Assembly (NCBI GenBank): GCA_017934545.1 | Contig: JAGBJI010000009.1 | Coordinates: 221,581-285,580 of the forward strand | Direction of reading: 5' to 3' | Source of the DNA: Bacteroidales bacterium | GTDB taxonomy: Bacteria > Bacteroidota > Bacteroidia > Bacteroidales > P3 | Length of the DNA stretch: 64,000 nt | Shown here: in pieces, positions 1 through 64,000 of the stretch | Layout of the letters: each line of letters begins with the position of its first letter | Numbering within the stretch: position 1 is the stretch's first letter | Position numbers and translations under genes: made by a program | The notes under the pieces: generated by a model | What the model was told of the DNA's origin: nothing | Databases searched by the model: none | What the model saw: only the letters and a program-made list of their open reading frames with translations

Positions 1-1396
1 CCGCTCCAACTCCGAAAACGGGCAGTTTGTTGTGTCGGCATGTCTTTACATCGGCGGTCTTATTACCTATTAATATATTTATCAGATGGTCTGTTTTGAA
101 TATTTGCATGGTTTGTTCCACCGCATCCAACGCCAAAAGAATATCTTCGTGTGCTTCAACTCTTTTTTTCGGGTGAAGACAGTTGTCACAATTACCGCAA
201 TTGCATTGGTCATAGTCTTCCGAAAAATATTTAAGCAAGGTTATTCTTCTGCAAAGGGCGCTTTCGGCATACGAAGTGACCGCTTCCGTGAGTTGCATAG
301 CCACTTCGCGTTCGGCAACGGTCTTGTCAACCAAAAAACGTTCTAATTTTGCTATGTCTTTTTCAGAATAAAATGCAATACATTTACCTTCCTGTCCGTC
401 CCTGCCTGCTCTTCCTGTTTCTTGGTAGTAGCCTTCCAAACTTTTAGGCATGTCATAATGTATTATAAACCTGACGTCAGGCTTGTCAATGCCCATTCCG
501 AATGCAATAGTTGCTACTATCACGTCAACCTGTTCCAATAAAAACATATCCTGGTGCATAGCCCGTACATTAGAATCAAGTCCTGCATGATAAGGTACGG
601 TTTTTATTCCATTCAAAGTAAGAATCTCGGCTACTTGTTCCACTTTTTTGCGGGACAGACAGTAAATTATTCCGCTTTTGTTTCTGTTTGCATTTATGAA
701 ACTGATGATTTCACGGATTAAAATCTTCTCATCATCAGGTTTGGGCCTTACTTCATAGTAAAGATTTGGTCTGTTGAAAGACGATACATATATATTGGCG
801 TCGGGGATTTCCAAATTCTTTATAATATCTTGACGGACTTTTTCCGTTGCAGTGGCAGTTAAAGCCATCACAGGTACATCCTGTCCTATGTTTGTGATGA
901 TTTCGCGTATTTTTCTGTACTCCGGCCTGAAATCATGTCCCCATTCACTGATGCAATGTGCTTCGTCTATTGCAACAAAAGATATATTTACTGATTTCAA
1001 AAAGTCAATATTTTCCTGTTTAATCAACGATTCAGGGGCTACATATAGCAATTTGGCCGAACCTTCCGTGATATCTTTCCTTACTTTTGTTATTTCATGC
1101 TTGCTTAACGACGAATTGATAAAGTGGGCTATGTTTTCCACACCTTTTATGTGGCGTATTGCATCAACTTGGTTCTTCATCAGGGCAATCAAAGGTGATA
1201 TAATTACGGCCACACCCTGTGACACTACGGCAGGAAGTTGATAGCAAAGACTCTTTCCTCCTCCTGTCGGCATTATAACCAAAACATCTTTGCCAGAAAG
1301 AATATCCGTCACCACTTGTTTCTGATATCCTTTAAAGTTATCAAAGCCAAAAATGTTTTTAAGTTCTTTATACAAATCAATATCTGCTATGTTCAT
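1..1396 (-). CDS. recQ: ATP-dependent DNA helicase RecQ (3' part missing)
   Basis: RecQ is a 3'-5' superfamily 2 DNA helicase acting in recombination repair. About 465 N-terminal residues are visible and the gene runs off the left window edge. Walker A MPTGGGKS lies near residues 42-49 and the DEAH box near 144-147, followed by CISEWGHDFR, which is typical of RecQ. The helicase C-terminal part includes ATIAFGMGIDKPDVRF and QETGRAGRDG. A cysteine-rich zinc-binding cluster ends with CNCGNCDNC near residue 400. The ATG at 1396 gives the expected RecQ N-terminus. The gene is divergent from kdsD. The HRDC domain, if present, lies outside the window. Identification is secure. Confidence 0.95.
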   Translation of the reverse strand, partial: MNIADIDLYKELKNIFGFDNFKGYQKQVVTDILSGKDVLVIMPTGGGKSLCYQLPAVVSQGVAVIISPLIALMKNQVDAIRHIKGVENIAHFINSSLSKHEITKVRKDITEGSAKLLYVAPESLIKQENIDFLKSVNISFVAIDEAHCISEWGHDFRPEYRKIREIITNIGQDVPVMALTATATEKVRQDIIKNLEIPDANIYVSSFNRPNLYYEVRPKPDDEKILIREIISFINANRNKSGIIYCLSRKKVEQVAEILTLNGIKTVPYHAGLDSNVRAMHQDMFLLEQVDVIVATIAFGMGIDKPDVRFIIHYDMPKSLEGYYQETGRAGRDGQEGKCIAFYSEKDIAKLERFLVDKTVAEREVAMQLTEAVTSYAESALCRRITLLKYFSEDYDQCNCGNCDNCLHPKKRVEAHEDILLALDAVEQTMQIFKTDHLINILIGNKTADVKTCRHNKLPVFGVGA

Positions 1397-1440
1397 GCAC
1401 TCACGCCCCATTCTGTGTCAACCAATTATTAAAATTATCG

Positions 1441-1448
1441 TATCTTTG
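1441..1448 (+). promoter_or_regulatory. Bacteroidota -7 box of kdsD operon
   Basis: TATCTTTG matches the Bacteroidota -7 consensus TAnnTTTG, 60 bp before the kdsD ATG. No clear -33 TTTG is visible upstream. Confidence 0.6.
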
Positions 1449-1507
1449 CAAAAACAACCGCCTGTCAGTTGCGGTATTTTGAAAACAAAATTAATAATTT
1501 TTTTAAT

Positions 1508-2482
1508 ATGAATGACATATTTGACGTAAAAAATATAGTAAAAGATACAATCATACAAGAATCGCAGGCAATAAAACGGCTTGTTGACTATGTGAACGGC
1601 GATTTTGAAAAAGCAATAAATGAAATATTTAATTCTTCTGGGCGGGTTATCATCACGGGAATAGGAAAAAGTGCGGACATTGCACGAAAAATAGTGTCAA
1701 CTCTCAACTCCACGGGTACACCATCTGTTTTTATGCACGCTGCGGAGGCAATACACGGCGATTTGGGCATGATTCAAAAAGACGATATAATAATATGTAT
1801 ATCCAAAAGCGGCAATACACCCGAGATAAAAGTTCTGTTGCCGTTGATAAAAGCAATGAAAAATACAATCATTGCAATAACGGGCGATTTAAACTCCGCA
1901 TTGGCCAAAAGTGCAGACTGTGTTTTGTCATGTTATGTGGATAAAGAAGCCGACCCGAACAATTTAGCACCGACTTGTTCCACAACCGCACAACTTGTAA
2001 TCGGAGATGCCCTTGCCGTAGCCTTGCTTAAAAAGAGAGGATTCTCTTCTGAAGATTTTGCAAAGTATCATCCCGGAGGTTCGTTGGGAAAAAGACTGTA
2101 TTTACGTGTGTCCGACTTATACAAATCTAACGAAAAACCGCAGGTAAACCCTTCAACGCCGATTGCAAAAGTGCTGATGGAGATGACAACCAAACGTTTG
2201 GGATGTACCGCAGTGACGGATAAAGACAATATAGTCGGAATTATTACCGACGGAGATTTGAGAAGATTCTTGGAAGCCCACGGTTCAAACTTGGATATGA
2301 ACATTGCGGCGGAAAAGATTATGACCCAACAGCCGAAAACTATCAAAGAAGATGCGTTCGCAGTGAAAGCGTTGGAAATTATGCGTGAACACGAAATAAC
2401 GCAAATACTTGTCACTGACGCACAGGGCGGCTATTTGGGAGTAATCCACCTGCACGATTTATTAAAAGAGGGTATCATCTAA
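1508..2482 (+). CDS. kdsD: D-arabinose-5-phosphate isomerase (KdsD/KpsF/GutQ family)
   Basis: Interconverts ribulose-5-phosphate and arabinose-5-phosphate, the first step towards the Kdo sugar of LPS. The 324-residue protein has an N-terminal SIS sugar-isomerase domain (GIGKSADIARK near 51-61, HAAEAIHGDLGM, then SKSGNTPE) and two C-terminal CBS domains from about residue 200, the usual family layout. I chose the ATG at 1508. A longer TTG-initiated reading from 1469 adds 13 low-complexity residues and sits almost on the promoter. It is the first gene of a probable operon with the carrier gene 18 bp downstream. The waaA part of the fused gene at 34-37.6 kb uses the final product of this pathway. 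Confidence 0.92.
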   Translation: MNDIFDVKNIVKDTIIQESQAIKRLVDYVNGDFEKAINEIFNSSGRVIITGIGKSADIARKIVSTLNSTGTPSVFMHAAEAIHGDLGMIQKDDIIICISKSGNTPEIKVLLPLIKAMKNTIIAITGDLNSALAKSADCVLSCYVDKEADPNNLAPTCSTTAQLVIGDALAVALLKKRGFSSEDFAKYHPGGSLGKRLYLRVSDLYKSNEKPQVNPSTPIAKVLMEMTTKRLGCTAVTDKDNIVGIITDGDLRRFLEAHGSNLDMNIAAEKIMTQQPKTIKEDAFAVKALEIMREHEITQILVTDAQGGYLGVIHLHDLLKEGII

Positions 2483-2500
2483 TTTAAACCACTCATTATT

Positions 2501-3931
2501 ATGAAAAAAATACCGCATACCTACGTCATAATCTTTATTCTTATAATTATAGCGGCAGTCTGTACTTGGATTACACCTTCGGGTGAGTTCACAAGACAGA
2601 TTGTGCAAACCGCATCGGGCAAAACAGTCAATCAAATTGTACCCGGAACATACCACCACACCGCATCATCGCCGCAGACATGGCAAATAATGAGTGCATT
2701 GTTCAAAGGATTTCAAAAAGCCCCTGCAATAATAGCCTTTATTCTTATTTTGGGCGGAGCATTTTGGATATTAAACCAAACAAGAGCGATAGATGTAGGG
2801 GTTGCAGTGTTCTTGGACAAAAGCAAAAAGTTGGAAAAATATTCTTTTTTCCGCAAAGCAGGGATAAACAACCTTACAATTATTCTTATCATGGTGATGT
2901 TTTCTTTGTTCGGAGCGGTGTTCGGCATGAGCGAAGAAACCATTGCCTTTACCGCAATATTCGTTCCGTTGGCAATTTCTATGGGTTATGACAGCATAAC
3001 AGGTGTTTGTATGAGTTTTCTTGCGGCGGGATTGGGCTTTGCAGGGTGCATTTTAAATCCTTTTACGCTGGGAATAGCACAGGATATTGCGGGTATAAAA
3101 ATGTTTTCGGGCATTGAATACCGCCTTGTTATATGGTTTGTAATAACGTTTACGGGAATAGCTTTTGTATTGTCATATGCCAACAAGATAAAAAAACACC
3201 CTGAAAAATCGCTTACATACAATTCCGACGGATATTGGAGAAAAAATTCATTGCACCCGCAATCCGAACAAACCGTTACTGACAAGAAAAGAGCCTTGTG
3301 GTCATTGGCTGTTTTAGGTCTTACCATCGTTGCTTTGGTTGTGGGAGTTACGGCATTTGATTGGGAATTCAATCAGATAGCGGCATTGTTTTTTGCCATG
3401 GCAATAGCAACGGGATTCATTGCGGGCAAAACTCCGAGCGAGATAGCACAACTTTTCATCGCAGGATGCAAGGATATATTGTCCGCCGCCTTGGTTGTAG
3501 GGTTGGCAAGCGGCATAATAGTGATATTGGAAGACGGCAAAATAATAGACACTCTGCTTTATGCGGTAAGCAATACCGTTGCTTCTTCTGGCAAATACGG
3601 AGCTTTGAGCGTCATGTACGGTTTTCAAACCCTGCTCAATGCAATCATCACTTCTGGTACTGCAAAGGCGGCAATGCTTATGCCTATGTTCAAAGAGATT
3701 TCAGACATTGTGGGATTAAGTCTGCAAAGTACGGTAACGGCATTCCATATCGGCGACGGTTTTACTAATTTAATCACCCCTACAAGCGGAGTTCTTATCG
3801 CCGTATTGGGCGTTGCAAGAATACCTTACGAGAAATGGGTACGCTTTGCGTGGAAATTTATATTGGCAATGATAGTCTTGGGTTGGCTGTTGTTGCTTCC
3901 TACATTGTATTTTCATTTTCCGGGATTTTAA
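2501..3931 (+). CDS. YfcC/DcuC-type C4-dicarboxylate or amino acid carrier
   Basis: Integral inner-membrane carrier of 476 residues with about 12 predicted membrane segments. The N-terminus (MKKIPHTYVIIFILIIIAAVCTW, cut here as MKKIPHTYVIIF then a hydrophobic stretch, then ITPSGEF) and the glycine-rich loops FGAVFGMSEET and HIGDGFTNLITPTSG are typical of the YfcC family, which belongs to the anaerobic C4-dicarboxylate carrier group. Family members have been linked to dicarboxylates, peptides or basic amino acids, so the substrate cannot be read from sequence. It lies between kdsD (18 bp upstream) and a secreted protein (15 bp downstream) in one apparent transcript. No metabolic link to Kdo is obvious. 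Confidence 0.85.
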   Translation: MKKIPHTYVIIFILIIIAAVCTWITPSGEFTRQIVQTASGKTVNQIVPGTYHHTASSPQTWQIMSALFKGFQKAPAIIAFILILGGAFWILNQTRAIDVGVAVFLDKSKKLEKYSFFRKAGINNLTIILIMVMFSLFGAVFGMSEETIAFTAIFVPLAISMGYDSITGVCMSFLAAGLGFAGCILNPFTLGIAQDIAGIKMFSGIEYRLVIWFVITFTGIAFVLSYANKIKKHPEKSLTYNSDGYWRKNSLHPQSEQTVTDKKRALWSLAVLGLTIVALVVGVTAFDWEFNQIAALFFAMAIATGFIAGKTPSEIAQLFIAGCKDILSAALVVGLASGIIVILEDGKIIDTLLYAVSNTVASSGKYGALSVMYGFQTLLNAIITSGTAKAAMLMPMFKEISDIVGLSLQSTVTAFHIGDGFTNLITPTSGVLIAVLGVARIPYEKWVRFAWKFILAMIVLGWLLLLPTLYFHFPGF

Positions 3932-3946
3932 TTTTTTATTTCAACT

Positions 3947-4561
3947 ATGAAAAAGTCAGCAATAATTCTTTTAATTGTGATTGCCGCCGTATGCCAAGCC
4001 CACTCACAGACAACGGACAGATGGCAGGCGGAATATCTGGTCAAAAAACAGTTTGCAATGTATCCGAACAGCACCTTACAAGACTTGTACAAGACATGTT
4101 TTCAAGATGTTTTCGGTGCCGAACACTTGGCTTCAGACACCCAAAAGGTGATTCAGTACATTCAATACGAACTTTCGCAGCCTTTTAACCCGTGCTACCC
4201 GTTGTATGAGTATTGCGGGCTTAACGGGAACTATGTCCGCGTAAATATTTCGGCTGTCAGCAACGGTTATATCACCGACAGTTTGCTTGCTTCATGCTTT
4301 ATACGTAGTTCGCATGCGGAAAAAAAGGTGACATTGGAGCAATGGGCGGAGATATGGCACGAAATATCGCATTATATACACGACATAAAACCCGACATTG
4401 AGAATTTCAAACAGGACGATGAGTATATATTCCGTTTGATTGACAGCGGACAATACGCATGGGTCCATTCACGCTTATACCGCGACACTTATATGCCGCA
4501 TTACCGAATAGTGACAAGGGAAATATTTGAAAACGAGATATATCCTTTGCTCAAAAGATAA
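3947..4561 (+). CDS. conserved secreted protein of unknown function
   Basis: A 204-residue protein with an N-terminal signal peptide (hydrophobic stretch IILLIVIAAVCQAHS, probably cleaved near residue 21). No named domain is recognised. The stretch TLQDLYKTCFQDVFGAEHLA resembles a family I associate with secreted hypothetical proteins of gut Bacteroidetes, but this is from memory. A mid-protein WHEISHYI segment contains paired histidines that could bind metal, which is speculative. It is the last gene of the kdsD operon, starts 15 bp after the carrier gene, and is followed by a strong hairpin terminator. Probable location is the periplasm. Confidence 0.7.
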   Translation: MKKSAIILLIVIAAVCQAHSQTTDRWQAEYLVKKQFAMYPNSTLQDLYKTCFQDVFGAEHLASDTQKVIQYIQYELSQPFNPCYPLYEYCGLNGNYVRVNISAVSNGYITDSLLASCFIRSSHAEKKVTLEQWAEIWHEISHYIHDIKPDIENFKQDDEYIFRLIDSGQYAWVHSRLYRDTYMPHYRIVTREIFENEIYPLLKR

Positions 4562-4585
4562 TTCCTTTTCAGAATATACAACCTT

Positions 4586-4612
4586 AAAACTGCGGAATAA
4601 TTCCGCAGTTTT
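4586..4612 (+). terminator. rho-independent terminator after kdsD operon
   Basis: A perfect 12-bp stem (AAAACTGCGGAA / TTCCGCAGTTTT) with a 3-base loop, running into a T-run. It lies 25 bp after the last stop codon. Confidence 0.85.
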
Positions 4613-4691
4613 TTCATATAATCAGCCGCAATGCAGTGTTTTAAAAAATCAAAAAAGATATAAAAATTCTTGCCAGAAGAAAATAAAGTTG

Positions 4692-4699
4692 TATATTTG
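4692..4699 (+). promoter_or_regulatory. promoter of small lipoprotein gene
   Basis: The -7 box TATATTTG is preceded by TTG at 4670-4672 with a 19-bp spacer, a good fit to the Bacteroidota promoter. The start codon is 54 bp downstream. Confidence 0.65.
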
Positions 4700-4753
4700 C
4701 ACACGAAATTGTCATAAAACAGTCATAATAACATTAATAACAGAATAAATAAT

Positions 4754-5197
4754 ATGAAAAAGATGAAAAGAAATCTATGTTTTGCCCTTTTGTCAGTATT
4801 AGCAGTTGTTTGTTGTGCAGTGTTTGTGTCGTGCGGTGACGAAGAAGCCGTAAGATGTGCCTGCGGAACCAATATTGTACAGGAGAAAGCAACGTTTTCG
4901 GATATGAAACTGTTGGTTTTGGACGTATTGCCTAATAAAGACAACGACCTTATATATTACAACGGAAGTTACTACTTCAGACAACGGGTGCAGGAAGACA
5001 CTAATTTTTATTTTGTCTGCAACCCCGAAAAGATTTTTGCGTACGCAGACACGCTTATATACGATATAGAAGGTGTGGTAAGGCAAACTTCGAATATATT
5101 GCTTGAACAAATGTACGCACAACATCACAATTACTACGAATTTGAGATAACCAAAATTGATACGGTGCCTCAATTCGACCCTAACGCCAAGAAATAA
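4754..5197 (+). CDS. small putative lipoprotein
   Basis: A 147-residue protein with a lipoprotein signal: basic start MKKMKRN, a hydrophobic core and a lipobox ending VSCG, so the acylated cysteine is about residue 27. The mature part has no domain I recognise. CACG follows the lipobox closely, and the C-terminal half is rich in aromatic and acidic residues (YNGSYYFRQRV, HHNYYEFEI). It has its own promoter and terminator, so it is a single-gene unit. Function unknown; location inferred as periplasm or outer membrane. Confidence 0.7.
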   Translation: MKKMKRNLCFALLSVLAVVCCAVFVSCGDEEAVRCACGTNIVQEKATFSDMKLLVLDVLPNKDNDLIYYNGSYYFRQRVQEDTNFYFVCNPEKIFAYADTLIYDIEGVVRQTSNILLEQMYAQHHNYYEFEITKIDTVPQFDPNAKK

Positions 5198-5222
5198 CAG
5201 CACTTCAACATATTTTTAACGG

Positions 5223-5262
5223 ATTGTATTGGGAAAATATTTTTCACTTTTCCCAATACAAT
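5223..5262 (+). terminator. terminator after lipoprotein gene
   Basis: A 15-bp perfect stem (ATTGTATTGGGAAAA and its complement) with a 10-base loop, followed by a T-rich tail. Confidence 0.85.
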
Positions 5263-5457
5263 TCTTTTTTATATATACCCAACCGCTTTGCTTCCGCCGT
5301 CCATTGTTTCAAAAACATAACCGCCGTAAATAATTTCTGATTTTATTACGGCATTTTTATAACTATACCATTGTTTATCTGCACTTAACAATTGTTTTCT
5401 ACGCAAATCCCTCCTGCCCTTTCGCAATAAAATTCTGCCCAATGCTGTAAAATTTTT

Positions 5458-5562
5458 GCCCCTTGCGAAAGTAATCTCAAAAAAATCTGATTTTTTGATG
5501 CAAAAAAATAGTTTTTTTAAGTGAAAAAATGTGTTTTTTTTAAGATTGTTTTCTGAAAGGGC
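5458..5562. repeat. family A 105-bp intergenic element, copy A1
   Basis: Inverted termini GCCCCTTGCGAAAGTAAT and ATTGTTTTCTGAAAGGGC bound three 22-bp modules with cores TCTGA, ATAG(T) and TGTGT, each flanked by A- and T-tracts. Outside this core, arms with GCCCAAT(C)GCATT-like words extend to about 5412 and 5612. The left arm (5412-5457) matches the complement of the right arm of copy A7, so A1 and A7 are in opposite orientations. It fills most of the 5198-5726 gap, which otherwise holds only a terminator and the purD promoter. Confidence 0.85.
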
Positions 5563-5689
5563 AAAAATCAAATGCCGTTGGGCAATAGAAGAATGCGATT
5601 GGGCAGTAATAAAAAAACAACTTTTTGTTTTATAGCGGTGCAACAGGCAGTTTATTCGGATAAAATTTTTCAGTGTTAAATAAAAGTCA

Positions 5690-5697
5690 TATCTTTG
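5690..5697 (+). promoter_or_regulatory. promoter -7 box of purD
   Basis: TATCTTTG, 30 bp before the purD ATG, just beyond the arm of repeat copy A1. Confidence 0.65.
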
Positions 5698-5726
5698 CAT
5701 TCTAAAATCAATAACTTAATATAAAT

Positions 5727-6995
5727 ATGAATATACTTCTTTTAGGCAGCGGCGGCAGAGAGTCGGCATTGGCAAGGGTTATAGCCAAGAGCAGTTTAAC
5801 GGAAAATTTCTTTATATCGCCCGGAAATCCCGGAATGGAGCAGTACGGCAAGTGCATAGAGTTGAAAGGATTTGAAAACATGGGCAATTTTTGTATGCAA
5901 AACCGTATTGACATGTTGGTTGTCGGACCTGAACAGCCGTTGGTTGACGGTATAAGCGACTTTTTTGCAGGGACAAAAGGGTTGAAAAACATTGTAGTAA
6001 TAGGTCCTAACAAGACAGCGGCACAACTGGAGGGCAGCAAAGACTTTTCAAAACAGTTCATGCAGCGGCATGACATTCCCACTGCACGCTATCAGACTTT
6101 CAATGCAAAGACCGTTGAGCAGGGAAAGAAGTTTTTGCAGACTTTAAATCCGCCTTACGTGCTGAAAGCCGACGGATTGGCGGCAGGAAAAGGCGTGGTG
6201 ATTGCCCAAAACCTTGACCAAGCAAAAAAAGAATTGGAAGAAATGCTTTTGGATGCCAAATTCGGACAGGCATCAAGTCAAGTGGTTATAGAGGAGTATC
6301 TTAACGGCATAGAGTGCAGCGTGTTTGTCTTGACGGACGGCAAAAATTACGTTCTTCTGCCCGAAGCCAAAGATTACAAACGTGCAGGCGAAGGCGACAC
6401 GGGGTTAAACACAGGCGGCATGGGCAGTATCTCGCCCGTTAAGTTCTGCACAGAAGAGTTTTTAAACAAGGTTAAAACCCGTATAATTGACCGAACCATT
6501 CAGGGATTACAGAAAGAAAACATACATTATCAAGGTTTTATCTTCTTCGGTCTGATGAACGTTGAGGGCAATCCTTATGTTATAGAATACAACGTGCGTA
6601 TGGGTGACCCTGAAAGCGAAAGCGTTTTCGCAAGGTTTGATTCCGATATTGTCAAGGCATTTTCTTTGATAAAAGAACAACGCCTTAACGAATATCAAAT
6701 AAAGATTTCGCCCCAAACGGCGGCTACCGTAATGCTGTGCAGCGGCGGTTACCCGCAGGAATACGAAAAAGGAAAAGTGATAAACGGATTGGACAGCACA
6801 GAGGATGCCATAGTTTACCACGCAGGAACGAAAAACGAAAACGGCAAAACCGTAACTGCGGGCGGCAGGGTTATAGCCGTAACGTGTTTGAGCGACGGTT
6901 TGCAGGCGGCACTTGACAAATGCTACCGAAATATAGGCAAAATATCGTTTGACAATAAGTATTTCAGAAAAGATATAGGCAAAGATTTGCTTTGA
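5727..6995 (+). CDS. purD: phosphoribosylamine-glycine ligase
   Basis: GAR synthetase, the second step of de novo purine synthesis, joining glycine to phosphoribosylamine with ATP. The 422 residues match the family length. The N-terminal domain starts MNILLLGSGGRESALA and contains SPGNPGMEQYG. The ATP-grasp centre includes LKADGLAAGKGV and IEEYLNGIECSVF, with metal-binding EYNVRMGDPE later and a C-terminal AGTK...GGRVIAVT segment. It is a single gene with its own promoter and terminator. purC and purE are elsewhere in the window, so purine genes are scattered. Identification is secure. Confidence 0.96.
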   Translation: MNILLLGSGGRESALARVIAKSSLTENFFISPGNPGMEQYGKCIELKGFENMGNFCMQNRIDMLVVGPEQPLVDGISDFFAGTKGLKNIVVIGPNKTAAQLEGSKDFSKQFMQRHDIPTARYQTFNAKTVEQGKKFLQTLNPPYVLKADGLAAGKGVVIAQNLDQAKKELEEMLLDAKFGQASSQVVIEEYLNGIECSVFVLTDGKNYVLLPEAKDYKRAGEGDTGLNTGGMGSISPVKFCTEEFLNKVKTRIIDRTIQGLQKENIHYQGFIFFGLMNVEGNPYVIEYNVRMGDPESESVFARFDSDIVKAFSLIKEQRLNEYQIKISPQTAATVMLCSGGYPQEYEKGKVINGLDSTEDAIVYHAGTKNENGKTVTAGGRVIAVTCLSDGLQAALDKCYRNIGKISFDNKYFRKDIGKDLL

Positions 6996-7017
6996 AATCA
7001 GAGTTTAACACAAATAT

Positions 7018-7061
7018 GACAACCGTTCATTGCCGCTCAATGCGGACATTGTCGTTTTTTT
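7018..7061 (+). terminator. terminator after purD
   Basis: An imperfect stem, GACAA-CCG...CATTG paired with CAATG-CGG...TTGTC, followed within a few bases by seven T. Confidence 0.65.
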
Positions 7062-7093
7062 ATAACGGATAATTCAGAAAAAAATATAAACCG

Positions 7094-8668
7094 ATGAGAT
7101 ATAAGATTGATTATTTAGTTTTAGGTTCGGGGATTGCAGGATTGTCTTTTGCTTTAAAGGCAGCCGAGTACGGTAAGGTGTGCGTGATAACCAAAGCCGA
7201 TGCAAAGGAATGTTCAACCAAATATGCACAGGGCGGTATTGCCGCCGTTATGTACGCTCCCGACACTTACGAAAAGCATATCCAAGACACTTTAATCGCA
7301 GGTGCCGGCATTTGCAACGAAGAAGCCGTACGTATAACCATAACCGAATCCACCGAAAGAATAAAAGAATTAATCAGTTGGGGTGCTAACTTTGACAAAA
7401 ACCGATTCGGAAGTTACGATTTAGCCCGTGAAGGCGGACACAGTGAGCATCGTATTTTCCACCATCAAGACAATACCGGAGCGGAAATAGAACGTGCATT
7501 GTACGAAGCGGTCAAACGCAACCCCAATATAGAATTAAAGGAAAATCAATTCACAATAGACCTCATCACACAGCACCATTTGGGTTTGGAAGTGAACCGT
7601 CACATGGACAATGTGGAATGTTACGGAGCCTATGTGATGAACCGCAAGACCAAATCCATAGATACCTATCTTGCAAAGATAATCATGTTGGCTACGGGGT
7701 CGTTCGGACAGGTTTATTCCGCAACTACGGCTCCCGTTGTGGCAACGGGCGACGGTCAGGCTATGGTTCACCGTGCCAAAGGGTGGCTTAAAGACATGGA
7801 ATTCGTCCAATTTCACCCGACATCTCTTTACAATCCGATAGAAAAACCTTCGTTCCTTATCACCGAAGCTATGAGAGGAGCGGGCGGAGTGCTGAAAAAC
7901 CTAAAAAAAGAAGCCTTTATGGATAAATACGACAAGAGAGGCTCGCTGGCTCCCCGCGATATAGTGGCAAGGGCTATCAATTCGGAGATGACCAAATCGG
8001 GAGATGACCACGTGCTTTTGGATTGCTCGGCAATAAGCAAAGAAGAAATCATGCACCATTTCCCTCATATTTATGCCAAATGTTTGGAACTCGGCCTTAA
8101 CATAACAAGAGGCGACATGATACCCGTAGTTCCAGCCTGCCATTACGGATGCGGAGGCATTGTGGTGGACAATTACGCCCGCACGACCATAAAACATCTT
8201 TATGCAACGGGCGAATGTTCGTGTACGGGGCTGCACGGTGCCAACCGATTGGCGTCCAACTCGCTTTTGGAAGCCGCTGTATACGCCCACCGTGCCGCAA
8301 TGGATGCCAAGGAAGAGATAAAAAACATACAATTCTGCGAACAAGTACCCGATTGGAACGCCGAAGGAATGGTACTTAACGAAGAGATGAGTTTGATAAC
8401 CCAAACCCAGAGGGAATTGCAACAGATAATGAGCAACTATGTAGGTATTGTAAGAAGCGATGTAAGGCTTAACCGTGCTTTTCAACGCACCAAACTTATA
8501 TACGACGAAACGGAAGAACTGTACAACCGCAGCGTTTTGACGCCCGAATTGTGCGAATTGAGAAACATGGTGGCAAATGCATACCTTATAATCTCAATGG
8601 CCATGAAACGCAAACAGAGCGTGGGACTGCACTATTCCATTGATTACCCTCCCGTTAACCGTCAATAG
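7094..8668 (+). CDS. nadB: L-aspartate oxidase
   Basis: Flavoprotein that oxidises L-aspartate to iminoaspartate for quinolinate and NAD synthesis. The 524 residues start with a dinucleotide-binding motif (LGSGIAGLSFAL, about 9-20), followed by STKYAQGGIAAV and active-site region REGGHSEHRIFHH. The FAD-binding/capping part has HPTSLY, REAMRGAG-like EAMRGAGG, CGGIVVD and GLHGANRLASNSL, all typical of NadB and separating it from succinate dehydrogenase. The stop codon directly abuts the ATG of the leucine-rich-repeat gene. nadA and nadC are not in this window. Confidence 0.95.
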   Translation: MRYKIDYLVLGSGIAGLSFALKAAEYGKVCVITKADAKECSTKYAQGGIAAVMYAPDTYEKHIQDTLIAGAGICNEEAVRITITESTERIKELISWGANFDKNRFGSYDLAREGGHSEHRIFHHQDNTGAEIERALYEAVKRNPNIELKENQFTIDLITQHHLGLEVNRHMDNVECYGAYVMNRKTKSIDTYLAKIIMLATGSFGQVYSATTAPVVATGDGQAMVHRAKGWLKDMEFVQFHPTSLYNPIEKPSFLITEAMRGAGGVLKNLKKEAFMDKYDKRGSLAPRDIVARAINSEMTKSGDDHVLLDCSAISKEEIMHHFPHIYAKCLELGLNITRGDMIPVVPACHYGCGGIVVDNYARTTIKHLYATGECSCTGLHGANRLASNSLLEAAVYAHRAAMDAKEEIKNIQFCEQVPDWNAEGMVLNEEMSLITQTQRELQQIMSNYVGIVRSDVRLNRAFQRTKLIYDETEELYNRSVLTPELCELRNMVANAYLIISMAMKRKQSVGLHYSIDYPPVNRQ

Positions 8669-9466
8669 ATGCAATCTTTTGAAAACAACAAAACTATAAC
8701 CGCCGTTAAAATCAAAGAAAACATAACGGAGAGTTGTTTCCGCAACTGTAACAACCTGCAAGAAGTCATAATAGAAAAAGGCGTAAAGTTTTTACCGCCT
8801 TTTTCTTTCAGTCTGTCGGGCGTAAAAGAAATTTCGCTGCCCGAAAGCGTTGAAACCATCGGACAATATGCGTTTGAAAAATGCGGCGGTTTGCAAATCG
8901 TAACACTGAAAGGCAAAACCGCACTGCAACAGGGAGCGTTTTACGGATGCCATGCGTTGAAAGAAATCAACGGATTGCAAAATGCAGATGAAATAGAGGC
9001 GGGTGCTTTTTGCGGATGCCGCTCGCTGCAAAGCGTAAAGCTGCCCGAATACATGCAAGATATAAAAGAATACACTTTTGCCTGTTGCCAAAACCTTGAA
9101 TCCGTAAAATTCCCCGACGCATTACGCCGCATAGGACGGCATGCCTTCCGTTTTTGCGAATCAATTGCAGAGTTACAACTTCCGCAAAGCGTTGAATTTA
9201 TTGACAATTACGCTTTTGCTTCATGCTCTTCGCTCACTGAAGTAATCTTACCGCCAAATATAACACACATAGGCAGTTATGCTTTTGAAGACTGTCTGAA
9301 CCTGCAACGCATTGTGTTGCCTGTGAATCTGAAAACAATAGGCAAAAGAGTTTTTTGGGGATGTGACAATCTTAAACAAGTGGTTTTCCAATCCCGTGTG
9401 CCTTTGTACGACAGGGTTCCGTTGTTTGACTGCAACTCCGATGTGCAGATAATCACCTCGTTTTAG
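8669..9466 (+). CDS. BspA-like leucine-rich-repeat (LRR_5) protein, no signal peptide
   Basis: A 265-residue protein made almost wholly of LRR_5 (BspA/TpLRR) repeats, about 23 residues each, with the recurring pattern L..I...AF.GC..L..V.LP. Examples are VETIGQYAFEKCGG, IGRHAFRFCES and IGSYAFEDCLN. There is no signal peptide and no T9SS domain, unlike the two other BspA-like proteins at 52.8-58.7 kb, so it is predicted cytoplasmic. The ATG at 8669 follows the nadB stop with no gap, so translation is probably coupled. Partner unknown; LRR_5 proteins generally bind proteins. Confidence 0.85.
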   Translation: MQSFENNKTITAVKIKENITESCFRNCNNLQEVIIEKGVKFLPPFSFSLSGVKEISLPESVETIGQYAFEKCGGLQIVTLKGKTALQQGAFYGCHALKEINGLQNADEIEAGAFCGCRSLQSVKLPEYMQDIKEYTFACCQNLESVKFPDALRRIGRHAFRFCESIAELQLPQSVEFIDNYAFASCSSLTEVILPPNITHIGSYAFEDCLNLQRIVLPVNLKTIGKRVFWGCDNLKQVVFQSRVPLYDRVPLFDCNSDVQIITSF

Positions 9467-9540
9467 AATATATTTTATTTTCAATACATTTTATTTCAGC
9501 CCCTTTTCCATTTACCGACGCCGAAATATTTTTCTACGCC

Positions 9541-9645
9541 GCCCTTTCTGAAAGTAATCCGAAAAAAAACTATTTTTTTAAGCCAAAAAATGTGGTTTTT
9601 TAATGCAAAAAATCAGATTTTTTTGCATTTACTTTCGCAAAGGGC
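9541..9645. repeat. family A 105-bp element, copy A2
   Basis: Termini GCCCTTTCTGAAAGTAAT (9541-9558) and TTTACTTTCGCAAAGGGC (9628-9645). Three modules with cores ACTAT, TGTGG and TCAGA at 22-bp spacing. It sits between the convergent LRR gene and baiN. Confidence 0.9.
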
Positions 9646-9715
9646 GGCGGCATTGCGGCTGCGGGCGGCAACCGAAAGCAAAAAGGCATTAAAAAAATGT
9701 TAAAAAAACTTAATG

Positions 9716-10981
9716 TTATCTGATACTGCGGGCGGCAGTCATTGCGGTTGAAAATGCAATCTGCAGATTAAAACCGCCCGTGTCGGCGTCCAAATCCAAG
9801 AGTTCGCCCGTTATGTAAAGGTTTTTGATTTTGCGGCTCTCCATTGTATATTTGTCAACTTCCTTAAGCGAAACGCCTCCCATCGTTACAACGGCTTCAC
9901 GCCATCCCATGTCGCCCACAATCTCTTCTTTTCTGTCTTTCATGTACCAAAGCAACGATTCGGCGTTTTGCTGTGTCAGTTTGTAGCCCATGGTTCTGCT
10001 TTGGATGCGGCAAACCTCCAACACATCCTGCGTCAACGGCTTTACAAACCATTTTCTTATAATTGAGGCGGCCTGTTCCGTACGCCGCTGGCGGAAAGTT
10101 TCCTTTATCTCGCCGTACAATTTGTCTTTGTCCACTTTGGGCTTATAATCAATATTCAAAAACAATTTTTCGCCGCTGTCAAGTCTGCGTGCAATCTGAC
10201 GGGAAAGCGTCAAAATGACGGGACCCGACACTCCGTACTCGTCAAGCATTATGTCGCCGTCTTTTGATGCGATGACCTTGCGGTGCGAATCCGTTATATT
10301 TACCCTGCAATTCTTTATCTCCGTGCCGTGTGCCGAAAGAGGATAACCGTTTTTAGTCCTTAACCCTACAAGTGCAGGAACGGGTGTAATGATGTGATGA
10401 CCCAAAAGTTCCGCAATGCGGTATCCGTCGCCTTCCGAACCTGTTGTCGGATACGAACGGCCGCCAGTTGCCAATATAACGGCGTCGGCAAAGAAGTTTC
10501 CTTGGTTTGTTACCACACCTTTGGCTTTTGAATCCTGCGTTATCACATGGCGTACGTCGCAATTCTTTATTATCTTTACCCTGTTGTCGTTTTCTATCCC
10601 CTCAAGCAAGGCAAAAAACATGTCGGCAGCCTTATTGCTTGCAGGATATACCCTTTGGCCTCTTTCTGTTTTGAGTTCAACGCCTTTGAATGTGAAAAAA
10701 TCCATCAAAGACGTGTTGTCAAAAGCGTCAAACGAGGGTTCAAAAAATTCTTTGTCGGAAACACGGGCAAGAAAACTGTTTTTGTCCGAAGCATTTGTCA
10801 GATTGCACCTGCCTTTGCCCGTTATACGCAGTTTCAGTCCGCATTGGTGTTTTTTTTCCAACAACAAAACTTCACAATTTCTGTCTTTAAGACAGTTGGC
10901 TGCCATCAGGCCTGCGGCACCTGCCCCTACGATGATTACTTTTCTCAATCCGCCGGAACGTTTACTTGTTTTCGTATCCAA
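9716..10981 (-). CDS. BaiN/HI0933-type FAD-dependent oxidoreductase
   Basis: A 421-residue flavoprotein of the HI0933/YhiN (BaiN-RdsA) family. The N-terminal FAD-binding motif VGAGAAGLMAANCL lies about 18-31, followed by the family signature GLKLRITGKGRCNLTNA. VILATGGRSYPTTGSEGDG is the second nucleotide-contacting segment, and TGELLDLDADTGGFNLQ marks the C-terminus. The physiological substrate is not predictable; members are annotated variously as aminoacetone oxidases or flavoprotein reductases. Its start overlaps the end of era by 20 bp, so the two are cotranscribed and probably translationally coupled. Confidence 0.88.
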   Translation of the reverse strand: MDTKTSKRSGGLRKVIIVGAGAAGLMAANCLKDRNCEVLLLEKKHQCGLKLRITGKGRCNLTNASDKNSFLARVSDKEFFEPSFDAFDNTSLMDFFTFKGVELKTERGQRVYPASNKAADMFFALLEGIENDNRVKIIKNCDVRHVITQDSKAKGVVTNQGNFFADAVILATGGRSYPTTGSEGDGYRIAELLGHHIITPVPALVGLRTKNGYPLSAHGTEIKNCRVNITDSHRKVIASKDGDIMLDEYGVSGPVILTLSRQIARRLDSGEKLFLNIDYKPKVDKDKLYGEIKETFRQRRTEQAASIIRKWFVKPLTQDVLEVCRIQSRTMGYKLTQQNAESLLWYMKDRKEEIVGDMGWREAVVTMGGVSLKEVDKYTMESRKIKNLYITGELLDLDADTGGFNLQIAFSTAMTAARSIR

Positions 10982-11837
10982 AATATTTAAGGTCTTTGAG
11001 GTTATTCCGCCAATTGTTTCTGACTTTTACGAAAAGATTCAGATAAACGTGCTTTCCCGTAAAGGCTTCTATATCTTTGCGGGCTTCAATGCCCACTTTC
11101 TTTATCATTTGTCCCCCTTTACCGATTATAATGTTCTTTTGGGATTCGCGTTCCACGTAAATAACGGCTGAAATCTTATCCATGTTGAATTCTTCCGAAT
11201 AAGAGTCAATTGCAACCTCTGTACTGTAAGGAATTTCTTTGGAATAATTAAGCAGAATCTTCTCCCGTATGATTTCGGAGGCAAAAAAACGCATGCTTTT
11301 GTCCGTCAGCTCGTCTTGAGGGAAGTACGGCGGGTTTTCGGGCAGCACTTCAAGCAACGCATCCATAACCTTGTCCAAATTAAACCTCTCTTTAGCCGAA
11401 GCAGGTATGACACAGGCACGCGGAATCACGCCCTGCCAATAGTCAATCATCTGTTGCACGGTTTGTTGTTGCGAAAGGTCTATTTTGTTCACAACCAACA
11501 CTACGGGAATGTCGGATTGGATGATTTTTTCCAATATTTCATTGTTTTTCAACGTCTGTCCAATCTCGGTAACCACCAAAAAAACGTCGGCATCACTCAA
11601 AGCATTGTTTATAAACCCCAACATATGCTGGTGAAGTTTATTCGCAGCGTTGACAATACCCGGTGTATCGGAAAAAATCATTTGAAAATCATCACCGTTC
11701 AATATTCCCATGATACGGTGTCTGGTTGTCTGGGCTTTGTAAGTGATAATACTCAAATTTTCCCCAACAAGAGCATTCATAAGGGTACTTTTGCCTACGT
11801 TGGGATTACCTATAATATTTACAAATCCTGACTTCAT
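10962..11837 (-). CDS. era: GTPase Era
   Basis: Ribosome-assembly GTPase that binds 16S rRNA near its 3' end. The 291 residues carry G1 GNPNVGKS (about 10-17), G3 DTPG, G4 NKID, and a C-terminal KH domain with IIIGKGGQMIKKVG and the NLFVKVRNNWRN ending. The ATG at 11837 is only 9 bp from the 3' end of tRNA-His on the same strand, so the mRNA 5' end may be made by tRNA processing. baiN overlaps the 3' end. Another GTPase, der, is nearby but divergent. Confidence 0.96.
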   Translation of the reverse strand: MKSGFVNIIGNPNVGKSTLMNALVGENLSIITYKAQTTRHRIMGILNGDDFQMIFSDTPGIVNAANKLHQHMLGFINNALSDADVFLVVTEIGQTLKNNEILEKIIQSDIPVVLVVNKIDLSQQQTVQQMIDYWQGVIPRACVIPASAKERFNLDKVMDALLEVLPENPPYFPQDELTDKSMRFFASEIIREKILLNYSKEIPYSTEVAIDSYSEEFNMDKISAVIYVERESQKNIIIGKGGQMIKKVGIEARKDIEAFTGKHVYLNLFVKVRNNWRNNLKDLKYFGYENK

Positions 11838-11846
11838 TATGTTAAG

Positions 11847-11921
11847 GGTATCTGGTGAGATTCGAACTCACGACCTACGGAACCACAATCCGGTATTCTA
11901 ACCGACTGAACTACAGATACC
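11847..11921 (-). tRNA. tRNA-His (GTG)
   Basis: A 75-nt cloverleaf read on the minus strand. The anticodon loop contains TTGTGGT with anticodon GTG. The acceptor is 8 bp, consistent with the extra G-1 opposite C73 that is specific to tRNA-His. The T-loop is TTCGAAT. CCA is not encoded. It is immediately upstream of era. Confidence 0.95.
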
Positions 11922-11941
11922 GTCTTTATAATTTCAGTTTG

Positions 11942-11949
11942 CAAAATTA
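11942..11949 (-). promoter_or_regulatory. promoter of tRNA-His-era-baiN unit
   Basis: The minus strand reads TAATTTTG, fitting TAnnTTTG, about 20 bp upstream of the tRNA 5' end. I see no other promoter before era. Confidence 0.55.
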
Positions 11950-12156
11950 CACATATTTACTTTACCTGCAAAGAAAATCGGAATAATTTTTTAAATTATT
12001 TTTATATCACCCTGATTTACAGAATACAGTTTTTTTTTCATTACATTTTTCAACACTACATATATAAATTAAAAACAACAGTCTGCCCGCACCATTGCGT
12101 AACATCTCACAAAACCTATGTATACTTACTCTCTGCCGCATTGTTTTCAAAGAACA

Positions 12157-12256
12157 AAATAAAAAAACATATGTATTTGAAATAAAAAACATATGTTTTT
12201 TGATTAAAATTCATATGTTTTTTTGAAAAAATACATATGTTTTTTATTTTTCTTTT
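12157..12256. repeat. family B CATATG element, copy B1
   Basis: Four CATATG cores at 12168, 12190, 12212 and 12234, spaced exactly 22 bp, each between A-rich and T-rich tracts, with a trailing TTTTTCTTTTCTGAAAAG. It occupies the middle of the 11922-12338 gap between tRNA-His and der. The remainder of that gap holds AT-rich sequence and two promoters. Confidence 0.9.
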
Positions 12257-12306
12257 CTGAAAAGGATAAGCAAAAAGTGCAATTTCACGGTTTTTATAAA
12301 ATTTTG

Positions 12307-12314
12307 TAACTTTG
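12307..12314 (+). promoter_or_regulatory. promoter -7 box of der
   Basis: TAACTTTG, 25 bp upstream of the der ATG at 12339. It excludes a TTG start at 12312 that would lie inside the promoter. Confidence 0.65.
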
Positions 12315-12338
12315 CAAAAATTTATTCATTTTACGGCC

Positions 12339-13652
12339 ATGAGCAATATAGTAGCAATAGTAGGAAGACCCAATGTAGGCAAAAGCACATTGTTTAACCG
12401 TTTGACAGGAACAAAAAGTGCGATTATTGACCCCACAAGCGGCGTAACACGCGACCGCCATTACGGCAAAAGCAATTGGAACGGCAAAGAGTTCAGCGTC
12501 ATAGATACGGGCGGATATATGGTCGGCGGGGACGATGTCTTTGAAAAAGAGATATGCCAACAGGTGCGTATTGCAATAGAAGAAGCCGATGCTATATTGT
12601 TTTTGGTGGACGCAAAGGAAGGTATCACCTCAATGGATGAAGATGTTGCCGACATTTTACGAAGAAGCAACAAACGCACATTATTAGTTGTCAACAAGGT
12701 AGACACCTTTGCCAAGTCTATGGCAGCTCCCGAGTTTTATTCCTTGGGATTGGGCGAATTGTATGAAATATCCGCCGCCAACGGAAGCGGAACGGGTGAA
12801 CTGCTTGACGAACTTGTCAAAGATTTTACGGCCGAAGAACAGTTTGACGACCCGTTGGACAACCTGCCGCATTTGGCCGTAGTGGGACGCCCCAACGTCG
12901 GTAAATCATCGTTTATCAACATGATAACCAACCAAGACCGCAATATTGTCAAAGACGTTGCAGGCACGACACGCGATTCTATAAACACCCGTTACAATCT
13001 GTTCGGTTTTGACTTTGTAATCGTAGATACGGCGGGCTTGAGGAAGAAAAATGCCGTCAAAGAAAACATTGAGTTTTACTCCGTTATGCGTGCAATACGG
13101 TCGTTGGAGATGTCGGACGTATGTATTTTGATTGTGGACGCTTCGGTAGGCTTTGATGCACAGGATTTAAACATTTTGTCTTTGTGCGAAAGGAACAACA
13201 AGGGCGTGGTTATCTGTGTCAACAAGTGGGACAAGATAGAAAAACAGACCAACACCATGAAAGTTTTCGAAGAACAGATAAGACAAAAGATTGCACCGTT
13301 CACCGACGTGCCTATAATCTTCACTTCGGTTATCAACAAACAGAGAATATTCAAAGTACTTGAGGCTGCAAGAACGGTATACGAAAACAGACAGAGAAAA
13401 ATTCCTACTTCCAAACTGAACGAAGACATTCTGCCTATCGTCAAAGAACAAAACCCTCCTGCAGAATACAAAGGCAAACGTGTCAAAATAAAATATATAA
13501 CCCAACTGAAAACGCCTTATCCGCAGTTTGTGTTCTATTGCAACCTGCCTCAATACGTCAAACAGGATTATATACGGTTTTGCGAGAACAAACTAAGGGA
13601 ATTTTATGATTTCAACGGCGTTCCCGTCACGGTATATTTCAGAGAAAAATAA
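12339..13652 (+). CDS. der: GTPase Der (EngA)
   Basis: Essential 50S-assembly GTPase with two tandem G domains. The 437-residue protein starts MSNIVAIVGRPNVGKS, giving the first G1 at about 9-16. DTGG and NKVD follow, then a second GRPNVGKSSF, DTAG and NKWD, and a C-terminal KH-like domain with KRVKIKYITQ. I selected the ATG at 12339; the longer TTG reading would overlap the -7 box. It is a single gene convergent with the C69 peptidase gene, sharing a terminator. Confidence 0.96.
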   Translation: MSNIVAIVGRPNVGKSTLFNRLTGTKSAIIDPTSGVTRDRHYGKSNWNGKEFSVIDTGGYMVGGDDVFEKEICQQVRIAIEEADAILFLVDAKEGITSMDEDVADILRRSNKRTLLVVNKVDTFAKSMAAPEFYSLGLGELYEISAANGSGTGELLDELVKDFTAEEQFDDPLDNLPHLAVVGRPNVGKSSFINMITNQDRNIVKDVAGTTRDSINTRYNLFGFDFVIVDTAGLRKKNAVKENIEFYSVMRAIRSLEMSDVCILIVDASVGFDAQDLNILSLCERNNKGVVICVNKWDKIEKQTNTMKVFEEQIRQKIAPFTDVPIIFTSVINKQRIFKVLEAARTVYENRQRKIPTSKLNEDILPIVKEQNPPAEYKGKRVKIKYITQLKTPYPQFVFYCNLPQYVKQDYIRFCENKLREFYDFNGVPVTVYFREK

Positions 13653-13678
13653 ACAAAAAGCGAATTGCGTATTAAAAA

Positions 13679-13712
13679 ACAAGTCCCGTACATGTGTAAA
13701 TACGGGACTTGT
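13679..13712. terminator. bidirectional terminator between der and C69 peptidase
   Basis: A perfect 12-bp stem ACAAGTCCCGTA / TACGGGACTTGT with a 10-base loop, A-rich before and T-rich after, between two convergent genes. Confidence 0.85.
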
Positions 13713-13749
13713 TTGGTTTTAAATCCTTGTTTATTCGGACAAAGGGTTG

Positions 13750-15465
13750 TTATTTGTCTTTAGGAGTTAAATCCTTTATAACTTTTCCGTGGTCTTTTAC
13801 TATCATTCTGTACCATTGGTCTGAATAAGCAGGCTGGTCTGGGAATACACAATCGCCTTTGCGGTATCCCGTTTCAACGAATTTGCCGTCTTTTTCCTTT
13901 TTGATGTTGCCGTCAATGTATTTTACAAGCAAATAATTGTAAAGGTCCGACCATGCTTGGAAGGTTTGTTCGCCTTTGGCTACGGAAAATGCCGTCAAAG
14001 TGTCGCACATTGCGTTTACATCGTCCATATTCTTTACTTTGGCGTCAATCTGTGCCACTTGTTCTATATATGAATTCTCCAAACCGTTTTGTACTTTCTG
14101 CAAATCCTTAATCATGTCAATCCATCTGGTGTATACATAGTTTGAAACCTGATTGAATTTCCAAAAAGCAGACGTCGGAGAGTATTCAACCATAGAACCG
14201 TTGCCTACTTCAAACGGATGAGGAACTTTGGATATTGAACCGTACATAGGAGTGTACACCGTAGTGTAAGTATCGTCCACTCCGAACCAAAGAATTCCCT
14301 TTGCTTTTTCAGGCATCCAACTTCTGGTCTGGGCAACGAACGAAAATCCCGTTTGTTGTGTTGATGTAGCTCTTTCGTGTATGTAGTTTTCGCCGTCAAC
14401 ACTCCATGTCATAGGACGCCAACGGTAAGGACATTTGAAAGGACCTGCACCTAAATCCTGCGACATGTCCATCGGCGTTCCCTGATAGTAGTCACGCATC
14501 AAATCCATCACCTCTTTAACGCTGAGTTTCTTATCCGGTTTAATCCAAAGCGGCATACGGTGCGAAAGATTCTTACCCATAGCGTAATCTTCGTACTCTT
14601 TCATATTGGAATTTACGCGGTTGAACATCGCATAAACCCTTGCTTCACATCCTCTGGCACCCGAAAAAGTCAACGGAGCGTAGGTATCGGAAAACGAAAA
14701 CTCCGCATCTTTGCCGTTAAACCATCCTTTGCTGCGGGCAAACGTAATTACGTCGTCGGCATATACGGTGGTAATGTTTTTATCAAATATTTTGTTGATG
14801 TTTTTGTACGATACGGAGGTGGTATTCTTCTTTTGTTCCAAAGGGAACGTGGTTATACGGGCTTGGTTTGCGTGTCCGCTCACGTAACCGTCGGGAATCA
14901 TACGTGCAACCCACACTGCACCTTTGTAACCCTTCCCTTTTCCGATGAGTTCCATTATCCAAACTTCGTCACCGTCCGCTATTGAGAAGCTTTCTCCCTC
15001 GGATACGTATCCGTAATCATTCATAAAATCTGCAATTTGTTTGATTGCCTGACGTGCGGTCTTGCAACGCTGCAGCGTAAGGTAGATTAAACTGCCGTAA
15101 TCTATGCCTTGCTCCTGATGCCAACACTCTTCCCTGCCGCCGTAAGTGGTTTCGCCGATGGTAAGACCCCATTCGTTCATGTTACCTACCGTTGTATAGG
15201 TCTGCGAAGCCTGCGGAATTTTGATTAACGGCTTGCCCGTGTCCCATTCTATGACTTGTATCATGGTTCCTGCGGGATATAATGCAGCACGGTTGTAATA
15301 AAGTTCGCCGTAAAGGGTGTGTGAGTCCGCTGCATAGGTAATCATCGTTGAGGCGTCCTTGGTTGCTCCCTTTGTGAAAAGGAAATTTGTGCATGCAAAC
15401 GCCATTGTACTGCATGCAAATGCGGCTGTAAACAAAAAGCCTGCTAAAAGATTTTTTCTTTTCAT
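13750..15465 (-). CDS. secreted C69-family dipeptidase
   Basis: A 571-residue peptidase of family C69 (PepD-like, N-terminal nucleophile). The signal peptide ends in MAFA, and cleavage would expose Cys25 in CTNFLFTKGA, the expected catalytic N-terminal cysteine. ESFSIADGDEVWIMELIGKG and VWVARMIPDGYVSGHANQA are family signatures. I chose the ATG at 15465 (MKRKNLL) because it gives a proper signal peptide; an upstream in-frame start at 15498 adds 11 polar residues. A promoter lies 44 bp upstream. Likely periplasmic or outer-surface peptide degradation. Confidence 0.88.
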   Translation of the reverse strand: MKRKNLLAGFLFTAAFACSTMAFACTNFLFTKGATKDASTMITYAADSHTLYGELYYNRAALYPAGTMIQVIEWDTGKPLIKIPQASQTYTTVGNMNEWGLTIGETTYGGREECWHQEQGIDYGSLIYLTLQRCKTARQAIKQIADFMNDYGYVSEGESFSIADGDEVWIMELIGKGKGYKGAVWVARMIPDGYVSGHANQARITTFPLEQKKNTTSVSYKNINKIFDKNITTVYADDVITFARSKGWFNGKDAEFSFSDTYAPLTFSGARGCEARVYAMFNRVNSNMKEYEDYAMGKNLSHRMPLWIKPDKKLSVKEVMDLMRDYYQGTPMDMSQDLGAGPFKCPYRWRPMTWSVDGENYIHERATSTQQTGFSFVAQTRSWMPEKAKGILWFGVDDTYTTVYTPMYGSISKVPHPFEVGNGSMVEYSPTSAFWKFNQVSNYVYTRWIDMIKDLQKVQNGLENSYIEQVAQIDAKVKNMDDVNAMCDTLTAFSVAKGEQTFQAWSDLYNYLLVKYIDGNIKKEKDGKFVETGYRKGDCVFPDQPAYSDQWYRMIVKDHGKVIKDLTPKDK

Positions 15466-15508
15466 CTGTTTATGTGTGTTTGATTGATAATATTTCATTT
15501 ATTATTTG

Positions 15509-15516
15509 CAAAGATA
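15509..15516 (-). promoter_or_regulatory. promoter of C69 peptidase gene
   Basis: TATCTTTG on the minus strand, 44 bp upstream of the chosen start codon. Confidence 0.65.
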
Positions 15517-15558
15517 CGGAATTATTTCGTAATACCAAATCCAAGCACCGCCCTATTG

Positions 15559-16164
15559 TCAGCGGTTTTTCTTTTTGTCCAAACGGTAAATCCATATATA
15601 CCACAAGGCAAATATGATTATATACATCACAGGCCGTGCTATCCAATCGTGAACGGGCTGAAACATGTCCCAATCAGCCGAACAAATCCATGCAAGCAAC
15701 GCAACCCGCAAGCCGTTGACCAATAACAAAACGACGCTTCCGCCGATAAACCACGCCGATTTGCCTTTCCACGCACCGCGGCACAGAACCATCACCAACA
15801 AATACTGAAGCAACTGTTTCACACCGCTGCAATCCGACACTACTTCCATGTAACCATCGTAAATTTTAACCCCTGACGGCAGAGTATGGTAGAAAAAAAA
15901 GTATCCGGGTACCGCATCGTACGGTTCTTTTATCACAAAACCCGCAAAAAACGCCGCAAGCCTGTACGCCAAAAGGCGGAAAAATTCAAAAACCTGTTGA
16001 GTGAACGGCCCGAAAAGCCAATTGTTCATGTCCGAATGCCAATAAAGAAAATGAAAAACGATGGTTGCAACGGCTAAAAGGGCGGTATCTTTAAGGGTAC
16101 GGCGGTTATTTTCCGATTGCAACAGCGAAACAATTCCGTTTTTCAGTGATTTTATTGCATTCAT
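15559..16164 (-). CDS. exosortase/archaeosortase-family transpeptidase
   Basis: A 201-residue polytopic membrane protein with the three conserved positions of exosortases in order: Cys in VSDCSGVKQ, Arg in LVNGLRVALLAW, and His in PVHDWIARPVMY, each at a membrane segment edge. These proteins cleave and transfer substrates with a C-terminal sorting helix, such as PEP-CTERM proteins. Bacteroidetes carry short forms with few substrates. No candidate substrate is adjacent. The ATG at 16164 is preferred to a TTG at 16185. The predicted transcript starts only a few bases before the ATG, so the mRNA may be nearly leaderless. The subtype cannot be assigned. Confidence 0.82.
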   Translation of the reverse strand: MNAIKSLKNGIVSLLQSENNRRTLKDTALLAVATIVFHFLYWHSDMNNWLFGPFTQQVFEFFRLLAYRLAAFFAGFVIKEPYDAVPGYFFFYHTLPSGVKIYDGYMEVVSDCSGVKQLLQYLLVMVLCRGAWKGKSAWFIGGSVVLLLVNGLRVALLAWICSADWDMFQPVHDWIARPVMYIIIFALWYIWIYRLDKKKNR

Positions 16165-16172
16165 AACGGTTG

Positions 16173-16180
16173 CAAAATTA
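16173..16180 (-). promoter_or_regulatory. promoter of exosortase gene
   Basis: TAATTTTG on the minus strand, 8 bp before the exosortase ATG. It adjoins the TTG at 16170-16172 that serves as the -33 element of the divergent pyrH promoter. Confidence 0.5.
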
Positions 16181-16193
16181 TACAAAATATTCG

Positions 16194-16201
16194 TATCTTT
16201 G
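16194..16201 (+). promoter_or_regulatory. promoter of pyrH
   Basis: TATCTTTG with an upstream TTG at 16170-16172 (21-bp spacer), 28 bp before the pyrH ATG. Confidence 0.65.
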
Positions 16202-16229
16202 CAAAGATTACCAAAAACACAGGAAAAAA

Positions 16230-16940
16230 ATGAAATACGGCAGAATTTTATTGAAGCTTTCTGGTGAAAGTTTGATGGGAGAACAGAGTTACGGCATAAG
16301 TTCTCAAATGCTTACTCTGTATTGCAACGAGATAAAACGGGTGTATGAACAAGGCGTAGAGGCGGCTGTTGTCATCGGAGGGGGCAATATATACCGCGGA
16401 ATGCAGGGTTCGGCCAAAGGAATGGACCGTGTGCAGGGCGATTACATGGGAATGATGGCTACAATCATCAATTCTTTGGCATTGCAAGGCGAATTGGAAC
16501 GTCAGGGAGTGCCGACCGAGTTGTTCGGAGGGCTGAATATTGAACCTATATGCCGTTCTTTTTCAAGAAGACGTGCCGTTCAAGCCCTTGAAGCGAAGAA
16601 AGTCGTGATTATAGGCGGCGGAACAGGCAATCCGTTCTTCACTACCGACACGGCATCGGTCTTGCGGGCCATAGAAATCAAAGCAGACATCATACTGAAA
16701 GGCACAAGAGTGGACGGAGTCTACACTGCAGACCCTGAAAAAGACCCTTCGGCACAAAAATACAGCGTGCTTTCGTTTGACGAAGCGTTGAACAAAAAGC
16801 TGAAAATAATGGATTTGACCGCTTTTGCGTTGTGTCAGGAGAACAATTTGCCGATATACGTGTTTGATATGAACAAAGAAGGCAATTTGCAAAGCGTTGT
16901 ACAGGGACAGGACATAGGAACTCTGGTATGCAAACAGTAA
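16230..16940 (+). CDS. pyrH: UMP kinase
   Basis: Bacterial hexameric UMP kinase of the amino acid kinase fold, converting UMP to UDP. The 236 residues start MKYGRILLKLSGESLMG, the canonical N-terminus, with VVIGGGNIYRG, DYMGMMATIIN, IGGGTGNPFFTTDTA and DGVYTADPEKD. I rejected the upstream start at 16170 because it precedes the promoter -7 box. The last 13 bp overlap the DUF4236 gene. Confidence 0.95.
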   Translation: MKYGRILLKLSGESLMGEQSYGISSQMLTLYCNEIKRVYEQGVEAAVVIGGGNIYRGMQGSAKGMDRVQGDYMGMMATIINSLALQGELERQGVPTELFGGLNIEPICRSFSRRRAVQALEAKKVVIIGGGTGNPFFTTDTASVLRAIEIKADIILKGTRVDGVYTADPEKDPSAQKYSVLSFDEALNKKLKIMDLTAFALCQENNLPIYVFDMNKEGNLQSVVQGQDIGTLVCKQ

Positions 16941-17257
16941 GACGCAGAAGACGGAGCGGATATTACCGCACGCAAACGCGGAGAATAAAAATTTTTCCGG
17001 GCGTTTATGTCAACGTAGGGCAAAGCGGCGTCAGTCTGTCGCTGGGAAATCAATCGGCAAAGGCCACTGTCGGCAAAACAGGTACCAATTACACCGTCAA
17101 AGTACCCGGAACAGGCCTTTCATACCGCAAAAAAGTGTCCTCCAACGGTCAAAAAACGCAGGGCAAATCATGGATAAGCTACGCCATAACGGCATTGATA
17201 GCCGCCGTAGGCATAATCAGCAACAAAAAATCCAAGACCAAGACCTCTTCAAAATAG
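16928..17257 (+). CDS. DUF4236-like small basic protein
   Basis: A 109-residue protein. After a very basic start (RRRRRSGYY region) comes a conserved block with KIFPGVYVNVGQSGVSLSLG, followed by KVPGTGLSYRKKV, which resembles DUF4236 domains, and then a hydrophobic C-terminal segment (ISYAITALIAAVGIISNK) that looks like a membrane anchor. Function unknown. It overlaps pyrH by 13 bp in another frame, suggesting coupled translation. A short upstream start inside pyrH is likely because the domain begins almost at once. It is the last gene before a long repeat mosaic. Confidence 0.7.
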   Translation: MQTVRRRRRSGYYRTQTRRIKIFPGVYVNVGQSGVSLSLGNQSAKATVGKTGTNYTVKVPGTGLSYRKKVSSNGQKTQGKSWISYAITALIAAVGIISNKKSKTKTSSK

Positions 17258-17343
17258 TTTTTTTCATATAAACCCCCTAACGGCTTTTTTTATCCGCCCC
17301 TTTTTTGAATAAAAAAAGCCGTTTTTTTATTCAAACCCGTCTT

Positions 17344-17490
17344 ATACATATATTATATATAGGTTTTAATTAAAAAAACTCCCCTATACATATATTATAT
17401 ATAGGTATAGTATTAAAAAACCGTCTTATACATATATTATATATAGGTATAATGATAAAAATATGCACTGTACATTATATATATAGGTGT
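17344..17490. repeat. 42-bp-period array of four ATACATATATTATATATAGG units
   Basis: Units begin at 17344, 17386, 17428 and 17470 (the last as GTACAT), spaced exactly 42 bp. Each about 20-bp AT-rich word is an imperfect palindrome. Spacers contain A-runs. Confidence 0.9.
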
Positions 17491-17503
17491 ATTTTTTCAA
17501 AAA

Positions 17504-17576
17504 GAGGTCGGAGAAAAATAAAAAGAGGTCGGAGAAAAATAAAAAGAGGTCGGAGAAAAATAAAAGAGGTCGGAGA
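17504..17576. repeat. 21-bp tandem array of GAGGTCGGAGAAAAATAAAA
   Basis: Four units start at 17504, 17525, 17546 and 17566 (21, 21, 20 bp). A purine-only block on this strand. Confidence 0.9.
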
Positions 17577-17651
17577 AAAATAAAAAAAACGCCCGATTAC
17601 ACTAAAAACAAGCCCAATAAAATCCGTCAGAGGCCGAATAAAGTTCAAAAA

Positions 17652-17807
17652 GTGCCGCTTTTACATCTAAAAAGTCTGACCTTTCGTTAAAAAAGTCCGA
17701 CTTTTCTCATAAAAAGTCCGACTTTTTGCTTAAAAAGTCCGACTTTTTGAAAGAAAGGTTGGATTTTTTAAAAGAAAAGTCAAACTGTTTGACATGAAAT
17801 GTCCGAC
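17652..17807. repeat. 21-bp-period AAAAAGTCCGACTTTTT array
   Basis: Core GTCCGAC or variants at 17652 (GTGCCGC), 17674, 17695, 17716, 17737, 17758 (degenerate), 17779 (GTCAAAC) and 17801, spaced 21-22 bp. Each core has A5 before and T5 after and forms a palindromic module like the family A and B modules. Confidence 0.9.
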
Positions 17808-18163
17808 TTTTTGAAGTTAAAACGGCGTTTTACGGATTTTATTGGGCGTTTTATGATTTTTTTTCGGCCTTTTTTTATTTTTCTTCGGCGTTTCTTTATT
17901 TTTCTTCGGTGTTTTACCTTTTTTTTATTCCCGTTCCGACGTTTTTTTTTTCGTTGCTTTGCTGTCGGAAGAGGGCGGTTTTTACTCCGGTTGCGGCGGT
18001 TTACGGCGGTTTTTTATAAAAAATTGTAACTTTTTGCGGTTTTGAATTGTTTTATATGTGTATTTACAGCGGCCAATGCACAAAAAAGCAAAAAATAACG
18101 CAGAAATATATGCCTCAACCTCAACATATTATGAATAAAAATGCAGATTTTTTGAATTTTTAT

Positions 18164-18173
18164 GGGGGGGGGG
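18164..18173 (+). promoter_or_regulatory. G10 homopolymer upstream of outer membrane receptor gene
   Basis: Ten consecutive G end 51 bp before the start of the 836-residue outer membrane protein gene. A TTTG at 18151-18154 lies just upstream. Such tracts change length by slippage and can alter promoter spacing or leader folding. No convincing -7 box follows, so the promoter is not placed. Confidence 0.6.
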
Positions 18174-18224
18174 AAATAATAAAAAGGCCGTTGCGTTATA
18201 AAGAATTATAAAAATAATAAAATT

Positions 18225-20735
18225 ATGAAGCGGATAAATTTGATGATTGTTGCAATTTTGATTTGCAACGCTCTGTTTGCCCAGACCGTCGGCATAAAAG
18301 GCACGGTCAAAGACGCAAAAACCAATGAAAATCTGCCGTATGCCAACTGTATTTTGCAGTATAAAACCGATACCGTAGGCATTTTCAAAGGCGTTATAAC
18401 CGATGATAACGGCAATTTTTCGTTTAAGAAAATCAAAAAGCGTGACCTTTTATTAAAAATATCGTTTGTCGGGTATAAAACGTTCCGTCATGAAATTTTT
18501 CCGTCTGATTTTGACAGCGGAAAGGACATCAATCTCGGTGAAATTGCACTTGAGGCAGATGATGCGTTAGATGAAATAAAAATTGTGGCGGAAAGAAAGC
18601 GTATAGTTACCGAAGGCGACAAACTTACGATGAATGTTGACGACGGTATGGCGAATATGGTCACCAATGCGTTTGAATTGCTAAAACTTGTGCCGGGTGT
18701 GATGATTGATAATGCGGAAAACATCACTCTTAACGGACAAAACGGCGTTCAGTTTCAATATAACGGCAGGGATATGAAACTTGATTGGTCTGCGGTGAAG
18801 GATATGCTCAAGGGAATGACGCCCGAAATGATTGATTCGTACGAAGTGTTAAAAAATCCGGGAGTTAAATACGATGCAGAGGGGACTGCGGGAATTATAA
18901 ACATAAAAATCAAGAAAAATCAGCAATACGGTATCAACGGTTCGGCATCTTTGGTCGGTAATTACAGAGATGACCGCACGTATCATTATAATCCGTCCGT
19001 CAGATTGAATTATGTCAATGATAAATGGATAATTTCTGGCGGTCTTGGCTATACTGACAACTATTATGGGGACCCTTACGGAGCGGATTCCTCACAGCGT
19101 TACACTTGGATAGGACAAGACACCGTTCTTTTCCGCAATATTGACGATAAATGGCAAGGTAATACCAAGGGATTGGATTTTAATTTCTCTGCTTCGTATT
19201 CTTTGGACAGCGTTTCCACACTTGGCTTTTACAGTTACTACGGTAATTATCATCAACCGACATCTGAGGGCAAGCATTTCACGTTTATGTCGCACAATCC
19301 TGCATATTACACCACCGATTCGTTATATAACCAAACGGGAAGGGTGAAAACGCAGAACAATCTGGCGTATCTCGGGCTTAACTACGTGAAAAAACTTGAC
19401 ACTATGGACAGTAAATTCTCTATGGACTTGGATTACAACAACCGTTCTAACGGTAGTGAGCGTCAAACTATACTTGATTATTATAATGTGTTGCCTGACG
19501 GCAGCAATGACTTATCCCGCAGCACCGATAACAAAAGAAAGTTGGATAACAAGCAACAAAATCTATCCTTTCGGGCGGATTACTACAAGCCTTTTACGAA
19601 AAATTTGATTTTTGAGGCGGGTGCAAAGACTGCATTCGCATTTAACGACAATGATTATAAGTCTGAAGTTCTGCAAGGGACGGAATATGTAAATAATGTT
19701 ATGGAAACGAACCGTTTTAAGTACCATGAAAACATCAACTCCTTATATGCTTCCGTTACGGATAAGTTTTTCTCCTCAAAACTGTCGGTTCGCTTGGGCG
19801 TAAGGCTGGAACAAACCAATACAAAGGGAACGCAAGAGGTTAATGACACGACTATAAAAACGCATTACTTAAATCTTTTCCCTAATCTAAAACTTGGTTG
19901 GAAGTTTACGGAGGATAACGAAATTTCTTTGAATTATAATTACCGTATATCGCGTCCTTATCCAAGTAATTTGAATCCTTTTATAGTTAAAACGTCGGAA
20001 TACTCCTATGAAACGGGCAATCCCGAAATCAAACCGCAATATTCCCACCTTATTTCCCTGTCCCACTCCTATAAGTATATGCTTTTCACGTCCGTTTACT
20101 ATTATTACTCAACGGATAACATACGTAATCTGTCTACACCGTTGAATGACTCTTACGGATTTGCATATAATCCGCTTGCAGTTATATCCCGTCCAGTTAA
20201 TATGGGAAAAAGTCACAGCGTAAACGGAAATGCAAGTTTTGATAAGCAACTTTTTGACATTTGGAATATCAATCTGTCGCTTACTTCTTATTATCTTTAC
20301 ACCGATATGGCTTTGGACGGCAACCAGACGTCACTTGACTCTTGGGGATATAATTTTAATTTGTATACTTTCGTAAATCTTCCGAACAAATGGCGGTTTT
20401 CTCTTTATTATGGCTATGGTTCTGCGGGTCAATGGGGACTTACCAAAGACAATGGGTGGCAATGGTTGAGTTTTGACGCAGGTAAATCTTTCTTTGAGGA
20501 CAAACTGAACGTTGATTTCTCAATCGGTTGGGACGGAGGTAAGAAAAATTATGACGAAACTAAATATCTGAACAGCCTTACAAAGAGTTGGTCACGTGCA
20601 ACGCCGCCTTATCTGTCGCTTACCTTACGTTATAAGTTCGGAAAGTATTATGACAACAAGCAAATCAAAAAACGCCAACTTGAAAACTTTGATGACCGTT
20701 CTAACGGGTCAAATCAAGGCGGCGGAAGGCGGTAA
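18225..20735 (+). CDS. TonB-receptor-like outer membrane protein with carboxypeptidase-regulatory domain
   Basis: An 836-residue outer membrane beta-barrel of the kind annotated as OMP_b-brl_3 or TonB-dependent receptor family. The signal peptide ends in NALFAQ. Residues about 25-100 form a CarboxypepD_reg-like beta-sandwich (GIKGTVKDAKTNENLPYANC, ISFVGYKTF). A plug-like region follows (LLKLVPGVMIDNAENITLNG, LKNPGVKYDAEGTAGIINIK), then an aromatic-rich barrel. The C-terminus has a low-complexity tail (RSNGSNQGGGRR) instead of a terminal Phe. No TonB box is evident and no SusD partner is adjacent, so uptake function is unproven. A G10 tract lies in the leader, and a perfect palindromic terminator follows. 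Confidence 0.87.
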   Translation: MKRINLMIVAILICNALFAQTVGIKGTVKDAKTNENLPYANCILQYKTDTVGIFKGVITDDNGNFSFKKIKKRDLLLKISFVGYKTFRHEIFPSDFDSGKDINLGEIALEADDALDEIKIVAERKRIVTEGDKLTMNVDDGMANMVTNAFELLKLVPGVMIDNAENITLNGQNGVQFQYNGRDMKLDWSAVKDMLKGMTPEMIDSYEVLKNPGVKYDAEGTAGIINIKIKKNQQYGINGSASLVGNYRDDRTYHYNPSVRLNYVNDKWIISGGLGYTDNYYGDPYGADSSQRYTWIGQDTVLFRNIDDKWQGNTKGLDFNFSASYSLDSVSTLGFYSYYGNYHQPTSEGKHFTFMSHNPAYYTTDSLYNQTGRVKTQNNLAYLGLNYVKKLDTMDSKFSMDLDYNNRSNGSERQTILDYYNVLPDGSNDLSRSTDNKRKLDNKQQNLSFRADYYKPFTKNLIFEAGAKTAFAFNDNDYKSEVLQGTEYVNNVMETNRFKYHENINSLYASVTDKFFSSKLSVRLGVRLEQTNTKGTQEVNDTTIKTHYLNLFPNLKLGWKFTEDNEISLNYNYRISRPYPSNLNPFIVKTSEYSYETGNPEIKPQYSHLISLSHSYKYMLFTSVYYYYSTDNIRNLSTPLNDSYGFAYNPLAVISRPVNMGKSHSVNGNASFDKQLFDIWNINLSLTSYYLYTDMALDGNQTSLDSWGYNFNLYTFVNLPNKWRFSLYYGYGSAGQWGLTKDNGWQWLSFDAGKSFFEDKLNVDFSIGWDGGKKNYDETKYLNSLTKSWSRATPPYLSLTLRYKFGKYYDNKQIKKRQLENFDDRSNGSNQGGGRR

Positions 20736-20739
20736 AACT

Positions 20740-20779
20740 AAAACGAACTACCGACTGCATGCAGTCGGTAGTTCGTTTT
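20740..20779. terminator. 40-bp perfect palindrome, bidirectional terminator
   Basis: A 20-bp inverted repeat with no loop bases (centre at 20759/20760), A4 at one end and T4 at the other, between the convergent outer membrane protein and rubrerythrin genes. Confidence 0.85.
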
Positions 20780-20798
20780 TGGACTTTAAAATAAGGTT

Positions 20799-21350
20799 TT
20801 ATTTTTTGAAATATCTGTTGTAAAGACCTTCAAATCCTTTTCCGTGACGTGCTTCGTCTTTTGCCATCTCGTGAACGGTGTCGTGGATAGCGTCCAAGTT
20901 CGCTGCCTTGGCATTTTTTGCTATACGGAACTTGTCAGCACACGCTCCGGCTTCGGCGTTCATACGTTTTTCCAAATTAGTCTTCGTATCCCAAACGACA
21001 TCTCCCAACAATTCGGCGAATTTTGCTGCATGCTCGGCTTCTTCCCACGCATAGCGTTTAAACGCTTCCGCAATTTCAGGGTATCCTTCTCTGTCTGCCT
21101 GACGCGACATAGCCAAATACATGCCTACTTCCGAACATTCTCCGTTGAAATGGGCGTTCAAATCCTTTATCATCTCGTCCGAAGTGCCTTTGGCAACGCC
21201 TATAACATGCTCTGTTTCAAATTGCAGGTTGCCTTCTTCTTTCAATTCTTTAAATTTCTCCGCAGGGACTTTACATTGCGGACAATTAGCAGGGGGATTG
21301 TCCCCTTCGTGTACGTATCCACATACGCTGCAAATCCATTTCTTTGCCAT
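20799..21350 (-). CDS. rubrerythrin with N-terminal rubredoxin domain (reverse type)
   Basis: A 183-residue non-haem iron peroxidase for anaerobic peroxide defence. The N-terminus is a rubredoxin-like iron site, [10 protein letters not shown] (two Cys) and CPQC (two Cys), within about residues 7-27. The rest is a four-helix di-iron domain with [30 protein letters not shown] and [10 protein letters not shown], giving the paired E...ExxH ligands. The domain order (rubredoxin first) is that of reverse rubrerythrins or NADH peroxidases, opposite to classical rubrerythrin. It is a single gene convergent with the outer membrane protein gene. It fits an anaerobic or oxygen-sensitive lifestyle, together with ferritin nearby. 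Confidence 0.92.
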
Positions 21351-21524
21351 AATGATTCTTATTAAATTGTTCCTATTGGTTAAATTAAATTATTTTGGTT
21401 TAAATACACCAACTATAACGCAGTTTTTCACAAAATATTGTCGGTGTTCAGCAGTATAACATAATATTACGGTAAAAAATCCGCCCATTGACAAAAAACC
21501 GTTGCCCGAAGCGTAAACGTTTTT

Positions 21525-21629
21525 GCCTTTTCTGAAAGTAATCCTAAAAAAATCACATTTTTTCACTGAAAAAACCTATTTTTTTGACTCAAAAAATGTG
21601 GTTTTTTCAAAATTACTTTCGCAAAGGGC
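21525..21629. repeat. family A 105-bp element, copy A3
   Basis: Termini GCCTTTTCTGAAAGTAAT and ATTACTTTCGCAAAGGGC; cores TCACA, CCTAT and TGTGG at 22-bp spacing. It overlaps the 3' end of the radical SAM gene (stop at 21576), so it supplies that protein's last codons. Confidence 0.9.
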
Positions 21630-22544
21630 GGCGGCAAAAACTAAAAAAGCGGCAGCAAAACCCAAAAAGGCAGGAATTAAAACAGGGGAAAGTTGTTTTT
21701 CTTTTTGCGGAAATTCTTTCAGATAGGCAAAAATCCGTTCGGGTCCGTAGATTATGCCGTATTTGTTGCAGGTTTCGTCGTAAAGATTCATCAACCGTGC
21801 GTTATAAGGCGAAAGTATTTGGTAACTGTTTGCGTAAGTATCAATGTATCTTTGCTTCAAAGCGGGGTCAAACCTGTCCAAAAACCTGTAAAAATACTCT
21901 CGGTTGCCTTCTCTCAATGTCATACCCATGCCGAAGCACACAATACCTCTCACATCATTGGCTACGCAGGCGTCAAGTATATTTTTGATGTTTTCTTCCG
22001 TATCCGTAATGAAAGGAATTACGGGACTGAGCCATACAACCGTCGGTATGCGGTGGTGTTTCAAGGTTTCCAACACTTGGATTCTCTCTTGCGTGGTGCA
22101 GACATTGGGTTCAATGGCTTTGCTCAATGTTTCGTCCGTGCAGGTTAAGGTTATCTGAACCACGCACTTGGTTTTGCCGTTGATTTCCTGCAACAAATCC
22201 AAATCCCTCAACACTCTGTCGGATTTGGTTATCATCGTTGCCCCGCAGTTGCGGTTGTTGATAACCTGTAAGCACCTGCGGGTAAAGCCGAGTTCGGTTT
22301 CAACGGGCTGATACGGGTCTGACATGGAACCCGTTCCCACCATACATTTTTGCCTTTTGCGTTTAAGTGCGTCATCCAACAGTTCAACGGCGTTGGATTT
22401 GACCTCAACGTCTTCCAATGCGTGCGTAAAGCCGTAGCATTTGCTCCGCGTGTCGCAATATACGCATCCGTGCGTGCAACCGCGGTATATGTTCATGTTG
22501 CTTCCCGCTCCCGTGAGAATATTTTTTACAGTTACAAAGTGCAT
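21576..22544 (-). CDS. SPL-like radical SAM protein
   Basis: A 322-residue radical SAM enzyme of the SPL/Rv2578c type (related to spore photoproduct lyase). The 4Fe-4S motif CTHGCVYC (CX3CX2C, Cys 23, 27, 30) follows MNIYRG. GTGSMSDPYQPVE, TKSDRVLRDLDLL and VVWLSPVIPFITDTEENI are typical of the group. The reaction is unknown for most members. The last roughly 20 residues (ALCESNFEKTTFFESKK) are read from family A repeat copy A3, and the preceding Ala/Phe-rich stretch is low complexity. The original stop was therefore probably replaced by the repeat insertion. Confidence 0.85.
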   Translation of the reverse strand: MHFVTVKNILTGAGSNMNIYRGCTHGCVYCDTRSKCYGFTHALEDVEVKSNAVELLDDALKRKRQKCMVGTGSMSDPYQPVETELGFTRRCLQVINNRNCGATMITKSDRVLRDLDLLQEINGKTKCVVQITLTCTDETLSKAIEPNVCTTQERIQVLETLKHHRIPTVVWLSPVIPFITDTEENIKNILDACVANDVRGIVCFGMGMTLREGNREYFYRFLDRFDPALKQRYIDTYANSYQILSPYNARLMNLYDETCNKYGIIYGPERIFAYLKEFPQKEKQLSPVLIPAFLGFAAAFLVFAAALCESNFEKTTFFESKK

Positions 22545-22646
22545 ATCATATATTTTTGCCCGTAAAACGCAAAACCAACTGCGTTGTTGTACGGTTTCAA
22601 CAAGTTATCTCCGCCGTTTAACGGTGTTTTTTACGGTTATTAGCTG

Positions 22647-22654
22647 CAAAATTA
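22647..22654 (-). promoter_or_regulatory. promoter upstream of SPL-like gene
   Basis: TAATTTTG on the minus strand, about 100 bp upstream of the start at 22544. Confidence 0.45.
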
Positions 22655-22740
22655 CGTATTTTATCAGTCCGAACGGACAAAAACGGCATTTAAAAAGACA
22701 AAAAACGGCAAAAAGATATTGTTTTTTCAAAATTTATTTA

Positions 22741-22748
22741 TACATTTG
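22741..22748 (+). promoter_or_regulatory. promoter of 22815-ferritin unit
   Basis: TACATTTG with TTG at 22719-22721, a 19-bp spacer. The start codon is 67 bp downstream. Confidence 0.65.
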
Positions 22749-22814
22749 CAAAAATTTACCGTCTTTAAATATTGTCAACAAAGAGAGGAATAATAAAAAA
22801 ACACTTAATATATT

Positions 22815-23240
22815 ATGAGAACATTGGAACTTTTGGCAAACGATTTTGCCAACAACGTAAGAAAAGAGATTGAAAAATATCACCCGTACTCCCCTATCAA
22901 AGAGCCGAAAATAGGCGACGTGATAAGAGAGTATAACATTTGCCGCAAAGAAGAAGAATTGGAAGGCAAAAGTTTGGAAGATGTAATGGAAATGGTCATC
23001 GTTGACCAAAACATCAAGCGTGAATACGACGGCAAACATCTGTTGAAATTCACCGCAATGGGTTACACGCTTTACATCAATCTGAAAGACAAAACCAAAG
23101 TCTTGGATGCAAACAAACAGGAATTGGATCATCCTAAATTTTGGTTGGCTTTGCTTTTGATTAGTGTTGAACCTAACCCTGACAGTATAGCAGGCATCAA
23201 GTTTGAATTGAATTATGAACCGACCGTAAGGTACAATTAA
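22815..23240 (+). CDS. hypothetical cytoplasmic protein upstream of ferritin
   Basis: A 141-residue protein with no signal peptide or membrane segment and no domain I recognise. It is charged and probably helical at the N-terminus (LLANDFANNVRKEIEKYH), with a mixed C-terminal half containing KHLLKFTAMGYTLYINLKD. The stop is 12 bp before the ferritin start, and both share one promoter, so a role tied to iron storage or stress is possible but unsupported by motif evidence. Codon use looks like its neighbours. Confidence 0.65.
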   Translation: MRTLELLANDFANNVRKEIEKYHPYSPIKEPKIGDVIREYNICRKEEELEGKSLEDVMEMVIVDQNIKREYDGKHLLKFTAMGYTLYINLKDKTKVLDANKQELDHPKFWLALLLISVEPNPDSIAGIKFELNYEPTVRYN

Positions 23241-23252
23241 ACCACATAAAAC

Positions 23253-23741
23253 ATGTTAAGCAAGAAAGTAGAAAAGGCTTTAAACAAGCAGATTAACGCT
23301 GAATTTTGGTCAGCATACCTTTATCTGTCCATGGCATCGTGTTTGGACAGCAAAGGATTTACGGGTATGTCAAGTTGGATGCGCAAACAGTTCGCCGAAG
23401 AGCAGGAACATGCCACCAAATTGTTTGATTACGTATTGGACAAAGGCGGAAGAGTGTTGTTGGAACCCATTGCAAAGGTTGAAACCGAATGGAAAGATGC
23501 ATTGGATGTGTTCAACGCAACGCTTAAACACGAACAAAAAGTCACTTCAATGATAAACGACCTTTGTGCATTGGCTATTGCCGAAAAAGATTACGCAACG
23601 GAGAGTTTTCTTCATTGGTTCGTTGACGAACAGGTTGAGGAAGAAAAGAACGCAAGGGAGATAATAGACGTTTTAAAACTTATAGGCAAAGACGGATACG
23701 GTCTATACCGTTTTGACAAAGAACTTGCTGCAAGAAAATAA
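23253..23741 (+). CDS. ftnA: bacterial non-haem ferritin
   Basis: A 162-residue four-helix ferritin that oxidises and stores iron in a 24-mer shell. Ferroxidase-centre residues are visible in NAEFWSAYLYLSM (Glu near 17), FAEEQEHATKLF (ExxH near 50-53), and HWFVDEQVEEEKNA towards the C-terminus. The length matches bacterial FtnA. It forms a two-gene unit with the preceding hypothetical gene and ends at a strong terminator. With rubrerythrin 2 kb away it suggests oxidative-stress and iron management in an anaerobe. Confidence 0.93.
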   Translation: MLSKKVEKALNKQINAEFWSAYLYLSMASCLDSKGFTGMSSWMRKQFAEEQEHATKLFDYVLDKGGRVLLEPIAKVETEWKDALDVFNATLKHEQKVTSMINDLCALAIAEKDYATESFLHWFVDEQVEEEKNAREIIDVLKLIGKDGYGLYRFDKELAARK

Positions 23742-23770
23742 TCTCAACTTGAATTTTTTTTTACAACAAT

Positions 23771-23802
23771 AAAGCGGTAAACAGTGTGCTGTTTACCGCT
23801 TT
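23771..23802. terminator. terminator between ferritin and enolase
   Basis: A perfect 14-bp stem AAAGCGGTAAACAG with TGTG loop, serving two convergent genes. Confidence 0.88.
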
Positions 23803-23838
23803 TAACGTATTAACCGCTCGGGTTAATTCAGCAAAAGA

Positions 23839-25167
<1,329 letters not shown>

Positions 25168-25182
25168 TTAAAAAACAGAATG

Positions 25183-25190
25183 CAAAGATA
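25183..25190 (-). promoter_or_regulatory. promoter of eno
   Basis: TATCTTTG on the minus strand, 49 bp upstream of the eno start. Confidence 0.65.
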
Positions 25191-25214
25191 CTAATTTTTT
25201 ATCAATGCGTTTTG

Positions 25215-26213
25215 TCAGTCTATCTTTTTCACCGTATATTTTTCAGAACCCAAGCCTATTTGCTGTGCATAGTCCAAAATATGATCTCCTCTTTGCTGTT
25301 CAATTCTTTCAATCAATGGTTTGGTGTTGTTATCCGCCGTTACCTCCATATTGTATATAATGTCAAGGCAGGCTTTGTCCAACGCAACAGGGTCGGTTGA
25401 GGCCAAAATACCGTAATCCTTTATCAAAGGTTTTGCAGGGTTGGCATTGCAATCGCAGTCTATGGACATATTGTTCATAACTGCTATATATACTATTTTG
25501 CCTTTGAATTTGTCGGCAACGGCTTTAGCTGCTTCGGCCATAGATTCGGTAAAATCGTCCTGCGGGGCAACATGTTTTTCCCACAATTCTTCCATCTTTT
25601 CCCACGTACCTGCACTGTGTATGTATGCTTTTCCGTTCGTGGAAGCAAAGCCTATGGATTGGTTTTTCAAAACTCCGCCGAAACCTGCCATTTGGTGTCC
25701 TTTGAAATGTGCAAGGTTAACAATGAAATCGTAATTGTTTATGTGCGAGCCTACGATGTCGTATTTCAAATGCTTTCCGCCGTTGATTTCAAGTTTCACT
25801 TCGCCTTCTTCGTCCATTATGTCAACCGTTGCCACTTTGTCGTATCCGTGTTGGATGATGGTATTGCGGTGCAAATCGGTTGTGTGGCGTGTTCCTTGGT
25901 AAGCGGTGTTGCATTCAATGATGTTGGCACCGAGTTTTTGAACCAACGGGGCAATAAGTTCAGGGCTTAAAGTGTGGACTCCTTTGCCGTCGCCCGTTGA
26001 AATCTTAACGCCGACTTTGCCTTGCGGTTCAACTCCCAACGCTTGGAAGATTTTTATCAGGCTTTCGCCCGAAATATTTTCCGTCATATAGACAACGCTT
26101 TCGTTTTCCGCTTCCGTTTGAGTGGAAGTTTCCGTGTCCGTGTTCTTCGAACATGAAGTTATTGTCAACATTGAGGCAGCTGACAACAACAAAGAAACAA
26201 ATGTTTTTTTCAT
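25215..26213 (-). CDS. DUF362-family putative lipoprotein
   Basis: A 332-residue protein with a lipoprotein signal (MKKTFVSLLLSAAS, lipobox TITSC near residue 21) and an acidic Ser/Thr linker to about residue 42. The rest is a DUF362 domain: GKVGVKISTGDGKG, IIECNTAYQGTRHTT, VNLAHFKGHQMAGFGG, and GILASTDPVALDKACLD near the C-terminus. DUF362 proteins often carry 4Fe-4S ferredoxin domains; this one lacks the CxxCxxCxxxC clusters, though CDCNANPAK retains two Cys. Function unknown. It follows a small lipoprotein gene by 35 bp. Confidence 0.8.
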   Translation of the reverse strand: MKKTFVSLLLSAASMLTITSCSKNTDTETSTQTEAENESVVYMTENISGESLIKIFQALGVEPQGKVGVKISTGDGKGVHTLSPELIAPLVQKLGANIIECNTAYQGTRHTTDLHRNTIIQHGYDKVATVDIMDEEGEVKLEINGGKHLKYDIVGSHINNYDFIVNLAHFKGHQMAGFGGVLKNQSIGFASTNGKAYIHSAGTWEKMEELWEKHVAPQDDFTESMAEAAKAVADKFKGKIVYIAVMNNMSIDCDCNANPAKPLIKDYGILASTDPVALDKACLDIIYNMEVTADNNTKPLIERIEQQRGDHILDYAQQIGLGSEKYTVKKID

Positions 26214-26248
26214 CTTAATTATATGTTTTTACGGTTAATAAATATCAA

Positions 26249-26422
26249 TCAACAATCCGTCTGAACTTCATCAACGGTTCCCGGTGCGGCTTTGGTTGAA
26301 ATCTGTGTTTTGTAATTGTTTTTGTCAAAACATTCGTCGGTATCGCACGCCCAGAATATTGACGGCATTGCCGCAAGAAGTGCAATCAAGCATATCAACG
26401 GCAGTTTGGTTTTTCTTTTCAT
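26249..26422 (-). CDS. small Cys-containing putative lipoprotein
   Basis: A 57-residue peptide starting MKRKTKLPLICLIALL, with a hydrophobic signal and a lipobox-like IFWAC near residue 25. The mature part CDTDECFDKNNYKTQ ends in Cys. I chose the ATG at 26422; a start at 26455 lies inside or upstream of the promoter. It is cotranscribed with the DUF362 lipoprotein, so the two may act together at the envelope. No family recognised. Confidence 0.55.
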   Translation of the reverse strand: MKRKTKLPLICLIALLAAMPSIFWACDTDECFDKNNYKTQISTKAAPGTVDEVQTDC

Positions 26423-26452
26423 GTCTTTGAAAATATTTTTAATTCCAAAATG

Positions 26453-26460
26453 CAAAGTTA
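26453..26460 (-). promoter_or_regulatory. promoter of small lipoprotein-DUF362 unit
   Basis: TAACTTTG on the minus strand, 30 bp before the chosen ATG. Confidence 0.6.
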
Positions 26461-26605
26461 CGTATTTTCTTTATAATAATAAAATCATGCCGTTGAAATT
26501 TAATGCAAAAAACTGCCGTTACAAACACTTATTGCACAAAAAAGTATATTCCGCTTTTCCAATGCCCTTTTTCACCATACCGCCGCCCCAAGCGTTTTAA
26601 TTTTT

Positions 26606-26710
26606 GCCCCTTCTGAAAGTAATCCGAAAAAAAATAGGTTTTTTGCCCCAAAAAATCACATTTTTTGACAGAAAAAATCTGATTTTTTCACTCTTCTTTC
26701 CGCAAGGGGC
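26606..26710. repeat. family A 105-bp element, copy A4
   Basis: Termini GCCCCTTCTGAAAGTAAT and CTTCTTTCCGCAAGGGGC. Both ends carry the compensating C-G change (GCCCC/GGGGC). Cores ATAGG, TCACA and TCTGA. It fills most of the 26456-26810 gap between divergent genes. Confidence 0.9.
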
Positions 26711-26764
26711 GGAAATGTTTTGACAAAAGGCGGCAGTTTTTTTCGGCAATACAAAGAAAAAACT

Positions 26765-26772
26765 TATCTTTG
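26765..26772 (+). promoter_or_regulatory. promoter of purC-gldH-uvrC
   Basis: TATCTTTG, 39 bp before the purC ATG. Confidence 0.65.
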
Positions 26773-26810
26773 CAATCCGAAACCAATAAACAAAAAACAG
26801 TATACGTATT

Positions 26811-27758
26811 ATGCAGGCAATTACAAAAACAAATTTCAATTTTAAAAACCAAAAAAGCCTTTACGAAGGCAAGGTCAGGGACGTTTATAATATTGACGAC
26901 AAATATCTTGCAATGGTTGTAACAGACCGTATCAGTGCTTTTGACGTGGTGCTTCCCAAAGGTATTCCGTTCAAAGGTCAGATACTTAACCAAATAGCTT
27001 CGGAATTTTTGGACATAACGCAGGATATAGTCCCTAATTGGAAGATTGCAACGCCCGACCCTATGGTTACCGTAGGAAAAAAATGCGAAGGGTTTAAGGT
27101 TGAAATGATTGTAAGGGGATATTTGGCAGGAAGTGCTTACCGTGCATATAAAGACGGGGCGCAAACTCTGTGTGGGGTTAAACTTGCGGCGGGTATGAAA
27201 GAAAACGATATGTTCCCGCAGCCTATCATCACCCCTACCACCAAAGCCGATGCAGGACACGACGAAAATATTTCCAAAGACGAGATAATCAAACAAGGCA
27301 TAGTTGCCGCCGAAGATTACGAACAAATTGAAGATTACGCATTGAAACTTTTCAAACGCGGCAGTGAGAAGGCAAAACAACAGGGTTTGATATTGGTAGA
27401 CACCAAATATGAGTTCGGAAAGTGCGGCGGCAAAATATATTTAATAGATGAGATTCACACCCCTGACTCATCACGATATTTCTATCTTGAGGGTTATGAG
27501 CAGCGTCAGTCCAAAGGCGAGAAACAACGTCAGTTGAGCAAAGAGTTCGTCCGCGAATGGTTGATGGAAAACGGATTCCAAGGCCGTCAGGGTGAGAAAG
27601 TGCCTGAAATGACCGACGAAATAATTGAGGGAATATCAAACCGTTACATAGAACTTTACGAACATTTGACGGGCAAACGCTTTGTCAAACCGACGGACAA
27701 TACGGATATTCTGCACAGAATTGAAAACAATGTCAATTCTTGGCTTGAAAGTTTGTAA
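26811..27758 (+). CDS. purC: SAICAR synthase
   Basis: Phosphoribosylaminoimidazole-succinocarboxamide synthase, joining CAIR and aspartate with ATP in purine synthesis. 315 residues, the longer form common in Bacteroidetes. [19 protein letters not shown] and [19 protein letters not shown] open the protein, followed by [16 protein letters not shown], the metal loop [12 protein letters not shown] and [11 protein letters not shown]. It leads a three-gene unit with gldH (24 bp) and uvrC (11 bp), mixing purine synthesis, gliding/secretion and repair. Confidence 0.96.
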
Positions 27759-27782
27759 GAAAAAGCATTTAAAGTTTATATA

Positions 27783-28298
27783 ATGAAACGTTGGTTTTAT
27801 TCAGCAGCCCTTGCCGCAACGGCAATACTTATATTGTCGTGCGGCAAAGGCGATGTATATAAATCGGAAGTAAGTTTTGACAACTACCTATGGGAACGTC
27901 TTACGGACAAAAAGACAATCAGTTTTGACAATATACACATCACCGACACCGATGCGGTGTATGACGTATATGTAGACATAAGACACACTCCTTATATCAA
28001 CGAAAAGCAGGTGAAATTTCTGATGAAGATAATCTCGCCCGACGGTGTGACAAGGGAATCTTCCCATACAATCAAACTTACCGACCGTTACGGTGAGAAA
28101 TGGGCGGGAGATGCTGCGGGGGATTTGATAGATATTCAGACCAAATGCAAATCCTTTATTTCTTTTCCTAAACAAGGCGATTATACAATAACCCTTACCA
28201 ACTTGGGAATGTACGCTTCAATGACGGGTATTATAAGTATAGGCGTAAAAGTTGAGAAAGCGGATTTGAAAGCTTATAAAAGCAGGGAAAACCAATAA
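27783..28298 (+). CDS. gldH: gliding motility/T9SS-associated lipoprotein GldH
   Basis: A 171-residue lipoprotein (lipobox ILILSC, acylated Cys near residue 20) matching GldH: the start of the mature part GDVYKSEVSFDNYLWER, VYDVYVDIRHTPYIN, MKIISPDG and a YTITLTNLGMYASMTGI ending. GldH is needed for gliding in Flavobacterium and is kept in non-gliding T9SS bacteria. The presence of T9SS-domain proteins in the window supports this call. The exact role is unclear. It lies between purC and uvrC, 24 and 11 bp away. Confidence 0.75.
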   Translation: MKRWFYSAALAATAILILSCGKGDVYKSEVSFDNYLWERLTDKKTISFDNIHITDTDAVYDVYVDIRHTPYINEKQVKFLMKIISPDGVTRESSHTIKLTDRYGEKWAGDAAGDLIDIQTKCKSFISFPKQGDYTITLTNLGMYASMTGIISIGVKVEKADLKAYKSRENQ

Positions 28299-28309
28299 GC
28301 ATTCCTTTT

Positions 28310-30136
28310 ATGGACAACCCGTACAAAATACTTGAAAACAACCCTTACCAGCAACATATTCTGCCTATATTGGCAACGCTTCCCTCTACACCGGGAGTAT
28401 ATCAGTATTTGGACAAAAAAGGCGAAGTTATCTACGTCGGCAAAGCCCGCAATTTGAAATCAAGGGTGTTGTCGTACTTCCGCAACGACTCTCCGCGTTC
28501 AATGAAAACGCAATTGCTCGTCCGCAAGATAGCGGATATTAAGTTCGTCCATCTGAAAAACGAAACCGAAGCGTTGTTGATGGAGAACAATCTGATAAAA
28601 ATATACAAACCGCATTACAATATACTTTTAAAAGACGACAAGACATACCCGTGGATTAGGATAACGAACGAAGATTTTCCGAGAATACTGACCACAAGAC
28701 GCATTGTACACGACGGTTCTCTGTATTTCGGTCCGTATCCTTCGGGAAAAATTCTCAAGGAACTGATGTCGCTTATCCGCCAACTGTTTTCTTACCGTAC
28801 GTGTTCGCAATTGCTTACCGAGCAAAGCATAAAGAAATCGTCCTTTCGCCCTTGCCTTAACAGTCAGATAGGACTTTGCGAAGCTCCGTGTGCGGGTCAT
28901 CAGAGCAAAGAGGATTACAACAATGATATAAACGGAATCAAACAAATCATAAAGGGAACTTTTTCGTCTTATCTCAACGAAATGAAGGACAAGATGATGT
29001 CTTTGGCACGTGAAGAGAAGTTTGAAAAAGCCCAATTGATGAAAGAACGGATTACATTGCTTGAAAATTACAGTGCAAAGAGTGCAGTGGTGAGTGCATA
29101 TTCGCACGATATGGAAGTGTATTCGTACATTGAGGATTCGGATGTGGTTTATATAAATCTTACAAAGGTGGTTGAAGGCAAGATAAACATGTCTTTTTGC
29201 ATTGAAGCGGCAAAAAAACTTGACATGACGGCGGAAGACATCTTGGCATCGGTCATTACGCAAAACCGGATGCGCATGAAATGGAATTCCAAAGAGATTA
29301 TAGTTGCCCAAAAGTTGGATTTACCCGAAGACTATGTACAACAAACCATACCCATAAGCGGAGAAAAGAAAAAATTGCTTGAATTTTCCGTTCACAATAC
29401 CACCGCTTACCGATTGCAAAAGATAAACAAACAGAAAATAATTGACCCCGGACGGTGGGCAAACAAGGTTGTGTTGGAAATGCAGCGTGATTTGCACTTG
29501 GACCGTCCGCCGCATCACATAGAGTGTTTTGACAATTCAAACATACAGGGCAACCAACCCGTAGCCTCGTGTGTGGTTTTCCGTGAAGGCAAACCGTCAA
29601 ACAAAGAATACAGACATTACAATGTAAAATCGGTTGTAGGACCCGATGATTTTGCTTCAATGCGTGAGATAGTATACAGGCGTTATTCCCGCTTGGAACA
29701 AGAAGGCAAACAGTTGCCTGACCTGATTGTCATAGACGGAGGCAAAGGTCAGCTGTCAAGTGCATGCTTTGCTCTCAAGCAGGCGGGAGTTTACGACAAG
29801 GTAATAGTAATCGGTCTGGCCAAAAAGTTGGAAGAAATTTATTTTCCCGAAGACCCGAACCCTATATGCTTGGATAAACGGTGCCACACCTTGCAGATAA
29901 TTCAGCATATACGCGACGAAGCACACCGTTTCGGCATTACGTTTCACCGCAATCAGCGTTCACGCTCCACGTTCCGCACCCAACTGACCGACATTGACGG
30001 AATAGGGGAAAAAACCGCACAGGACCTGCTGTTGAAATTCACTTCCGTTGCCAAGATAAAGAATGCGGCGTTGGAAGAATTAGAATTGTGCGTTGGCAAA
30101 AGCAAAGCACAGAAAGTTTACTCTTATTTCCACTGA
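28310..30136 (+). CDS. uvrC: excinuclease ABC subunit C
   Basis: Nucleotide excision repair nuclease that makes both incisions around UvrB-bound damage. 608 residues. The N-terminal GIY-YIG domain has STPGVYQYLDKKGEVIYVGKA and KSRVLSYF; a four-Cys-like cluster CLNSQIGLCEAPC follows. The UVR motif (EKFEKAQLMKERITLLE) comes near 235, then the RNase H-like domain (ECFDNSNIQG, VIDGGKGQLSSA, IGLAKKLEEIY), and a C-terminal helix-hairpin-helix TDIDGIGEKTAQDLL. Its stop codon is only 2 bp from that of the convergent flippase gene, with no terminator between. Confidence 0.96.
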   Translation: MDNPYKILENNPYQQHILPILATLPSTPGVYQYLDKKGEVIYVGKARNLKSRVLSYFRNDSPRSMKTQLLVRKIADIKFVHLKNETEALLMENNLIKIYKPHYNILLKDDKTYPWIRITNEDFPRILTTRRIVHDGSLYFGPYPSGKILKELMSLIRQLFSYRTCSQLLTEQSIKKSSFRPCLNSQIGLCEAPCAGHQSKEDYNNDINGIKQIIKGTFSSYLNEMKDKMMSLAREEKFEKAQLMKERITLLENYSAKSAVVSAYSHDMEVYSYIEDSDVVYINLTKVVEGKINMSFCIEAAKKLDMTAEDILASVITQNRMRMKWNSKEIIVAQKLDLPEDYVQQTIPISGEKKKLLEFSVHNTTAYRLQKINKQKIIDPGRWANKVVLEMQRDLHLDRPPHHIECFDNSNIQGNQPVASCVVFREGKPSNKEYRHYNVKSVVGPDDFASMREIVYRRYSRLEQEGKQLPDLIVIDGGKGQLSSACFALKQAGVYDKVIVIGLAKKLEEIYFPEDPNPICLDKRCHTLQIIQHIRDEAHRFGITFHRNQRSRSTFRTQLTDIDGIGEKTAQDLLLKFTSVAKIKNAALEELELCVGKSKAQKVYSYFH

Positions 30137-30138
30137 AT

Positions 30139-31686
30139 TTATTTAATAAAACGGGCAAGAAAAGCAAATCTTCCCGAAGCCAAAAGGGCGTTAAGCGTTT
30201 GTTTTTCGCTCTTTGTAAAACCTGCATACAGCATATAAACAATGCACAATATATCGGTCAACAGGGCAAAGACTATTTTCATTGCAAAATTAAGGCTTAA
30301 AAACGTCTGCATTGCATACCACACGGCAATTGTAAACGCAGTTAAGACTACGCAAGGCAATATTACCGAACGCAGATAGGCTTTGACATCCATCAAAGCG
30401 ACCTTTTTCGCTATCAAAGATATAGCCGCAACGTCCAAAATTTCAAAAATCATCACCAATACAAACACATATTGTTTCGGCATTCCGTATTTCAATCCGA
30501 AGTAAGACAGGATTACGGGCATAAGCAACAATATTCCCTCGCATATCTGGTAATATTTCAATTTACCGACTGCCTTGAATATTATGTCTATTTGTTGATG
30601 CAAACCCGACACCAATGTGTTGAGCAACAATATCCGCAAAAAACTCACGGCATAAGCAGGCACTTCGCCAAGCCAAAGATACAACACATCGTGCGTGGCA
30701 AACAACAAAGGGACTACAAGCAGCAAATCCAATATAAACACAACTTTTGATGCACAAAACATTATGCCGTACATCCTGCCCGTATTGCCTTGGGCGCAGT
30801 TGCGCGTTATGGCCGGATTGACCACAACGGTAACATTGTTGATAAACATGTTGACCGCACTGCGTACTTGGTACGCAAGACCCCTTGCGGTGTTGACCGC
30901 AGTGGAACCGAACATATTCAACAGCATGTTCAATCCGTTTTGGGTAACGGTGAACGCCGCATTGCCGAAAAACTGCCACCCCGCAAAGATGACCATATGC
31001 TTCAAAAGCGAACGGTCGTATACTTTCTTCAGTCTGCATTCGGAGAAATTTTTAACGCAATATGCAATGGTGGCAATACGTATTGCCAAAGTGACGGCAA
31101 AAACCGATACGCCGTAAAAGACAAGCCCGTCCGTTGCCATAAAAGGCAATACCAACACGGCAACAAGTTTCAGCACGCCGTCCGCAAGCGACATCACGGC
31201 ATAAAAGCCCATCTTTTCGTGGGCTATAACCGCAGCGTCGTATGCCGTAGTTACGATATATGCCACTGTAGAGAACAACGAAAGTTGGAATACCGTCTTT
31301 GCAGCCGCCATCCTGTCGGGCGATATGTTTGCCTTGTTGTTCAAAAACCATATTCCCGCAATTTCCACCAATATGACGAACCCTACGGCTATTACGGTGT
31401 TGATGTATATGCTTGTATTGAAGACCGTACAGAGTTTTTTTGAGTCGTTTTCACCCATGACATAGTTAAAAAATCTTTGGGTTGAGGAAGTAAACAACAC
31501 TTTTATTGACTCAAAAACCGCAACCACGCTGCCTACAAGCGAAAAAATGCCGAAGTCGTCTATGCCCAAGCGTTTCAAAAGTATGCGTGAGGTATAAAAA
31601 TAGATTATTGTCAGCAATGCCATACGGCAATACATGACTATAGTGTTTTTAGCCAACGTTTTGCTTTGTCGGTTTGTCTGTTCCAC
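30139..31686 (-). CDS. Wzx-like polysaccharide/lipid-linked oligosaccharide flippase
   Basis: A 515-residue polytopic inner-membrane protein with about 14 membrane segments. Its N-terminus (LAKNTIVMYCRMALLTIIYF, SRILLKRLGIDDFGIFSLVG) is typical of Bacteroides polysaccharide exporters in the MATE/MVF superfamily. Such proteins flip undecaprenyl-linked O-antigen or capsule units. No glycosyltransferase cluster is adjacent, so it may act with a dispersed pathway. It is preceded on its strand by tRNA-Arg and a terminator-like hairpin, so transcription may come from read-through. It is tail-to-tail with uvrC. Confidence 0.85.
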   Translation of the reverse strand: MEQTNRQSKTLAKNTIVMYCRMALLTIIYFYTSRILLKRLGIDDFGIFSLVGSVVAVFESIKVLFTSSTQRFFNYVMGENDSKKLCTVFNTSIYINTVIAVGFVILVEIAGIWFLNNKANISPDRMAAAKTVFQLSLFSTVAYIVTTAYDAAVIAHEKMGFYAVMSLADGVLKLVAVLVLPFMATDGLVFYGVSVFAVTLAIRIATIAYCVKNFSECRLKKVYDRSLLKHMVIFAGWQFFGNAAFTVTQNGLNMLLNMFGSTAVNTARGLAYQVRSAVNMFINNVTVVVNPAITRNCAQGNTGRMYGIMFCASKVVFILDLLLVVPLLFATHDVLYLWLGEVPAYAVSFLRILLLNTLVSGLHQQIDIIFKAVGKLKYYQICEGILLLMPVILSYFGLKYGMPKQYVFVLVMIFEILDVAAISLIAKKVALMDVKAYLRSVILPCVVLTAFTIAVWYAMQTFLSLNFAMKIVFALLTDILCIVYMLYAGFTKSEKQTLNALLASGRFAFLARFIK

Positions 31687-31750
31687 GCTTTTTAAAATAT
31701 TGTTCAGTTATATGTTATACAACATTCAGGGTTTAAAAGTTACAAAAAGA

Positions 31751-31776
31751 CCCGTTTTGCATACAATCAAAACGGG
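31751..31776 (-). terminator. terminator after tRNA-Arg
   Basis: A 9-bp perfect stem CCCGTTTTG/CAAAACGGG between tRNA-Arg and the flippase start; on the minus strand it runs into TCTTTTTG. Confidence 0.65.
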
Positions 31777-31805
31777 CTGAAACGAGTAGTAAAAAATTCC
31801 TTTTG

Positions 31806-31879
31806 TGATCCCAGAAGGATTCAAACCTTCAACCGCTTGATCCGTAGTCAAGTACTCTATTCAGTTGAGCTATGGGACC
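31806..31879 (-). tRNA. tRNA-Arg (ACG)
   Basis: A 74-nt cloverleaf on the minus strand. Acceptor GGTCCCA pairs with TGGGATC, the anticodon arm is CTTGA-CTACGGA-TCAAG with anticodon ACG, and the discriminator is A. CCA is not encoded. Confidence 0.95.
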
Positions 31880-31969
31880 GTTTTTTTTATTCAAAAAAAC
31901 CGCAACCTTTATTACCTTCAGCTGAATCAGTTTCAGACTTTCAGGCCACCTGCTGCTGTTTTCAGAGTG

Positions 31970-31977
31970 CAAAATTA
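31970..31977 (-). promoter_or_regulatory. promoter of tRNA-Arg
   Basis: TAATTTTG on the minus strand, 90 bp upstream of the tRNA 5' end. Confidence 0.45.
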
Positions 31978-32115
31978 CAACTTTTTTCAATACTGACAAT
32001 ATTTTGGGTGATTTTTTTTGAAAAAACATTTTTTCTTTCTCTTTTTCTTTTTGCATTTTCATAATTTTCTGTTGCCCTTTTACTGTTTTTTGCCGCCCCT
32101 TGTGTTTTAAATTTT

Positions 32116-32220
32116 GCCCCTTGCGAAAGTAACTTCAAAAAAATGTGATTTTTTGAGTGAAAAAACCTATTTTTTTGAGGCAAAAAATATGGTTTTTTCG
32201 CACTTACTTTCGCAAAGGGC
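32116..32220. repeat. family A 105-bp element, copy A5
   Basis: Termini GCCCCTTGCGAAAGTAAC and CTTACTTTCGCAAAGGGC; cores TGTGA, CCTAT and TATGG. Outer arms with GCCGCCC words reach about 32090 and 32265. With tRNA-Arg, its promoter and the purE promoter, it accounts for the 31687-32416 gap. Confidence 0.9.
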
Positions 32221-32344
32221 AAAAATTATATGCAGAAGGGCGGCAGAAAACACTAAAGGGGCGGATATAAAGTATTGAAGAAGTATTTTGCGGATAAGAA
32301 CGTGATTTTGCGGCGGTAATGTTTTTTCTTTAAAAAACTCTTTG

Positions 32345-32352
32345 TAACTTTG
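32345..32352 (+). promoter_or_regulatory. promoter of purE
   Basis: TAACTTTG, 65 bp before the purE ATG. Confidence 0.6.
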
Positions 32353-32416
32353 CATTTTTAAGCAATGCCGCCACTGAAAAAACGGTATTTGCACGGAAAA
32401 TTAACACTTAAATGTA

Positions 32417-32923
32417 ATGAAACCATTAGTAAGTATAATCATGGGCAGCACTTCCGATTACGAAGTGATGAAAAAAGCTGCCGATTTCCTTGACCAAACG
32501 GATATACCGTTTGAACTTAACGCTTTAAGTGCGCACCGCACGGCAGACAAAGTGAGCGAATTTGCACGCAACGCCCAAGCTCGCGGAATAAAAGTGATTA
32601 TAGCGGGTGCAGGTATGGCTGCGGCTCTTCCGGGTGCTATTGCAGCCGAAACGTCTTTGCCTGTAATCGGCGTACCTATCAAGGGAATGTTGGACGGATT
32701 GGATTCGGTTTTGAGCATGCTGCAAATGCCTCCGGGAATACCCGTTGCCACGGTTGCGGTCAACGGAGCGTTGAATGCCGCAATACTTGCCGTTGAGATA
32801 CTGTCGCTTACTGACAAAACGATAAATGAAAAAATGACGGCTTACAAGGCAGGATTGAAAGACAAAATAGTCAAAGCCAACGAAGAATTGGCAACAAAAG
32901 AGTTTAAAAACAGAGTTTTATAG
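32417..32923 (+). CDS. purE: N5-carboxyaminoimidazole ribonucleotide mutase
   Basis: Class I PurE, converting N5-CAIR to CAIR in purine synthesis. 168 residues, normal length. IIMGSTSDYEVMKKAADFL (phosphate-binding GSxSD), ALSAHRTAD, IAGAGMAAALPGAIAAET and PVIGVPIKGMLDGLDSVLSMLQMPPGIPV-type segments (shown split: GVPIKGMLDGLDS, MPPGIPVATVAVNGA) are all present. purK is not adjacent. The next gene, a kinase-deaminase fusion, starts 21 bp later and continues the nucleotide theme. Confidence 0.96.
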   Translation: MKPLVSIIMGSTSDYEVMKKAADFLDQTDIPFELNALSAHRTADKVSEFARNAQARGIKVIIAGAGMAAALPGAIAAETSLPVIGVPIKGMLDGLDSVLSMLQMPPGIPVATVAVNGALNAAILAVEILSLTDKTINEKMTAYKAGLKDKIVKANEELATKEFKNRVL

Positions 32924-32944
32924 CAGTACATACGGTTTTGCATT

Positions 32945-33973
32945 ATGTTAGTTATAGGTATAACGGGAACACTCGGTGCAGGAAAAGGCACGGTGGTGGA
33001 AATGTTTAAAGAAAAAGGCTTCGTGCATTATTCAGCCCGTGATTTCTTAAAGAAAAGGGTGCAATCCATGGGTTTGGAAGTAAACCGTGACACTCTGACC
33101 GAGGTTGCCAACAACGCACGCAGACTTGAGGGCGGCGGTTTTATAGCAAAAGGATTGTTGAAAGAAGCCGAAAAGGAAGGCAAAAACTGTATAATAGAGA
33201 GCATACGCAACATCAAAGAAGTGGAATACTTAAAGCAAAACGCTGATTTCACTCTTTTGTGCGTAGATGCCGACATCAACATACGTTATCAGCGTATACG
33301 CCTCCGCCAAAGCGAAACGGACAACGTGGATTTTGACACTTTCGTTGCCAACGAACGCCGTGAGATGCAGTCCGAGGACGAAAACAAACAAAATTTAGGT
33401 GCAGTCATGCGTATGGCTGACTATACTATTGACAACGGTTCGGATTTGCAGCACTTGCAAATGCAGGTAAACCGGATTATGAACAGTTTGGGTGTCAACA
33501 AACGGCCGTCATGGGACGAATATTTTTCGGAGATAGTCAAAACAGTTGCCAAAAGGGCTACGTGCGACAGAGGCCGGAGCGGGTGCGTTATAGTCAAAGA
33601 CCGTCAGATATTGGTAACGGGCTATGTAGGGTCGCCTACGGGTATGCCGCATTGCGACGAGGCAGGTCATTTGTTCAAAAAAACGGTGGACGAAAACGGC
33701 GAGATAAGCACGCATTGCGTACGTACAGTGCATGCGGAACAAAACGCCATATGTCAGGCAGCCAAACGCGGCATATCGCTTGAGGGTTCAACTCTCTATT
33801 GCACCATGACGCCGTGCCGTACATGTGCCATGATGATTATCAACTGCGGAATAAAGCGCGTGGTATGTCAAAACAAATATCACAGCGGGCAGGAAAGCGA
33901 AAGCATGTTCGCACAGGCAGGCATACAACTGGATTTTATCAGCACCGATGTTATGAAATATGACAATCAATAA
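32945..33973 (+). CDS. P-loop kinase-like domain fused to deoxycytidylate deaminase
   Basis: A 342-residue two-domain protein. Residues 1 to about 175 are a P-loop nucleotide or dephospho-CoA kinase-like domain (GITGTLGAGKGTV Walker A near 5-17, IIESIRNIKEVEYL, RYQRIRLRQSET lid-like basic stretch). Residues about 185-342 are a zinc dCMP deaminase: WDEYFSEIVKTVAKRATC, VRTVHAEQNAI (HAE zinc and catalytic Glu) and MTPCRTCAMMI (PCxxC). Predicted reaction is dCMP to dUMP for thymidylate synthesis; the kinase part may be regulatory. The domain order is the same as in the antiviral deaminases AvcD/DcdV, but the neighbour is purE and no small RNA partner is visible. The gene ends at a strong hairpin. 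Confidence 0.85.
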   Translation: MLVIGITGTLGAGKGTVVEMFKEKGFVHYSARDFLKKRVQSMGLEVNRDTLTEVANNARRLEGGGFIAKGLLKEAEKEGKNCIIESIRNIKEVEYLKQNADFTLLCVDADINIRYQRIRLRQSETDNVDFDTFVANERREMQSEDENKQNLGAVMRMADYTIDNGSDLQHLQMQVNRIMNSLGVNKRPSWDEYFSEIVKTVAKRATCDRGRSGCVIVKDRQILVTGYVGSPTGMPHCDEAGHLFKKTVDENGEISTHCVRTVHAEQNAICQAAKRGISLEGSTLYCTMTPCRTCAMMIINCGIKRVVCQNKYHSGQESESMFAQAGIQLDFISTDVMKYDNQ

Positions 33974-33978
33974 ACGGA

Positions 33979-34008
33979 TTATCCGTTCTGACAAGTCAGA
34001 ACGGATAA
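33979..34008. terminator. bidirectional terminator, overlaps stop of waaA-tamL fusion
   Basis: A 14-bp stem TTATCCGTTCTGAC with AA loop. It serves two convergent genes, and its right arm includes the last codons of the minus-strand gene. Confidence 0.8.
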
Positions 34009-37000
34009 CCTATTCCGAATTGTACGTTTATATCTTTGAATTTAGTGTTGTTCAAAACAAAACGGTCTTCGGTTTCTTTCGCAGGGTCCCAAGCCTTAAC
34101 GGCAAAATCAAATCTTAAAATAAACACCTGTATGTCTATTCTGGCACCCAAACCTATACCCGTTGCCAATTCCTTGTAAAAATCTTTGCTTATCTTACCG
34201 CCTTCCAAGCCTTGTTGGTCGTTAAGAGTCCATATGTTGCCCATATCCACGAATGCTGCACCCTCCAACGGACCTGCTACAGGAAAACGGTACTCAAAAC
34301 TTGCACCCAAAGCCATATCGCCCGCACGGTCGTAACGCATATTGCCCGTCGGTTTGCTGCTTCCTGGTCCCAAAGCACGCAGTTGCCATGCACGTATGTT
34401 GTTTGCTCCGCCGCCGAAAAACGCTTTCTCGTAAGGCAGCGACTGTGCATTGCCGTAACAATAGCCCGCACCGCCGTAAATTTTATAAACAAACGACGTT
34501 TTCTTGGTCAGGTATTTGTATTTGATAAAAGATACGTCGCTGCGTACATATTGTGAAAACGGTATATTGAATATTGTATAATGGTCTTCGCCGTCTTTGC
34601 TCAAATTGAACGCCATAGAATACAAATCCAACACGTTTCCCGCCGTTTCAACGTTGAGTGTAAAGTGACGGAAGTTCTCTTTTTGGTTTACGGTTTGGCC
34701 GTTGTAAACATACGAAAAACGCATTGCCATCACCAAGTGGTCGGACATTTGGTATTGAATACGCTTATCCATGGTTTTAATCATCTCCGCATAGTTGTTA
34801 TCGGTGATTGTCATGTTGACATAGTTGACTTCCAACGGAATGAAACTGAAATATTTTTTGTCGGAAGTATTCCATGAATATCCGTAGTTAAGATTGAATA
34901 TGGAGCGTTCGTAATAATAACGTTTTTGAATGTTATATCCTGTTTTTATACTCGTATGCGGATGGAATTTCATTGAGTAGAACGAAGTTGAAAACGGAGC
35001 CAAAAAACGCGGAAGTTCTATTCCTGCATCCAAACCAGCCTCAAAAGCATTGAAGATGTCCCAACCCGAATTGGTGTTTCCTTTTTTGAATACATTGCTG
35101 TTTATTTCCGCCGCAAGTTTAAGATTTGTTGAGAATATTTCCGCACCGTGCAACAGATTTTTGTCCGTATACGCCAAATTGCCTTCCATTCCCAAGTTGG
35201 AAGAATTGTCGTTCAATGCCGCATTGTTGTTGGCCGAATAGTTAAATTCAAACGATGAAGACAGGCTGACGGGCTTGTTACGCGTCAGACGTATATAACA
35301 AGCCAAATCGTTTGTGTCTTTAATTTTGTCGGTTATGTCTTCGTACGAAATATCTATATATTTAAAATTTCTCAATTGAAACAACGACGAATATGTGTTG
35401 GCACTTGCCGAAGGCGAAAACAGATTGTTGTTTTGCATAAGTATGCACCGCATTATTGATTTGGCTTTTATGCCCGGTTGGGTCGTGTTGTTGATAAAAT
35501 AAAGCGGAGTTACGGCATAACCTTTTTGCTGTTTGTGGAAATATCTTATGGTGTCAATGTCGGGAATGTAGTCAGGCGATGTCGGAGATATATAATTGGG
35601 TTGGATATATATCCTTGATATCTTGTAAGGTTTATGTTTGCCCGCCGTATTTGCCGAAGTGTCGGGATTGGAAGCGGGATTTTTGACAATCATTATCACT
35701 TTTGTCTTGTCCGTTCCCTGCGTTGTGTCCACGTTAAACACTATATATTTAGGTGCAAAAGCATAGTAGCCCTGTTCAAGCATACCTTGGGCAACTTGGG
35801 TACGCAATGCTGAAATATTATCTTCGTTATACCACGTTCCTTTTCTTATAGGATTGTCCTTCAAAAGCAAAGACACGGTATTGTACAAAGCACTGTCCTC
35901 GGTAACATACATAAACGTGTCTATAACCGCACGGTTGGGGGCATTGATGTCGTATACCACCGTTCTGCGTTTGTTGTAAAAACTCCACGGAGCGTACCAT
36001 CGCCTTACCTGTTTCTGATAAGAAGTTACCTGTGCGTCAAAACACCCGTGTGTTTTCAGATAAGTCTTTATGTTTTTGCAGGAAACTTCGGTTTGGTTGT
36101 CATCTATCTCCACCGGTTTGTCGCCTACGGTGCGTAAAACGTACTTTTCAAAGAAATTGCATGTGCTGTCGTCGCCTTGTCTTGACATGGAATAGATATA
36201 CATTCCCATCTTCATGCCTAACAACTTGTGATTGGGGTCTTGCTGAACGTAGTTTATAACATTGCCTTTTGAGATGGTTTTGTTGTTAACCGCAATCTTA
36301 TTCTTGCTTAACAAATATCCGTCTTTGCTTAAATGCCGGTTGGGAGAGCAGGAACACATAATCACTATTGCAACTATCAGAAGCGACACATGCTTAAGTA
36401 TTTTCGCCGTTGCTCCTACGTTATCTCTGACATATTTACCCGCAATGTCCGAAAACTTTTTGCGTTTGTTATCATCTGTCAGCATACTTTCAGCCCATGA
36501 ACAGAGTTGATGCTTATCTTTTATCTCACATGCCGCACCTGATTGCAACAACTGCGACGCTTCCCGGAATTTTTTGTTGTTCGGACCGAATGCTACGGGT
36601 TTTGAAAATACCGCAGCCTCCAATATATTGTGTATTCCTTCGCCGAAACCGCCTCCGATGTACGCAATATCGCACACGGAATAAAGATACATCAATATGC
36701 CTATGCTGTCTATTATGATACAACCGTAATCGGATACAGTGTTTTCATCTGCACGGGAAAGCAATACAGAATTGTCAAACATGTCAAGCAATTTGTTTAC
36801 ATGCAAAGTGTCCGTCAGATGCGGAGCAATGATGAATTTACAGTCGGTTTTACCCTCTTTTCCGAATTTATTGTAAACATACTGCAACAAAACTTCGTCT
36901 TCAGGCCAAGAACTGCCCGCTAACAACACCTTGTTATCACCGCAAAACGCTTCTATTATCGAAAAATGTTTGTGTTCAAGGCTCATTTGATAAACTCTGT

Positions 37001-37607
37001 CAAAGCGTGTGTCGCCCGTAACAATGCAATTGTCAAACCCTGCTTTGTGCAACAAATTGGCTGTGTTTTCGTCCTGCACGAAGAACATGTCAAAAGATTT
37101 CAGTTGTTTTAAGAACCAATGCGAGTAAGGTTTGAATATGTAGTGGTTTTTCCGCAGAATAAGACTTACACTGTAGAAAGGAATGTTCTGCAATTCCCTT
37201 ATATAATTCCACCACAACTCATATTTGACAAAGAACACTGCTTTGGGTGCAACTTTTTGTACGAACTGCCGTGCGTTTTTGCGTGTGTCAAAAGGCAGAT
37301 ACGTAACACAATTGGCCATATTGTAATTTTTTCTGACTTCATAGCCTGAAGGCGAGAAGAAAGTCAGAAGTATTTGATATTGCGGTTTGTTTTGCTTGAA
37401 ATATTCTATCAACGGGCGGGCTTGTTCAAACTCTCCGAGCGATGCACAGTGAAACCACACGGTCGGCATGTCTGATTTCAATTTGTCCAAATCCCTTTGC
37501 ACTGCAGCCTGTCCGCTGCACATGGCTTTCAATTTCTTGGAGAACAAAGCACCTGCAAGACAGAATACTTTTAAAAGATAAATGCCGAAGTTATAAACAT
37601 ATTTCAT
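33996..37607 (-). CDS. Kdo transferase (WaaA) fused in frame to TamA/BamA-like outer membrane barrel lipoprotein
   Basis: A single 1203-residue reading frame. Residues 1 to about 400 are a complete WaaA: an N-terminal anchor helix, WFHCASLGEFEQARPLIE, ILLTFFSPSGYE, VKYELWWNYI, GDTRFDRV, SSWPEDE and YIGGGFGEGIHNILEA. From about residue 405 a lipoprotein-like signal begins (VSLLIVAIVIMCSC), followed by SPNRHLSKDGYLLSKNKI and a BamA/TamA-superfamily part ending in a barrel with terminal GYPF. The halves normally act on opposite sides of the envelope. No stop separates them. An in-frame GTG at 36387-36389 could start the barrel separately (33996-36389, 797 residues). Gene fusion, stop-codon loss or sequencing error are all possible. 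The gene follows the beta-barrel gene by 11 bp in an envelope operon. Confidence 0.8.
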   Translation of the reverse strand: MKYVYNFGIYLLKVFCLAGALFSKKLKAMCSGQAAVQRDLDKLKSDMPTVWFHCASLGEFEQARPLIEYFKQNKPQYQILLTFFSPSGYEVRKNYNMANCVTYLPFDTRKNARQFVQKVAPKAVFFVKYELWWNYIRELQNIPFYSVSLILRKNHYIFKPYSHWFLKQLKSFDMFFVQDENTANLLHKAGFDNCIVTGDTRFDRVYQMSLEHKHFSIIEAFCGDNKVLLAGSSWPEDEVLLQYVYNKFGKEGKTDCKFIIAPHLTDTLHVNKLLDMFDNSVLLSRADENTVSDYGCIIIDSIGILMYLYSVCDIAYIGGGFGEGIHNILEAAVFSKPVAFGPNNKKFREASQLLQSGAACEIKDKHQLCSWAESMLTDDNKRKKFSDIAGKYVRDNVGATAKILKHVSLLIVAIVIMCSCSPNRHLSKDGYLLSKNKIAVNNKTISKGNVINYVQQDPNHKLLGMKMGMYIYSMSRQGDDSTCNFFEKYVLRTVGDKPVEIDDNQTEVSCKNIKTYLKTHGCFDAQVTSYQKQVRRWYAPWSFYNKRRTVVYDINAPNRAVIDTFMYVTEDSALYNTVSLLLKDNPIRKGTWYNEDNISALRTQVAQGMLEQGYYAFAPKYIVFNVDTTQGTDKTKVIMIVKNPASNPDTSANTAGKHKPYKISRIYIQPNYISPTSPDYIPDIDTIRYFHKQQKGYAVTPLYFINNTTQPGIKAKSIMRCILMQNNNLFSPSASANTYSSLFQLRNFKYIDISYEDITDKIKDTNDLACYIRLTRNKPVSLSSSFEFNYSANNNAALNDNSSNLGMEGNLAYTDKNLLHGAEIFSTNLKLAAEINSNVFKKGNTNSGWDIFNAFEAGLDAGIELPRFLAPFSTSFYSMKFHPHTSIKTGYNIQKRYYYERSIFNLNYGYSWNTSDKKYFSFIPLEVNYVNMTITDNNYAEMIKTMDKRIQYQMSDHLVMAMRFSYVYNGQTVNQKENFRHFTLNVETAGNVLDLYSMAFNLSKDGEDHYTIFNIPFSQYVRSDVSFIKYKYLTKKTSFVYKIYGGAGYCYGNAQSLPYEKAFFGGGANNIRAWQLRALGPGSSKPTGNMRYDRAGDMALGASFEYRFPVAGPLEGAAFVDMGNIWTLNDQQGLEGGKISKDFYKELATGIGLGARIDIQVFILRFDFAVKAWDPAKETEDRFVLNNTKFKDINVQFGIGYPF

Positions 37608-37618
37608 AACTGAAATAA

Positions 37619-38413
37619 TCAGAAGTAATAGATTTTGTCCGCAGCACGTTTGAAGAAAGGAAACATCCAACCGACTTTAAAGGTCAGCATACGGTCTGTA
37701 TACCTCTTGTTGTCGCCGCTCATCAAGTCAAACTGGTATTTTCTTGTCATCTTGGTGAAAGCAAGTGAGTATTGAACGCCTGCAAACCAATTGGCGTAAG
37801 ATTTTTTGCTTATATGGCGGTAACCGATAAACATTCCTGCCATCGGGCCCCTCATCTGACGGTCGTAACCGTACGCATAATCGCCTTCCAACTGCTCTAC
37901 TTTGGTTTGGGTTGACTGATAGATTATCTGATGTTGCAGATAACCGCCCTGCAATGACACTTCCATGCCGCTGTTTATGTTTGAAAACGGAAGGCGTATT
38001 ATTTTACCTATTCCCAATGACAACGAAAGATTGCGGTTGTAGCCCACAACGCCTGCATCCGTACCGTCGGAACCGATAACAAACGGATTGGAACCGTCGC
38101 TCATCATCGCAGCCAAATAATCGTCCATATGCTTGATGTTGTTTGAGCCGAATTGGAAAGCAAAATCCAAATATATTATCCAATTTGTAAGAGTCTTTAC
38201 GCCCAAATCAGCATTCAGGTTCATAAACGAAGAGTATCTGTTGCCCATTTCGCCGAAAGGAAAAGTCCATCCCGCCGCTGCGGAAAAATAAGGAGCGACT
38301 ACCGATGTATCTCCGCTGTCAGAGCCTGCCAAAACCGATTCGGCAAAAGAGTTGCCCTGTCCCATGGTTACAAAAGGAAGGCTTATCAACAGTGTTATCA
38401 GAAATTTTTTCAT
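37619..38413 (-). CDS. putative outer membrane beta-barrel protein
   Basis: A 264-residue protein with a signal peptide (LITLLISLPFVTMGQG) and alternating aromatic/polar strands, for example FSAAAGWTFPFGEMG, LSLSLGIGKIIRL and ANWFAGVQYSLAFTKM. It ends in ...KIYYF, and a C-terminal Phe is usual for BAM-inserted barrels. No specific family recognised. It lies between the M14 peptidase gene (7 bp) and the waaA-tamL gene (11 bp). The context suggests an envelope role and possible assembly by the TamA-like barrel downstream, which is inference. Confidence 0.72.
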   Translation of the reverse strand: MKKFLITLLISLPFVTMGQGNSFAESVLAGSDSGDTSVVAPYFSAAAGWTFPFGEMGNRYSSFMNLNADLGVKTLTNWIIYLDFAFQFGSNNIKHMDDYLAAMMSDGSNPFVIGSDGTDAGVVGYNRNLSLSLGIGKIIRLPFSNINSGMEVSLQGGYLQHQIIYQSTQTKVEQLEGDYAYGYDRQMRGPMAGMFIGYRHISKKSYANWFAGVQYSLAFTKMTRKYQFDLMSGDNKRYTDRMLTFKVGWMFPFFKRAADKIYYF

Positions 38414-38420
38414 AGTTATA

Positions 38421-39836
38421 TTACCGTTTTATTATTTTCTTTGTTATTAAAGTACCGTCTTTGCTGTATATCATAACAGTATATACACCTGCATCCAAAG
38501 TGCTTATATCCACCGTGTTTTCCCCGCCGTGCAGCACACCGTCTGTACGCTCGGCTGCCTTTATGTCGGCAATTGCAAACCGTGCTTCTTTGTCACATTT
38601 TATTTTAATATAGTTTTCCGCAGGAACGGGGTAAATCTCTGCCTGCATATGCTTAGCCAGGTCTATCGAAACGTTTTTCGGCACAAGTTCAATGTTGACT
38701 GTTTCCGTACCACCCGTCATTGCAATTTCTTCCACCTTGTCATTGTACCCGTCTTTTGAGAACTTAACCGAATATGTCCCTTGTTTGATGCAACGGTTGT
38801 AAAATCCCTGACTGTCGGTGTACACCTGCGACGAATCTCTGTCGTGGTCCGATATCTCTATCTTCACTCCGTCCAACTGTTTGCCCGTAACGCTGTCGGT
38901 GACCGTACCTTTGAAACCTTGTTGCAGGTAATCAAAGAAGACGAACAAGGATTTGTGCAAACGCACCCAATACAAAGGCAGTTTATCGGCCTGCGGAATG
39001 TAATCGTCGGAGAGTTCCAAAGTCACTTCGGGGCAATGGGCGTAGTATGTACTCCAATCCTGACGCGAACCTCCGATTACGTACCAATCGCCTCCGTCAA
39101 TAACGCCCGAAGAGTTGACGCTTTTGAAATACGTTCCGCTTTCGTCCTGCAGTGCGGCAACAAAATCTTTTCCCAAATCCTCAAACCACTGTCGGTCTGC
39201 GTGGGTTTTGACCGACGAAGTATATTTGTCAAACGGATAATTAAACACTTCGCTGCCCGTATGCAGATTGCAACTCATGTGAAACCTATGCTGCAATTGA
39301 TAATCCATAAACGCCTGCGTTTCGGGTTGCGTTTTTTTGCCGTCGGAATTGTTTTTGGTGGCAATGTCTTTGTAGTTGCGGTTAAGGTCTACGTAGTTGG
39401 CGTTGTAGCGTACGGGATTTTTTATTTTGCCGTCCGTGCTGTTGTTCCACGTTCCGTCAGGGTTGGCAAAAGGGTTTATATATATTTGTATATTGTCAAG
39501 TAATGCGGCAAACTCTTCTTTGTTTGCCGTCAAAGTATCTATCAACCGCATAAGCATTACTGCACCCGTCAGTTCGTTGCCGTGCATTGCGGCGGAATAA
39601 AAGAATCTCGGCTTGGGCAAATCTGCTTTTATCTGCGAAGTAATACTCATGCACAGTATAAGCCGTCCGTTGATTGAAGTGCCTATTGTATCTAAACGGC
39701 ATATGTCTTCGTTTTGCTGTGCAATGTTCTGCATAAAAGATATATATGTGTCATAATCAGGATATTCGTCCCACTTTTGAGCATATCCCGTAAGCCATAT
39801 CAGTGCAGTCAGAACTATAAGCCAAACTCTTTTCAT
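38421..39836 (-). CDS. secreted M14 zinc carboxypeptidase with T9SS sorting domain
   Basis: A 471-residue secreted metallocarboxypeptidase. The signal peptide ends in TGYAQ. The M14 zinc site is visible as MHGNELTGA (HxxE) and CNLHTGSEVFNYP (His), with the catalytic Glu in CPEVTLELSDD. A carboxypeptidase-regulatory-like sandwich follows (GFKGTVTDSVTGKQLDGVKI), then a roughly 80-residue type A T9SS domain (IYPVPAENYIKIKCD, DISTLDAGVYTVMIYS, KKIIKR). I chose the ATG at 39836; the longer reading starts upstream of the promoter. It heads the operon with the beta-barrel and waaA-tamL genes. Confidence 0.9.
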   Translation of the reverse strand: MKRVWLIVLTALIWLTGYAQKWDEYPDYDTYISFMQNIAQQNEDICRLDTIGTSINGRLILCMSITSQIKADLPKPRFFYSAAMHGNELTGAVMLMRLIDTLTANKEEFAALLDNIQIYINPFANPDGTWNNSTDGKIKNPVRYNANYVDLNRNYKDIATKNNSDGKKTQPETQAFMDYQLQHRFHMSCNLHTGSEVFNYPFDKYTSSVKTHADRQWFEDLGKDFVAALQDESGTYFKSVNSSGVIDGGDWYVIGGSRQDWSTYYAHCPEVTLELSDDYIPQADKLPLYWVRLHKSLFVFFDYLQQGFKGTVTDSVTGKQLDGVKIEISDHDRDSSQVYTDSQGFYNRCIKQGTYSVKFSKDGYNDKVEEIAMTGGTETVNIELVPKNVSIDLAKHMQAEIYPVPAENYIKIKCDKEARFAIADIKAAERTDGVLHGGENTVDISTLDAGVYTVMIYSKDGTLITKKIIKR

Positions 39837-39861
39837 AACGCAAGAAAATTGTTTTAAGTCA

Positions 39862-39869
39862 CAAAGATA
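39862..39869 (-). promoter_or_regulatory. promoter of M14 peptidase-envelope operon
   Basis: TATCTTTG on the minus strand, 25 bp before the chosen ATG. Confidence 0.65.
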
Positions 39870-39969
39870 CAAAAAATAACGATACCGTAAATAAAAAATG
39901 TTTATTTTTATCATTCCCTGCGGCATAACGGACAAACAAAGCGTGGTTTTAAAAATTTGTTTTCAGAAA

Positions 39970-40070
39970 AGAAAAATAAAAAACATATGTATTTTTTCAA
40001 AAAAACATATGAATTTTAATCAAAAAACATATGTTTTTGAAAGAAAAAACATATGTTTTTTTTATTTAGG
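39970..40070. repeat. family B CATATG element, copy B2 (inverted)
   Basis: CATATG at 39984, 40006, 40028 and 40050, spacing exactly 22 bp. It is in reverse orientation to B1 and B3: its complement reads nearly the same, including the TTTTTCTTTTCTGAAAA end. It fills most of the 39837-40196 gap between divergent units. Confidence 0.9.
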
Positions 40071-40196
40071 TTCCCAAAACAATGTACTGTGAAGCAAATC
40101 TATTGCTTCATTGAGGCATGGCGGCATAGGTGCAATGTGCATTTGCGGTACAATATTTCAGCATAATATGCGTTTACATTCTTATAAATTTATCCT

Positions 40197-41114
40197 ATGG
40201 ACACAATATTGGAAATAAACAACGTTTCAAAGTCTTACGGAGAGAAAAAAGCCTTGGAAAACGTTTCCCTGAAAGTTGAAAAAGGCGATGTCTTCGGTTT
40301 GTTGGGACCCAACGGTGCGGGCAAGACTACTTTGATTCGTTTAATCAATCAGATAATCACGCCCGATGAGGGTCAGATATTGTTTGAAGGCACACCTTTG
40401 AACAGCGGACATATAAAAGATATAGGCTATCTGCCCGAAGAACGCGGACTGTACAAGAAAATGAAAGTCGGACAGGAAGCCTTGTATTTGGCAGAACTCA
40501 AAGGACTGAAAGGTTCTCAGGCAAGAAAAGCGTTGGATTATTGGTTCAAAAAATTTAATATCAACGATTGGTACAACAAAAAAGTGCAGGAACTGTCCAA
40601 AGGCATGCAACAAAAGGTGCAGTTCATTACCACGGTGATGCACAACCCGAAACTGTTGATTTTTGACGAACCTTTCAGCGGATTTGACCCGCTTAACGCC
40701 GATTTGCTTAAGAATGAAATTTTGTTTTTGCGTGACAACGGTGCCACAATCATCTTTTCAACCCACAATATGGAGTCCGTTGAACAGATTTGCGACAAAA
40801 TAGTATTGATTAATGCCTCAAAAAACATTCTTCACGGCAAGGTCAAAGACATTAAACAACAATTCAAAAAAGGCGAGTTTGAGATTGCAGCTAACGGAAG
40901 TTTCCGCTCCGAATGGTTAACCGAGCAGGTGGAATTGTTGGATTGCAAAACTACGGACGATGTTTCAATTATGAAACTGCGTATACCTAAAGGCAAAAAC
41001 GCTGATTTACTTTCCAACATACTGCGTTATACGGATATTATCTCCTACAAGGAAATACTTCCGAGCATGCACGAAATTTTTGTTCAAACAATAACGGAAA
41101 ACAACAATGAATAA
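40197..41114 (+). CDS. ABC transporter ATP-binding protein (NatA-like)
   Basis: A 305-residue ATPase of an ABC-2 exporter. Walker A GPNGAGKTTLIR lies near 38-49, the signature LSKGMQQKVQF near 137, and Walker B LLIFDEPFSGFDPLNADLL next. STHNMESVEQICDKI supplies the H-loop. The C-terminal extension (about 220-305) is the DUF4162-type domain of NatA-like ATPases. Its stop overlaps the start of the permease gene by 8 bp. NatAB-type systems export sodium or small toxic compounds; the substrate here cannot be told. Confidence 0.92.
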   Translation: MDTILEINNVSKSYGEKKALENVSLKVEKGDVFGLLGPNGAGKTTLIRLINQIITPDEGQILFEGTPLNSGHIKDIGYLPEERGLYKKMKVGQEALYLAELKGLKGSQARKALDYWFKKFNINDWYNKKVQELSKGMQQKVQFITTVMHNPKLLIFDEPFSGFDPLNADLLKNEILFLRDNGATIIFSTHNMESVEQICDKIVLINASKNILHGKVKDIKQQFKKGEFEIAANGSFRSEWLTEQVELLDCKTTDDVSIMKLRIPKGKNADLLSNILRYTDIISYKEILPSMHEIFVQTITENNNE

Positions 41115-42456
41115 ACTGTTTATCATCATAAAAAGAGAATACCTTTCCAAAGTATGTAAAAAATCGTTTTTTGTTCTGACCGTTCTCGGTCCTGTCTTGT
41201 TGGCGTTGCTTATCGTTCTGCCCGCCGTTTTGAAAGAAAAGACACAGAAAACGTACAATATCACCGTTGTGGACAGTATTCCCAAGACCGTAATCAATTC
41301 GGACACAATTGCTTTTTTCCAAGGCAAGTTCAAAAGCAACGAAACGGTAAACTTTTCTTATGAAAGCGATATCAGCAAGGCACAACAAATGCTCAAAGAC
41401 AACAAAACCGACCTTGTGCTTGAAATAGTTAAGACTAACGACAATCCGCCGATAAAAACATTTTCATACTTTGCCGACAACGAACCGAGTTTGGAAGCAA
41501 AAGAAGAAGTATTGCAGCAAACCAAACAAATTTTCAGAAACTCCGTCTTGATGGTTAACTATGATATGACCAAGGAAGATATTGCCCAGATAAACAATCC
41601 GCAGATTTCGTCCTATATAACCGACATCCGCACGGGCAAAGAGTCGTTTTCGGAAGTCAAAATGATATTGGGAGCCGTGTTAGGCTTTATGATATATTTC
41701 TTTATCTTCTTTTTCGGCGGACAGATTATGAGAAGCGTTTCGGAAGAAAAGACTTCAAGGATTGTGGAAGTGTTGATATCAAGCGTGAAGAGTATATACC
41801 TTTTGTTCGGAAAGATTATCGCCGTGGCGTTGGTGGGACTTACCCAATTGGGATTGTGGATTATGCTTTCCGCTTTGCTTTTGGGCGGGCTGAAGATAGC
41901 AAAGCCCGACTTGTTTGCCGCAAAGGAAAAAGAAAAAATAGAACTTAACCAACGTATTATCACCGCCGACAAGATTAATACCATGGATATAAACTCTTCG
42001 TCTTCGCCGCAGATTGCCGAAGGGTTGTCCGCAATCAACGTTCCGCTGATTGCAGGAATGTTTTTGTTGTATTTCTTGCTCGGATATTTGCTTTACGGAG
42101 CTCTTTTCGGTGCCGTAGGTTCACTGATTGACGACGACGCAGACGCGGGTCAGTTTTCGCTGCCAATAACCATACCTTTGATTTTTGCAATGATATGTAC
42201 ACCGATAGTCATGCAAGACCCGTCCTCATCGGTTGCCTCTTGGCTGTCGCTGATTCCGTTTACATCGCCTATGATTATGCTTGTGCGTATTCCGTACGGC
42301 GTTCCGGTGTGGCAGTTGTATGTTTCGGTAATACTGTTAATACTTACCGTTGCGGCAAGTATGTATATTGCGGCAAAAATTTACAGAAAAGGAATTCTTA
42401 TGTTCGGAAAACAAATCAAGTATAAGGATTTGTTCAAATGGATTAAGACCAAATAA
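41107..42456 (+). CDS. ABC-2 transporter permease (NatB-like)
   Basis: A 449-residue inner-membrane permease. One N-terminal membrane segment (KSFFVLTVLGPVLLALLIVL) is followed by an extracytoplasmic domain of about 150 residues and then five to six membrane segments from about residue 185. The conserved RSVSEEKTSRIVEVLISSVK motif (seen as VSEEKTSRIVEVLISSV) marks ABC-2 permeases of the NatB/YhaP type. It overlaps the ATPase gene by 8 bp and ends before a terminator. The pair forms a complete exporter. Confidence 0.9.
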   Translation: MNKLFIIIKREYLSKVCKKSFFVLTVLGPVLLALLIVLPAVLKEKTQKTYNITVVDSIPKTVINSDTIAFFQGKFKSNETVNFSYESDISKAQQMLKDNKTDLVLEIVKTNDNPPIKTFSYFADNEPSLEAKEEVLQQTKQIFRNSVLMVNYDMTKEDIAQINNPQISSYITDIRTGKESFSEVKMILGAVLGFMIYFFIFFFGGQIMRSVSEEKTSRIVEVLISSVKSIYLLFGKIIAVALVGLTQLGLWIMLSALLLGGLKIAKPDLFAAKEKEKIELNQRIITADKINTMDINSSSSPQIAEGLSAINVPLIAGMFLLYFLLGYLLYGALFGAVGSLIDDDADAGQFSLPITIPLIFAMICTPIVMQDPSSSVASWLSLIPFTSPMIMLVRIPYGVPVWQLYVSVILLILTVAASMYIAAKIYRKGILMFGKQIKYKDLFKWIKTK

Positions 42457-42606
42457 CCGTTTTAATCCGCAAAAACGCCGGAAGCAAATGCGGAACATAA
42501 AAAATCGTTTCCGCAGTTAAAAACGGTTAAGCACGAATCCGACGGATGCAAAATCAAATAACAATGATGTAAAGCTACATTACAAAGATGCAAAATCAGA
42601 TAATAA

Positions 42607-42638
42607 AAAAGGCAACTGTAAAAATACAGTTGCCTTTT
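42607..42638. terminator. terminator between ABC permease and lipoprotein
   Basis: A perfect 14-bp stem AAAAGGCAACTGTA/TACAGTTGCCTTTT with AAAA loop, between convergent genes. The preceding 42545-42605 also holds two GATGCAAAATCA direct repeats. Confidence 0.85.
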
Positions 42639-42659
42639 CTTGTTTTAATAATACAATTA

Positions 42660-43151
42660 TTAGTTTGCAGCTTGTGCTTTCTTACCTGCAAGGATTGCAT
42701 TAGTCAAACGTGTTTTGTATTCTGCATTTGACGTACAATCTTTAATGGAATTTTCCATTGAAACGGCTTGTTTTCTCAAGTCAACCCAAGCTTTAAGTTC
42801 GTTAGCTCCGTTTCCTTTTGCTTTTTTAGCTGCCGTGATAGCATCAACCCATTTTTCAAAAGCTTTAACTTTTGCTTCGCAAGGGTCAACTGCAGCTTTA
42901 GTTTCCTGTTTTGCAGTTGTCTGTTGGTTTGTTGATGTTTGTTTTTTTGCAGGAGCAGGAGTAGAAGCATTGTTTTGTGCTGTTTGGGCAACCTCTGCTA
43001 CTTCCTCAACAATTGTTTCTGCAGTTTCTGCCATTTCTTCAACTGTTGTTTCAACAGGAGTTTCTTCTGCAACTTCCGTGTTTGATTTGCTTCCGCATGC
43101 AGCCATCAAAGATACGATAGCGATGCCTAATAATAAATGTTTAATTTTCAT
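42660..43151 (-). CDS. Ala/Glu/Thr-rich putative lipoprotein
   Basis: A 163-residue lipoprotein (lipobox SLMAAC, Cys near 19). Residues about 20-90 are a low-complexity acidic then Gln/Thr/Lys-rich linker (ETPVETTVEEMAETAE, NQQTTAKQE). The C-terminal 70 residues form a folded-looking Lys-rich helical domain with two cysteines (DPCEAKVKAFEKWVDAI, IKDCTSNAEYKTRL) that may form a disulfide. No named family. It has its own promoter. Confidence 0.65.
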   Translation of the reverse strand: MKIKHLLLGIAIVSLMAACGSKSNTEVAEETPVETTVEEMAETAETIVEEVAEVAQTAQNNASTPAPAKKQTSTNQQTTAKQETKAAVDPCEAKVKAFEKWVDAITAAKKAKGNGANELKAWVDLRKQAVSMENSIKDCTSNAEYKTRLTNAILAGKKAQAAN

Positions 43152-43220
43152 TTTTGTAATGTTTTTTAATTAATTAATTAAAGTTACTTAATATTTAAAT
43201 AAATATTTATTTTCATTCGG

Positions 43221-43228
43221 CAAATATA
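43221..43228 (-). promoter_or_regulatory. promoter of Ala/Glu-rich lipoprotein gene
   Basis: TATATTTG on the minus strand, 70 bp before the start codon. The leader between them is very AT-rich. Confidence 0.55.
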
Positions 43229-43280
43229 CAACAAAATAAAAACATAAAAGGTTTATTTTTCGTTTTTTTTGAATTATTTT

Positions 43281-44315
43281 TTAACAATTGTTTGATTTAT
43301 TTATAATTATGTTTTGTTCCTTTATAGATTCCTGATGTATGATTTCAAAGATTTCTTTTATAAACCCGCTGTCAACATTTCTCTTTTGTGCCATTTGACA
43401 GATACGCTCCACCACGCCGTGCCAGCGTTCGGGTTGGAATATAGTCAGATTGCCATCTTTTTTTACTTGTGCTATTTTTCGTGAGAGTTCCATCCGGCTG
43501 CCTATCAAGTCTATTAAACTTTGGTCAATGTCGTCTATTTGGTTGCGAAGTGTCTGCAATTGCTCTTCTTTTGCCGTATCGGAACTGCCGTTTACCTTGG
43601 GCAAAGACTCCAAAAGTTGTTTCAATTGCATGGGTGTTAACTGTTGGGCAGCGTCCGTGCGTGCTGCGGCGGGATTTATATGCGTTTCAACCATCAAACC
43701 GTCAAAACCCGTGGCTATGGCGTTGTTTGCAATCTCTTTTATATATAATGTATCGCCCGCAATGTGAGATGGGTCGCATATAACGGGCAAATCTTTTCTT
43801 ATACGTTTAAGTTCCAACGGAATTCTCCACAAAGGGCTTTGTCGGTAGTTGTTAAACGACAACGAAAAGCCTCTGTGTACGGCTATAATATTGTTTATTC
43901 CGTGTTTGTTCAACCTTTCAACCGCTCCCAACCACAACTTAACATCGGGGTTCAGCGGATTTTTAACCATAACGGTGATATTGCTCACAGACAATGCCGA
44001 AGCAATATCTTCAACCATGAAAGGATTTTGCGTGGTTCTCGCTCCTATCCAAACAGCATCAAATCCGTGTTCGACACAAAGCTCGGCTGTATAAGGACTG
44101 ACAACTTCGGTTGCTATTTTTAAGCCGAATTGTTCTTTTATTTGCTTCATCCACGCCAACCCTTGCTCTTTTACTCCCTCAAAAGCGTCGGGACGGGTAC
44201 GCGGTTTCCACAATCCTGCACGGAAATAATCGGGTTTGACCTCCGCAAGAGAGGCTGCCGTTTGCTCCAATTGCCCGTAACTTTCGGCACTGCAAGGACC
44301 GCAAACTAAAATCAT
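43281..44315 (-). CDS. bifunctional DAHP synthase / chorismate mutase
   Basis: 344 residues: an N-terminal KDO8P/DAHP-synthase-type aldolase domain (ILVCGPCSAES, RAGLWKPRTRPDAFEG, VWIGARTTQNPF, VMVKNPLNPD, AVHRGFS, CDPSHIAG) and a C-terminal type II (AroQ) chorismate mutase (LRNQIDDIDQSLIDLIGSRMEL, starting near 255). It makes DAHP from PEP and erythrose-4-phosphate, and converts chorismate to prephenate; the mutase domain commonly mediates feedback control in such fusions. The start codon is 1 bp after the stop of a 59-residue gene, so the two are tightly coupled. Confidence 0.93.
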   Translation of the reverse strand: MILVCGPCSAESYGQLEQTAASLAEVKPDYFRAGLWKPRTRPDAFEGVKEQGLAWMKQIKEQFGLKIATEVVSPYTAELCVEHGFDAVWIGARTTQNPFMVEDIASALSVSNITVMVKNPLNPDVKLWLGAVERLNKHGINNIIAVHRGFSLSFNNYRQSPLWRIPLELKRIRKDLPVICDPSHIAGDTLYIKEIANNAIATGFDGLMVETHINPAAARTDAAQQLTPMQLKQLLESLPKVNGSSDTAKEEQLQTLRNQIDDIDQSLIDLIGSRMELSRKIAQVKKDGNLTIFQPERWHGVVERICQMAQKRNVDSGFIKEIFEIIHQESIKEQNIIINKSNNC

Positions 44316-44316
44316 A

Positions 44317-44496
44317 TTAATTGAAACTGTAGACTATTGTTTTTTGCAAAGTCGGACTGTAAATTTCCGTCGCCAAAGCATAATCCATTATAGCGTCTAT
44401 AACATCTTCAGACGGCGAGGAGTCTTTCAATGCCAAGTCCAAGTCCTGCTCCCAAAAAGAAATTAACGTTTTTGAAAGATAATAATATTTTTCCAT
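44317..44496 (-). CDS. 59-residue hypothetical protein coupled to DAHP synthase
   Basis: A small ORF starting MEKYYYLSKTLISFWEQ and ending IVYSFN. Middle residues DLALKDSSPSEDVIDAIMDY look helical and acidic. There is no signal peptide. Its stop codon is separated from the DAHP synthase/chorismate mutase ATG by one base, and its composition is that of a real protein. It is rich in Tyr/Phe/Trp (seven aromatics in 59 residues, three consecutive Tyr), so either a small partner protein or a leader peptide sensing aromatic amino acids is possible. No attenuator hairpin is evident between it and the next gene. Confidence 0.6.
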   Translation of the reverse strand: MEKYYYLSKTLISFWEQDLDLALKDSSPSEDVIDAIMDYALATEIYSPTLQKTIVYSFN

Positions 44497-44573
44497 CGCT
44501 TTTGTGTTTATTAAATTTGCTTTATGTATGGATAACGCATAAATGAAATATATATTGTATGCCGTAAAAAAAA

Positions 44574-44600
44574 ACTTACCGCAAAATGTATACGGTAAGT
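44574..44600 (-). terminator. terminator after ECF sigma factor gene
   Basis: An 8-bp stem ACTTACCG/CGGTAAGT followed on the minus strand by nine T. Confidence 0.75.
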
Positions 44601-44636
44601 CTGAACAAATTAATTTTTTATATAAAAATGCTTTGC

Positions 44637-45224
44637 CTACATGGAAAGCACTATTGAGTTCTCTTCGGCAAGACGGCGTATGTTTATCAACGCATAACGC
44701 ATTCTTCCCAATGCAGTGTTTATGCTTACGCCCGTTTTTTCGGCAATCTCTTTAAAGGACATGTCTGCATAATGACGCATAATCAAAACCCTGCGTTGTT
44801 CTTTGGGCAGTTGTTTTATCAAAAAGTGGATGTCGTTGTATATTTGTTTCTTTATCATACGGTCTTCCATCGTCAAATCCAAACTGTTTAGCACGTCAAA
44901 CACGTCGTAATCTTCGGTTGAATAAACCATATGGAACTTTTGGCTTTTTCTTACATGGTCTATAACCAAGTTGTGGGCAATACGCATCACCCATTGTATG
45001 AATTTGCCTTCATCCCTGTACGTTCCGCTTCTCAAGGTGTTGATAACCTTGATAAAGGTGTCCTGAAAAATATCGTCAGCCAATGTCTTGTCTTTGACAA
45101 GGGAAAGAATATAGTTGTAAACTTTTTGTTTGTGCCGCTGCAAAAGAGTTTTAAACACTTGCTGCTCGCCCTCTTGGTAAGCCATCACAAGTTCGTAGTC
45201 CGTTCTTTGGTCTGTTGTTTCCAT
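44637..45224 (-). CDS. ECF-type RNA polymerase sigma factor
   Basis: A 195-residue sigma-70 family ECF factor. Region 2 spans about 20-95 (KTLADDIFQDTFIKVINTL, FIQWVMRIAHNLVIDHVRKS) and region 4 about 125-185 (LPKEQRRVLIMRHYADMSFKE, GVSINTALGRMRYAL helix-turn-helix). No anti-sigma gene is adjacent; it is a single gene with its own promoter, which suggests a Bacteroidetes housekeeping-type ECF rather than a FecI/FecR pair. Targets unknown. Confidence 0.92.
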   Translation of the reverse strand: METTDQRTDYELVMAYQEGEQQVFKTLLQRHKQKVYNYILSLVKDKTLADDIFQDTFIKVINTLRSGTYRDEGKFIQWVMRIAHNLVIDHVRKSQKFHMVYSTEDYDVFDVLNSLDLTMEDRMIKKQIYNDIHFLIKQLPKEQRRVLIMRHYADMSFKEIAEKTGVSINTALGRMRYALINIRRLAEENSIVLSM

Positions 45225-45322
45225 AAGAATATTCCGTTTTATTGTTTATTACAATAATTTAAAAAACTGATATTCTTATTTGCCATATTTGCAGTATTAT
45301 TTTGTGTCTTTTATTTCGGATG

Positions 45323-45330
45323 CAAAGATA
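45323..45330 (-). promoter_or_regulatory. promoter of ECF sigma gene
   Basis: TATCTTTG on the minus strand, 98 bp upstream of the start codon, leaving a long AT-rich leader. Confidence 0.55.
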
Positions 45331-45475
45331 TACATTTTTTTTTAATCTGCAAAATATTTTCTTATTTTTTTTAATTTTTTATAAAAATTTACGCTTTTGT
45401 TTTTTCCGTACTCTGCAAAACCATCTCTCCGCCATAGGCAGTACTTGGTTTAACAATGCTCTTTTGTGAATCAAA

Positions 45476-45580
45476 AGAAAAAAAAACATATGTTTTTGAA
45501 ACGAAAAACATATGTTTTTTGATTAAAATTCATATGTTTTTTTGAAAAAATACATATGTTTTTTATTTTTCTTTTCTGAA
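45476..45580. repeat. family B CATATG element, copy B3
   Basis: CATATG at 45487, 45509, 45531 and 45553 (22-bp spacing). The sequence from the second core to the TTTTTCTTTTCTGAAAAG end is nearly identical to B1. AGGCAGTA before it (about 45436) and TACTGCCT after it (about 45592) form an outer inverted repeat. It lies in the 45225-45696 gap. Confidence 0.9.
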
Positions 45581-45654
45581 AAGAAATTTTTTACTGCCTA
45601 AAACAATGCTTTAAGTTTAGGTTTGTATTATTTTGTCATCTGAAAAAAAATCCG

Positions 45655-45662
45655 TTACTTTG
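45655..45662 (+). promoter_or_regulatory. promoter of subtilase-manA-mutS
   Basis: TTACTTTG, one mismatch to TAnnTTTG, with TTTG at 45632-45635 and a 19-bp spacer. Confidence 0.55.
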
Positions 45663-45696
45663 CAAAAGTATTATTTATCCAATAATTATTATAAAG

Positions 45697-48483
45697 ATGA
45701 AAAAGATTAAAAATTTTGCAGTAAAAAGTTCCGCATTTTTATTTTTAGCCTTTGTCAGTGTATTTCAAATACAGGCACAGACAAAAGTTGCAGACAACGG
45801 CAGAATGTCGGCATCAAGTTCAATGTTGTATAATATTCTGAAAACCAACCCCGATATGATTGTCCGCACGGACAGCATCACCTGTGACAGATTCGGAATA
45901 AAATCCGACAATAACAGAATGTATACGGGAGCATTTATACAGATGAAAGTAAACGTTGATTACCGGGAATTGCAAACGGAGTTTGACCTCAAAGTCAATA
46001 CGGTTACATCATCCGTAATCACCGCACGCATTCCTTTAGACAGATTTGCGGATTTAATCAATTCCGACAAAATAGTTTACATAGACGTTGACCAAAAGAT
46101 GCACCTCAACCTTGACAACGCCAAAGACAGTGCAAATGTCAATAAAGTTCATTACGGAACGGGTCTTAACAACAGTTACACGGGCAAAGATGTAGTAGTG
46201 GGAATAGTGGATATAGGTTTTGAGTACAACCATCCTAATTTTTGGGACACCTTGTACCAGACATTCAGAATTAAAAAGGTGTGGGACCAAAACGCAGAAA
46301 CGGGAACAAAACCGCAGGGCTTTGATTACGGAGCGGAATACAGCACCCAAAACCAAATAATTTCGGCAGTATATTCGCACGAACAACAATCGCACGGTTC
46401 GCATGTTGCAGGTATTGCCGCAGGAAGCGGAACCAAGGACACAAGCGTTAGCAAGTACCGCGGAGTTGCACCGTCGGCCGATTTGGTTTTCGTTTCCGCC
46501 AACGCTTATACTTCTGGTTTTTACGATGCAATATCGTATATACATTCTTATGCAAAGAGTGTCAACAAACCGTGTGTAATAAATTTTTCGTGGGGTTCGC
46601 ATTCAGGCCCGCACGACGGCACAAGTTCGTTTGACAGAGCATGTGACGAATACATAAAACTAAACAACAAAGGATTGCTTTTGGTAGGCAGTGCCGGCAA
46701 TGAGGGAAGAGAAGACAACACCATACATGTCAAAAAAACGTTCTCCGCTTCGGACACTGTTGTCCGTATGTTTGTCACCCCTGATGAGTTGGGTTACAAC
46801 GTGACAAACGTCATTGACATTTGGGGAGATACCGCTTCGGGACAGAACCTTGCGGTAAAAGTTTACGTATTCAACCAATCCACCAACAAATACGAAGACT
46901 CGTCGGCATACATTACGGCTTTGTCAGCCACAACTACTAATTATTCGCTTTTCGATTCTGACAACGAAGAAACTTTTATTCAGCTTTACACAGAATCTTC
47001 AAATATGTTTAACAACAAACCACACATCCAAGTATATTCCGCTACCGAACAATCAAACTCAAACCAAAAACTGTTGGTTGAGATTTACGCAAAAAAAGGC
47101 ACCGTTCACGCTTGGACCAACAAAGGCATATTTGCTTCTGACGGATATACGGGAGTTACCTCGGGTGACAACCTTTACACCGTCGGCGAGTTAGGAGGCA
47201 CGGGAGCGTCAATGATAACCGTCGGGGCATATACCACACGCAACGATTGGACAAGCAAAAACGGAGGTTATTGGTACTTGAACAATGCAACCAAAGGGGC
47301 TAAAGCCGACTTTTCTTCAATAGGTCCTTTGTCCGATGAAACCGTCAAACCCGACGTTTCGGCACCAGGACAGATTTTGGTTTCCTCCGTAAACAAATAC
47401 AACACCAATATGTTTTACGACCAAAGCCCTTATTCCAAAGCAGGAATTACCTTGAACGGCAATAATTACGAATTCGGTTTGATGCAAGGCACAAGTATGA
47501 GCGCTCCGTTCGTAACGGGAGTTATGGCTTTGTGCTTGGAGGCTTATCCTAACCTGTCGGTAAAACAGGCAAAATGGCTTTTGAAACAAACTTCAACACA
47601 AGACAACTTGACGGGCAGTATATCTTCTGCAGGCAGCACTGTTTGGGGTGCGGGCAAAATCAATGCTTACGGATTGGTAAAACTTATAGAGCAAAAAACA
47701 AGTCCCGTTCAGTTGGAATGCGAAAACACCTCAGTATGTCTGGGAGAACAAGCAATCATAAAAGCTCCCGAAGGATATACGTCATATCTGTGGTCTGACG
47801 GCAGCACTACGCAAACAATTGCAACGGGACAAGCAGGCAATTACAGCGTTTTATGCACCGACAGTATGGGATTTACCGCAGGCAGCGACACGGTGACGAT
47901 AAACATAATTACAACCAACTACAAACAATATTTCCAAAGCATATGCGAAGGGGATTCGGTTATATTCGGCGATGAGATGTACAACACATCGGGCGTATAT
48001 ACCTACACCAAACAAACCGCTTCGGGTTGCGATTCGGTTTTGGAGCTTAACCTTACGGTCAACCCTGTATATGAGATGTACGATACCGTTATCATGTACG
48101 GACAAAGCGTTGAATACGGCGGGCAGCAGTACACCGCAGCAGGCAATTATACCATTCATAACACTTCCATGGAGGGTTGCGACAGCACAACTTTCCTTTC
48201 CGTTCAAACGGACAACTCAATTGCAGAGTCAAATGCCGCAGAGTTTTCAATAGATTTGTACCCTTCGCCTGCAAAAGATTTCATCACATTGAAATTAAAC
48301 GGCAATTTGCCTCAACAGATAACGGTTCAAATCTCGGACAACAACGGACGGACGGTGCTGAACAAAGACTTGCCTGCACAAAAAGAAACCCTGTTGGATA
48401 TACGTCAGCTTGCAGCGGGAACATATATGATAACCGTAAACTGCAACGGCAAAACCTCGGCAAAGAAATTCATTGTAAGATAA
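45697..48483 (+). CDS. secreted S8 subtilisin-like protease with T9SS sorting domain
   Basis: A 928-residue protease. The signal peptide ends in QIQAQ. Residues about 30-145 are a propeptide-like region. The S8 catalytic triad is Asp172 (GIVDIGFEYNHP), His233 (SHGSHVAGIAAG) and Ser600 (GTSMSAPFVTGVMALC); SAGNEG carries the oxyanion Asn. The long Asp-Ser spacing reflects a large inserted beta domain (about 360-500). After residue 680 come Ig-like/SprB-like segments (CEGDSVIFGDEMYNTSGVYT), then a type A T9SS domain (LYPSPAKDFITLKLN, KKFIVR). Predicted cell-surface or secreted protease. manA follows 9 bp downstream. Confidence 0.92.
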   Translation: MKKIKNFAVKSSAFLFLAFVSVFQIQAQTKVADNGRMSASSSMLYNILKTNPDMIVRTDSITCDRFGIKSDNNRMYTGAFIQMKVNVDYRELQTEFDLKVNTVTSSVITARIPLDRFADLINSDKIVYIDVDQKMHLNLDNAKDSANVNKVHYGTGLNNSYTGKDVVVGIVDIGFEYNHPNFWDTLYQTFRIKKVWDQNAETGTKPQGFDYGAEYSTQNQIISAVYSHEQQSHGSHVAGIAAGSGTKDTSVSKYRGVAPSADLVFVSANAYTSGFYDAISYIHSYAKSVNKPCVINFSWGSHSGPHDGTSSFDRACDEYIKLNNKGLLLVGSAGNEGREDNTIHVKKTFSASDTVVRMFVTPDELGYNVTNVIDIWGDTASGQNLAVKVYVFNQSTNKYEDSSAYITALSATTTNYSLFDSDNEETFIQLYTESSNMFNNKPHIQVYSATEQSNSNQKLLVEIYAKKGTVHAWTNKGIFASDGYTGVTSGDNLYTVGELGGTGASMITVGAYTTRNDWTSKNGGYWYLNNATKGAKADFSSIGPLSDETVKPDVSAPGQILVSSVNKYNTNMFYDQSPYSKAGITLNGNNYEFGLMQGTSMSAPFVTGVMALCLEAYPNLSVKQAKWLLKQTSTQDNLTGSISSAGSTVWGAGKINAYGLVKLIEQKTSPVQLECENTSVCLGEQAIIKAPEGYTSYLWSDGSTTQTIATGQAGNYSVLCTDSMGFTAGSDTVTINIITTNYKQYFQSICEGDSVIFGDEMYNTSGVYTYTKQTASGCDSVLELNLTVNPVYEMYDTVIMYGQSVEYGGQQYTAAGNYTIHNTSMEGCDSTTFLSVQTDNSIAESNAAEFSIDLYPSPAKDFITLKLNGNLPQQITVQISDNNGRTVLNKDLPAQKETLLDIRQLAAGTYMITVNCNGKTSAKKFIVR

Positions 48484-48492
48484 CGTAAAGTA

Positions 48493-49482
48493 ATGGAAGA
48501 AAAAGGATTGTACCCGCTTAAGTTCATGCCCTTGTTCAAGGATAAGATTTGGGGCGGAAATAAGGTCAGGGATTTGTTGAAAATAGATTATTCACCTCTG
48601 AACAGATTGGGTGAACTGTGGGTATTGAGCGGCATGGAAGGTGAGGAAACCGTAGTGGAAAACGGTTTCCTTGCCGAATGTACGCTTAAAGAACTGTTGC
48701 AGATGTATTCCGACGAATTGGTAGGCGAAAACAATTTTGACCGTTTCGGAGATGATTTCCCTCTGTTGATAAAAATAATAGACGCCCACGACAATCTGTC
48801 CGTTCAGGTTCACCCTGACGACGATTATGCGTGGCAACACGGCATGGATAACGGCAAAACGGAGATGTGGTACGTATTGCAGGCCGACGAAGAGGCAAAG
48901 ATTTGGTCGGGATTTAACAAAAAAGAAACCAAAGCCGACATAATAAACCGTTTGCGTAACAAGACAATAAAAGAAGTTCTGCACTATGACCAAGCCGAAA
49001 GGGGAGATTTGTTTTACATTCCCGCAGGTACGGTGCATGCAATAGGAAAAGGCGCCATGCTTGCCGAGATTCAACAAAGTTCAGACTCCACTTTCCGTAT
49101 ATACGATTGGGACAGAACGGACAGCAACGGCAAGAGCAGGGAACTGCACATAGAACAAGGGTTGCAGGTTATGGATTTGTCTGCACAAACGCAGACTGCA
49201 AAATGTCATTATCATTATCACCTTAATCAAACCACCAATCTGATAGAGTGTCCTTATTTTGTTACCAATTTAATTCCGCTGAACACTCCTATCAAAAAAG
49301 ATTTAAGCTCGTACGACACGTTCTTTTTGTACTTCTGTGTGGCAGGCAACGGCTTTGTTCATTGCATGCAGCAGCGTATTCCGTTTACTGCGGGCGAAAT
49401 AGTGATGATTCCCGCCGTTGCGGACAGTGCCGTCATTGAACCTTTGTCAATGACGGAGATATTGGAAATAACTGTTATGTAG
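48493..49482 (+). CDS. manA: mannose-6-phosphate isomerase, class I
   Basis: Zinc cupin enzyme interconverting mannose-6-phosphate and fructose-6-phosphate, feeding GDP-mannose/fucose for surface glycans. 329 residues, the short form. PLKFMPLFKDKIWGGNKV opens the protein. The zinc site is visible as LSVQVHPDDDYA (Gln and His) and IPAGTVHAIGKGAML (His), with Glu in KTEMWYVL. It lies between the subtilase gene (9 bp) and mutS (4 bp), the latter certainly cotranscribed. Confidence 0.93.
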   Translation: MEEKGLYPLKFMPLFKDKIWGGNKVRDLLKIDYSPLNRLGELWVLSGMEGEETVVENGFLAECTLKELLQMYSDELVGENNFDRFGDDFPLLIKIIDAHDNLSVQVHPDDDYAWQHGMDNGKTEMWYVLQADEEAKIWSGFNKKETKADIINRLRNKTIKEVLHYDQAERGDLFYIPAGTVHAIGKGAMLAEIQQSSDSTFRIYDWDRTDSNGKSRELHIEQGLQVMDLSAQTQTAKCHYHYHLNQTTNLIECPYFVTNLIPLNTPIKKDLSSYDTFFLYFCVAGNGFVHCMQQRIPFTAGEIVMIPAVADSAVIEPLSMTEILEITVM

Positions 49483-49486
49483 TCCT

Positions 49487-52078
49487 ATGGCAGCAAAGAA
49501 AGATACGGTAACCCCGTTAATGAAGCAATACAACGAAATCAAAGCGAAATTTCCCGATACTATATTATTGTACCGCATAGGAGATTTCTATGAAACTTTC
49601 GGTCAGGACGCCGTACAAACCAGCGAAATTCTTAACATCGTACTTACACGCCGCAGCGGTGGCGGACAGGACAAGTTGGCGGGCTTTCCCCATCACGCAT
49701 TGGACACTTACCTGCACAAATTAATAAAAGCAGGCAAACGTGTTGCCATATGCGAACAAACGGAAGACCCCTCACAAGTCAAAGGTATTGTAAAAAGAGA
49801 AATAACCGAAATAGTAACTCCAGCCCTTGCTTATAACGACGGAGCCCTTTCACCCGGTGAAAACAATTATTTGTGTGCCGTATTCAAAAAAAAGAACCTG
49901 TACGGGTTGGCATTTGTAGATATATCCACGGGCGAATTTCTTGTAAGCGAAGGTTCTCTGAACGATGCCGAGAAATTAATGCACGATTTCAACATCAAAG
50001 AAGCCGTTGTGTTAAGACAATACGAAAGGGATTTTCTTACGGAGTTTCATTCAGATGTTTTGACCAAGACTTACGACGATTGGGTGTTTACAAAGGCTTT
50101 TGCTTTGGATATATTGAAAGAAGTTTTTTCGGTTGAAGGAGTAAAAGGTTTCGGTATTGAAGACATGCCTTTAGCTGTCATTGCCGCAGGGGCTGCATTG
50201 CATTATATAAAACAGACCAACCACACCCAGCTTTTGCATCTTTGCAACATCTCACGCATAGACAACAGTGAGTATGTGTGGTTGGACGGTTTTACGATAA
50301 AGAATTTGGAAATCGTTTCTTCTTCCAATTCAGACAAAACCACGTTATACAATGTGTTAAATCACACCACAACCCCGATGGGTGCGAGATTGTTGTACAA
50401 ATGGCTGCTTATGCCTCTTAAAAACAAGAAACAAATAGAGAAAAGACATCTCAAGGTCGGGGCATTGCTGCATGACGACTTGTACAGAAGTGAATTGTCC
50501 GAAGTTTTGTCGCAAATCGGCGACATGGAAAGGTTGACTGCAAAAATATCCGTACGCAGAATACAACCTAATGAACTGTATCATTTCGCACAAATACTTG
50601 AATGCACCGAAAAAATCAACAATATACTGGCTTATCTGCAACCTAACAATACGGAATTGTTTGATAAAATAGAAACATTTGCCAAACTAAAAACATTTAT
50701 ACTTAACGCACTGAACGAAGATGCCCCGAACAATATCAACAAACCTAATATTATCAAGGACGGATTCAATGAACAGTTGGACGGATACAGACTTCTTGCT
50801 TACAATTCCGAGCAGATAATGTCGGATATACTGAAAAAAGAAACGGAAAACACAGGCATCTCCACTCTGAAGATAGGGTTTAACAACGTATTCGGCTACT
50901 ATTTGGAGGTAACCAATACAAATAAAGACAAAGTTCCTGCGGAATGGCAACGCAAACAAACCCTTGCCAACTGCGAAAGGTATATAACCGACGACTTAAA
51001 GAAAGCGGAAGTTCAGATATTGACCGCACAGGAAAATATTTCTTCATTGGAACGTTCCTTATATAATAATGTATTGGAGCAAATCTCGCCTTACATTGCA
51101 CGTTTAAAGAATGCTTCAATGCTGATTGCAGAACTTGACTGTATTCTTTCTTTCGCTATTGCCGCAAAAGAATACAACTATGTATGCCCTCAGATGATGG
51201 ATTCGGACATTCTGCACATAAGCAAAGGCCGTCACCCCGTAATAGAACGTATGTTGGACGTATCACAACAGTATATTGCCAACGACGTTTATTTAGATAC
51301 GACAACACAACAAATAATCATCATCACAGGACCTAATATGTCGGGTAAAAGTGCCTATCTCCGCCAAACTGCACTCATTGTTCTGATGGCACAGGCAGGG
51401 TGTTACGTTCCGGCAAAGAAAGCACAAATAGGAATCGTTGATAAAATCTTTACACGGGTCGGTGCTTCCGATAATATTTCTTCGGGAGAAAGTACTTTTA
51501 TGGTGGAAATGCACGAAACGGCTTCCATCTTAAACAATCTTTCACCGCATTCCTTGATTTTGCTGGACGAAATAGGACGCGGCACATCTACGTATGACGG
51601 TTTAAGCATTGCGTGGGCGGTAACACAATATCTGCATGACAATAAGAACAAACCTAAAGTCATGTTCGCAACCCACTACCACGAGATGATAGATATAGAA
51701 CAACAATGCCCGAGAATAAAGAATTATCATATTGCAGTAAAGGAAATAGGCGATAAAATCATATTCTTACGTAATGTAGAGAAAGGTGGAACCTATTCTT
51801 CTTTCGGTATTCATGTCGGTGCGATGGCAGGATTGCCTAAACAAGTCATTGAAATTGCCGAAAAAATGCTTGATTCTTTGGAAAAAAATGCGAAAAAGAC
51901 CGAAAAAAACAGTGCAAAAAGTGCAAAAAATGCCATACAAATGAGTTTTATCCAACTTAATGACCCTCTACTTGAGCAAATAAAAGACGAGTTGTTAAAA
52001 GTTGATATAGATAATCTTACACCGATAGACGCACTTTTGATGTTAAATAAAATTAAAAAAATGGTAAAAAATATTTAA
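49487..52078 (+). CDS. mutS: DNA mismatch repair protein MutS
   Basis: Mismatch-recognition ATPase, 863 residues. Domain I has the mismatch-contacting IGDFYETFGQDA (Phe and Glu). The clamp and connector domains follow. The ATPase domain carries Walker A GPNMSGKSAYLRQ near 612-624, Walker B LILLDEIGRGTSTYDG near 680, and FATHYHEM. A C-terminal Lys/Asn/Ala linker (KNAKKTEKNSAKSAKNA) precedes the final dimerisation helices. The start is 4 bp after the manA stop. Being behind a secreted protease gene is unusual but probably just an operon of convenience. Its status matters for the homopolymer tracts in this genome. Confidence 0.97.
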   Translation: MAAKKDTVTPLMKQYNEIKAKFPDTILLYRIGDFYETFGQDAVQTSEILNIVLTRRSGGGQDKLAGFPHHALDTYLHKLIKAGKRVAICEQTEDPSQVKGIVKREITEIVTPALAYNDGALSPGENNYLCAVFKKKNLYGLAFVDISTGEFLVSEGSLNDAEKLMHDFNIKEAVVLRQYERDFLTEFHSDVLTKTYDDWVFTKAFALDILKEVFSVEGVKGFGIEDMPLAVIAAGAALHYIKQTNHTQLLHLCNISRIDNSEYVWLDGFTIKNLEIVSSSNSDKTTLYNVLNHTTTPMGARLLYKWLLMPLKNKKQIEKRHLKVGALLHDDLYRSELSEVLSQIGDMERLTAKISVRRIQPNELYHFAQILECTEKINNILAYLQPNNTELFDKIETFAKLKTFILNALNEDAPNNINKPNIIKDGFNEQLDGYRLLAYNSEQIMSDILKKETENTGISTLKIGFNNVFGYYLEVTNTNKDKVPAEWQRKQTLANCERYITDDLKKAEVQILTAQENISSLERSLYNNVLEQISPYIARLKNASMLIAELDCILSFAIAAKEYNYVCPQMMDSDILHISKGRHPVIERMLDVSQQYIANDVYLDTTTQQIIIITGPNMSGKSAYLRQTALIVLMAQAGCYVPAKKAQIGIVDKIFTRVGASDNISSGESTFMVEMHETASILNNLSPHSLILLDEIGRGTSTYDGLSIAWAVTQYLHDNKNKPKVMFATHYHEMIDIEQQCPRIKNYHIAVKEIGDKIIFLRNVEKGGTYSSFGIHVGAMAGLPKQVIEIAEKMLDSLEKNAKKTEKNSAKSAKNAIQMSFIQLNDPLLEQIKDELLKVDIDNLTPIDALLMLNKIKKMVKNI

Positions 52079-52107
52079 AAATATTTGGTCAGTATTTAAA
52101 AAGGTTG

Positions 52108-52115
52108 TACTTTTG
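52108..52115 (+). promoter_or_regulatory. promoter of tRNA-Gly/tRNA-Leu
   Basis: TACTTTTG with TTTG at 52084-52087 and a 20-bp spacer, 44 bp before tRNA-Gly. Confidence 0.65.
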
Positions 52116-52159
52116 CAAAGTCAACTTCAAGGGAATTAACATCTAAAAGTGACAACACT

Positions 52160-52232
52160 GCGGGAATAGCTCAGTTGGTAGAGCGCAACCTTGCCAAGGT
52201 TGAGGTCGCGGGTCCGAGTCCCGTTTCCCGCT
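52160..52232 (+). tRNA. tRNA-Gly (GCC)
   Basis: A 73-nt cloverleaf: acceptor GCGGGAA/TTCCCGC, anticodon loop TTGCCAA with anticodon GCC, discriminator T. CCA not encoded. Confidence 0.96.
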
Positions 52233-52280
52233 CTTTTTTTTTGATATAAAAGTAAGTTCATTGATAAACAAGAATCAGTT

Positions 52281-52365
52281 GCTCTGGTGGTGGAATTGGT
52301 AGACACGCGGGACTTAAAATCCCGTGAGCAATGCGCTCTTATGGGTTCAAGTCCCATCCGGAGTA
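52281..52365 (+). tRNA. tRNA-Leu (TAA)
   Basis: An 85-nt tRNA with a long variable arm. The anticodon stem GGGA/TCCC brackets CTTAAAA, anticodon TAA. The T-arm is ATGGG-TTCAAGT-CCCAT. The first acceptor pair appears to be G-T. CCA not encoded. Confidence 0.95.
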
Positions 52366-52371
52366 CGAAAG

Positions 52372-52421
52372 ACAAAAGCAAGAGGGGAAATATGAAATCA
52401 TATTTCCCCTCTTGCTTTTGT
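52372..52421 (+). terminator. terminator after tRNA-Leu
   Basis: A 24-bp perfect stem with a 2-base loop, 6 bp after the tRNA end; the descending arm ends in TTGCTTTTGTT. Confidence 0.85.
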
Positions 52422-52548
52422 TACAATCACAATGTTTTTGATTTTATACGTCAATATTTCCTTGCGGTTTTAACTCATTAACGTCTTTAAAGACATTTTT
52501 GCTGCCGCCTCTTGTTCCTTCATCGCTGCCCTATCGCATTACGCTACT

Positions 52549-52653
52549 GCCCTTTCAGAAAAGAATTTCAAAAAAATCACATTTTTTCACTTAAAAAACC
52601 TATTTTTTTGAGGCAAAAAATCAGATTTTTTTACGATTACTTTCGCAAAGGGC
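52549..52653. repeat. family A 105-bp element, copy A6
   Basis: Termini GCCCTTTCAGAAAAGAAT and ATTACTTTCGCAAAGGGC; cores TCACA (52577), CCTAT (52599) and TCAGA (52621), spaced 22 bp. It shares cores and termini with A7. Outer arms with ATCGCATT/AATGCGAT words reach about 52530 and 52695. It accounts for most of the 52366-52846 gap. Confidence 0.92.
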
Positions 52654-52790
52654 GGAATTTTTACCGCATTGAGCAAAAAGAAAATGCGATGAAGCAACAA
52701 TTAAGTGCAGTTAAATGTAATTTAATTGCAAAAATGACGGAGATAAAATAAGGCGGGGCGGAGATAAAGAATAAGAAAATACATAATAAA

Positions 52791-52830
52791 AAGAGGCAGT
52801 ATTCAATATTTAGCTGAATACTGACCTCTT
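52791..52830 (-). terminator. terminator after large LRR gene
   Basis: Stem AAGAGG-CAGTATTCA paired with TGAATACTG-A-CCTCTT (one bulge), with T-rich continuation on the minus strand. Confidence 0.8.
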
Positions 52831-52846
52831 AAAAAATCAGTTTACA

Positions 52847-55800
52847 TTATTTTACTATCAATTTTTGAGTCACATCACCGACTTTGATATAATAAACGCC
52901 GCTTTGCCAACCTCTGACATCAATTTCGGATTTTTGAGATTGGATATTTGATTTATAAACTACTTGTCCTATACTATTAATAATAGTAATTGCGTCAGTA
53001 TTATCCAATACCAAATCTCCCAAATCCAAAATAACAACGTCTTTTGCAGGATTAGGGTAGACAGTAATAGTTTTTGTGTCTTTTACGTCTTCAATACCTG
53101 CATAACCTTGCAATGTGAATTTCTTTTCTGTACCGAAGATTGTATCATTTGAAGTTCTTACAAAGGCTCTGACATACATCTCTGCACCCTTATTTAAGTC
53201 AGACAACGTCGTATGCAAGTCCTCACCGTCATAATAAGGAAAATCTTCCGTCAATTGTGCGATTGTTTCATATTTCCCGCCGCTGTATTTAGCCTGAATA
53301 CCGAATTCTTTCATGGTGCTGTAATCGTTGGCAGTAAATTTACCATGCAATGTTACGGATGTTTCGGTTATGTCGGTAGGTTCCATTGTCGTTGCCGTAA
53401 TTTTTATGGTTTGGTTAAGTGTTGTAAATGTTTTTTCACCGCCGAATATAGTATCGGTATTGGTTACCACATATACACGGTAAGTGTAAGAAGTACCTTT
53501 GCTCAATCCGTCAGCAAGTACATTCAAATCTTTACCTGCTTGGGCGGAGAAATTACTTGTAAGATTACCGAGTTTGGTGTATGTTCCGCCGTTGGTTTTC
53601 TTTATTTCAATTGCAAACTCTTTGAAATTGGTGTATTTATCGGCAGTATATTTACCGTATATAATTGCAGAAGTATTTGCAATATGGTCGGCCTTTACTG
53701 TTGTTACAACTATATTATCCGTATTGGTATTAGCCAATGTTTTGAAACTCTTTTCCGTTCCGAATATCGTATCATTGTTTGTAGTTACGACATAACATTG
53801 GAAATATAGTGTAGCATCGGAATTTAAATCTGTCAGATTTATTCCCAACTCTTGCCCTGCATTTGCAGCGAAATTACTTGTCAATTGTCCGACCTGTTGG
53901 TAAGTTTCACCCGAGTACTTTGCACGGATATAAAAACCTTTCATCTGGAAATAATCATTGTCGCTGCAGGTATATTTACCGTTTAATCTTGCCGAAGTGC
54001 TTGTTATATCTGTTGCATCCAAAGTTGTTACCGTAATATTGACAGTTGGTTGAAGAGTTTTAAAAGTTTTTACTTCTCCGAATGTAGTATCTCCGCTCAC
54101 TACTGCAAAAGCACGGAAAGAATAATCAGTGTTTGCAGTCAATCCTGTCAAATTATAAGTAAGAATGCTGCCAGTAACATTTACTTTACTGTAAGCAGTA
54201 GCGGAAGATTTTTTGTATTGGAATCCTTTAGCGGATATTGTACCGTTGGAAACTGTTGCCGTACCATTAAGGGTTGCTGTTGTTTGTGCAATATTTGTTG
54301 CAGCACTCGTAGTAACGGTTACCGTCGGTTGAGGAGTTGAATTTTGTAATGTTTTAAAAGTTTTTACTTCTCCGAATGTAGTATCTCCGCTCACTACTGC
54401 AAAAGCACGGAAAGAATAATCAGTGTTTGCAGTCAATCCTGTCAGATTATAAGTTAAGGTACTGCCCGTAACATTTACTTTGCTGTAAGCAGTAGCGGAA
54501 GATTTTTTGTATTGGAATCCTTTAGAAGATATTGTACCGTTGGTAACTGTTGCCGTACCGTTAAGTGTTGCCGTTGTTTGTGCAATATTTGTTGCTGCAC
54601 TTGTCGTAACTGTTACTGTCGGTTGAGGAGTTGTGTTTCCAAGAGTTTTGAATGTTTTAGCTTCTCCGAAAATTGTATCTCCTTCAAACGCAGCATAAGG
54701 GAGTAATGTATATTCTGTATTTGGAGTTAAATTGTCTATTTTCATATAATTACCCTCAAATGATATATCATTGGCATAAATAGAAGCGGAAGATTCTTTT
54801 AACAGAAATCCGTAATGTGTAACCTTTGTTGGATATACACAGTTGGCAGGATAAACAATGATACTGGATAATTCTCCGATTTTTTGCCAATATCCGGTTA
54901 CATAAGCGTAACTTTGTTCAGGGCCTACAGAACTGATTAAAAATTTCGACGGATAATATGTATAAACACTCTTCCAACCGTTTTTCCAATAGTAAGAATA
55001 ATTATCTGTTTCATCGGATAGTACAACAACACTTTTTCCCTTTTCCGAATAACCAAGTCCAATATCCGTTGTAGGAGGTTCTTTCGGAAACATATAAATA
55101 TAAATACTATCACAACCTGATAATACTTGTTGTCCCATAGAAGAAACATTTTCACCTATTGCAATAGATCTTAATTTAGAGCAATTACTGAATGCTTTAT
55201 TCCCTATTGCAATAACACTGTCCGGTATATTTACACATGACAAACTTGTACAACCACTGAATGCTTCACTGCATATCACTCTTAAATTATCAGGAACATC
55301 AAAACTGCTTAATGTACTGCAATTTTTAAAAGCACTACTACCTATATATCTTACATTTTCTTTGATATTATAAGAAGCATAACTTTTATCTGTGGCTTCA
55401 ACTAAAAAATTATCAGCGTACCGTATATTGTTTTCTATTGGCAAACTTTGACAATTTTTGAATATTTCACTTCCGAGATAAGTAATACTATCAGAAAGTT
55501 TAATGTTCTTTAGATTCGTACAACCATAAAAAACGGAATCATATATTGTACGTATATTTGCAATATCTACATATTTAAGTCCTGTACAATTACAGAAAGC
55601 GGCTTTACCTATAAACTCCAATGAAGACGATTTAACGGTATCTACAATATCACTATTATACATGAAATATGCTGGAATATATCTAACGGTGTTTCCTATA
55701 TTTAATTTAGTAAGATTTGAACAATTATCTAACCAATTTGTATAAATAGTCTTATTGCCATATATAGGACTAAAGCCCTTACCCGAACAACTGTCAGCAT

Positions 55801-57550
55801 TATAATTTATAGTTATAAGACCTGTACAATTTTTGAAAGCATATTCAGATATATTTACTACGGATGCAGGAATCGTTATCTGTTTAACATTCTTCTGATT
55901 TACCAAAAAATAAGGAGGAATATATTTCACGTTTTCTCCGATAGTTACTGTTTCCAAATTAGGACTATCTTGCAACCAATGTATATTTTCAGTAGACTGA
56001 ACTTGATAACAACTGTCAGCATTGTAGTTTAATGTAGTTAATCCTGTGCAATTCTTAAAAGCAGAGATACCTATACTCTTTACTTTTTCAGGTATGCTTA
56101 TTGTTGATACTTTGCTTTTACCAAAAATAAAATACGACGGAATGTATTTCACATTATTTCCTATATTTACTGTAGTAAGCTCTGTCCAAGTAACAGTACA
56201 ATCGGAAAGATATCCTGCATTACAACTATCAGCATTGAAATTAAATTCAGTTATCCCACTGCAGCCATAGAATGCATTTTGACCTATAGAAACAACTTGT
56301 GTAGGAATCGTTATTTTTTTTATATTTGGGTTACTTTGACTGATGAAATTATTGGGAATAACTTTTACTGTATCGTCTATGATTAACTTTTCTATTTGAG
56401 AACAACCATATATCCAGTTAGTACTAGTAAAACCTTCTCCGGAACAACTAATCGCACTATAGTTTATAGTTTTTAATTTGCTGCAATAAGCGAATACCCC
56501 TTTACCCATATTTTCAACGCTATTACCTATCGTTACAGATGATATATTTGAACAAGCATTAAACGCACCATCTCCGATATCCGTAACCTTATCAGGTATA
56601 AATGCATATTTCAAAGATGTACAATTTGAAAAAGCATATTTCTCAATGGATTGAAGATTAATAGTTTTCATAATCTCCTCTAAAGATTTACAATTAGAAA
56701 ATGCTCTTTCTGGTATAGTAGCAATATTAAGACTCAATGAAACTTCAGTCATGGATGCACAATCGGAAAATACCCGTTTTCCGATGGATGTCACACTATT
56801 CGGTATTGCTATACTTGTCAGATTAGCACAACCTTGAAATGCTCCATTACCTATTGTTTCAAGTGATTCTGGCAAAGTTATATCAGATATACTACAATAC
56901 GCAAAAGAGGAATCTCCAATAGAAGTCAATTTATCCGGAAGTGTGATTTCTGTAACTTTTGATTGATTATATATAAATTTATCTGGGATGGTTTTCACAG
57001 AGTCACCTATAATAACATTTGTTATAGGCAAATTATAAAACCAACCGTTACCTGTGCCTTCGTACTTACAATCAATAGCAGTCCAATTAATATAGGATAA
57101 TGACGAACAGCCCTCAAATGCCTCACTGTGCAGATAAGAAACACTCTTTCCTATCTTAATTTCATTTAATTTGGAACAAAGAGTGAAAGCCTTACCAATC
57201 GTCGTTACACTATCAGGAATATTTATAAAAGTCAATTTTGTACAACCATGAAAAGCGTGAATACCGATTTTCTTGATAGAATTTGGTAAAGTAACACTGG
57301 TTAAATTTATACAACCGTTAAAAGCATTATCTCCTATGTCCGTAACATTGTATGTTTTTCCATTATATGTTACCGTAGAAGGAATTGTAACACTTCCAGA
57401 GTAACTATTATAACTAAGGCTTCCATAAGTAACATATACATTACTTCCTCCATTGTTACCATAGAAAATGCCATTTACATAGAATGTTAAACCATGAACA
57501 GATGCAACAGAAACTACTGTCGCAATAAGGATTGCAAATAATTTTCTCAT
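52847..57550 (-). CDS. giant BspA-like leucine-rich-repeat surface protein with FN3-like repeats and T9SS domain
   Basis: A 1567-residue secreted protein. The signal peptide is MRKLFAILIATVVSVASVHG. Residues about 60-860 are some 30 LRR_5 (BspA) repeats (for example IGDNAFNGCINLTSVTLP, IGKAAFCNCTGLKYV). Residues about 880-1480 are six FN3-like domains; two of them, about 970-1164, are nearly identical at DNA level. The end is a type A T9SS domain (VYPNPAKDVVILDLG, GWQSGVYYIKVGD, KLIVK). BspA-like proteins bind host proteins or other bacteria. A related 344-residue gene lies 92 bp upstream on the same strand. Expression is likely from the same transcript. Confidence 0.92.
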   Translation of the reverse strand: MRKLFAILIATVVSVASVHGLTFYVNGIFYGNNGGSNVYVTYGSLSYNSYSGSVTIPSTVTYNGKTYNVTDIGDNAFNGCINLTSVTLPNSIKKIGIHAFHGCTKLTFINIPDSVTTIGKAFTLCSKLNEIKIGKSVSYLHSEAFEGCSSLSYINWTAIDCKYEGTGNGWFYNLPITNVIIGDSVKTIPDKFIYNQSKVTEITLPDKLTSIGDSSFAYCSISDITLPESLETIGNGAFQGCANLTSIAIPNSVTSIGKRVFSDCASMTEVSLSLNIATIPERAFSNCKSLEEIMKTINLQSIEKYAFSNCTSLKYAFIPDKVTDIGDGAFNACSNISSVTIGNSVENMGKGVFAYCSKLKTINYSAISCSGEGFTSTNWIYGCSQIEKLIIDDTVKVIPNNFISQSNPNIKKITIPTQVVSIGQNAFYGCSGITEFNFNADSCNAGYLSDCTVTWTELTTVNIGNNVKYIPSYFIFGKSKVSTISIPEKVKSIGISAFKNCTGLTTLNYNADSCYQVQSTENIHWLQDSPNLETVTIGENVKYIPPYFLVNQKNVKQITIPASVVNISEYAFKNCTGLITINYNADSCSGKGFSPIYGNKTIYTNWLDNCSNLTKLNIGNTVRYIPAYFMYNSDIVDTVKSSSLEFIGKAAFCNCTGLKYVDIANIRTIYDSVFYGCTNLKNIKLSDSITYLGSEIFKNCQSLPIENNIRYADNFLVEATDKSYASYNIKENVRYIGSSAFKNCSTLSSFDVPDNLRVICSEAFSGCTSLSCVNIPDSVIAIGNKAFSNCSKLRSIAIGENVSSMGQQVLSGCDSIYIYMFPKEPPTTDIGLGYSEKGKSVVVLSDETDNYSYYWKNGWKSVYTYYPSKFLISSVGPEQSYAYVTGYWQKIGELSSIIVYPANCVYPTKVTHYGFLLKESSASIYANDISFEGNYMKIDNLTPNTEYTLLPYAAFEGDTIFGEAKTFKTLGNTTPQPTVTVTTSAATNIAQTTATLNGTATVTNGTISSKGFQYKKSSATAYSKVNVTGSTLTYNLTGLTANTDYSFRAFAVVSGDTTFGEVKTFKTLQNSTPQPTVTVTTSAATNIAQTTATLNGTATVSNGTISAKGFQYKKSSATAYSKVNVTGSILTYNLTGLTANTDYSFRAFAVVSGDTTFGEVKTFKTLQPTVNITVTTLDATDITSTSARLNGKYTCSDNDYFQMKGFYIRAKYSGETYQQVGQLTSNFAANAGQELGINLTDLNSDATLYFQCYVVTTNNDTIFGTEKSFKTLANTNTDNIVVTTVKADHIANTSAIIYGKYTADKYTNFKEFAIEIKKTNGGTYTKLGNLTSNFSAQAGKDLNVLADGLSKGTSYTYRVYVVTNTDTIFGGEKTFTTLNQTIKITATTMEPTDITETSVTLHGKFTANDYSTMKEFGIQAKYSGGKYETIAQLTEDFPYYDGEDLHTTLSDLNKGAEMYVRAFVRTSNDTIFGTEKKFTLQGYAGIEDVKDTKTITVYPNPAKDVVILDLGDLVLDNTDAITIINSIGQVVYKSNIQSQKSEIDVRGWQSGVYYIKVGDVTQKLIVK
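54057..54644. repeat. two 294-bp tandem copies inside the LRR gene
   Basis: 54057-54350 and 54351-54644 are nearly identical, each encoding one 98-residue FN3-like domain. High DNA identity indicates recent duplication and a site for copy-number change. Confidence 0.85.
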
Positions 57551-57593
57551 TTTATTTGTTTTTTATTTGTCAAACTTCTAATGTTCTTTTTAA

Positions 57594-57625
57594 AAGGAGG
57601 TATACCTAAATAGATATACCTCCTT
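57594..57625 (-). terminator. terminator or attenuator between two LRR genes
   Basis: Stem AAGGAGGTATA/TATACCTCCTT, with T-rich continuation on the minus strand, located just after the 344-residue gene. Confidence 0.75.
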
Positions 57626-57642
57626 ATATGCAAATGTTTAAC

Positions 57643-58677
57643 CTATTCAACAATTAATTTCTTGGTAACATTACCTACTGTGATGTAATAAACACCGGTT
57701 TTTAATGATGTAGTGTTTAACGTGTAAGATGTAGCATTTGGTTTAGTTTCCGATAAAATCAATCTGCCTTGTGCGTCATATACATTGATTGTCATATGCT
57801 CCGCATTACATTCTACATTCTCTATAACTACAAAGTCTTTTGCAGGATTAGGATAAACGGAAATTATATTGCCTTCTGCGACATCATCTATACCGACACC
57901 GCCGCAATTTTCTACAATATTGAACCATTTCCAACCAGCACTTGATTGATACACGGCTTTTTGCCCACAAGGAACTATACAAGTAATATTTTTGGATAAT
58001 CCCTCAAAAGCATAATCCGCTAAATCTGCAGGTACATCTGCTTTGCAAATTATAGTATCTAAACGATTGCAACCGGAAAAAGCATCAGGCCCGATGTATT
58101 GTAAATTTTTTCCTATAGTTAGTTTCCCACTTAAAAACATATCATAAAAACAAAACCTAAAAGCATTACCTTGTATAGCTACAACAGGGCATGATTTTCC
58201 GTTATAGGTTATGTTGTCAGGAATAGATATATCTACTATTATATTATCAAAGTCATCTCCCTCAAACATTGAAGGCGGATATGTATAATCTATAACTACG
58301 GCTTCATCTGAATCAGTGAATCCATAATACAAATCACCTATTTTTACACCTTGAAGCGTTGTGAATGTACCGATTGCTTTAAGATGTTCATAATCCCCAG
58401 TGGTGTTTGTAGTGTAAACTTCGTACGTAGTATTCGGGTCTAAACCGGAAAAAGTTACATATTTTCCCCAAGTTCTGGTACGCAACTCTTCCCATTTATA
58501 AGAAGATGCACCTTGTTTCGTTATAGCAAGAGTAGTGATGTAACCGGATACATCGTTATCCCCTGCGATAATCGTCACCGACGTTCTGGTAAGACTTCCT
58601 ACTGACCATGCAACAGCGTTGCCGCTTACTACTACTGTCGCAATAACAATTGCGACGAATTTTACTAATTTTTTCAT
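57643..58677 (-). CDS. small BspA-like T9SS surface protein
   Basis: A 344-residue secreted protein. The signal peptide is within MKKLVKFVAIVIATVVVSGNA. Residues about 25-105 are an FN3-like domain (YVTFSGLDPNTTYEVYTTN, FTTLQG). About 110-240 hold one or two LRR_5 repeats (VAIQGNAFRFCFYDM, IGPDAFSGCNRLDTI). The last 75 residues are a type A T9SS domain (VYPNPAKDFVVIENV, LKTGVYYITVGNVTKKLIVE). It looks like a compact relative of the following giant protein. It starts 15 bp after an unknown gene. Confidence 0.88.
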   Translation of the reverse strand: MKKLVKFVAIVIATVVVSGNAVAWSVGSLTRTSVTIIAGDNDVSGYITTLAITKQGASSYKWEELRTRTWGKYVTFSGLDPNTTYEVYTTNTTGDYEHLKAIGTFTTLQGVKIGDLYYGFTDSDEAVVIDYTYPPSMFEGDDFDNIIVDISIPDNITYNGKSCPVVAIQGNAFRFCFYDMFLSGKLTIGKNLQYIGPDAFSGCNRLDTIICKADVPADLADYAFEGLSKNITCIVPCGQKAVYQSSAGWKWFNIVENCGGVGIDDVAEGNIISVYPNPAKDFVVIENVECNAEHMTINVYDAQGRLILSETKPNATSYTLNTTSLKTGVYYITVGNVTKKLIVE

Positions 58678-58692
58678 CTTATTTATCCTTTT

Positions 58693-59652
58693 TTAATTTT
58701 TGTTTGTTATGTAATTTTCTTTCCAATGGTTTAATAATGAAGACATACATTCTTTGTCTGACAGACCTTTGAATATATCTTCCGCCTTCATCGTCTTAAA
58801 TTTTTCAACAATAATCTTATTGATGTCTGCAGAGTAGGTTGTCACAACTATTCCGTCAGTTCCTTTCCGTTGTTTATCCTCTTTACTGCACAACGCAGGA
58901 TATGCTGTCCACATCCTTTTATTGTATTCCTCTGCACTTTCTCCGTTATTAATTTCTAACTTCAGGTTTTTAATAAACTTTTTGTAATCATCTTCAGCAA
59001 GCAATAAAGACAAATTACCGTTAGAAAATTTACCCATCCGCCAAAGATAAGCATCCAAAATATCAAATTGCTGCATACCATCAAACAAGACGTCTTTGTC
59101 AAAAATTTTCTTTCTGACAATATCCAAATCATCTATATATGTATGAATATTCTCTGCATGAGTCTTATTCTTGGTTATACCTAATATCTTGCAAAGTTTC
59201 GGGTAAGAAGCAACAGCCAAATTGTCATAAATAGGAAAACCTATCGGGTCATTATCCTTATTAGTCATAAAGACATAATAGATATATTTAGACAATAACG
59301 AAGTTTGAAGAGAACCTAATGATAAATTTTTACGAATACCGTACTGTGTACTGAACAATTCTTTGTCATCAGCCCCTTTCTCACGGATAGTTTTTGCGTA
59401 TTGAATAAACTTGCTTTCATCGCCGAATGACAGAATCTTATCTGCAATATGTTCCAATCCGAAATAATTGAAACTTGCATTGGTTGTGTACATAGAATCA
59501 AGCACCGTAAGTCTTAAAACTATATTCTCTTTACTGTAATTTTCTTTTGTTGTTTCAAACAATCTGCTCAACAAAGACTTTTGTTCAAAGTAAGCAACAT
59601 TACTTTCGTCTTTTGCAATAATGTTGAAAACATGTTTTAATTCATCGTTCAT
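58693..59652 (-). CDS. hypothetical protein, possible HhH-GPD/OGG-like fold
   Basis: A 319-residue cytoplasmic protein without signal or membrane segments. I cannot assign a family with certainty. The segment LGSLQTSLLSKYIYYVF followed by GFPIYDNLAV and later DAYLWRMGKF resembles the S..SK...H....FPIYD / LW..GK pattern I associate with OGG-like DNA glycosylase-fold proteins that occur in phage-defence neighbourhoods. The match is from memory and key catalytic Lys/Asp residues were not confirmed. It lies 15 bp upstream of the T9SS surface protein genes. A 360-bp leader with a G9 run and an 18-bp hairpin precedes it. Confidence 0.5.
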   Translation of the reverse strand: MNDELKHVFNIIAKDESNVAYFEQKSLLSRLFETTKENYSKENIVLRLTVLDSMYTTNASFNYFGLEHIADKILSFGDESKFIQYAKTIREKGADDKELFSTQYGIRKNLSLGSLQTSLLSKYIYYVFMTNKDNDPIGFPIYDNLAVASYPKLCKILGITKNKTHAENIHTYIDDLDIVRKKIFDKDVLFDGMQQFDILDAYLWRMGKFSNGNLSLLLAEDDYKKFIKNLKLEINNGESAEEYNKRMWTAYPALCSKEDKQRKGTDGIVVTTYSADINKIIVEKFKTMKAEDIFKGLSDKECMSSLLNHWKENYITNKN

Positions 59653-60014
59653 ATTTTTCTGCGCAGATAACCCGCTGCGACACCCGGGATTGACAGTGAA
59701 TAATTATGTTTCTGTATCTTTCTTCTTTTGGTTTATTGTTTTCTTGTCTGCCGTCATACAATATACACGTCATTTTACAGCACTATATAATGCAAGTAAG
59801 GAGTACGCACGCCTACGTGCATACTCCTTACTTAATATATTATATAAATTCTTTTCTGTGTTTGCTATACGGTATTGGAATAAAGCAAAAATACCCCCCC
59901 CCATACATTTAGTAATGAGGTGGTTATATTGTTATTTTGTTTGCTTGTATGCAATTTTTGTTCAATCATACGTCAAATTTCCTTGATTTGATTTTGCAAA
60001 TATACGAAAAATAA
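59653..60014 (-). promoter_or_regulatory. long leader with promoter, G9 run and hairpin
   Basis: This 362-bp gap has no ORF of note. On the minus strand it holds a -7 box TATATTTG (60004-59997), a run of nine G (plus-strand C9 at 59894-59902), and an 18-bp hairpin (59794-59811 with 59816-59833, one G-T type mismatch) about 140 bp before the start at 59652. The hairpin could be an attenuator. Confidence 0.55.
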
Positions 60015-60416
60015 TTATCTCTCAATCCAATTTTCAATATTAATATCCGGTATTCTTGCCAAATGCTTTACATTATCCGTTACCATAATCATATTATTTT
60101 TCACCGCCGTTGAACCGATTAACAAATCAAAATCATCTAATTTCTGTCCTTGTTTTTCTAACAACACTCTGTTGTCAGCGTAAGTTTCCAAACTATCATA
60201 TATATGTACAACAGAGAACGAATTGATAAATTCGCTTGTTATCTGCAAAGATTTGTTAGGATTATTGCTTTTTTTGGCTCCGTAAAGCAACTCAGCAACG
60301 GTAATATCCGATATAAAGCAATTCTCTTCTCCTCTTTCAAGGATAAATTTGTCTATATCATACATTCCCCGTATAAAGAAAATACAAATATTCGTATCTA
60401 AAAGGTATCGTTTCAT
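60015..60416 (-). CDS. vapC: VapC-type PIN-domain ribonuclease toxin
   Basis: A 133-residue PIN domain. Acidic residues appear in the expected order: YLLDTNICIFF (Asp7), ITVAELLYGA (Glu near 42), FDLLIGSTAV (Asp near 98) and VTDNVKHL (Asp near 117). VapC toxins cleave tRNA or rRNA and are neutralised by the cognate VapB. It starts 16 bp after the small upstream gene, forming the typical antitoxin-toxin order. The terminal INIENWIER is common in this group. Confidence 0.9.
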   Translation of the reverse strand: MKRYLLDTNICIFFIRGMYDIDKFILERGEENCFISDITVAELLYGAKKSNNPNKSLQITSEFINSFSVVHIYDSLETYADNRVLLEKQGQKLDDFDLLIGSTAVKNNMIMVTDNVKHLARIPDINIENWIER

Positions 60417-60432
60417 TGTCTTGTAGTTTTAA

Positions 60433-60717
60433 TTAATCAAACGAAACAATTTTACGGGAATATTCTCTGCCTTGATTGCGTGCTTGGGCAATGTCGTTTT
60501 GCATTTGCTCTCCTTCTTCTCCGGATAATGCACCGTACAAACGCATCAACTTTGACTGTTTTTGCAATATGTTGTCATCGGACATTATCATATTGAAATA
60601 TATGATAACCTTATTAACTTTATCTCTGTCATTCAGATTAACGAAATCGTGAATAAAGTTGTATTTCATTTCCGCTATACTTTCCGTAGTTGCCATAATA
60701 CGAGTTTTACTTTTCAT
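60433..60717 (-). CDS. putative antitoxin partner of VapC
   Basis: A 94-residue protein upstream of vapC. TESIAEMKYNFIHDFVNLND then helical KVIIYFNMIMSD; the C-terminal half (GEQMQNDIAQARNQGREYSRKI) resembles antitoxin tails that bind PIN toxins. No clear AbrB or RHH DNA-binding fold is visible at the N-terminus. The start could be the ATG at 60717 or one at 60696; the promoter -7 box ends 12 bp before the former, so translation from 60717 would be nearly leaderless. Called antitoxin mainly from context. Confidence 0.7.
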   Translation of the reverse strand: MKSKTRIMATTESIAEMKYNFIHDFVNLNDRDKVNKVIIYFNMIMSDDNILQKQSKLMRLYGALSGEEGEQMQNDIAQARNQGREYSRKIVSFD

Positions 60718-60728
60718 TTATACTGTTG

Positions 60729-60736
60729 CAAAAATA
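60729..60736 (-). promoter_or_regulatory. promoter of vapBC-type pair
   Basis: TATTTTTG on the minus strand, fitting TAnnTTTG. Confidence 0.55.
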
Positions 60737-60854
60737 CGAAATGTTTTTCAATTAACAATATCTTCAATTAAAAACTACGCATTGATTACCAATCCCACTG
60801 CACCTAATCTCCGCCTTTTCTTCACTCACCGCTGCTTTTTCGTATTACACTGCC

Positions 60855-60959
60855 GCCCTTTCAGAAAAGAATCTCAAAAAAATCACATTTTTTCACTAAA
60901 AAAACCTATTTTTTTGCATTAAAAAATCAGATTTTTTTACGATTACTTTCGCAAAGGGC
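60855..60959. repeat. family A 105-bp element, copy A7
   Basis: Termini GCCCTTTCAGAAAAGAAT and ATTACTTTCGCAAAGGGC; cores TCACA, CCTAT and TCAGA. Its right arm continues to about 61010 with AATTTTTATTGCATTGGGC-like sequence. In the 60718-61344 gap it is followed by plain AT-rich sequence (61020-61195) and a 32-bp array. Confidence 0.92.
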
Positions 60960-61200
60960 GGAATTTTTATTGCATTGGGCAAAATTTTATTGCGAAAAGG
61001 CGGAGAAAAAGTATAAAAAGGAAGTATTTAATTGCGAAAAAGACACAAGCAAAACAATTAAAAAGTATAAATAATTACATCTTTTAACAATCTACATTAA
61101 CCATCTTTTTTGAGTAAAAATAATCAATGATTTTTATAAATCAAAATAAGCTCTCATTATCTACTGATAACAAGGATATTAGACAATAAAACAATATCAC

Positions 61201-61328
61201 AAAATGCAATACTTTTGATATTTTTTATATTTAAAGTGCAATACTTTTCAGATTTTTCAACCTTAAACTGCAATGTTTTTAGGATTTTCAATCTATGAAC
61301 TGCGATATTTTAAATGTTTTTTACCGTT
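61201..61328. repeat. 32-bp direct-repeat array, downstream side of ATPase gene
   Basis: Four units of exactly 32 bp start at 61201, 61233, 61265 and 61297. Consensus start is AAACTGCAATACTTTT, then a T-rich part. The array ends 16 bp before the ATPase stop codon. Confidence 0.88.
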
Positions 61329-61344
61329 AAAAAATGATAAAACT

Positions 61345-62619
61345 TTAAACCTTATCTTCCAAAAACCACCATTCTGCGTTGACAATCTTTATTTTATGTC
61401 CGCCAATTTCCACAACGGAGGCATCGTTCATAGTTATAAGCAACAAATCCTCACAATGATATTTTTCCGCACCCTTTACCAGAGCATTAACCTCGCGGTT
61501 ATAAGTCTTTTTTGACGACAGCGACCAACAAACCTGAATCAATTGCTCCGTATGTCCCGCTTGGGTCACAAGAAAATCTATCTCATAGCCGTCTTTAGCA
61601 TAAAAAATATCCAACGATAACGGATTGCAACGCCGCAACAACTCAACATAAACCGCATTTTCCAATCTCCATCCCCAATTCTCCGCAGAAAAATTGTCCG
61701 TACGCTGCGATACAAACGACAAATCCACAACATATGCCTTTTCGTTGTATATCCGCTCACGGCTTTTGAACGAAAATTTCTTCAACCCTAACAACAGGTA
61801 CGCTTCTTTCAGATGCGAGTAATAGTTTTCGGCCGTATGCGACGAACCGAACGAAAAAATATCTTTCAGTTTATTGATTACCACTTCCTGCGAAAAGTTA
61901 TTTATCAAGTGGTTAGCCATATTGTTCAAGGCTTCTGTATATCGGATTTTAAACCTCTGCGAAATATCTTTTTTTATGATGGAATTCAACAAACTCATCA
62001 CATATTTCCGTTTGTTTTTCACGTTAACCGTTTCGGGCAAGCCGCCATCGGCAAGATATTCGGCAAGTGCTTTTGTGAGCAATGCGGCGGATTTGGTTGT
62101 CTTTTGCTCTGTGTCTATGTGTTTTACGCTGCAATACTCCGCAAAAGAGAACGGAAACAGTACTATCTCGTTGTACCGTCCCGTCAAATATGTACTCAAC
62201 TCCCCGCTTAACAGTTTTGCATTGGAACCTGTGATAAACAAATGAAGATTTTGGCGGAGCAATCTGTTGATAAACAAATGCCATTGCGGCACATTTTGTA
62301 TCTCGTCAAAAAACATGTAATCCGTGTCGCCGTAAACTATATAAGCCGCTTCCAACAACACATTCAAGTCGTCTTTTGTTAACGAAGACAACCGTTCATC
62401 GTCAAAATTAACATATATAAAATTGATGTTCTTTTGCTTCAAAACTTTAATACACAGTGTTGATTTACCGCAACGCCTCACTCCGATAACTATCTGTGCC
62501 AATGTACTGTCAAAATCGAACTGTTCTTCTTCCCTTCTTGCGCAGTATTTATTGATATTTATTGCTTCTATTTCTGCTTTTTGGTCGGACAATATCCTTA
62601 TAAAATCTTCTTTCTGCAT
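61345..62619 (-). CDS. ATP-binding protein with AAA_14 and DUF4143 domains
   Basis: A 424-residue ATPase. Walker A VIGVRRCGKSTLCIKVL lies near 45-61, Walker B YMFFDEIQNVPQW near 104, and sensor LFITGSNAKLLSGELSTYLTGR near 131-150. The C-terminal DUF4143 nuclease-like domain includes YEIDFLVTQAG with the ED...K-like pattern (EIDFLV, QVCWSLS). These archaeal/bacterial ATPases are widespread, often in multiple copies, and their function is unknown. The gene is flanked by two arrays of 32-bp direct repeats (61201-61328 and 62665-62794) in the same orientation. Confidence 0.9.
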   Translation of the reverse strand: MQKEDFIRILSDQKAEIEAININKYCARREEEQFDFDSTLAQIVIGVRRCGKSTLCIKVLKQKNINFIYVNFDDERLSSLTKDDLNVLLEAAYIVYGDTDYMFFDEIQNVPQWHLFINRLLRQNLHLFITGSNAKLLSGELSTYLTGRYNEIVLFPFSFAEYCSVKHIDTEQKTTKSAALLTKALAEYLADGGLPETVNVKNKRKYVMSLLNSIIKKDISQRFKIRYTEALNNMANHLINNFSQEVVINKLKDIFSFGSSHTAENYYSHLKEAYLLLGLKKFSFKSRERIYNEKAYVVDLSFVSQRTDNFSAENWGWRLENAVYVELLRRCNPLSLDIFYAKDGYEIDFLVTQAGHTEQLIQVCWSLSSKKTYNREVNALVKGAEKYHCEDLLLITMNDASVVEIGGHKIKIVNAEWWFLEDKV

Positions 62620-62639
62620 ATTTTCAAGCGATTAGGATG

Positions 62640-62647
62640 CAAAATTA
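62640..62647 (-). promoter_or_regulatory. promoter of DUF4143 ATPase gene
   Basis: TAATTTTG on the minus strand, 20 bp before the start codon and adjacent to the repeat array. Confidence 0.5.
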
Positions 62648-62664
62648 TGAAAAAATATTCAATT

Positions 62665-62794
62665 AAACTGCAATACTTTGAAAGTTTTTTACTTTTAAAG
62701 TGCAATATTTATGAAGTTTTTTTTACCTATAAACTGCAATACTTTTAAAGTTTTTCTCTTATAAAATGCAATACTTTTTAGTTTTTTATCCGCT
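62665..62794. repeat. 32-bp direct-repeat array, upstream side of ATPase gene
   Basis: Four units start at 62665, 62697, 62731 and 62763 (32, 34, 32, 32 bp), same consensus and orientation as the array at 61201. Confidence 0.88.
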
Positions 62795-62864
62795 GTAATA
62801 ATCACAAAAATCGGCTTAATGGACAAAATGGGAGGCTGAAGTATCGCAAAAAGTGTAGTAAATA

Positions 62865-63777
62865 TTAACGTTCATATTCTTTTGCAAGATATTTATCAAT
62901 AAAGATTTCCCTTTGCCTTATATTCATCCCGTTGTGTACTTTTAATTTACTTCTAAGGTGAGTAAAATAATCCTCTAACGCATTATTTGTATTAGGAATA
63001 CCTAATTCTATGAAGTCATACCACGTCCATAAATATTTCATATTTGTTTTCATACTCCTTACAGCACTTCTTAAACGCCTATGAATAAATATCTTTCTTT
63101 CGTTATCATCTATACTATGTTCCTGTAAAAATAATTCCAACGACTATTCCATGCATCAAAAGCACCGATAAAACTCTCTTTATCCATACACGTTATCTCT
63201 TTGACAAGTTGTAACAATTCTTGCCCTGCAATTGTTTCAGGTGATAATGTAAGGTATCTCTCTGTTATTTTTATCTGATGATATTGACACATCTGTATTT
63301 TGTAACCGTCAAGTTCTTTGAATAAACCTTTTAATCCGTCACAAACAATACCTAATATATTGAAACTATGCTCTTTCAACCACAGTATACCTTCTGTATA
63401 ATCCGATATATGTTCTTTTCTATATATGAACTTTCTCCATAAAATTTTTTTGGTTATTTTATCTTTAAATACCACCACACCGAAATTTCTTCCCCAATAA
63501 GTAGTATCCATTAAAACAATAACGTTTTTATCTTTAGATATATAACGAATAGAGCGGACACTTCCAATCCTGCGTTGAATGGTTCATCAGATAGCTGATT
63601 AAGAGTTTGTTTACCAAAAACATAATCATTGTAGATACGGTTAGTCAGAACTGTTTTGTTATTTAGAGTAAATTGTTTGCCGCAATCAAGACATTTATAC
63701 GATATTTTACCACGTTTTTTGCCGTTCTTTTTAGTGTGGCACGAACCACAAAACTTACACTTTTTTGCATGTGTTTT
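62865..63777 (-). pseudogene. IS1249-type transposase, frame-disrupted
   Basis: Read on the minus strand in three frames. First, a zinc-ribbon N-terminus (CKFCGSCHTKKNGKKRG, CLDCGKQF) with no in-frame start. Next, a catalytic part from about 63560 (VIVLMDTTYWGRNFG, GIVCDGLKGLF, CQYHQIKITERYLT). Last, from about 63130, a C-terminal part (LWTWYDFIELGIPNTNNALE, FIDKYLAKEYER). Shifts lie near 63570 and at a T5 run near 63130. One extra T there would restore the frame, so a -1 slip is conceivable but not documented for this family to my knowledge. Called a pseudogene because of two shifts and a missing start. Confidence 0.8.
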
Positions 63778-63790
63778 TTAAAAACCTTTG

Positions 63791-63798
63791 CAAAGGTA
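63791..63798 (-). promoter_or_regulatory. promoter-like box inside the IS right end
   Basis: TACCTTTG on the minus strand within a CCTTTGCAAAGG palindrome, placed to transcribe the transposase. Confidence 0.45.
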
Positions 63799-63928
63799 AC
63801 ATTTTTAATTAATTACAGCCTTTTCAGCTTACTTTTTTGTCCATTAAACCTAGATTTTCAAGGCTTAATGGATAAAATTAATGGTTTTTTGAAGACATTT
63901 TAAATTAATGGACATTTTTAATGATATT

Positions 63929-63966
63929 AACTATATACGGAGATTTTAAAATCTCCGTATATAGTT
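63929..63966. terminator. 38-bp perfect palindrome
   Basis: AACTATATACGGAGATTTT joined to its exact complement with no loop. It lies 5 bp from the end of the partial minus-strand gene at the window edge and is probably its terminator. Confidence 0.7.
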
Positions 63967-63971
63967 TACTG

Positions 63972-64000
63972 TTATTTTCTTGCTAAAAAATCTTCTATGA
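63972..64000 (-). CDS. 3' end of a minus-strand gene
   Basis: Nine codons ending ...IEDFLARK and a TAA are visible before a palindromic terminator. Too short to name. Confidence 0.4.

Follow-up and report, generated by a model that had tools for sequence, protein, structure and literature searches.

Within the window, the whole stretch of 64,000 nucleotides analysed from the genome of an uncultured Bacteroidales bacterium, seven intergenic elements of one length are found, and they raise the question of what is conserved in them, the sequence or the geometry, and of what kind of repeat they represent. As given in a preliminary description of this DNA, all seven copies (family A) are 105 bp long and align without gaps, each being composed of an 18-bp inverted terminus, 4 bp, three A6-N5-T6 modules with 5-bp spacers, 4 bp and the opposing 18-bp inverted terminus. 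The 22-bp period of the inner modules places the centres of the A/T-tracts 11 bp apart. The value of 105 bp holds as the core length in this genome (G000), but not as the end of the element, because 21-bp units anchored by GCC/GGC run on to about ±94 from the centre: two extra GCC-started units flank the core on each side, for a total of approximately 189 bp with dyad symmetry. The copies, to which no strand is assigned, are:

5416..5604 (core 5458-5562), no strand: family A copy 1, tandem gene pair, flanking 21-bp GCC units
9499..9687 (core 9541-9645), no strand: family A copy 2, convergent gene pair
21483..21671 (core 21525-21629), no strand: family A copy 3, overlapping the 3' end of a radical-SAM gene at 21576-22544, minus strand
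26564..26752 (core 26606-26710), no strand: family A copy 4, divergent pair, upstream of the SAICAR synthetase gene
32074..32262 (core 32116-32220), no strand: family A copy 5, between a tRNA-Arg and the AIR carboxylase gene
52507..52695 (core 52549-52653), no strand: family A copy 6, convergent, downstream of a tRNA-Leu
60813..61001 (core 60855-60959), no strand: family A copy 7, tandem

Two other repeat families of G000, B and C, share the 22-bp phase of family A. Those of family B in the window are:

12156..12264, no strand: family B element with four CATATG modules in about 22-bp phase
39972..40080, no strand: family B element upstream of the gene at 38421-39926
45475..45583, no strand: family B element

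In two sister species of the same genus, G001 and G009, the ortholog of gene 38421-39926 carries a family A element upstream in place of the family B element of G000.

The search that the preliminary description had proposed for the whole genome was performed with a gapped profile over approximately 560 kb of G000 (the whole of the 335-kb contig C1, parts of contigs C3 and C4, and the window), counting the matches outside family C. It returned 45 full-length copies that hardly vary in length, 43 being of 105 bp, one of 104 and one of 106. Thirty-three are labelled family A and 12, on C4, have no family label, while two shorter C4 matches, one family C element and one 92-bp relative with other arms, were left out of the 45; contig C1 holds 24 of the family A copies. 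Two of the 45 (C1 6946 and 57832 of the C4 stretch) form a divergent subtype with CCCCC/CCGGG cores. Contigs C4 and C7 are duplicates (2 mismatches in 100,000) and are, therefore, useless for strain-level comparison. The family A copies are not evenly spaced along C1, with a coefficient of variation of 0.87. A 61-bp pattern of three modules (at most 2 mismatches) has 190 forward matches in G000, a count that takes in family C and neighbouring registers. Of the 41 genomes searched together, 36 have no match to it, and chance origin of the pattern is excluded. The reversed pattern, run as a control, has 25 matches in G000, and is not a neutral null given that A/T phasing is common to it.

The phase is as constant as the length. 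Scanning 49 spacing combinations (periods 16-28) over 459 kb yields matches only at periods of 21-23, and in 33 copies of G000 the G+C-rich GCC starts follow each other in steps of 21 bp, at -94, -73 and -52 relative to the centre, with their mirror image on the other side. In G001 (25 copies) and G009 (29 copies) the starts lie one base nearer the centre, again in mirrored 21-bp steps, and the G+C period of the flanks is 10.7 bp in all three species. Conservation of the phase is thus well supported. The sisters keep the same layout with core words and arms that are partly different, and the distance from GCC to GGC is 103 bp in 24 of 28 copies of G001 and in 24 of 29 copies of G009, one base shorter on each side than in G000, which rules out one length for the whole genus.

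The cores are indeed drawn from a small set, as had been claimed: with strands collapsed, the three central bases of the 138 modules in 46 copies read CTA in 62 cases, CAC in 40, CAG in 23 and otherwise in 13. These three bases are partly common to the species, which weakens the idea of a complete turnover of core words between them. A weak tendency to avoid repeated cores among the three modules of a copy is observed, with 16 identical pairs in G000 against 25.5 expected (p 0.004), and with p values of 0.054 in G001 and 0.18 in G009. The preliminary description had attributed the pattern to selection on geometry, not sequence. Within each of the three species the length and the 21/22-bp phase are kept while cores, spacers and arms vary, as this would predict, but the total length depends on the species (105 versus 103 bp). 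Selection on geometry over sequence, although not absolute, appears to be the best reading of these sequences, and the two other families with the same phase were counted in its support. Given that the spacing is near-perfect while the letters between vary, preservation probably concerns the shape of the DNA, namely a strong bend.

The distribution of the element shows that it comes and goes. Of 190 genomes of the family, it was found in 5, which belong to a single genus, where the strict pattern occurs in 5 of 14 genomes; no match to it was obtained in 9 of the other 13, and none to a looser pattern in 7 of these 13. The absence of the strict pattern from most species of the genus was counted against the bend. 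Orthologous sites were compared as single cases only, since the ortholog gene-end table counts some pairs twice and the G001 and G009 loci were partly picked for holding elements. Upstream of one orthologous gene, G001 and G009 each carry an element in the same position, and the two align gap-free over 189 bp with 111 of 189 identities, which was counted in favour of the bend. The G001 ortholog of the SAICAR synthetase gene next to copy 4 also has an element upstream; upstream of the SAICAR synthetase orthologs at L009, L010, L011, L195 (G002) and L196 (G006) there is none. Empty orthologous sites, which the preliminary description had suggested looking for, exist: in two gaps that lie between the same pair of conserved neighbours, G009 is occupied and G000 is empty, and behind the radical-SAM gene it is G000 that has the element and G001 that lacks it. 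For six family A elements traced from C1, an element stands beside the ortholog in 2 of 6 cases in G001 and in none of the 5 examined in G009. Occupied and empty orthologous sites show that the element has been gained or lost, and because few elements are kept beside orthologs, the single positions are not essential. This was counted against the bend, as was the different length (103 bp) in the sisters.

Such presence and absence between the same two genes, together with high copy number, intergenic location and confinement to one genus, is what would be expected of a selfish miniature mobile repeat, whose layout would represent the ends on which a transposase acts, whose copies would be recent and from which the host would have no benefit. 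This reading is unlikely on the remaining evidence. Inverted arms are present, but conservation fades gradually outward and no sharp edge was found. No clear target-site duplication was found in 46, 28 and 29 copies of G000, G001 and G009 at offsets of 85-189 bp and lengths of 3, 4, 5, 6, 8 and 9 (approximately 1,900 trials per species), the top excess being 6 copies, out of 46 or out of 29, with a match of 3 bases, where about 1.5-1.9 would be expected. Among the profile matches in the approximately 560 kb, neither a pair of ends without modules nor a longer partner element was noticed, and the near-invariant length despite divergent flanks speaks against neutral decay. A REP/RAYT system was rejected, given that the Y1 (REP-type) transposase, PF01797, is absent from all 14 genomes of the genus, while the control for this search had matches in 5 of 14 known genomes. 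Carriage by phages or plasmids was dropped as well, since phage and plasmid records gave no match to one copy used as query (simple-sequence filter on) and viral contigs no exact match to the pattern.

The inverted arms could also fold, as a hairpin in RNA or a cruciform in extruded DNA, and serve as terminator, mRNA end protection or attenuator. Indeed, the predicted fold of the 105-nt RNA is far more stable than that of dinucleotide shuffles (mean z of -5.7 in G000, -7.4 in G001 and -7.1 in G009), and a permissive Rfam scan of copy 5 brings up families of long hairpins, all below their gathering scores. The preliminary description had seen compensating changes in the termini. The GCCCC/GGGGC pair does occur in the copy at 26606, but the other copies with GCCCC (5458 and 32116) have AGGGC at the far end, and a permutation test shows no excess of within-copy pairing in the terminal unit of G000, G001 or G009, so that this claim is not supported. 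For unit 2 of G000 the result is borderline, with p 0.03 over 46 copies and p 0.18 over 33; no excess is seen in the remaining units of G000 and G001 within 94 bp, and unit 3 of G001 pairs worse within copies than between them (z -3.1). Joining the two halves of the same copy gives no better fold than joining chimeric halves in G000 (24 of 46) or G001 (14 of 28). The exception is G009, where pairing in flank unit 1 is better inside a copy than across copies (11.90 versus 10.38 of 21, z 4.4) and own halves fold lower than chimeric ones in 20 of 29 copies, although the contrast may be inflated by some G009 rows being out of register. Compensatory pairing is, therefore, found in one flank unit of G009 and not in the terminal unit, and there is little or no within-copy covariation of the arms in two of the three species. 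The G009 covariation was counted against the bend. Gene context agrees with the earlier view that these are not simply terminators: 33 family A elements lie in 14 tandem, 12 divergent and 7 convergent gaps, no different from intergenic gaps of at least 250 bp (Fisher p 0.41 for convergent), and the 12 in divergent gaps led to rejection of intrinsic termination as the main role. Altogether, a hairpin or cruciform is improbable. According to the preliminary description, varied lengths with unpaired termini, or a match to a catalogued MITE or REP family, would have spoken against its reading; as far as tested, length is near-constant within species, and Rfam 15 gives no family above gathering score in the window except four tRNAs.

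The explanation that we prefer, with a confidence that falls just short of even, is a dispersed MITE-like intergenic repeat of about 189 bp whose conserved trait would be a helically phased, dyad-symmetric curvature acting as a bend. Phased A-tract DNA is defined by A/T runs of at least 4-6 bases that recur at steps of about 10-11 bp through several helical turns, and here the tract centres recur every 11 bp. When separate 105-bp windows of C1 are ranked by an A-tract phasor model, the 45 highest places all go to elements of family A, B or C, a result that is partly circular because the elements had been found by their tract pattern. In a wedge model, all copies examined (33 of 33 in G000, 25 of 25 in G001 and 29 of 29 in G009) have a 105-bp core of greater compactness than the average of 8 of its own dinucleotide shuffles. 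The 24 family A copies of C1 have a median predicted 73-bp bend of 98 degrees, in the top 0.76% of windows, which rises to 147 degrees (top 0.11%) at 5% underwinding, compared with a contig median of 36 both relaxed and underwound. Thus, on a scale of 73-105 bp, the predicted bend ranks with the strongest of the contig. At 201 bp in relaxed DNA, the compactness of the family A copies of C1 is only at the 5th percentile (median), and most of the top ranks are taken by coding windows. Two further observations were counted against the bend: the relaxed wedge model gives 122 degrees for a generic 20-bp period versus 65 for 22 bp, and the strict alternation of A-tracts and T-tracts, with its small core vocabulary, goes beyond what curvature alone requires.

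The first of these takes another aspect in underwound DNA, where the same model makes the 22-bp period best, with 121 degrees versus 99 for 20 bp. Given that the 11-bp spacing fits underwound better than relaxed DNA in this model, the bend should strengthen with negative supercoiling. As to the cellular function, we infer that six A/T tracts at 11-bp spacing, with flank units of about 10.7-bp G/C periodicity, would form a strong bend that may lower the cost of forming the tip of a supercoil (plectoneme) at the element or, alternatively, may be wrapped by a DNA-bending protein or gyrase; in either case the elements would be topological landmarks between genes. A bolder version, which we regard as rather unlikely, is a dedicated torsion-responsive bend that has been repeatedly re-worded, its modules being spaced for underwound DNA at 11 bp per turn, less bent when relaxed and hard when negatively supercoiled, with families A, B and C fixing supercoil tips genome-wide as a sequence-encoded chromosome scaffold.

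A protein may instead be what reads the phase. Each module is a palindrome of A-tract and T-tract at 22-bp spacing and the whole element has a dyad, so each A6-N5-T6 module could bind one dimer of a dedicated protein, with the sites on a single face of the helix at a distance of two turns, or gyrase, HU or a similar protein could wrap the dyad as a whole. We consider this possible, but still on the doubtful side. All 14 genomes of the genus have genes of the HU family, but these genes do not track the elements (5 of 14 with the strict pattern), and HU copy number was rejected as the partner. For gyrase, the flank G+C period of 10.7 bp in three species is close to the 10.75-bp G/C periodicity in the arms of the E. 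coli motif, described in PMC6379681 as symmetric and approximately 130 bp long; in that motif, however, the central 36 bp or so lies outside the periodic arms, while the centre of family A is its most strictly phased part.

Among known systems, literature searches, in which subscription journals were mostly not covered, found no described family with this layout, in agreement with the preliminary description. REP/BIME repeats (PMC2817692, PMC3733652) are similarly palindromic, extragenic, composite and present in more than 100 copies per genome, whereas family A has no Y1 transposase in the 14 genomes, a 22-bp A/T-tract unit and a length fixed within species. MITEs, enterobacterial RU and pneumococcal BOX and RUP are likewise short dispersed intergenic repeats, with inverted ends in MITEs; family A differs from what is described for them in showing no clear target-site duplication, sharp ends or parental transposon (in approximately 560 kb), and in its phase being conserved more than its sequence. 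The E. coli gyrase motif and strong gyrase sites are dyad-symmetric, longer than 100 bp and of comparable arm periodicity (10.7-10.75 bp), but the motif, as presented in PMC6379681, is degenerate with a separate central part, whereas family A consists of repeated copies with a strictly phased A-tract centre for which gyrase binding is only a candidate. The same source reports gyrase sites to be over-represented in BIME-2 repeats, and if the elements bind gyrase they would be a Bacteroidales analogue of BIME-2. Phased A-tracts at about 11 bp link A/T runs at the helical repeat to curvature and supercoiling in bacterial genomes, and in E. coli they are concentrated between genes (PMC3940949, PMC4132750, PMC516772); those are a genome-wide statistical signal, while family A is a discrete, dyad-symmetric repeat of fixed length with a module vocabulary. 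It offers a natural, high-copy form of nearly fixed length, related species with and without it, and orthologous sites both occupied and empty, which makes the question testable by comparing the same gap with or without the element, and with its phase kept or broken. A designed parallel comes from the work of Kim et al. (2018; PMC6301789), who report that intrinsic curvature pins plectonemes and that a 75-bp curved insert suffices. Their short intrinsically curved stretches of 75-250 bp (curved250 and the 75-bp inserts) were designed and measured, whereas the elements of family A are natural and repeated and their pinning is only predicted; if they place supercoils, they would be the natural counterpart of such plectoneme-pinning sequences.

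The preliminary description stated that each of the seven family A copies in the window is exactly 105 bp long, and this was borne out by direct reading and by gap-free alignment. Each copy is composed of an 18-bp terminus of the GCCCTTTCNGAAAGTAAT type, 4 bases, three A6-N5-T6 modules, 4 bases, and the inverted terminus. The modules are parted by 5-bp spacers and, therefore, the centers of A-tracts and T-tracts alternate every 11 bp. For the host genome, G000 (Bacteroidales, 2.38 Mb, 14 contigs), contig C1 was taken in whole (335,302 bp) and contigs C3, C4, and C7 in part. A gapped profile search of C1, C3, C4, and the window returned 45 full-length matches outside family C (including two of a divergent subtype and excluding two shorter C4 matches), of which 43 are 105 bp long, one is 104, and one is 106, so that the near-fixed length holds across the stretches searched. 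The likeness extends past 105 bp, with repeat-finder families of 185 and 149 nt. On average over 33 copies, GCC starts lie at -94, -73, and -52 from the center and are mirrored on the opposite side, which means that 21-bp units extend outward and account for the similarity beyond 105 bp. Outer conservation fades gradually, without an edge. Variant copies and a feature of the assembly were also seen:

C1 6946-7050 and joined C4 stretch (L177-L181) 57832-57936: rare subtype, two 105-bp copies with CCCCC/CCGGG cores.
Joined C4 stretch (L177-L181) 34890-34981: a shorter relative whose cores are CCCAC and whose arms are of the GCCTTATCAC type.
C4 and C7 (L177-L186): 100 kb with just 2 mismatches between them, indicating duplicate contigs in the assembly, which fits its 8.1% contamination score.

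The elements of two sister species, G001 and G009, retain both the 22-bp spacing of the three modules and the GCC units of 21 bp, with GCC starts mirrored and one base closer to the center than in G000 (n = 25 and 29), and flank G+C recurs every 10.7 bp in each of the three genomes (33, 25, and 29 copies). The 105-bp length, in turn, is a property of G000 and does not carry over to the sisters, where 24 of 28 G001 copies and 24 of 29 G009 copies measure 103 bp from GCC to GGC, each side being one base shorter. Modules in G001 are A7-N3-T7, their middles being CAG, CCC, CTA, and CAC, and the arms are of the GCCCCGTGGCG type, while the middles in G009 are mainly CTC, CAG, CCC, and CTA; given that these three bases are partly common to the species, the word sets have shifted and were not wholly replaced. 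In one gap, an element lies directly upstream of an orthologous gene in both sisters, and the pair aligns without gaps over 189 bp (111/189 identities). Its module block (L190:58, L166:8557) matches better flipped (51/61) than direct (41/61), with its flanks in unchanged order, a hint that the block may be invertible within its arms. Upstream of this gene, G000 has a family B element.

Families B (four modules, CATATG cores) and C (three or four modules, CCTGC/GCAGG and CCACT/AGTGG cores, GCCGA-type arms) both have a period of ~22 bp, and G009 contains a family of A5-N6-T5 type whose cores are CCTATG, CCATGG, and CCCTGG. When core length and spacer length were varied in 49 combinations, covering periods from 16 to 28, matches came at periods 21 to 23 only. 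Further arrays and repeats were observed:

Window 17333-17908, one intergenic gap of ~970 bp: more phased arrays with different words, namely
42-bp units with TATACATATATTATATATAGG;
20-21-bp units with AGAGGTCGGAGAAAAATAAAA;
AAAAAGTCCGACTTTTT palindromes, ~21-22 bp apart.
Window 61200-61329 and 62664-62795: arrays flanking gene 61345-62619 (AAA_14/DUF4143) on either side, their units (TAAACTGCAATACTTTT...) being ~32-33 bp long, or about three turns of the helix.
Window 54050-54637: two 294-bp repeats, head-to-tail and 92% alike, within a 1567-aa open frame at 52847-57550 (-).
L089, L094, and L099 of the same-genus genome G002: three mutually similar elements with 22-bp modules as in family A, GCCCC, ACCCC, and CCACC cores, and arms that differ from those of family A.

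The distribution was searched with the three-module pattern, allowing up to 2 mismatches and counting forward matches. G000 has 190, G001 95, G009 40, G002 3, and the same-genus G006 2, with none in the remaining 36 of 41 genomes. The reversed-pattern control, which has the same A/T phasing and hence is not a clean null, gave 25 in G000, 7 in G001, and 1 in G006. With a looser pattern in G001, the reversed control reached up to 158 versus 179 forward and, for this reason, such counts mean little alone. Family-wide, the pattern occurs in 5 of 190 genomes, every one of the genus of G000. Across the order, an evenly drawn sample of 393 genomes, with G000 as the sole species of its genus, had it in one, namely G000. 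For one window protein, the nearest named relatives (74-80% identity) are the MAGs Phil12 (L009), a roe-deer rumen isolate (L010), and Ca. Scybalousia scybalohippi (L011).

In 459 kb of G000 (C1, part of C3, and the window) there are 33 elements of family A, 21 of B, and 11 of C. Using our own gene caller, just 4 of the 65 module blocks are mostly within called genes, versus a coding fraction of 79-89%. Of the family A elements, 14 lie in tandem gaps, 12 in divergent ones, and 7 in convergent ones. Family B has none of its 21 elements in convergent gaps, which differs from family A (Fisher p 0.035) and does not differ from the gap background (p 0.12). C1 holds 24 family A elements, or 72 per Mb, and regular spacing was not found among them (coefficient of variation 0.87).

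Empty and occupied versions of orthologous sites, envisaged in the preliminary description, do exist: two gaps that keep both neighboring genes hold an element in G009 and lack one in G000 (413 vs 180 and 596 vs 229 in length). Six family A elements were traced from two C1 stretches; an element stands beside the G001 ortholog in two of the six, and beside none of the five G009 orthologs that were looked at. In G000 and G001, an element is present in the gap upstream of SAICAR synthetase, and none was found at this locus in G002, G006, L009, L010, and L011, at most four independent genomes since G002 and L009 are probably the same assembly. A selfish repeat would gain and lose sites in this way, an explanation that we regard as unlikely. 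The pattern had no exact match in viral contigs, and a single copy used as query matched no phage or plasmid record. A side observation at window copy 3 is:

Window 21576-22544 (-): radical-SAM gene with a frame ~34 codons longer than the G001 ortholog, entering the family A element; its C-terminal tail is partly repeat-encoded, and a sequencing error is possible.

The terminal changes had been read as compensating. RNA folds of the elements are low in energy (mean z -5.7 to -7.4), as is expected of any dyad-symmetric element. The decisive comparison is that of arm match within a copy versus between arms of different copies, and here the pairing claim found no support, with no within-copy excess for the terminal unit in G000, G001, or G009, nor for unit 1 in G000 and G001. 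For unit 2 in G000, the larger set gives a borderline p of 0.03, and flank unit 1 in G009 has an excess (z 4.4) that counts against a pure shape reading in that species, although palindrome correction or mixed registers could also be its source. Overall, a hairpin is improbable.

Family A is most likely a dispersed repeat constrained for helical phase, a phase that is predicted to bend the DNA. When the 105-bp windows of C1 were ranked by an A-tract phasor model, each of the 45 strongest separate ones proved to be an element, a ranking that is partly circular given that elements were detected by their tract pattern. A wedge model gives every copy (33/33 in G000, 25/25 in G001, 29/29 in G009) a core more compact than its own shuffled versions are on average. 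The 24 C1 copies have a median 73-bp bend of 98 degrees in relaxed DNA, at the top 0.76% of windows, which rises to 147 degrees, at the top 0.11%, when the DNA is underwound by 5%; the contig median is 36 degrees in both states. At the 201-bp scale, relaxed, the compactness of family A has its median at only the 5th percentile for the contig, and coding windows make up most of the top 40. Generic arrays favor a 20-bp period when relaxed (122 vs 65 degrees at 22 bp) and 22 bp when underwound (121 vs 99 degrees), which means that the natural 22-bp spacing is not optimal for relaxed DNA. Either the elements may be tuned to underwound DNA, or the period may be set by a bound protein, or the model may be off.

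The portions of the literature covered by our search contained no described family with such a layout. An array wrapped by gyrase (motif comparison, PMC6379681) or another protein is the main rival, if a rather doubtful one. For the reading based on helical phase, one of the closest known systems is the pinning of plectonemes by intrinsic curvature, and, going by Kim et al. 2018 (PMC6301789), the predicted bend could place supercoils; that it is a selected trait with a topological role we put forward tentatively, at close to even chances.
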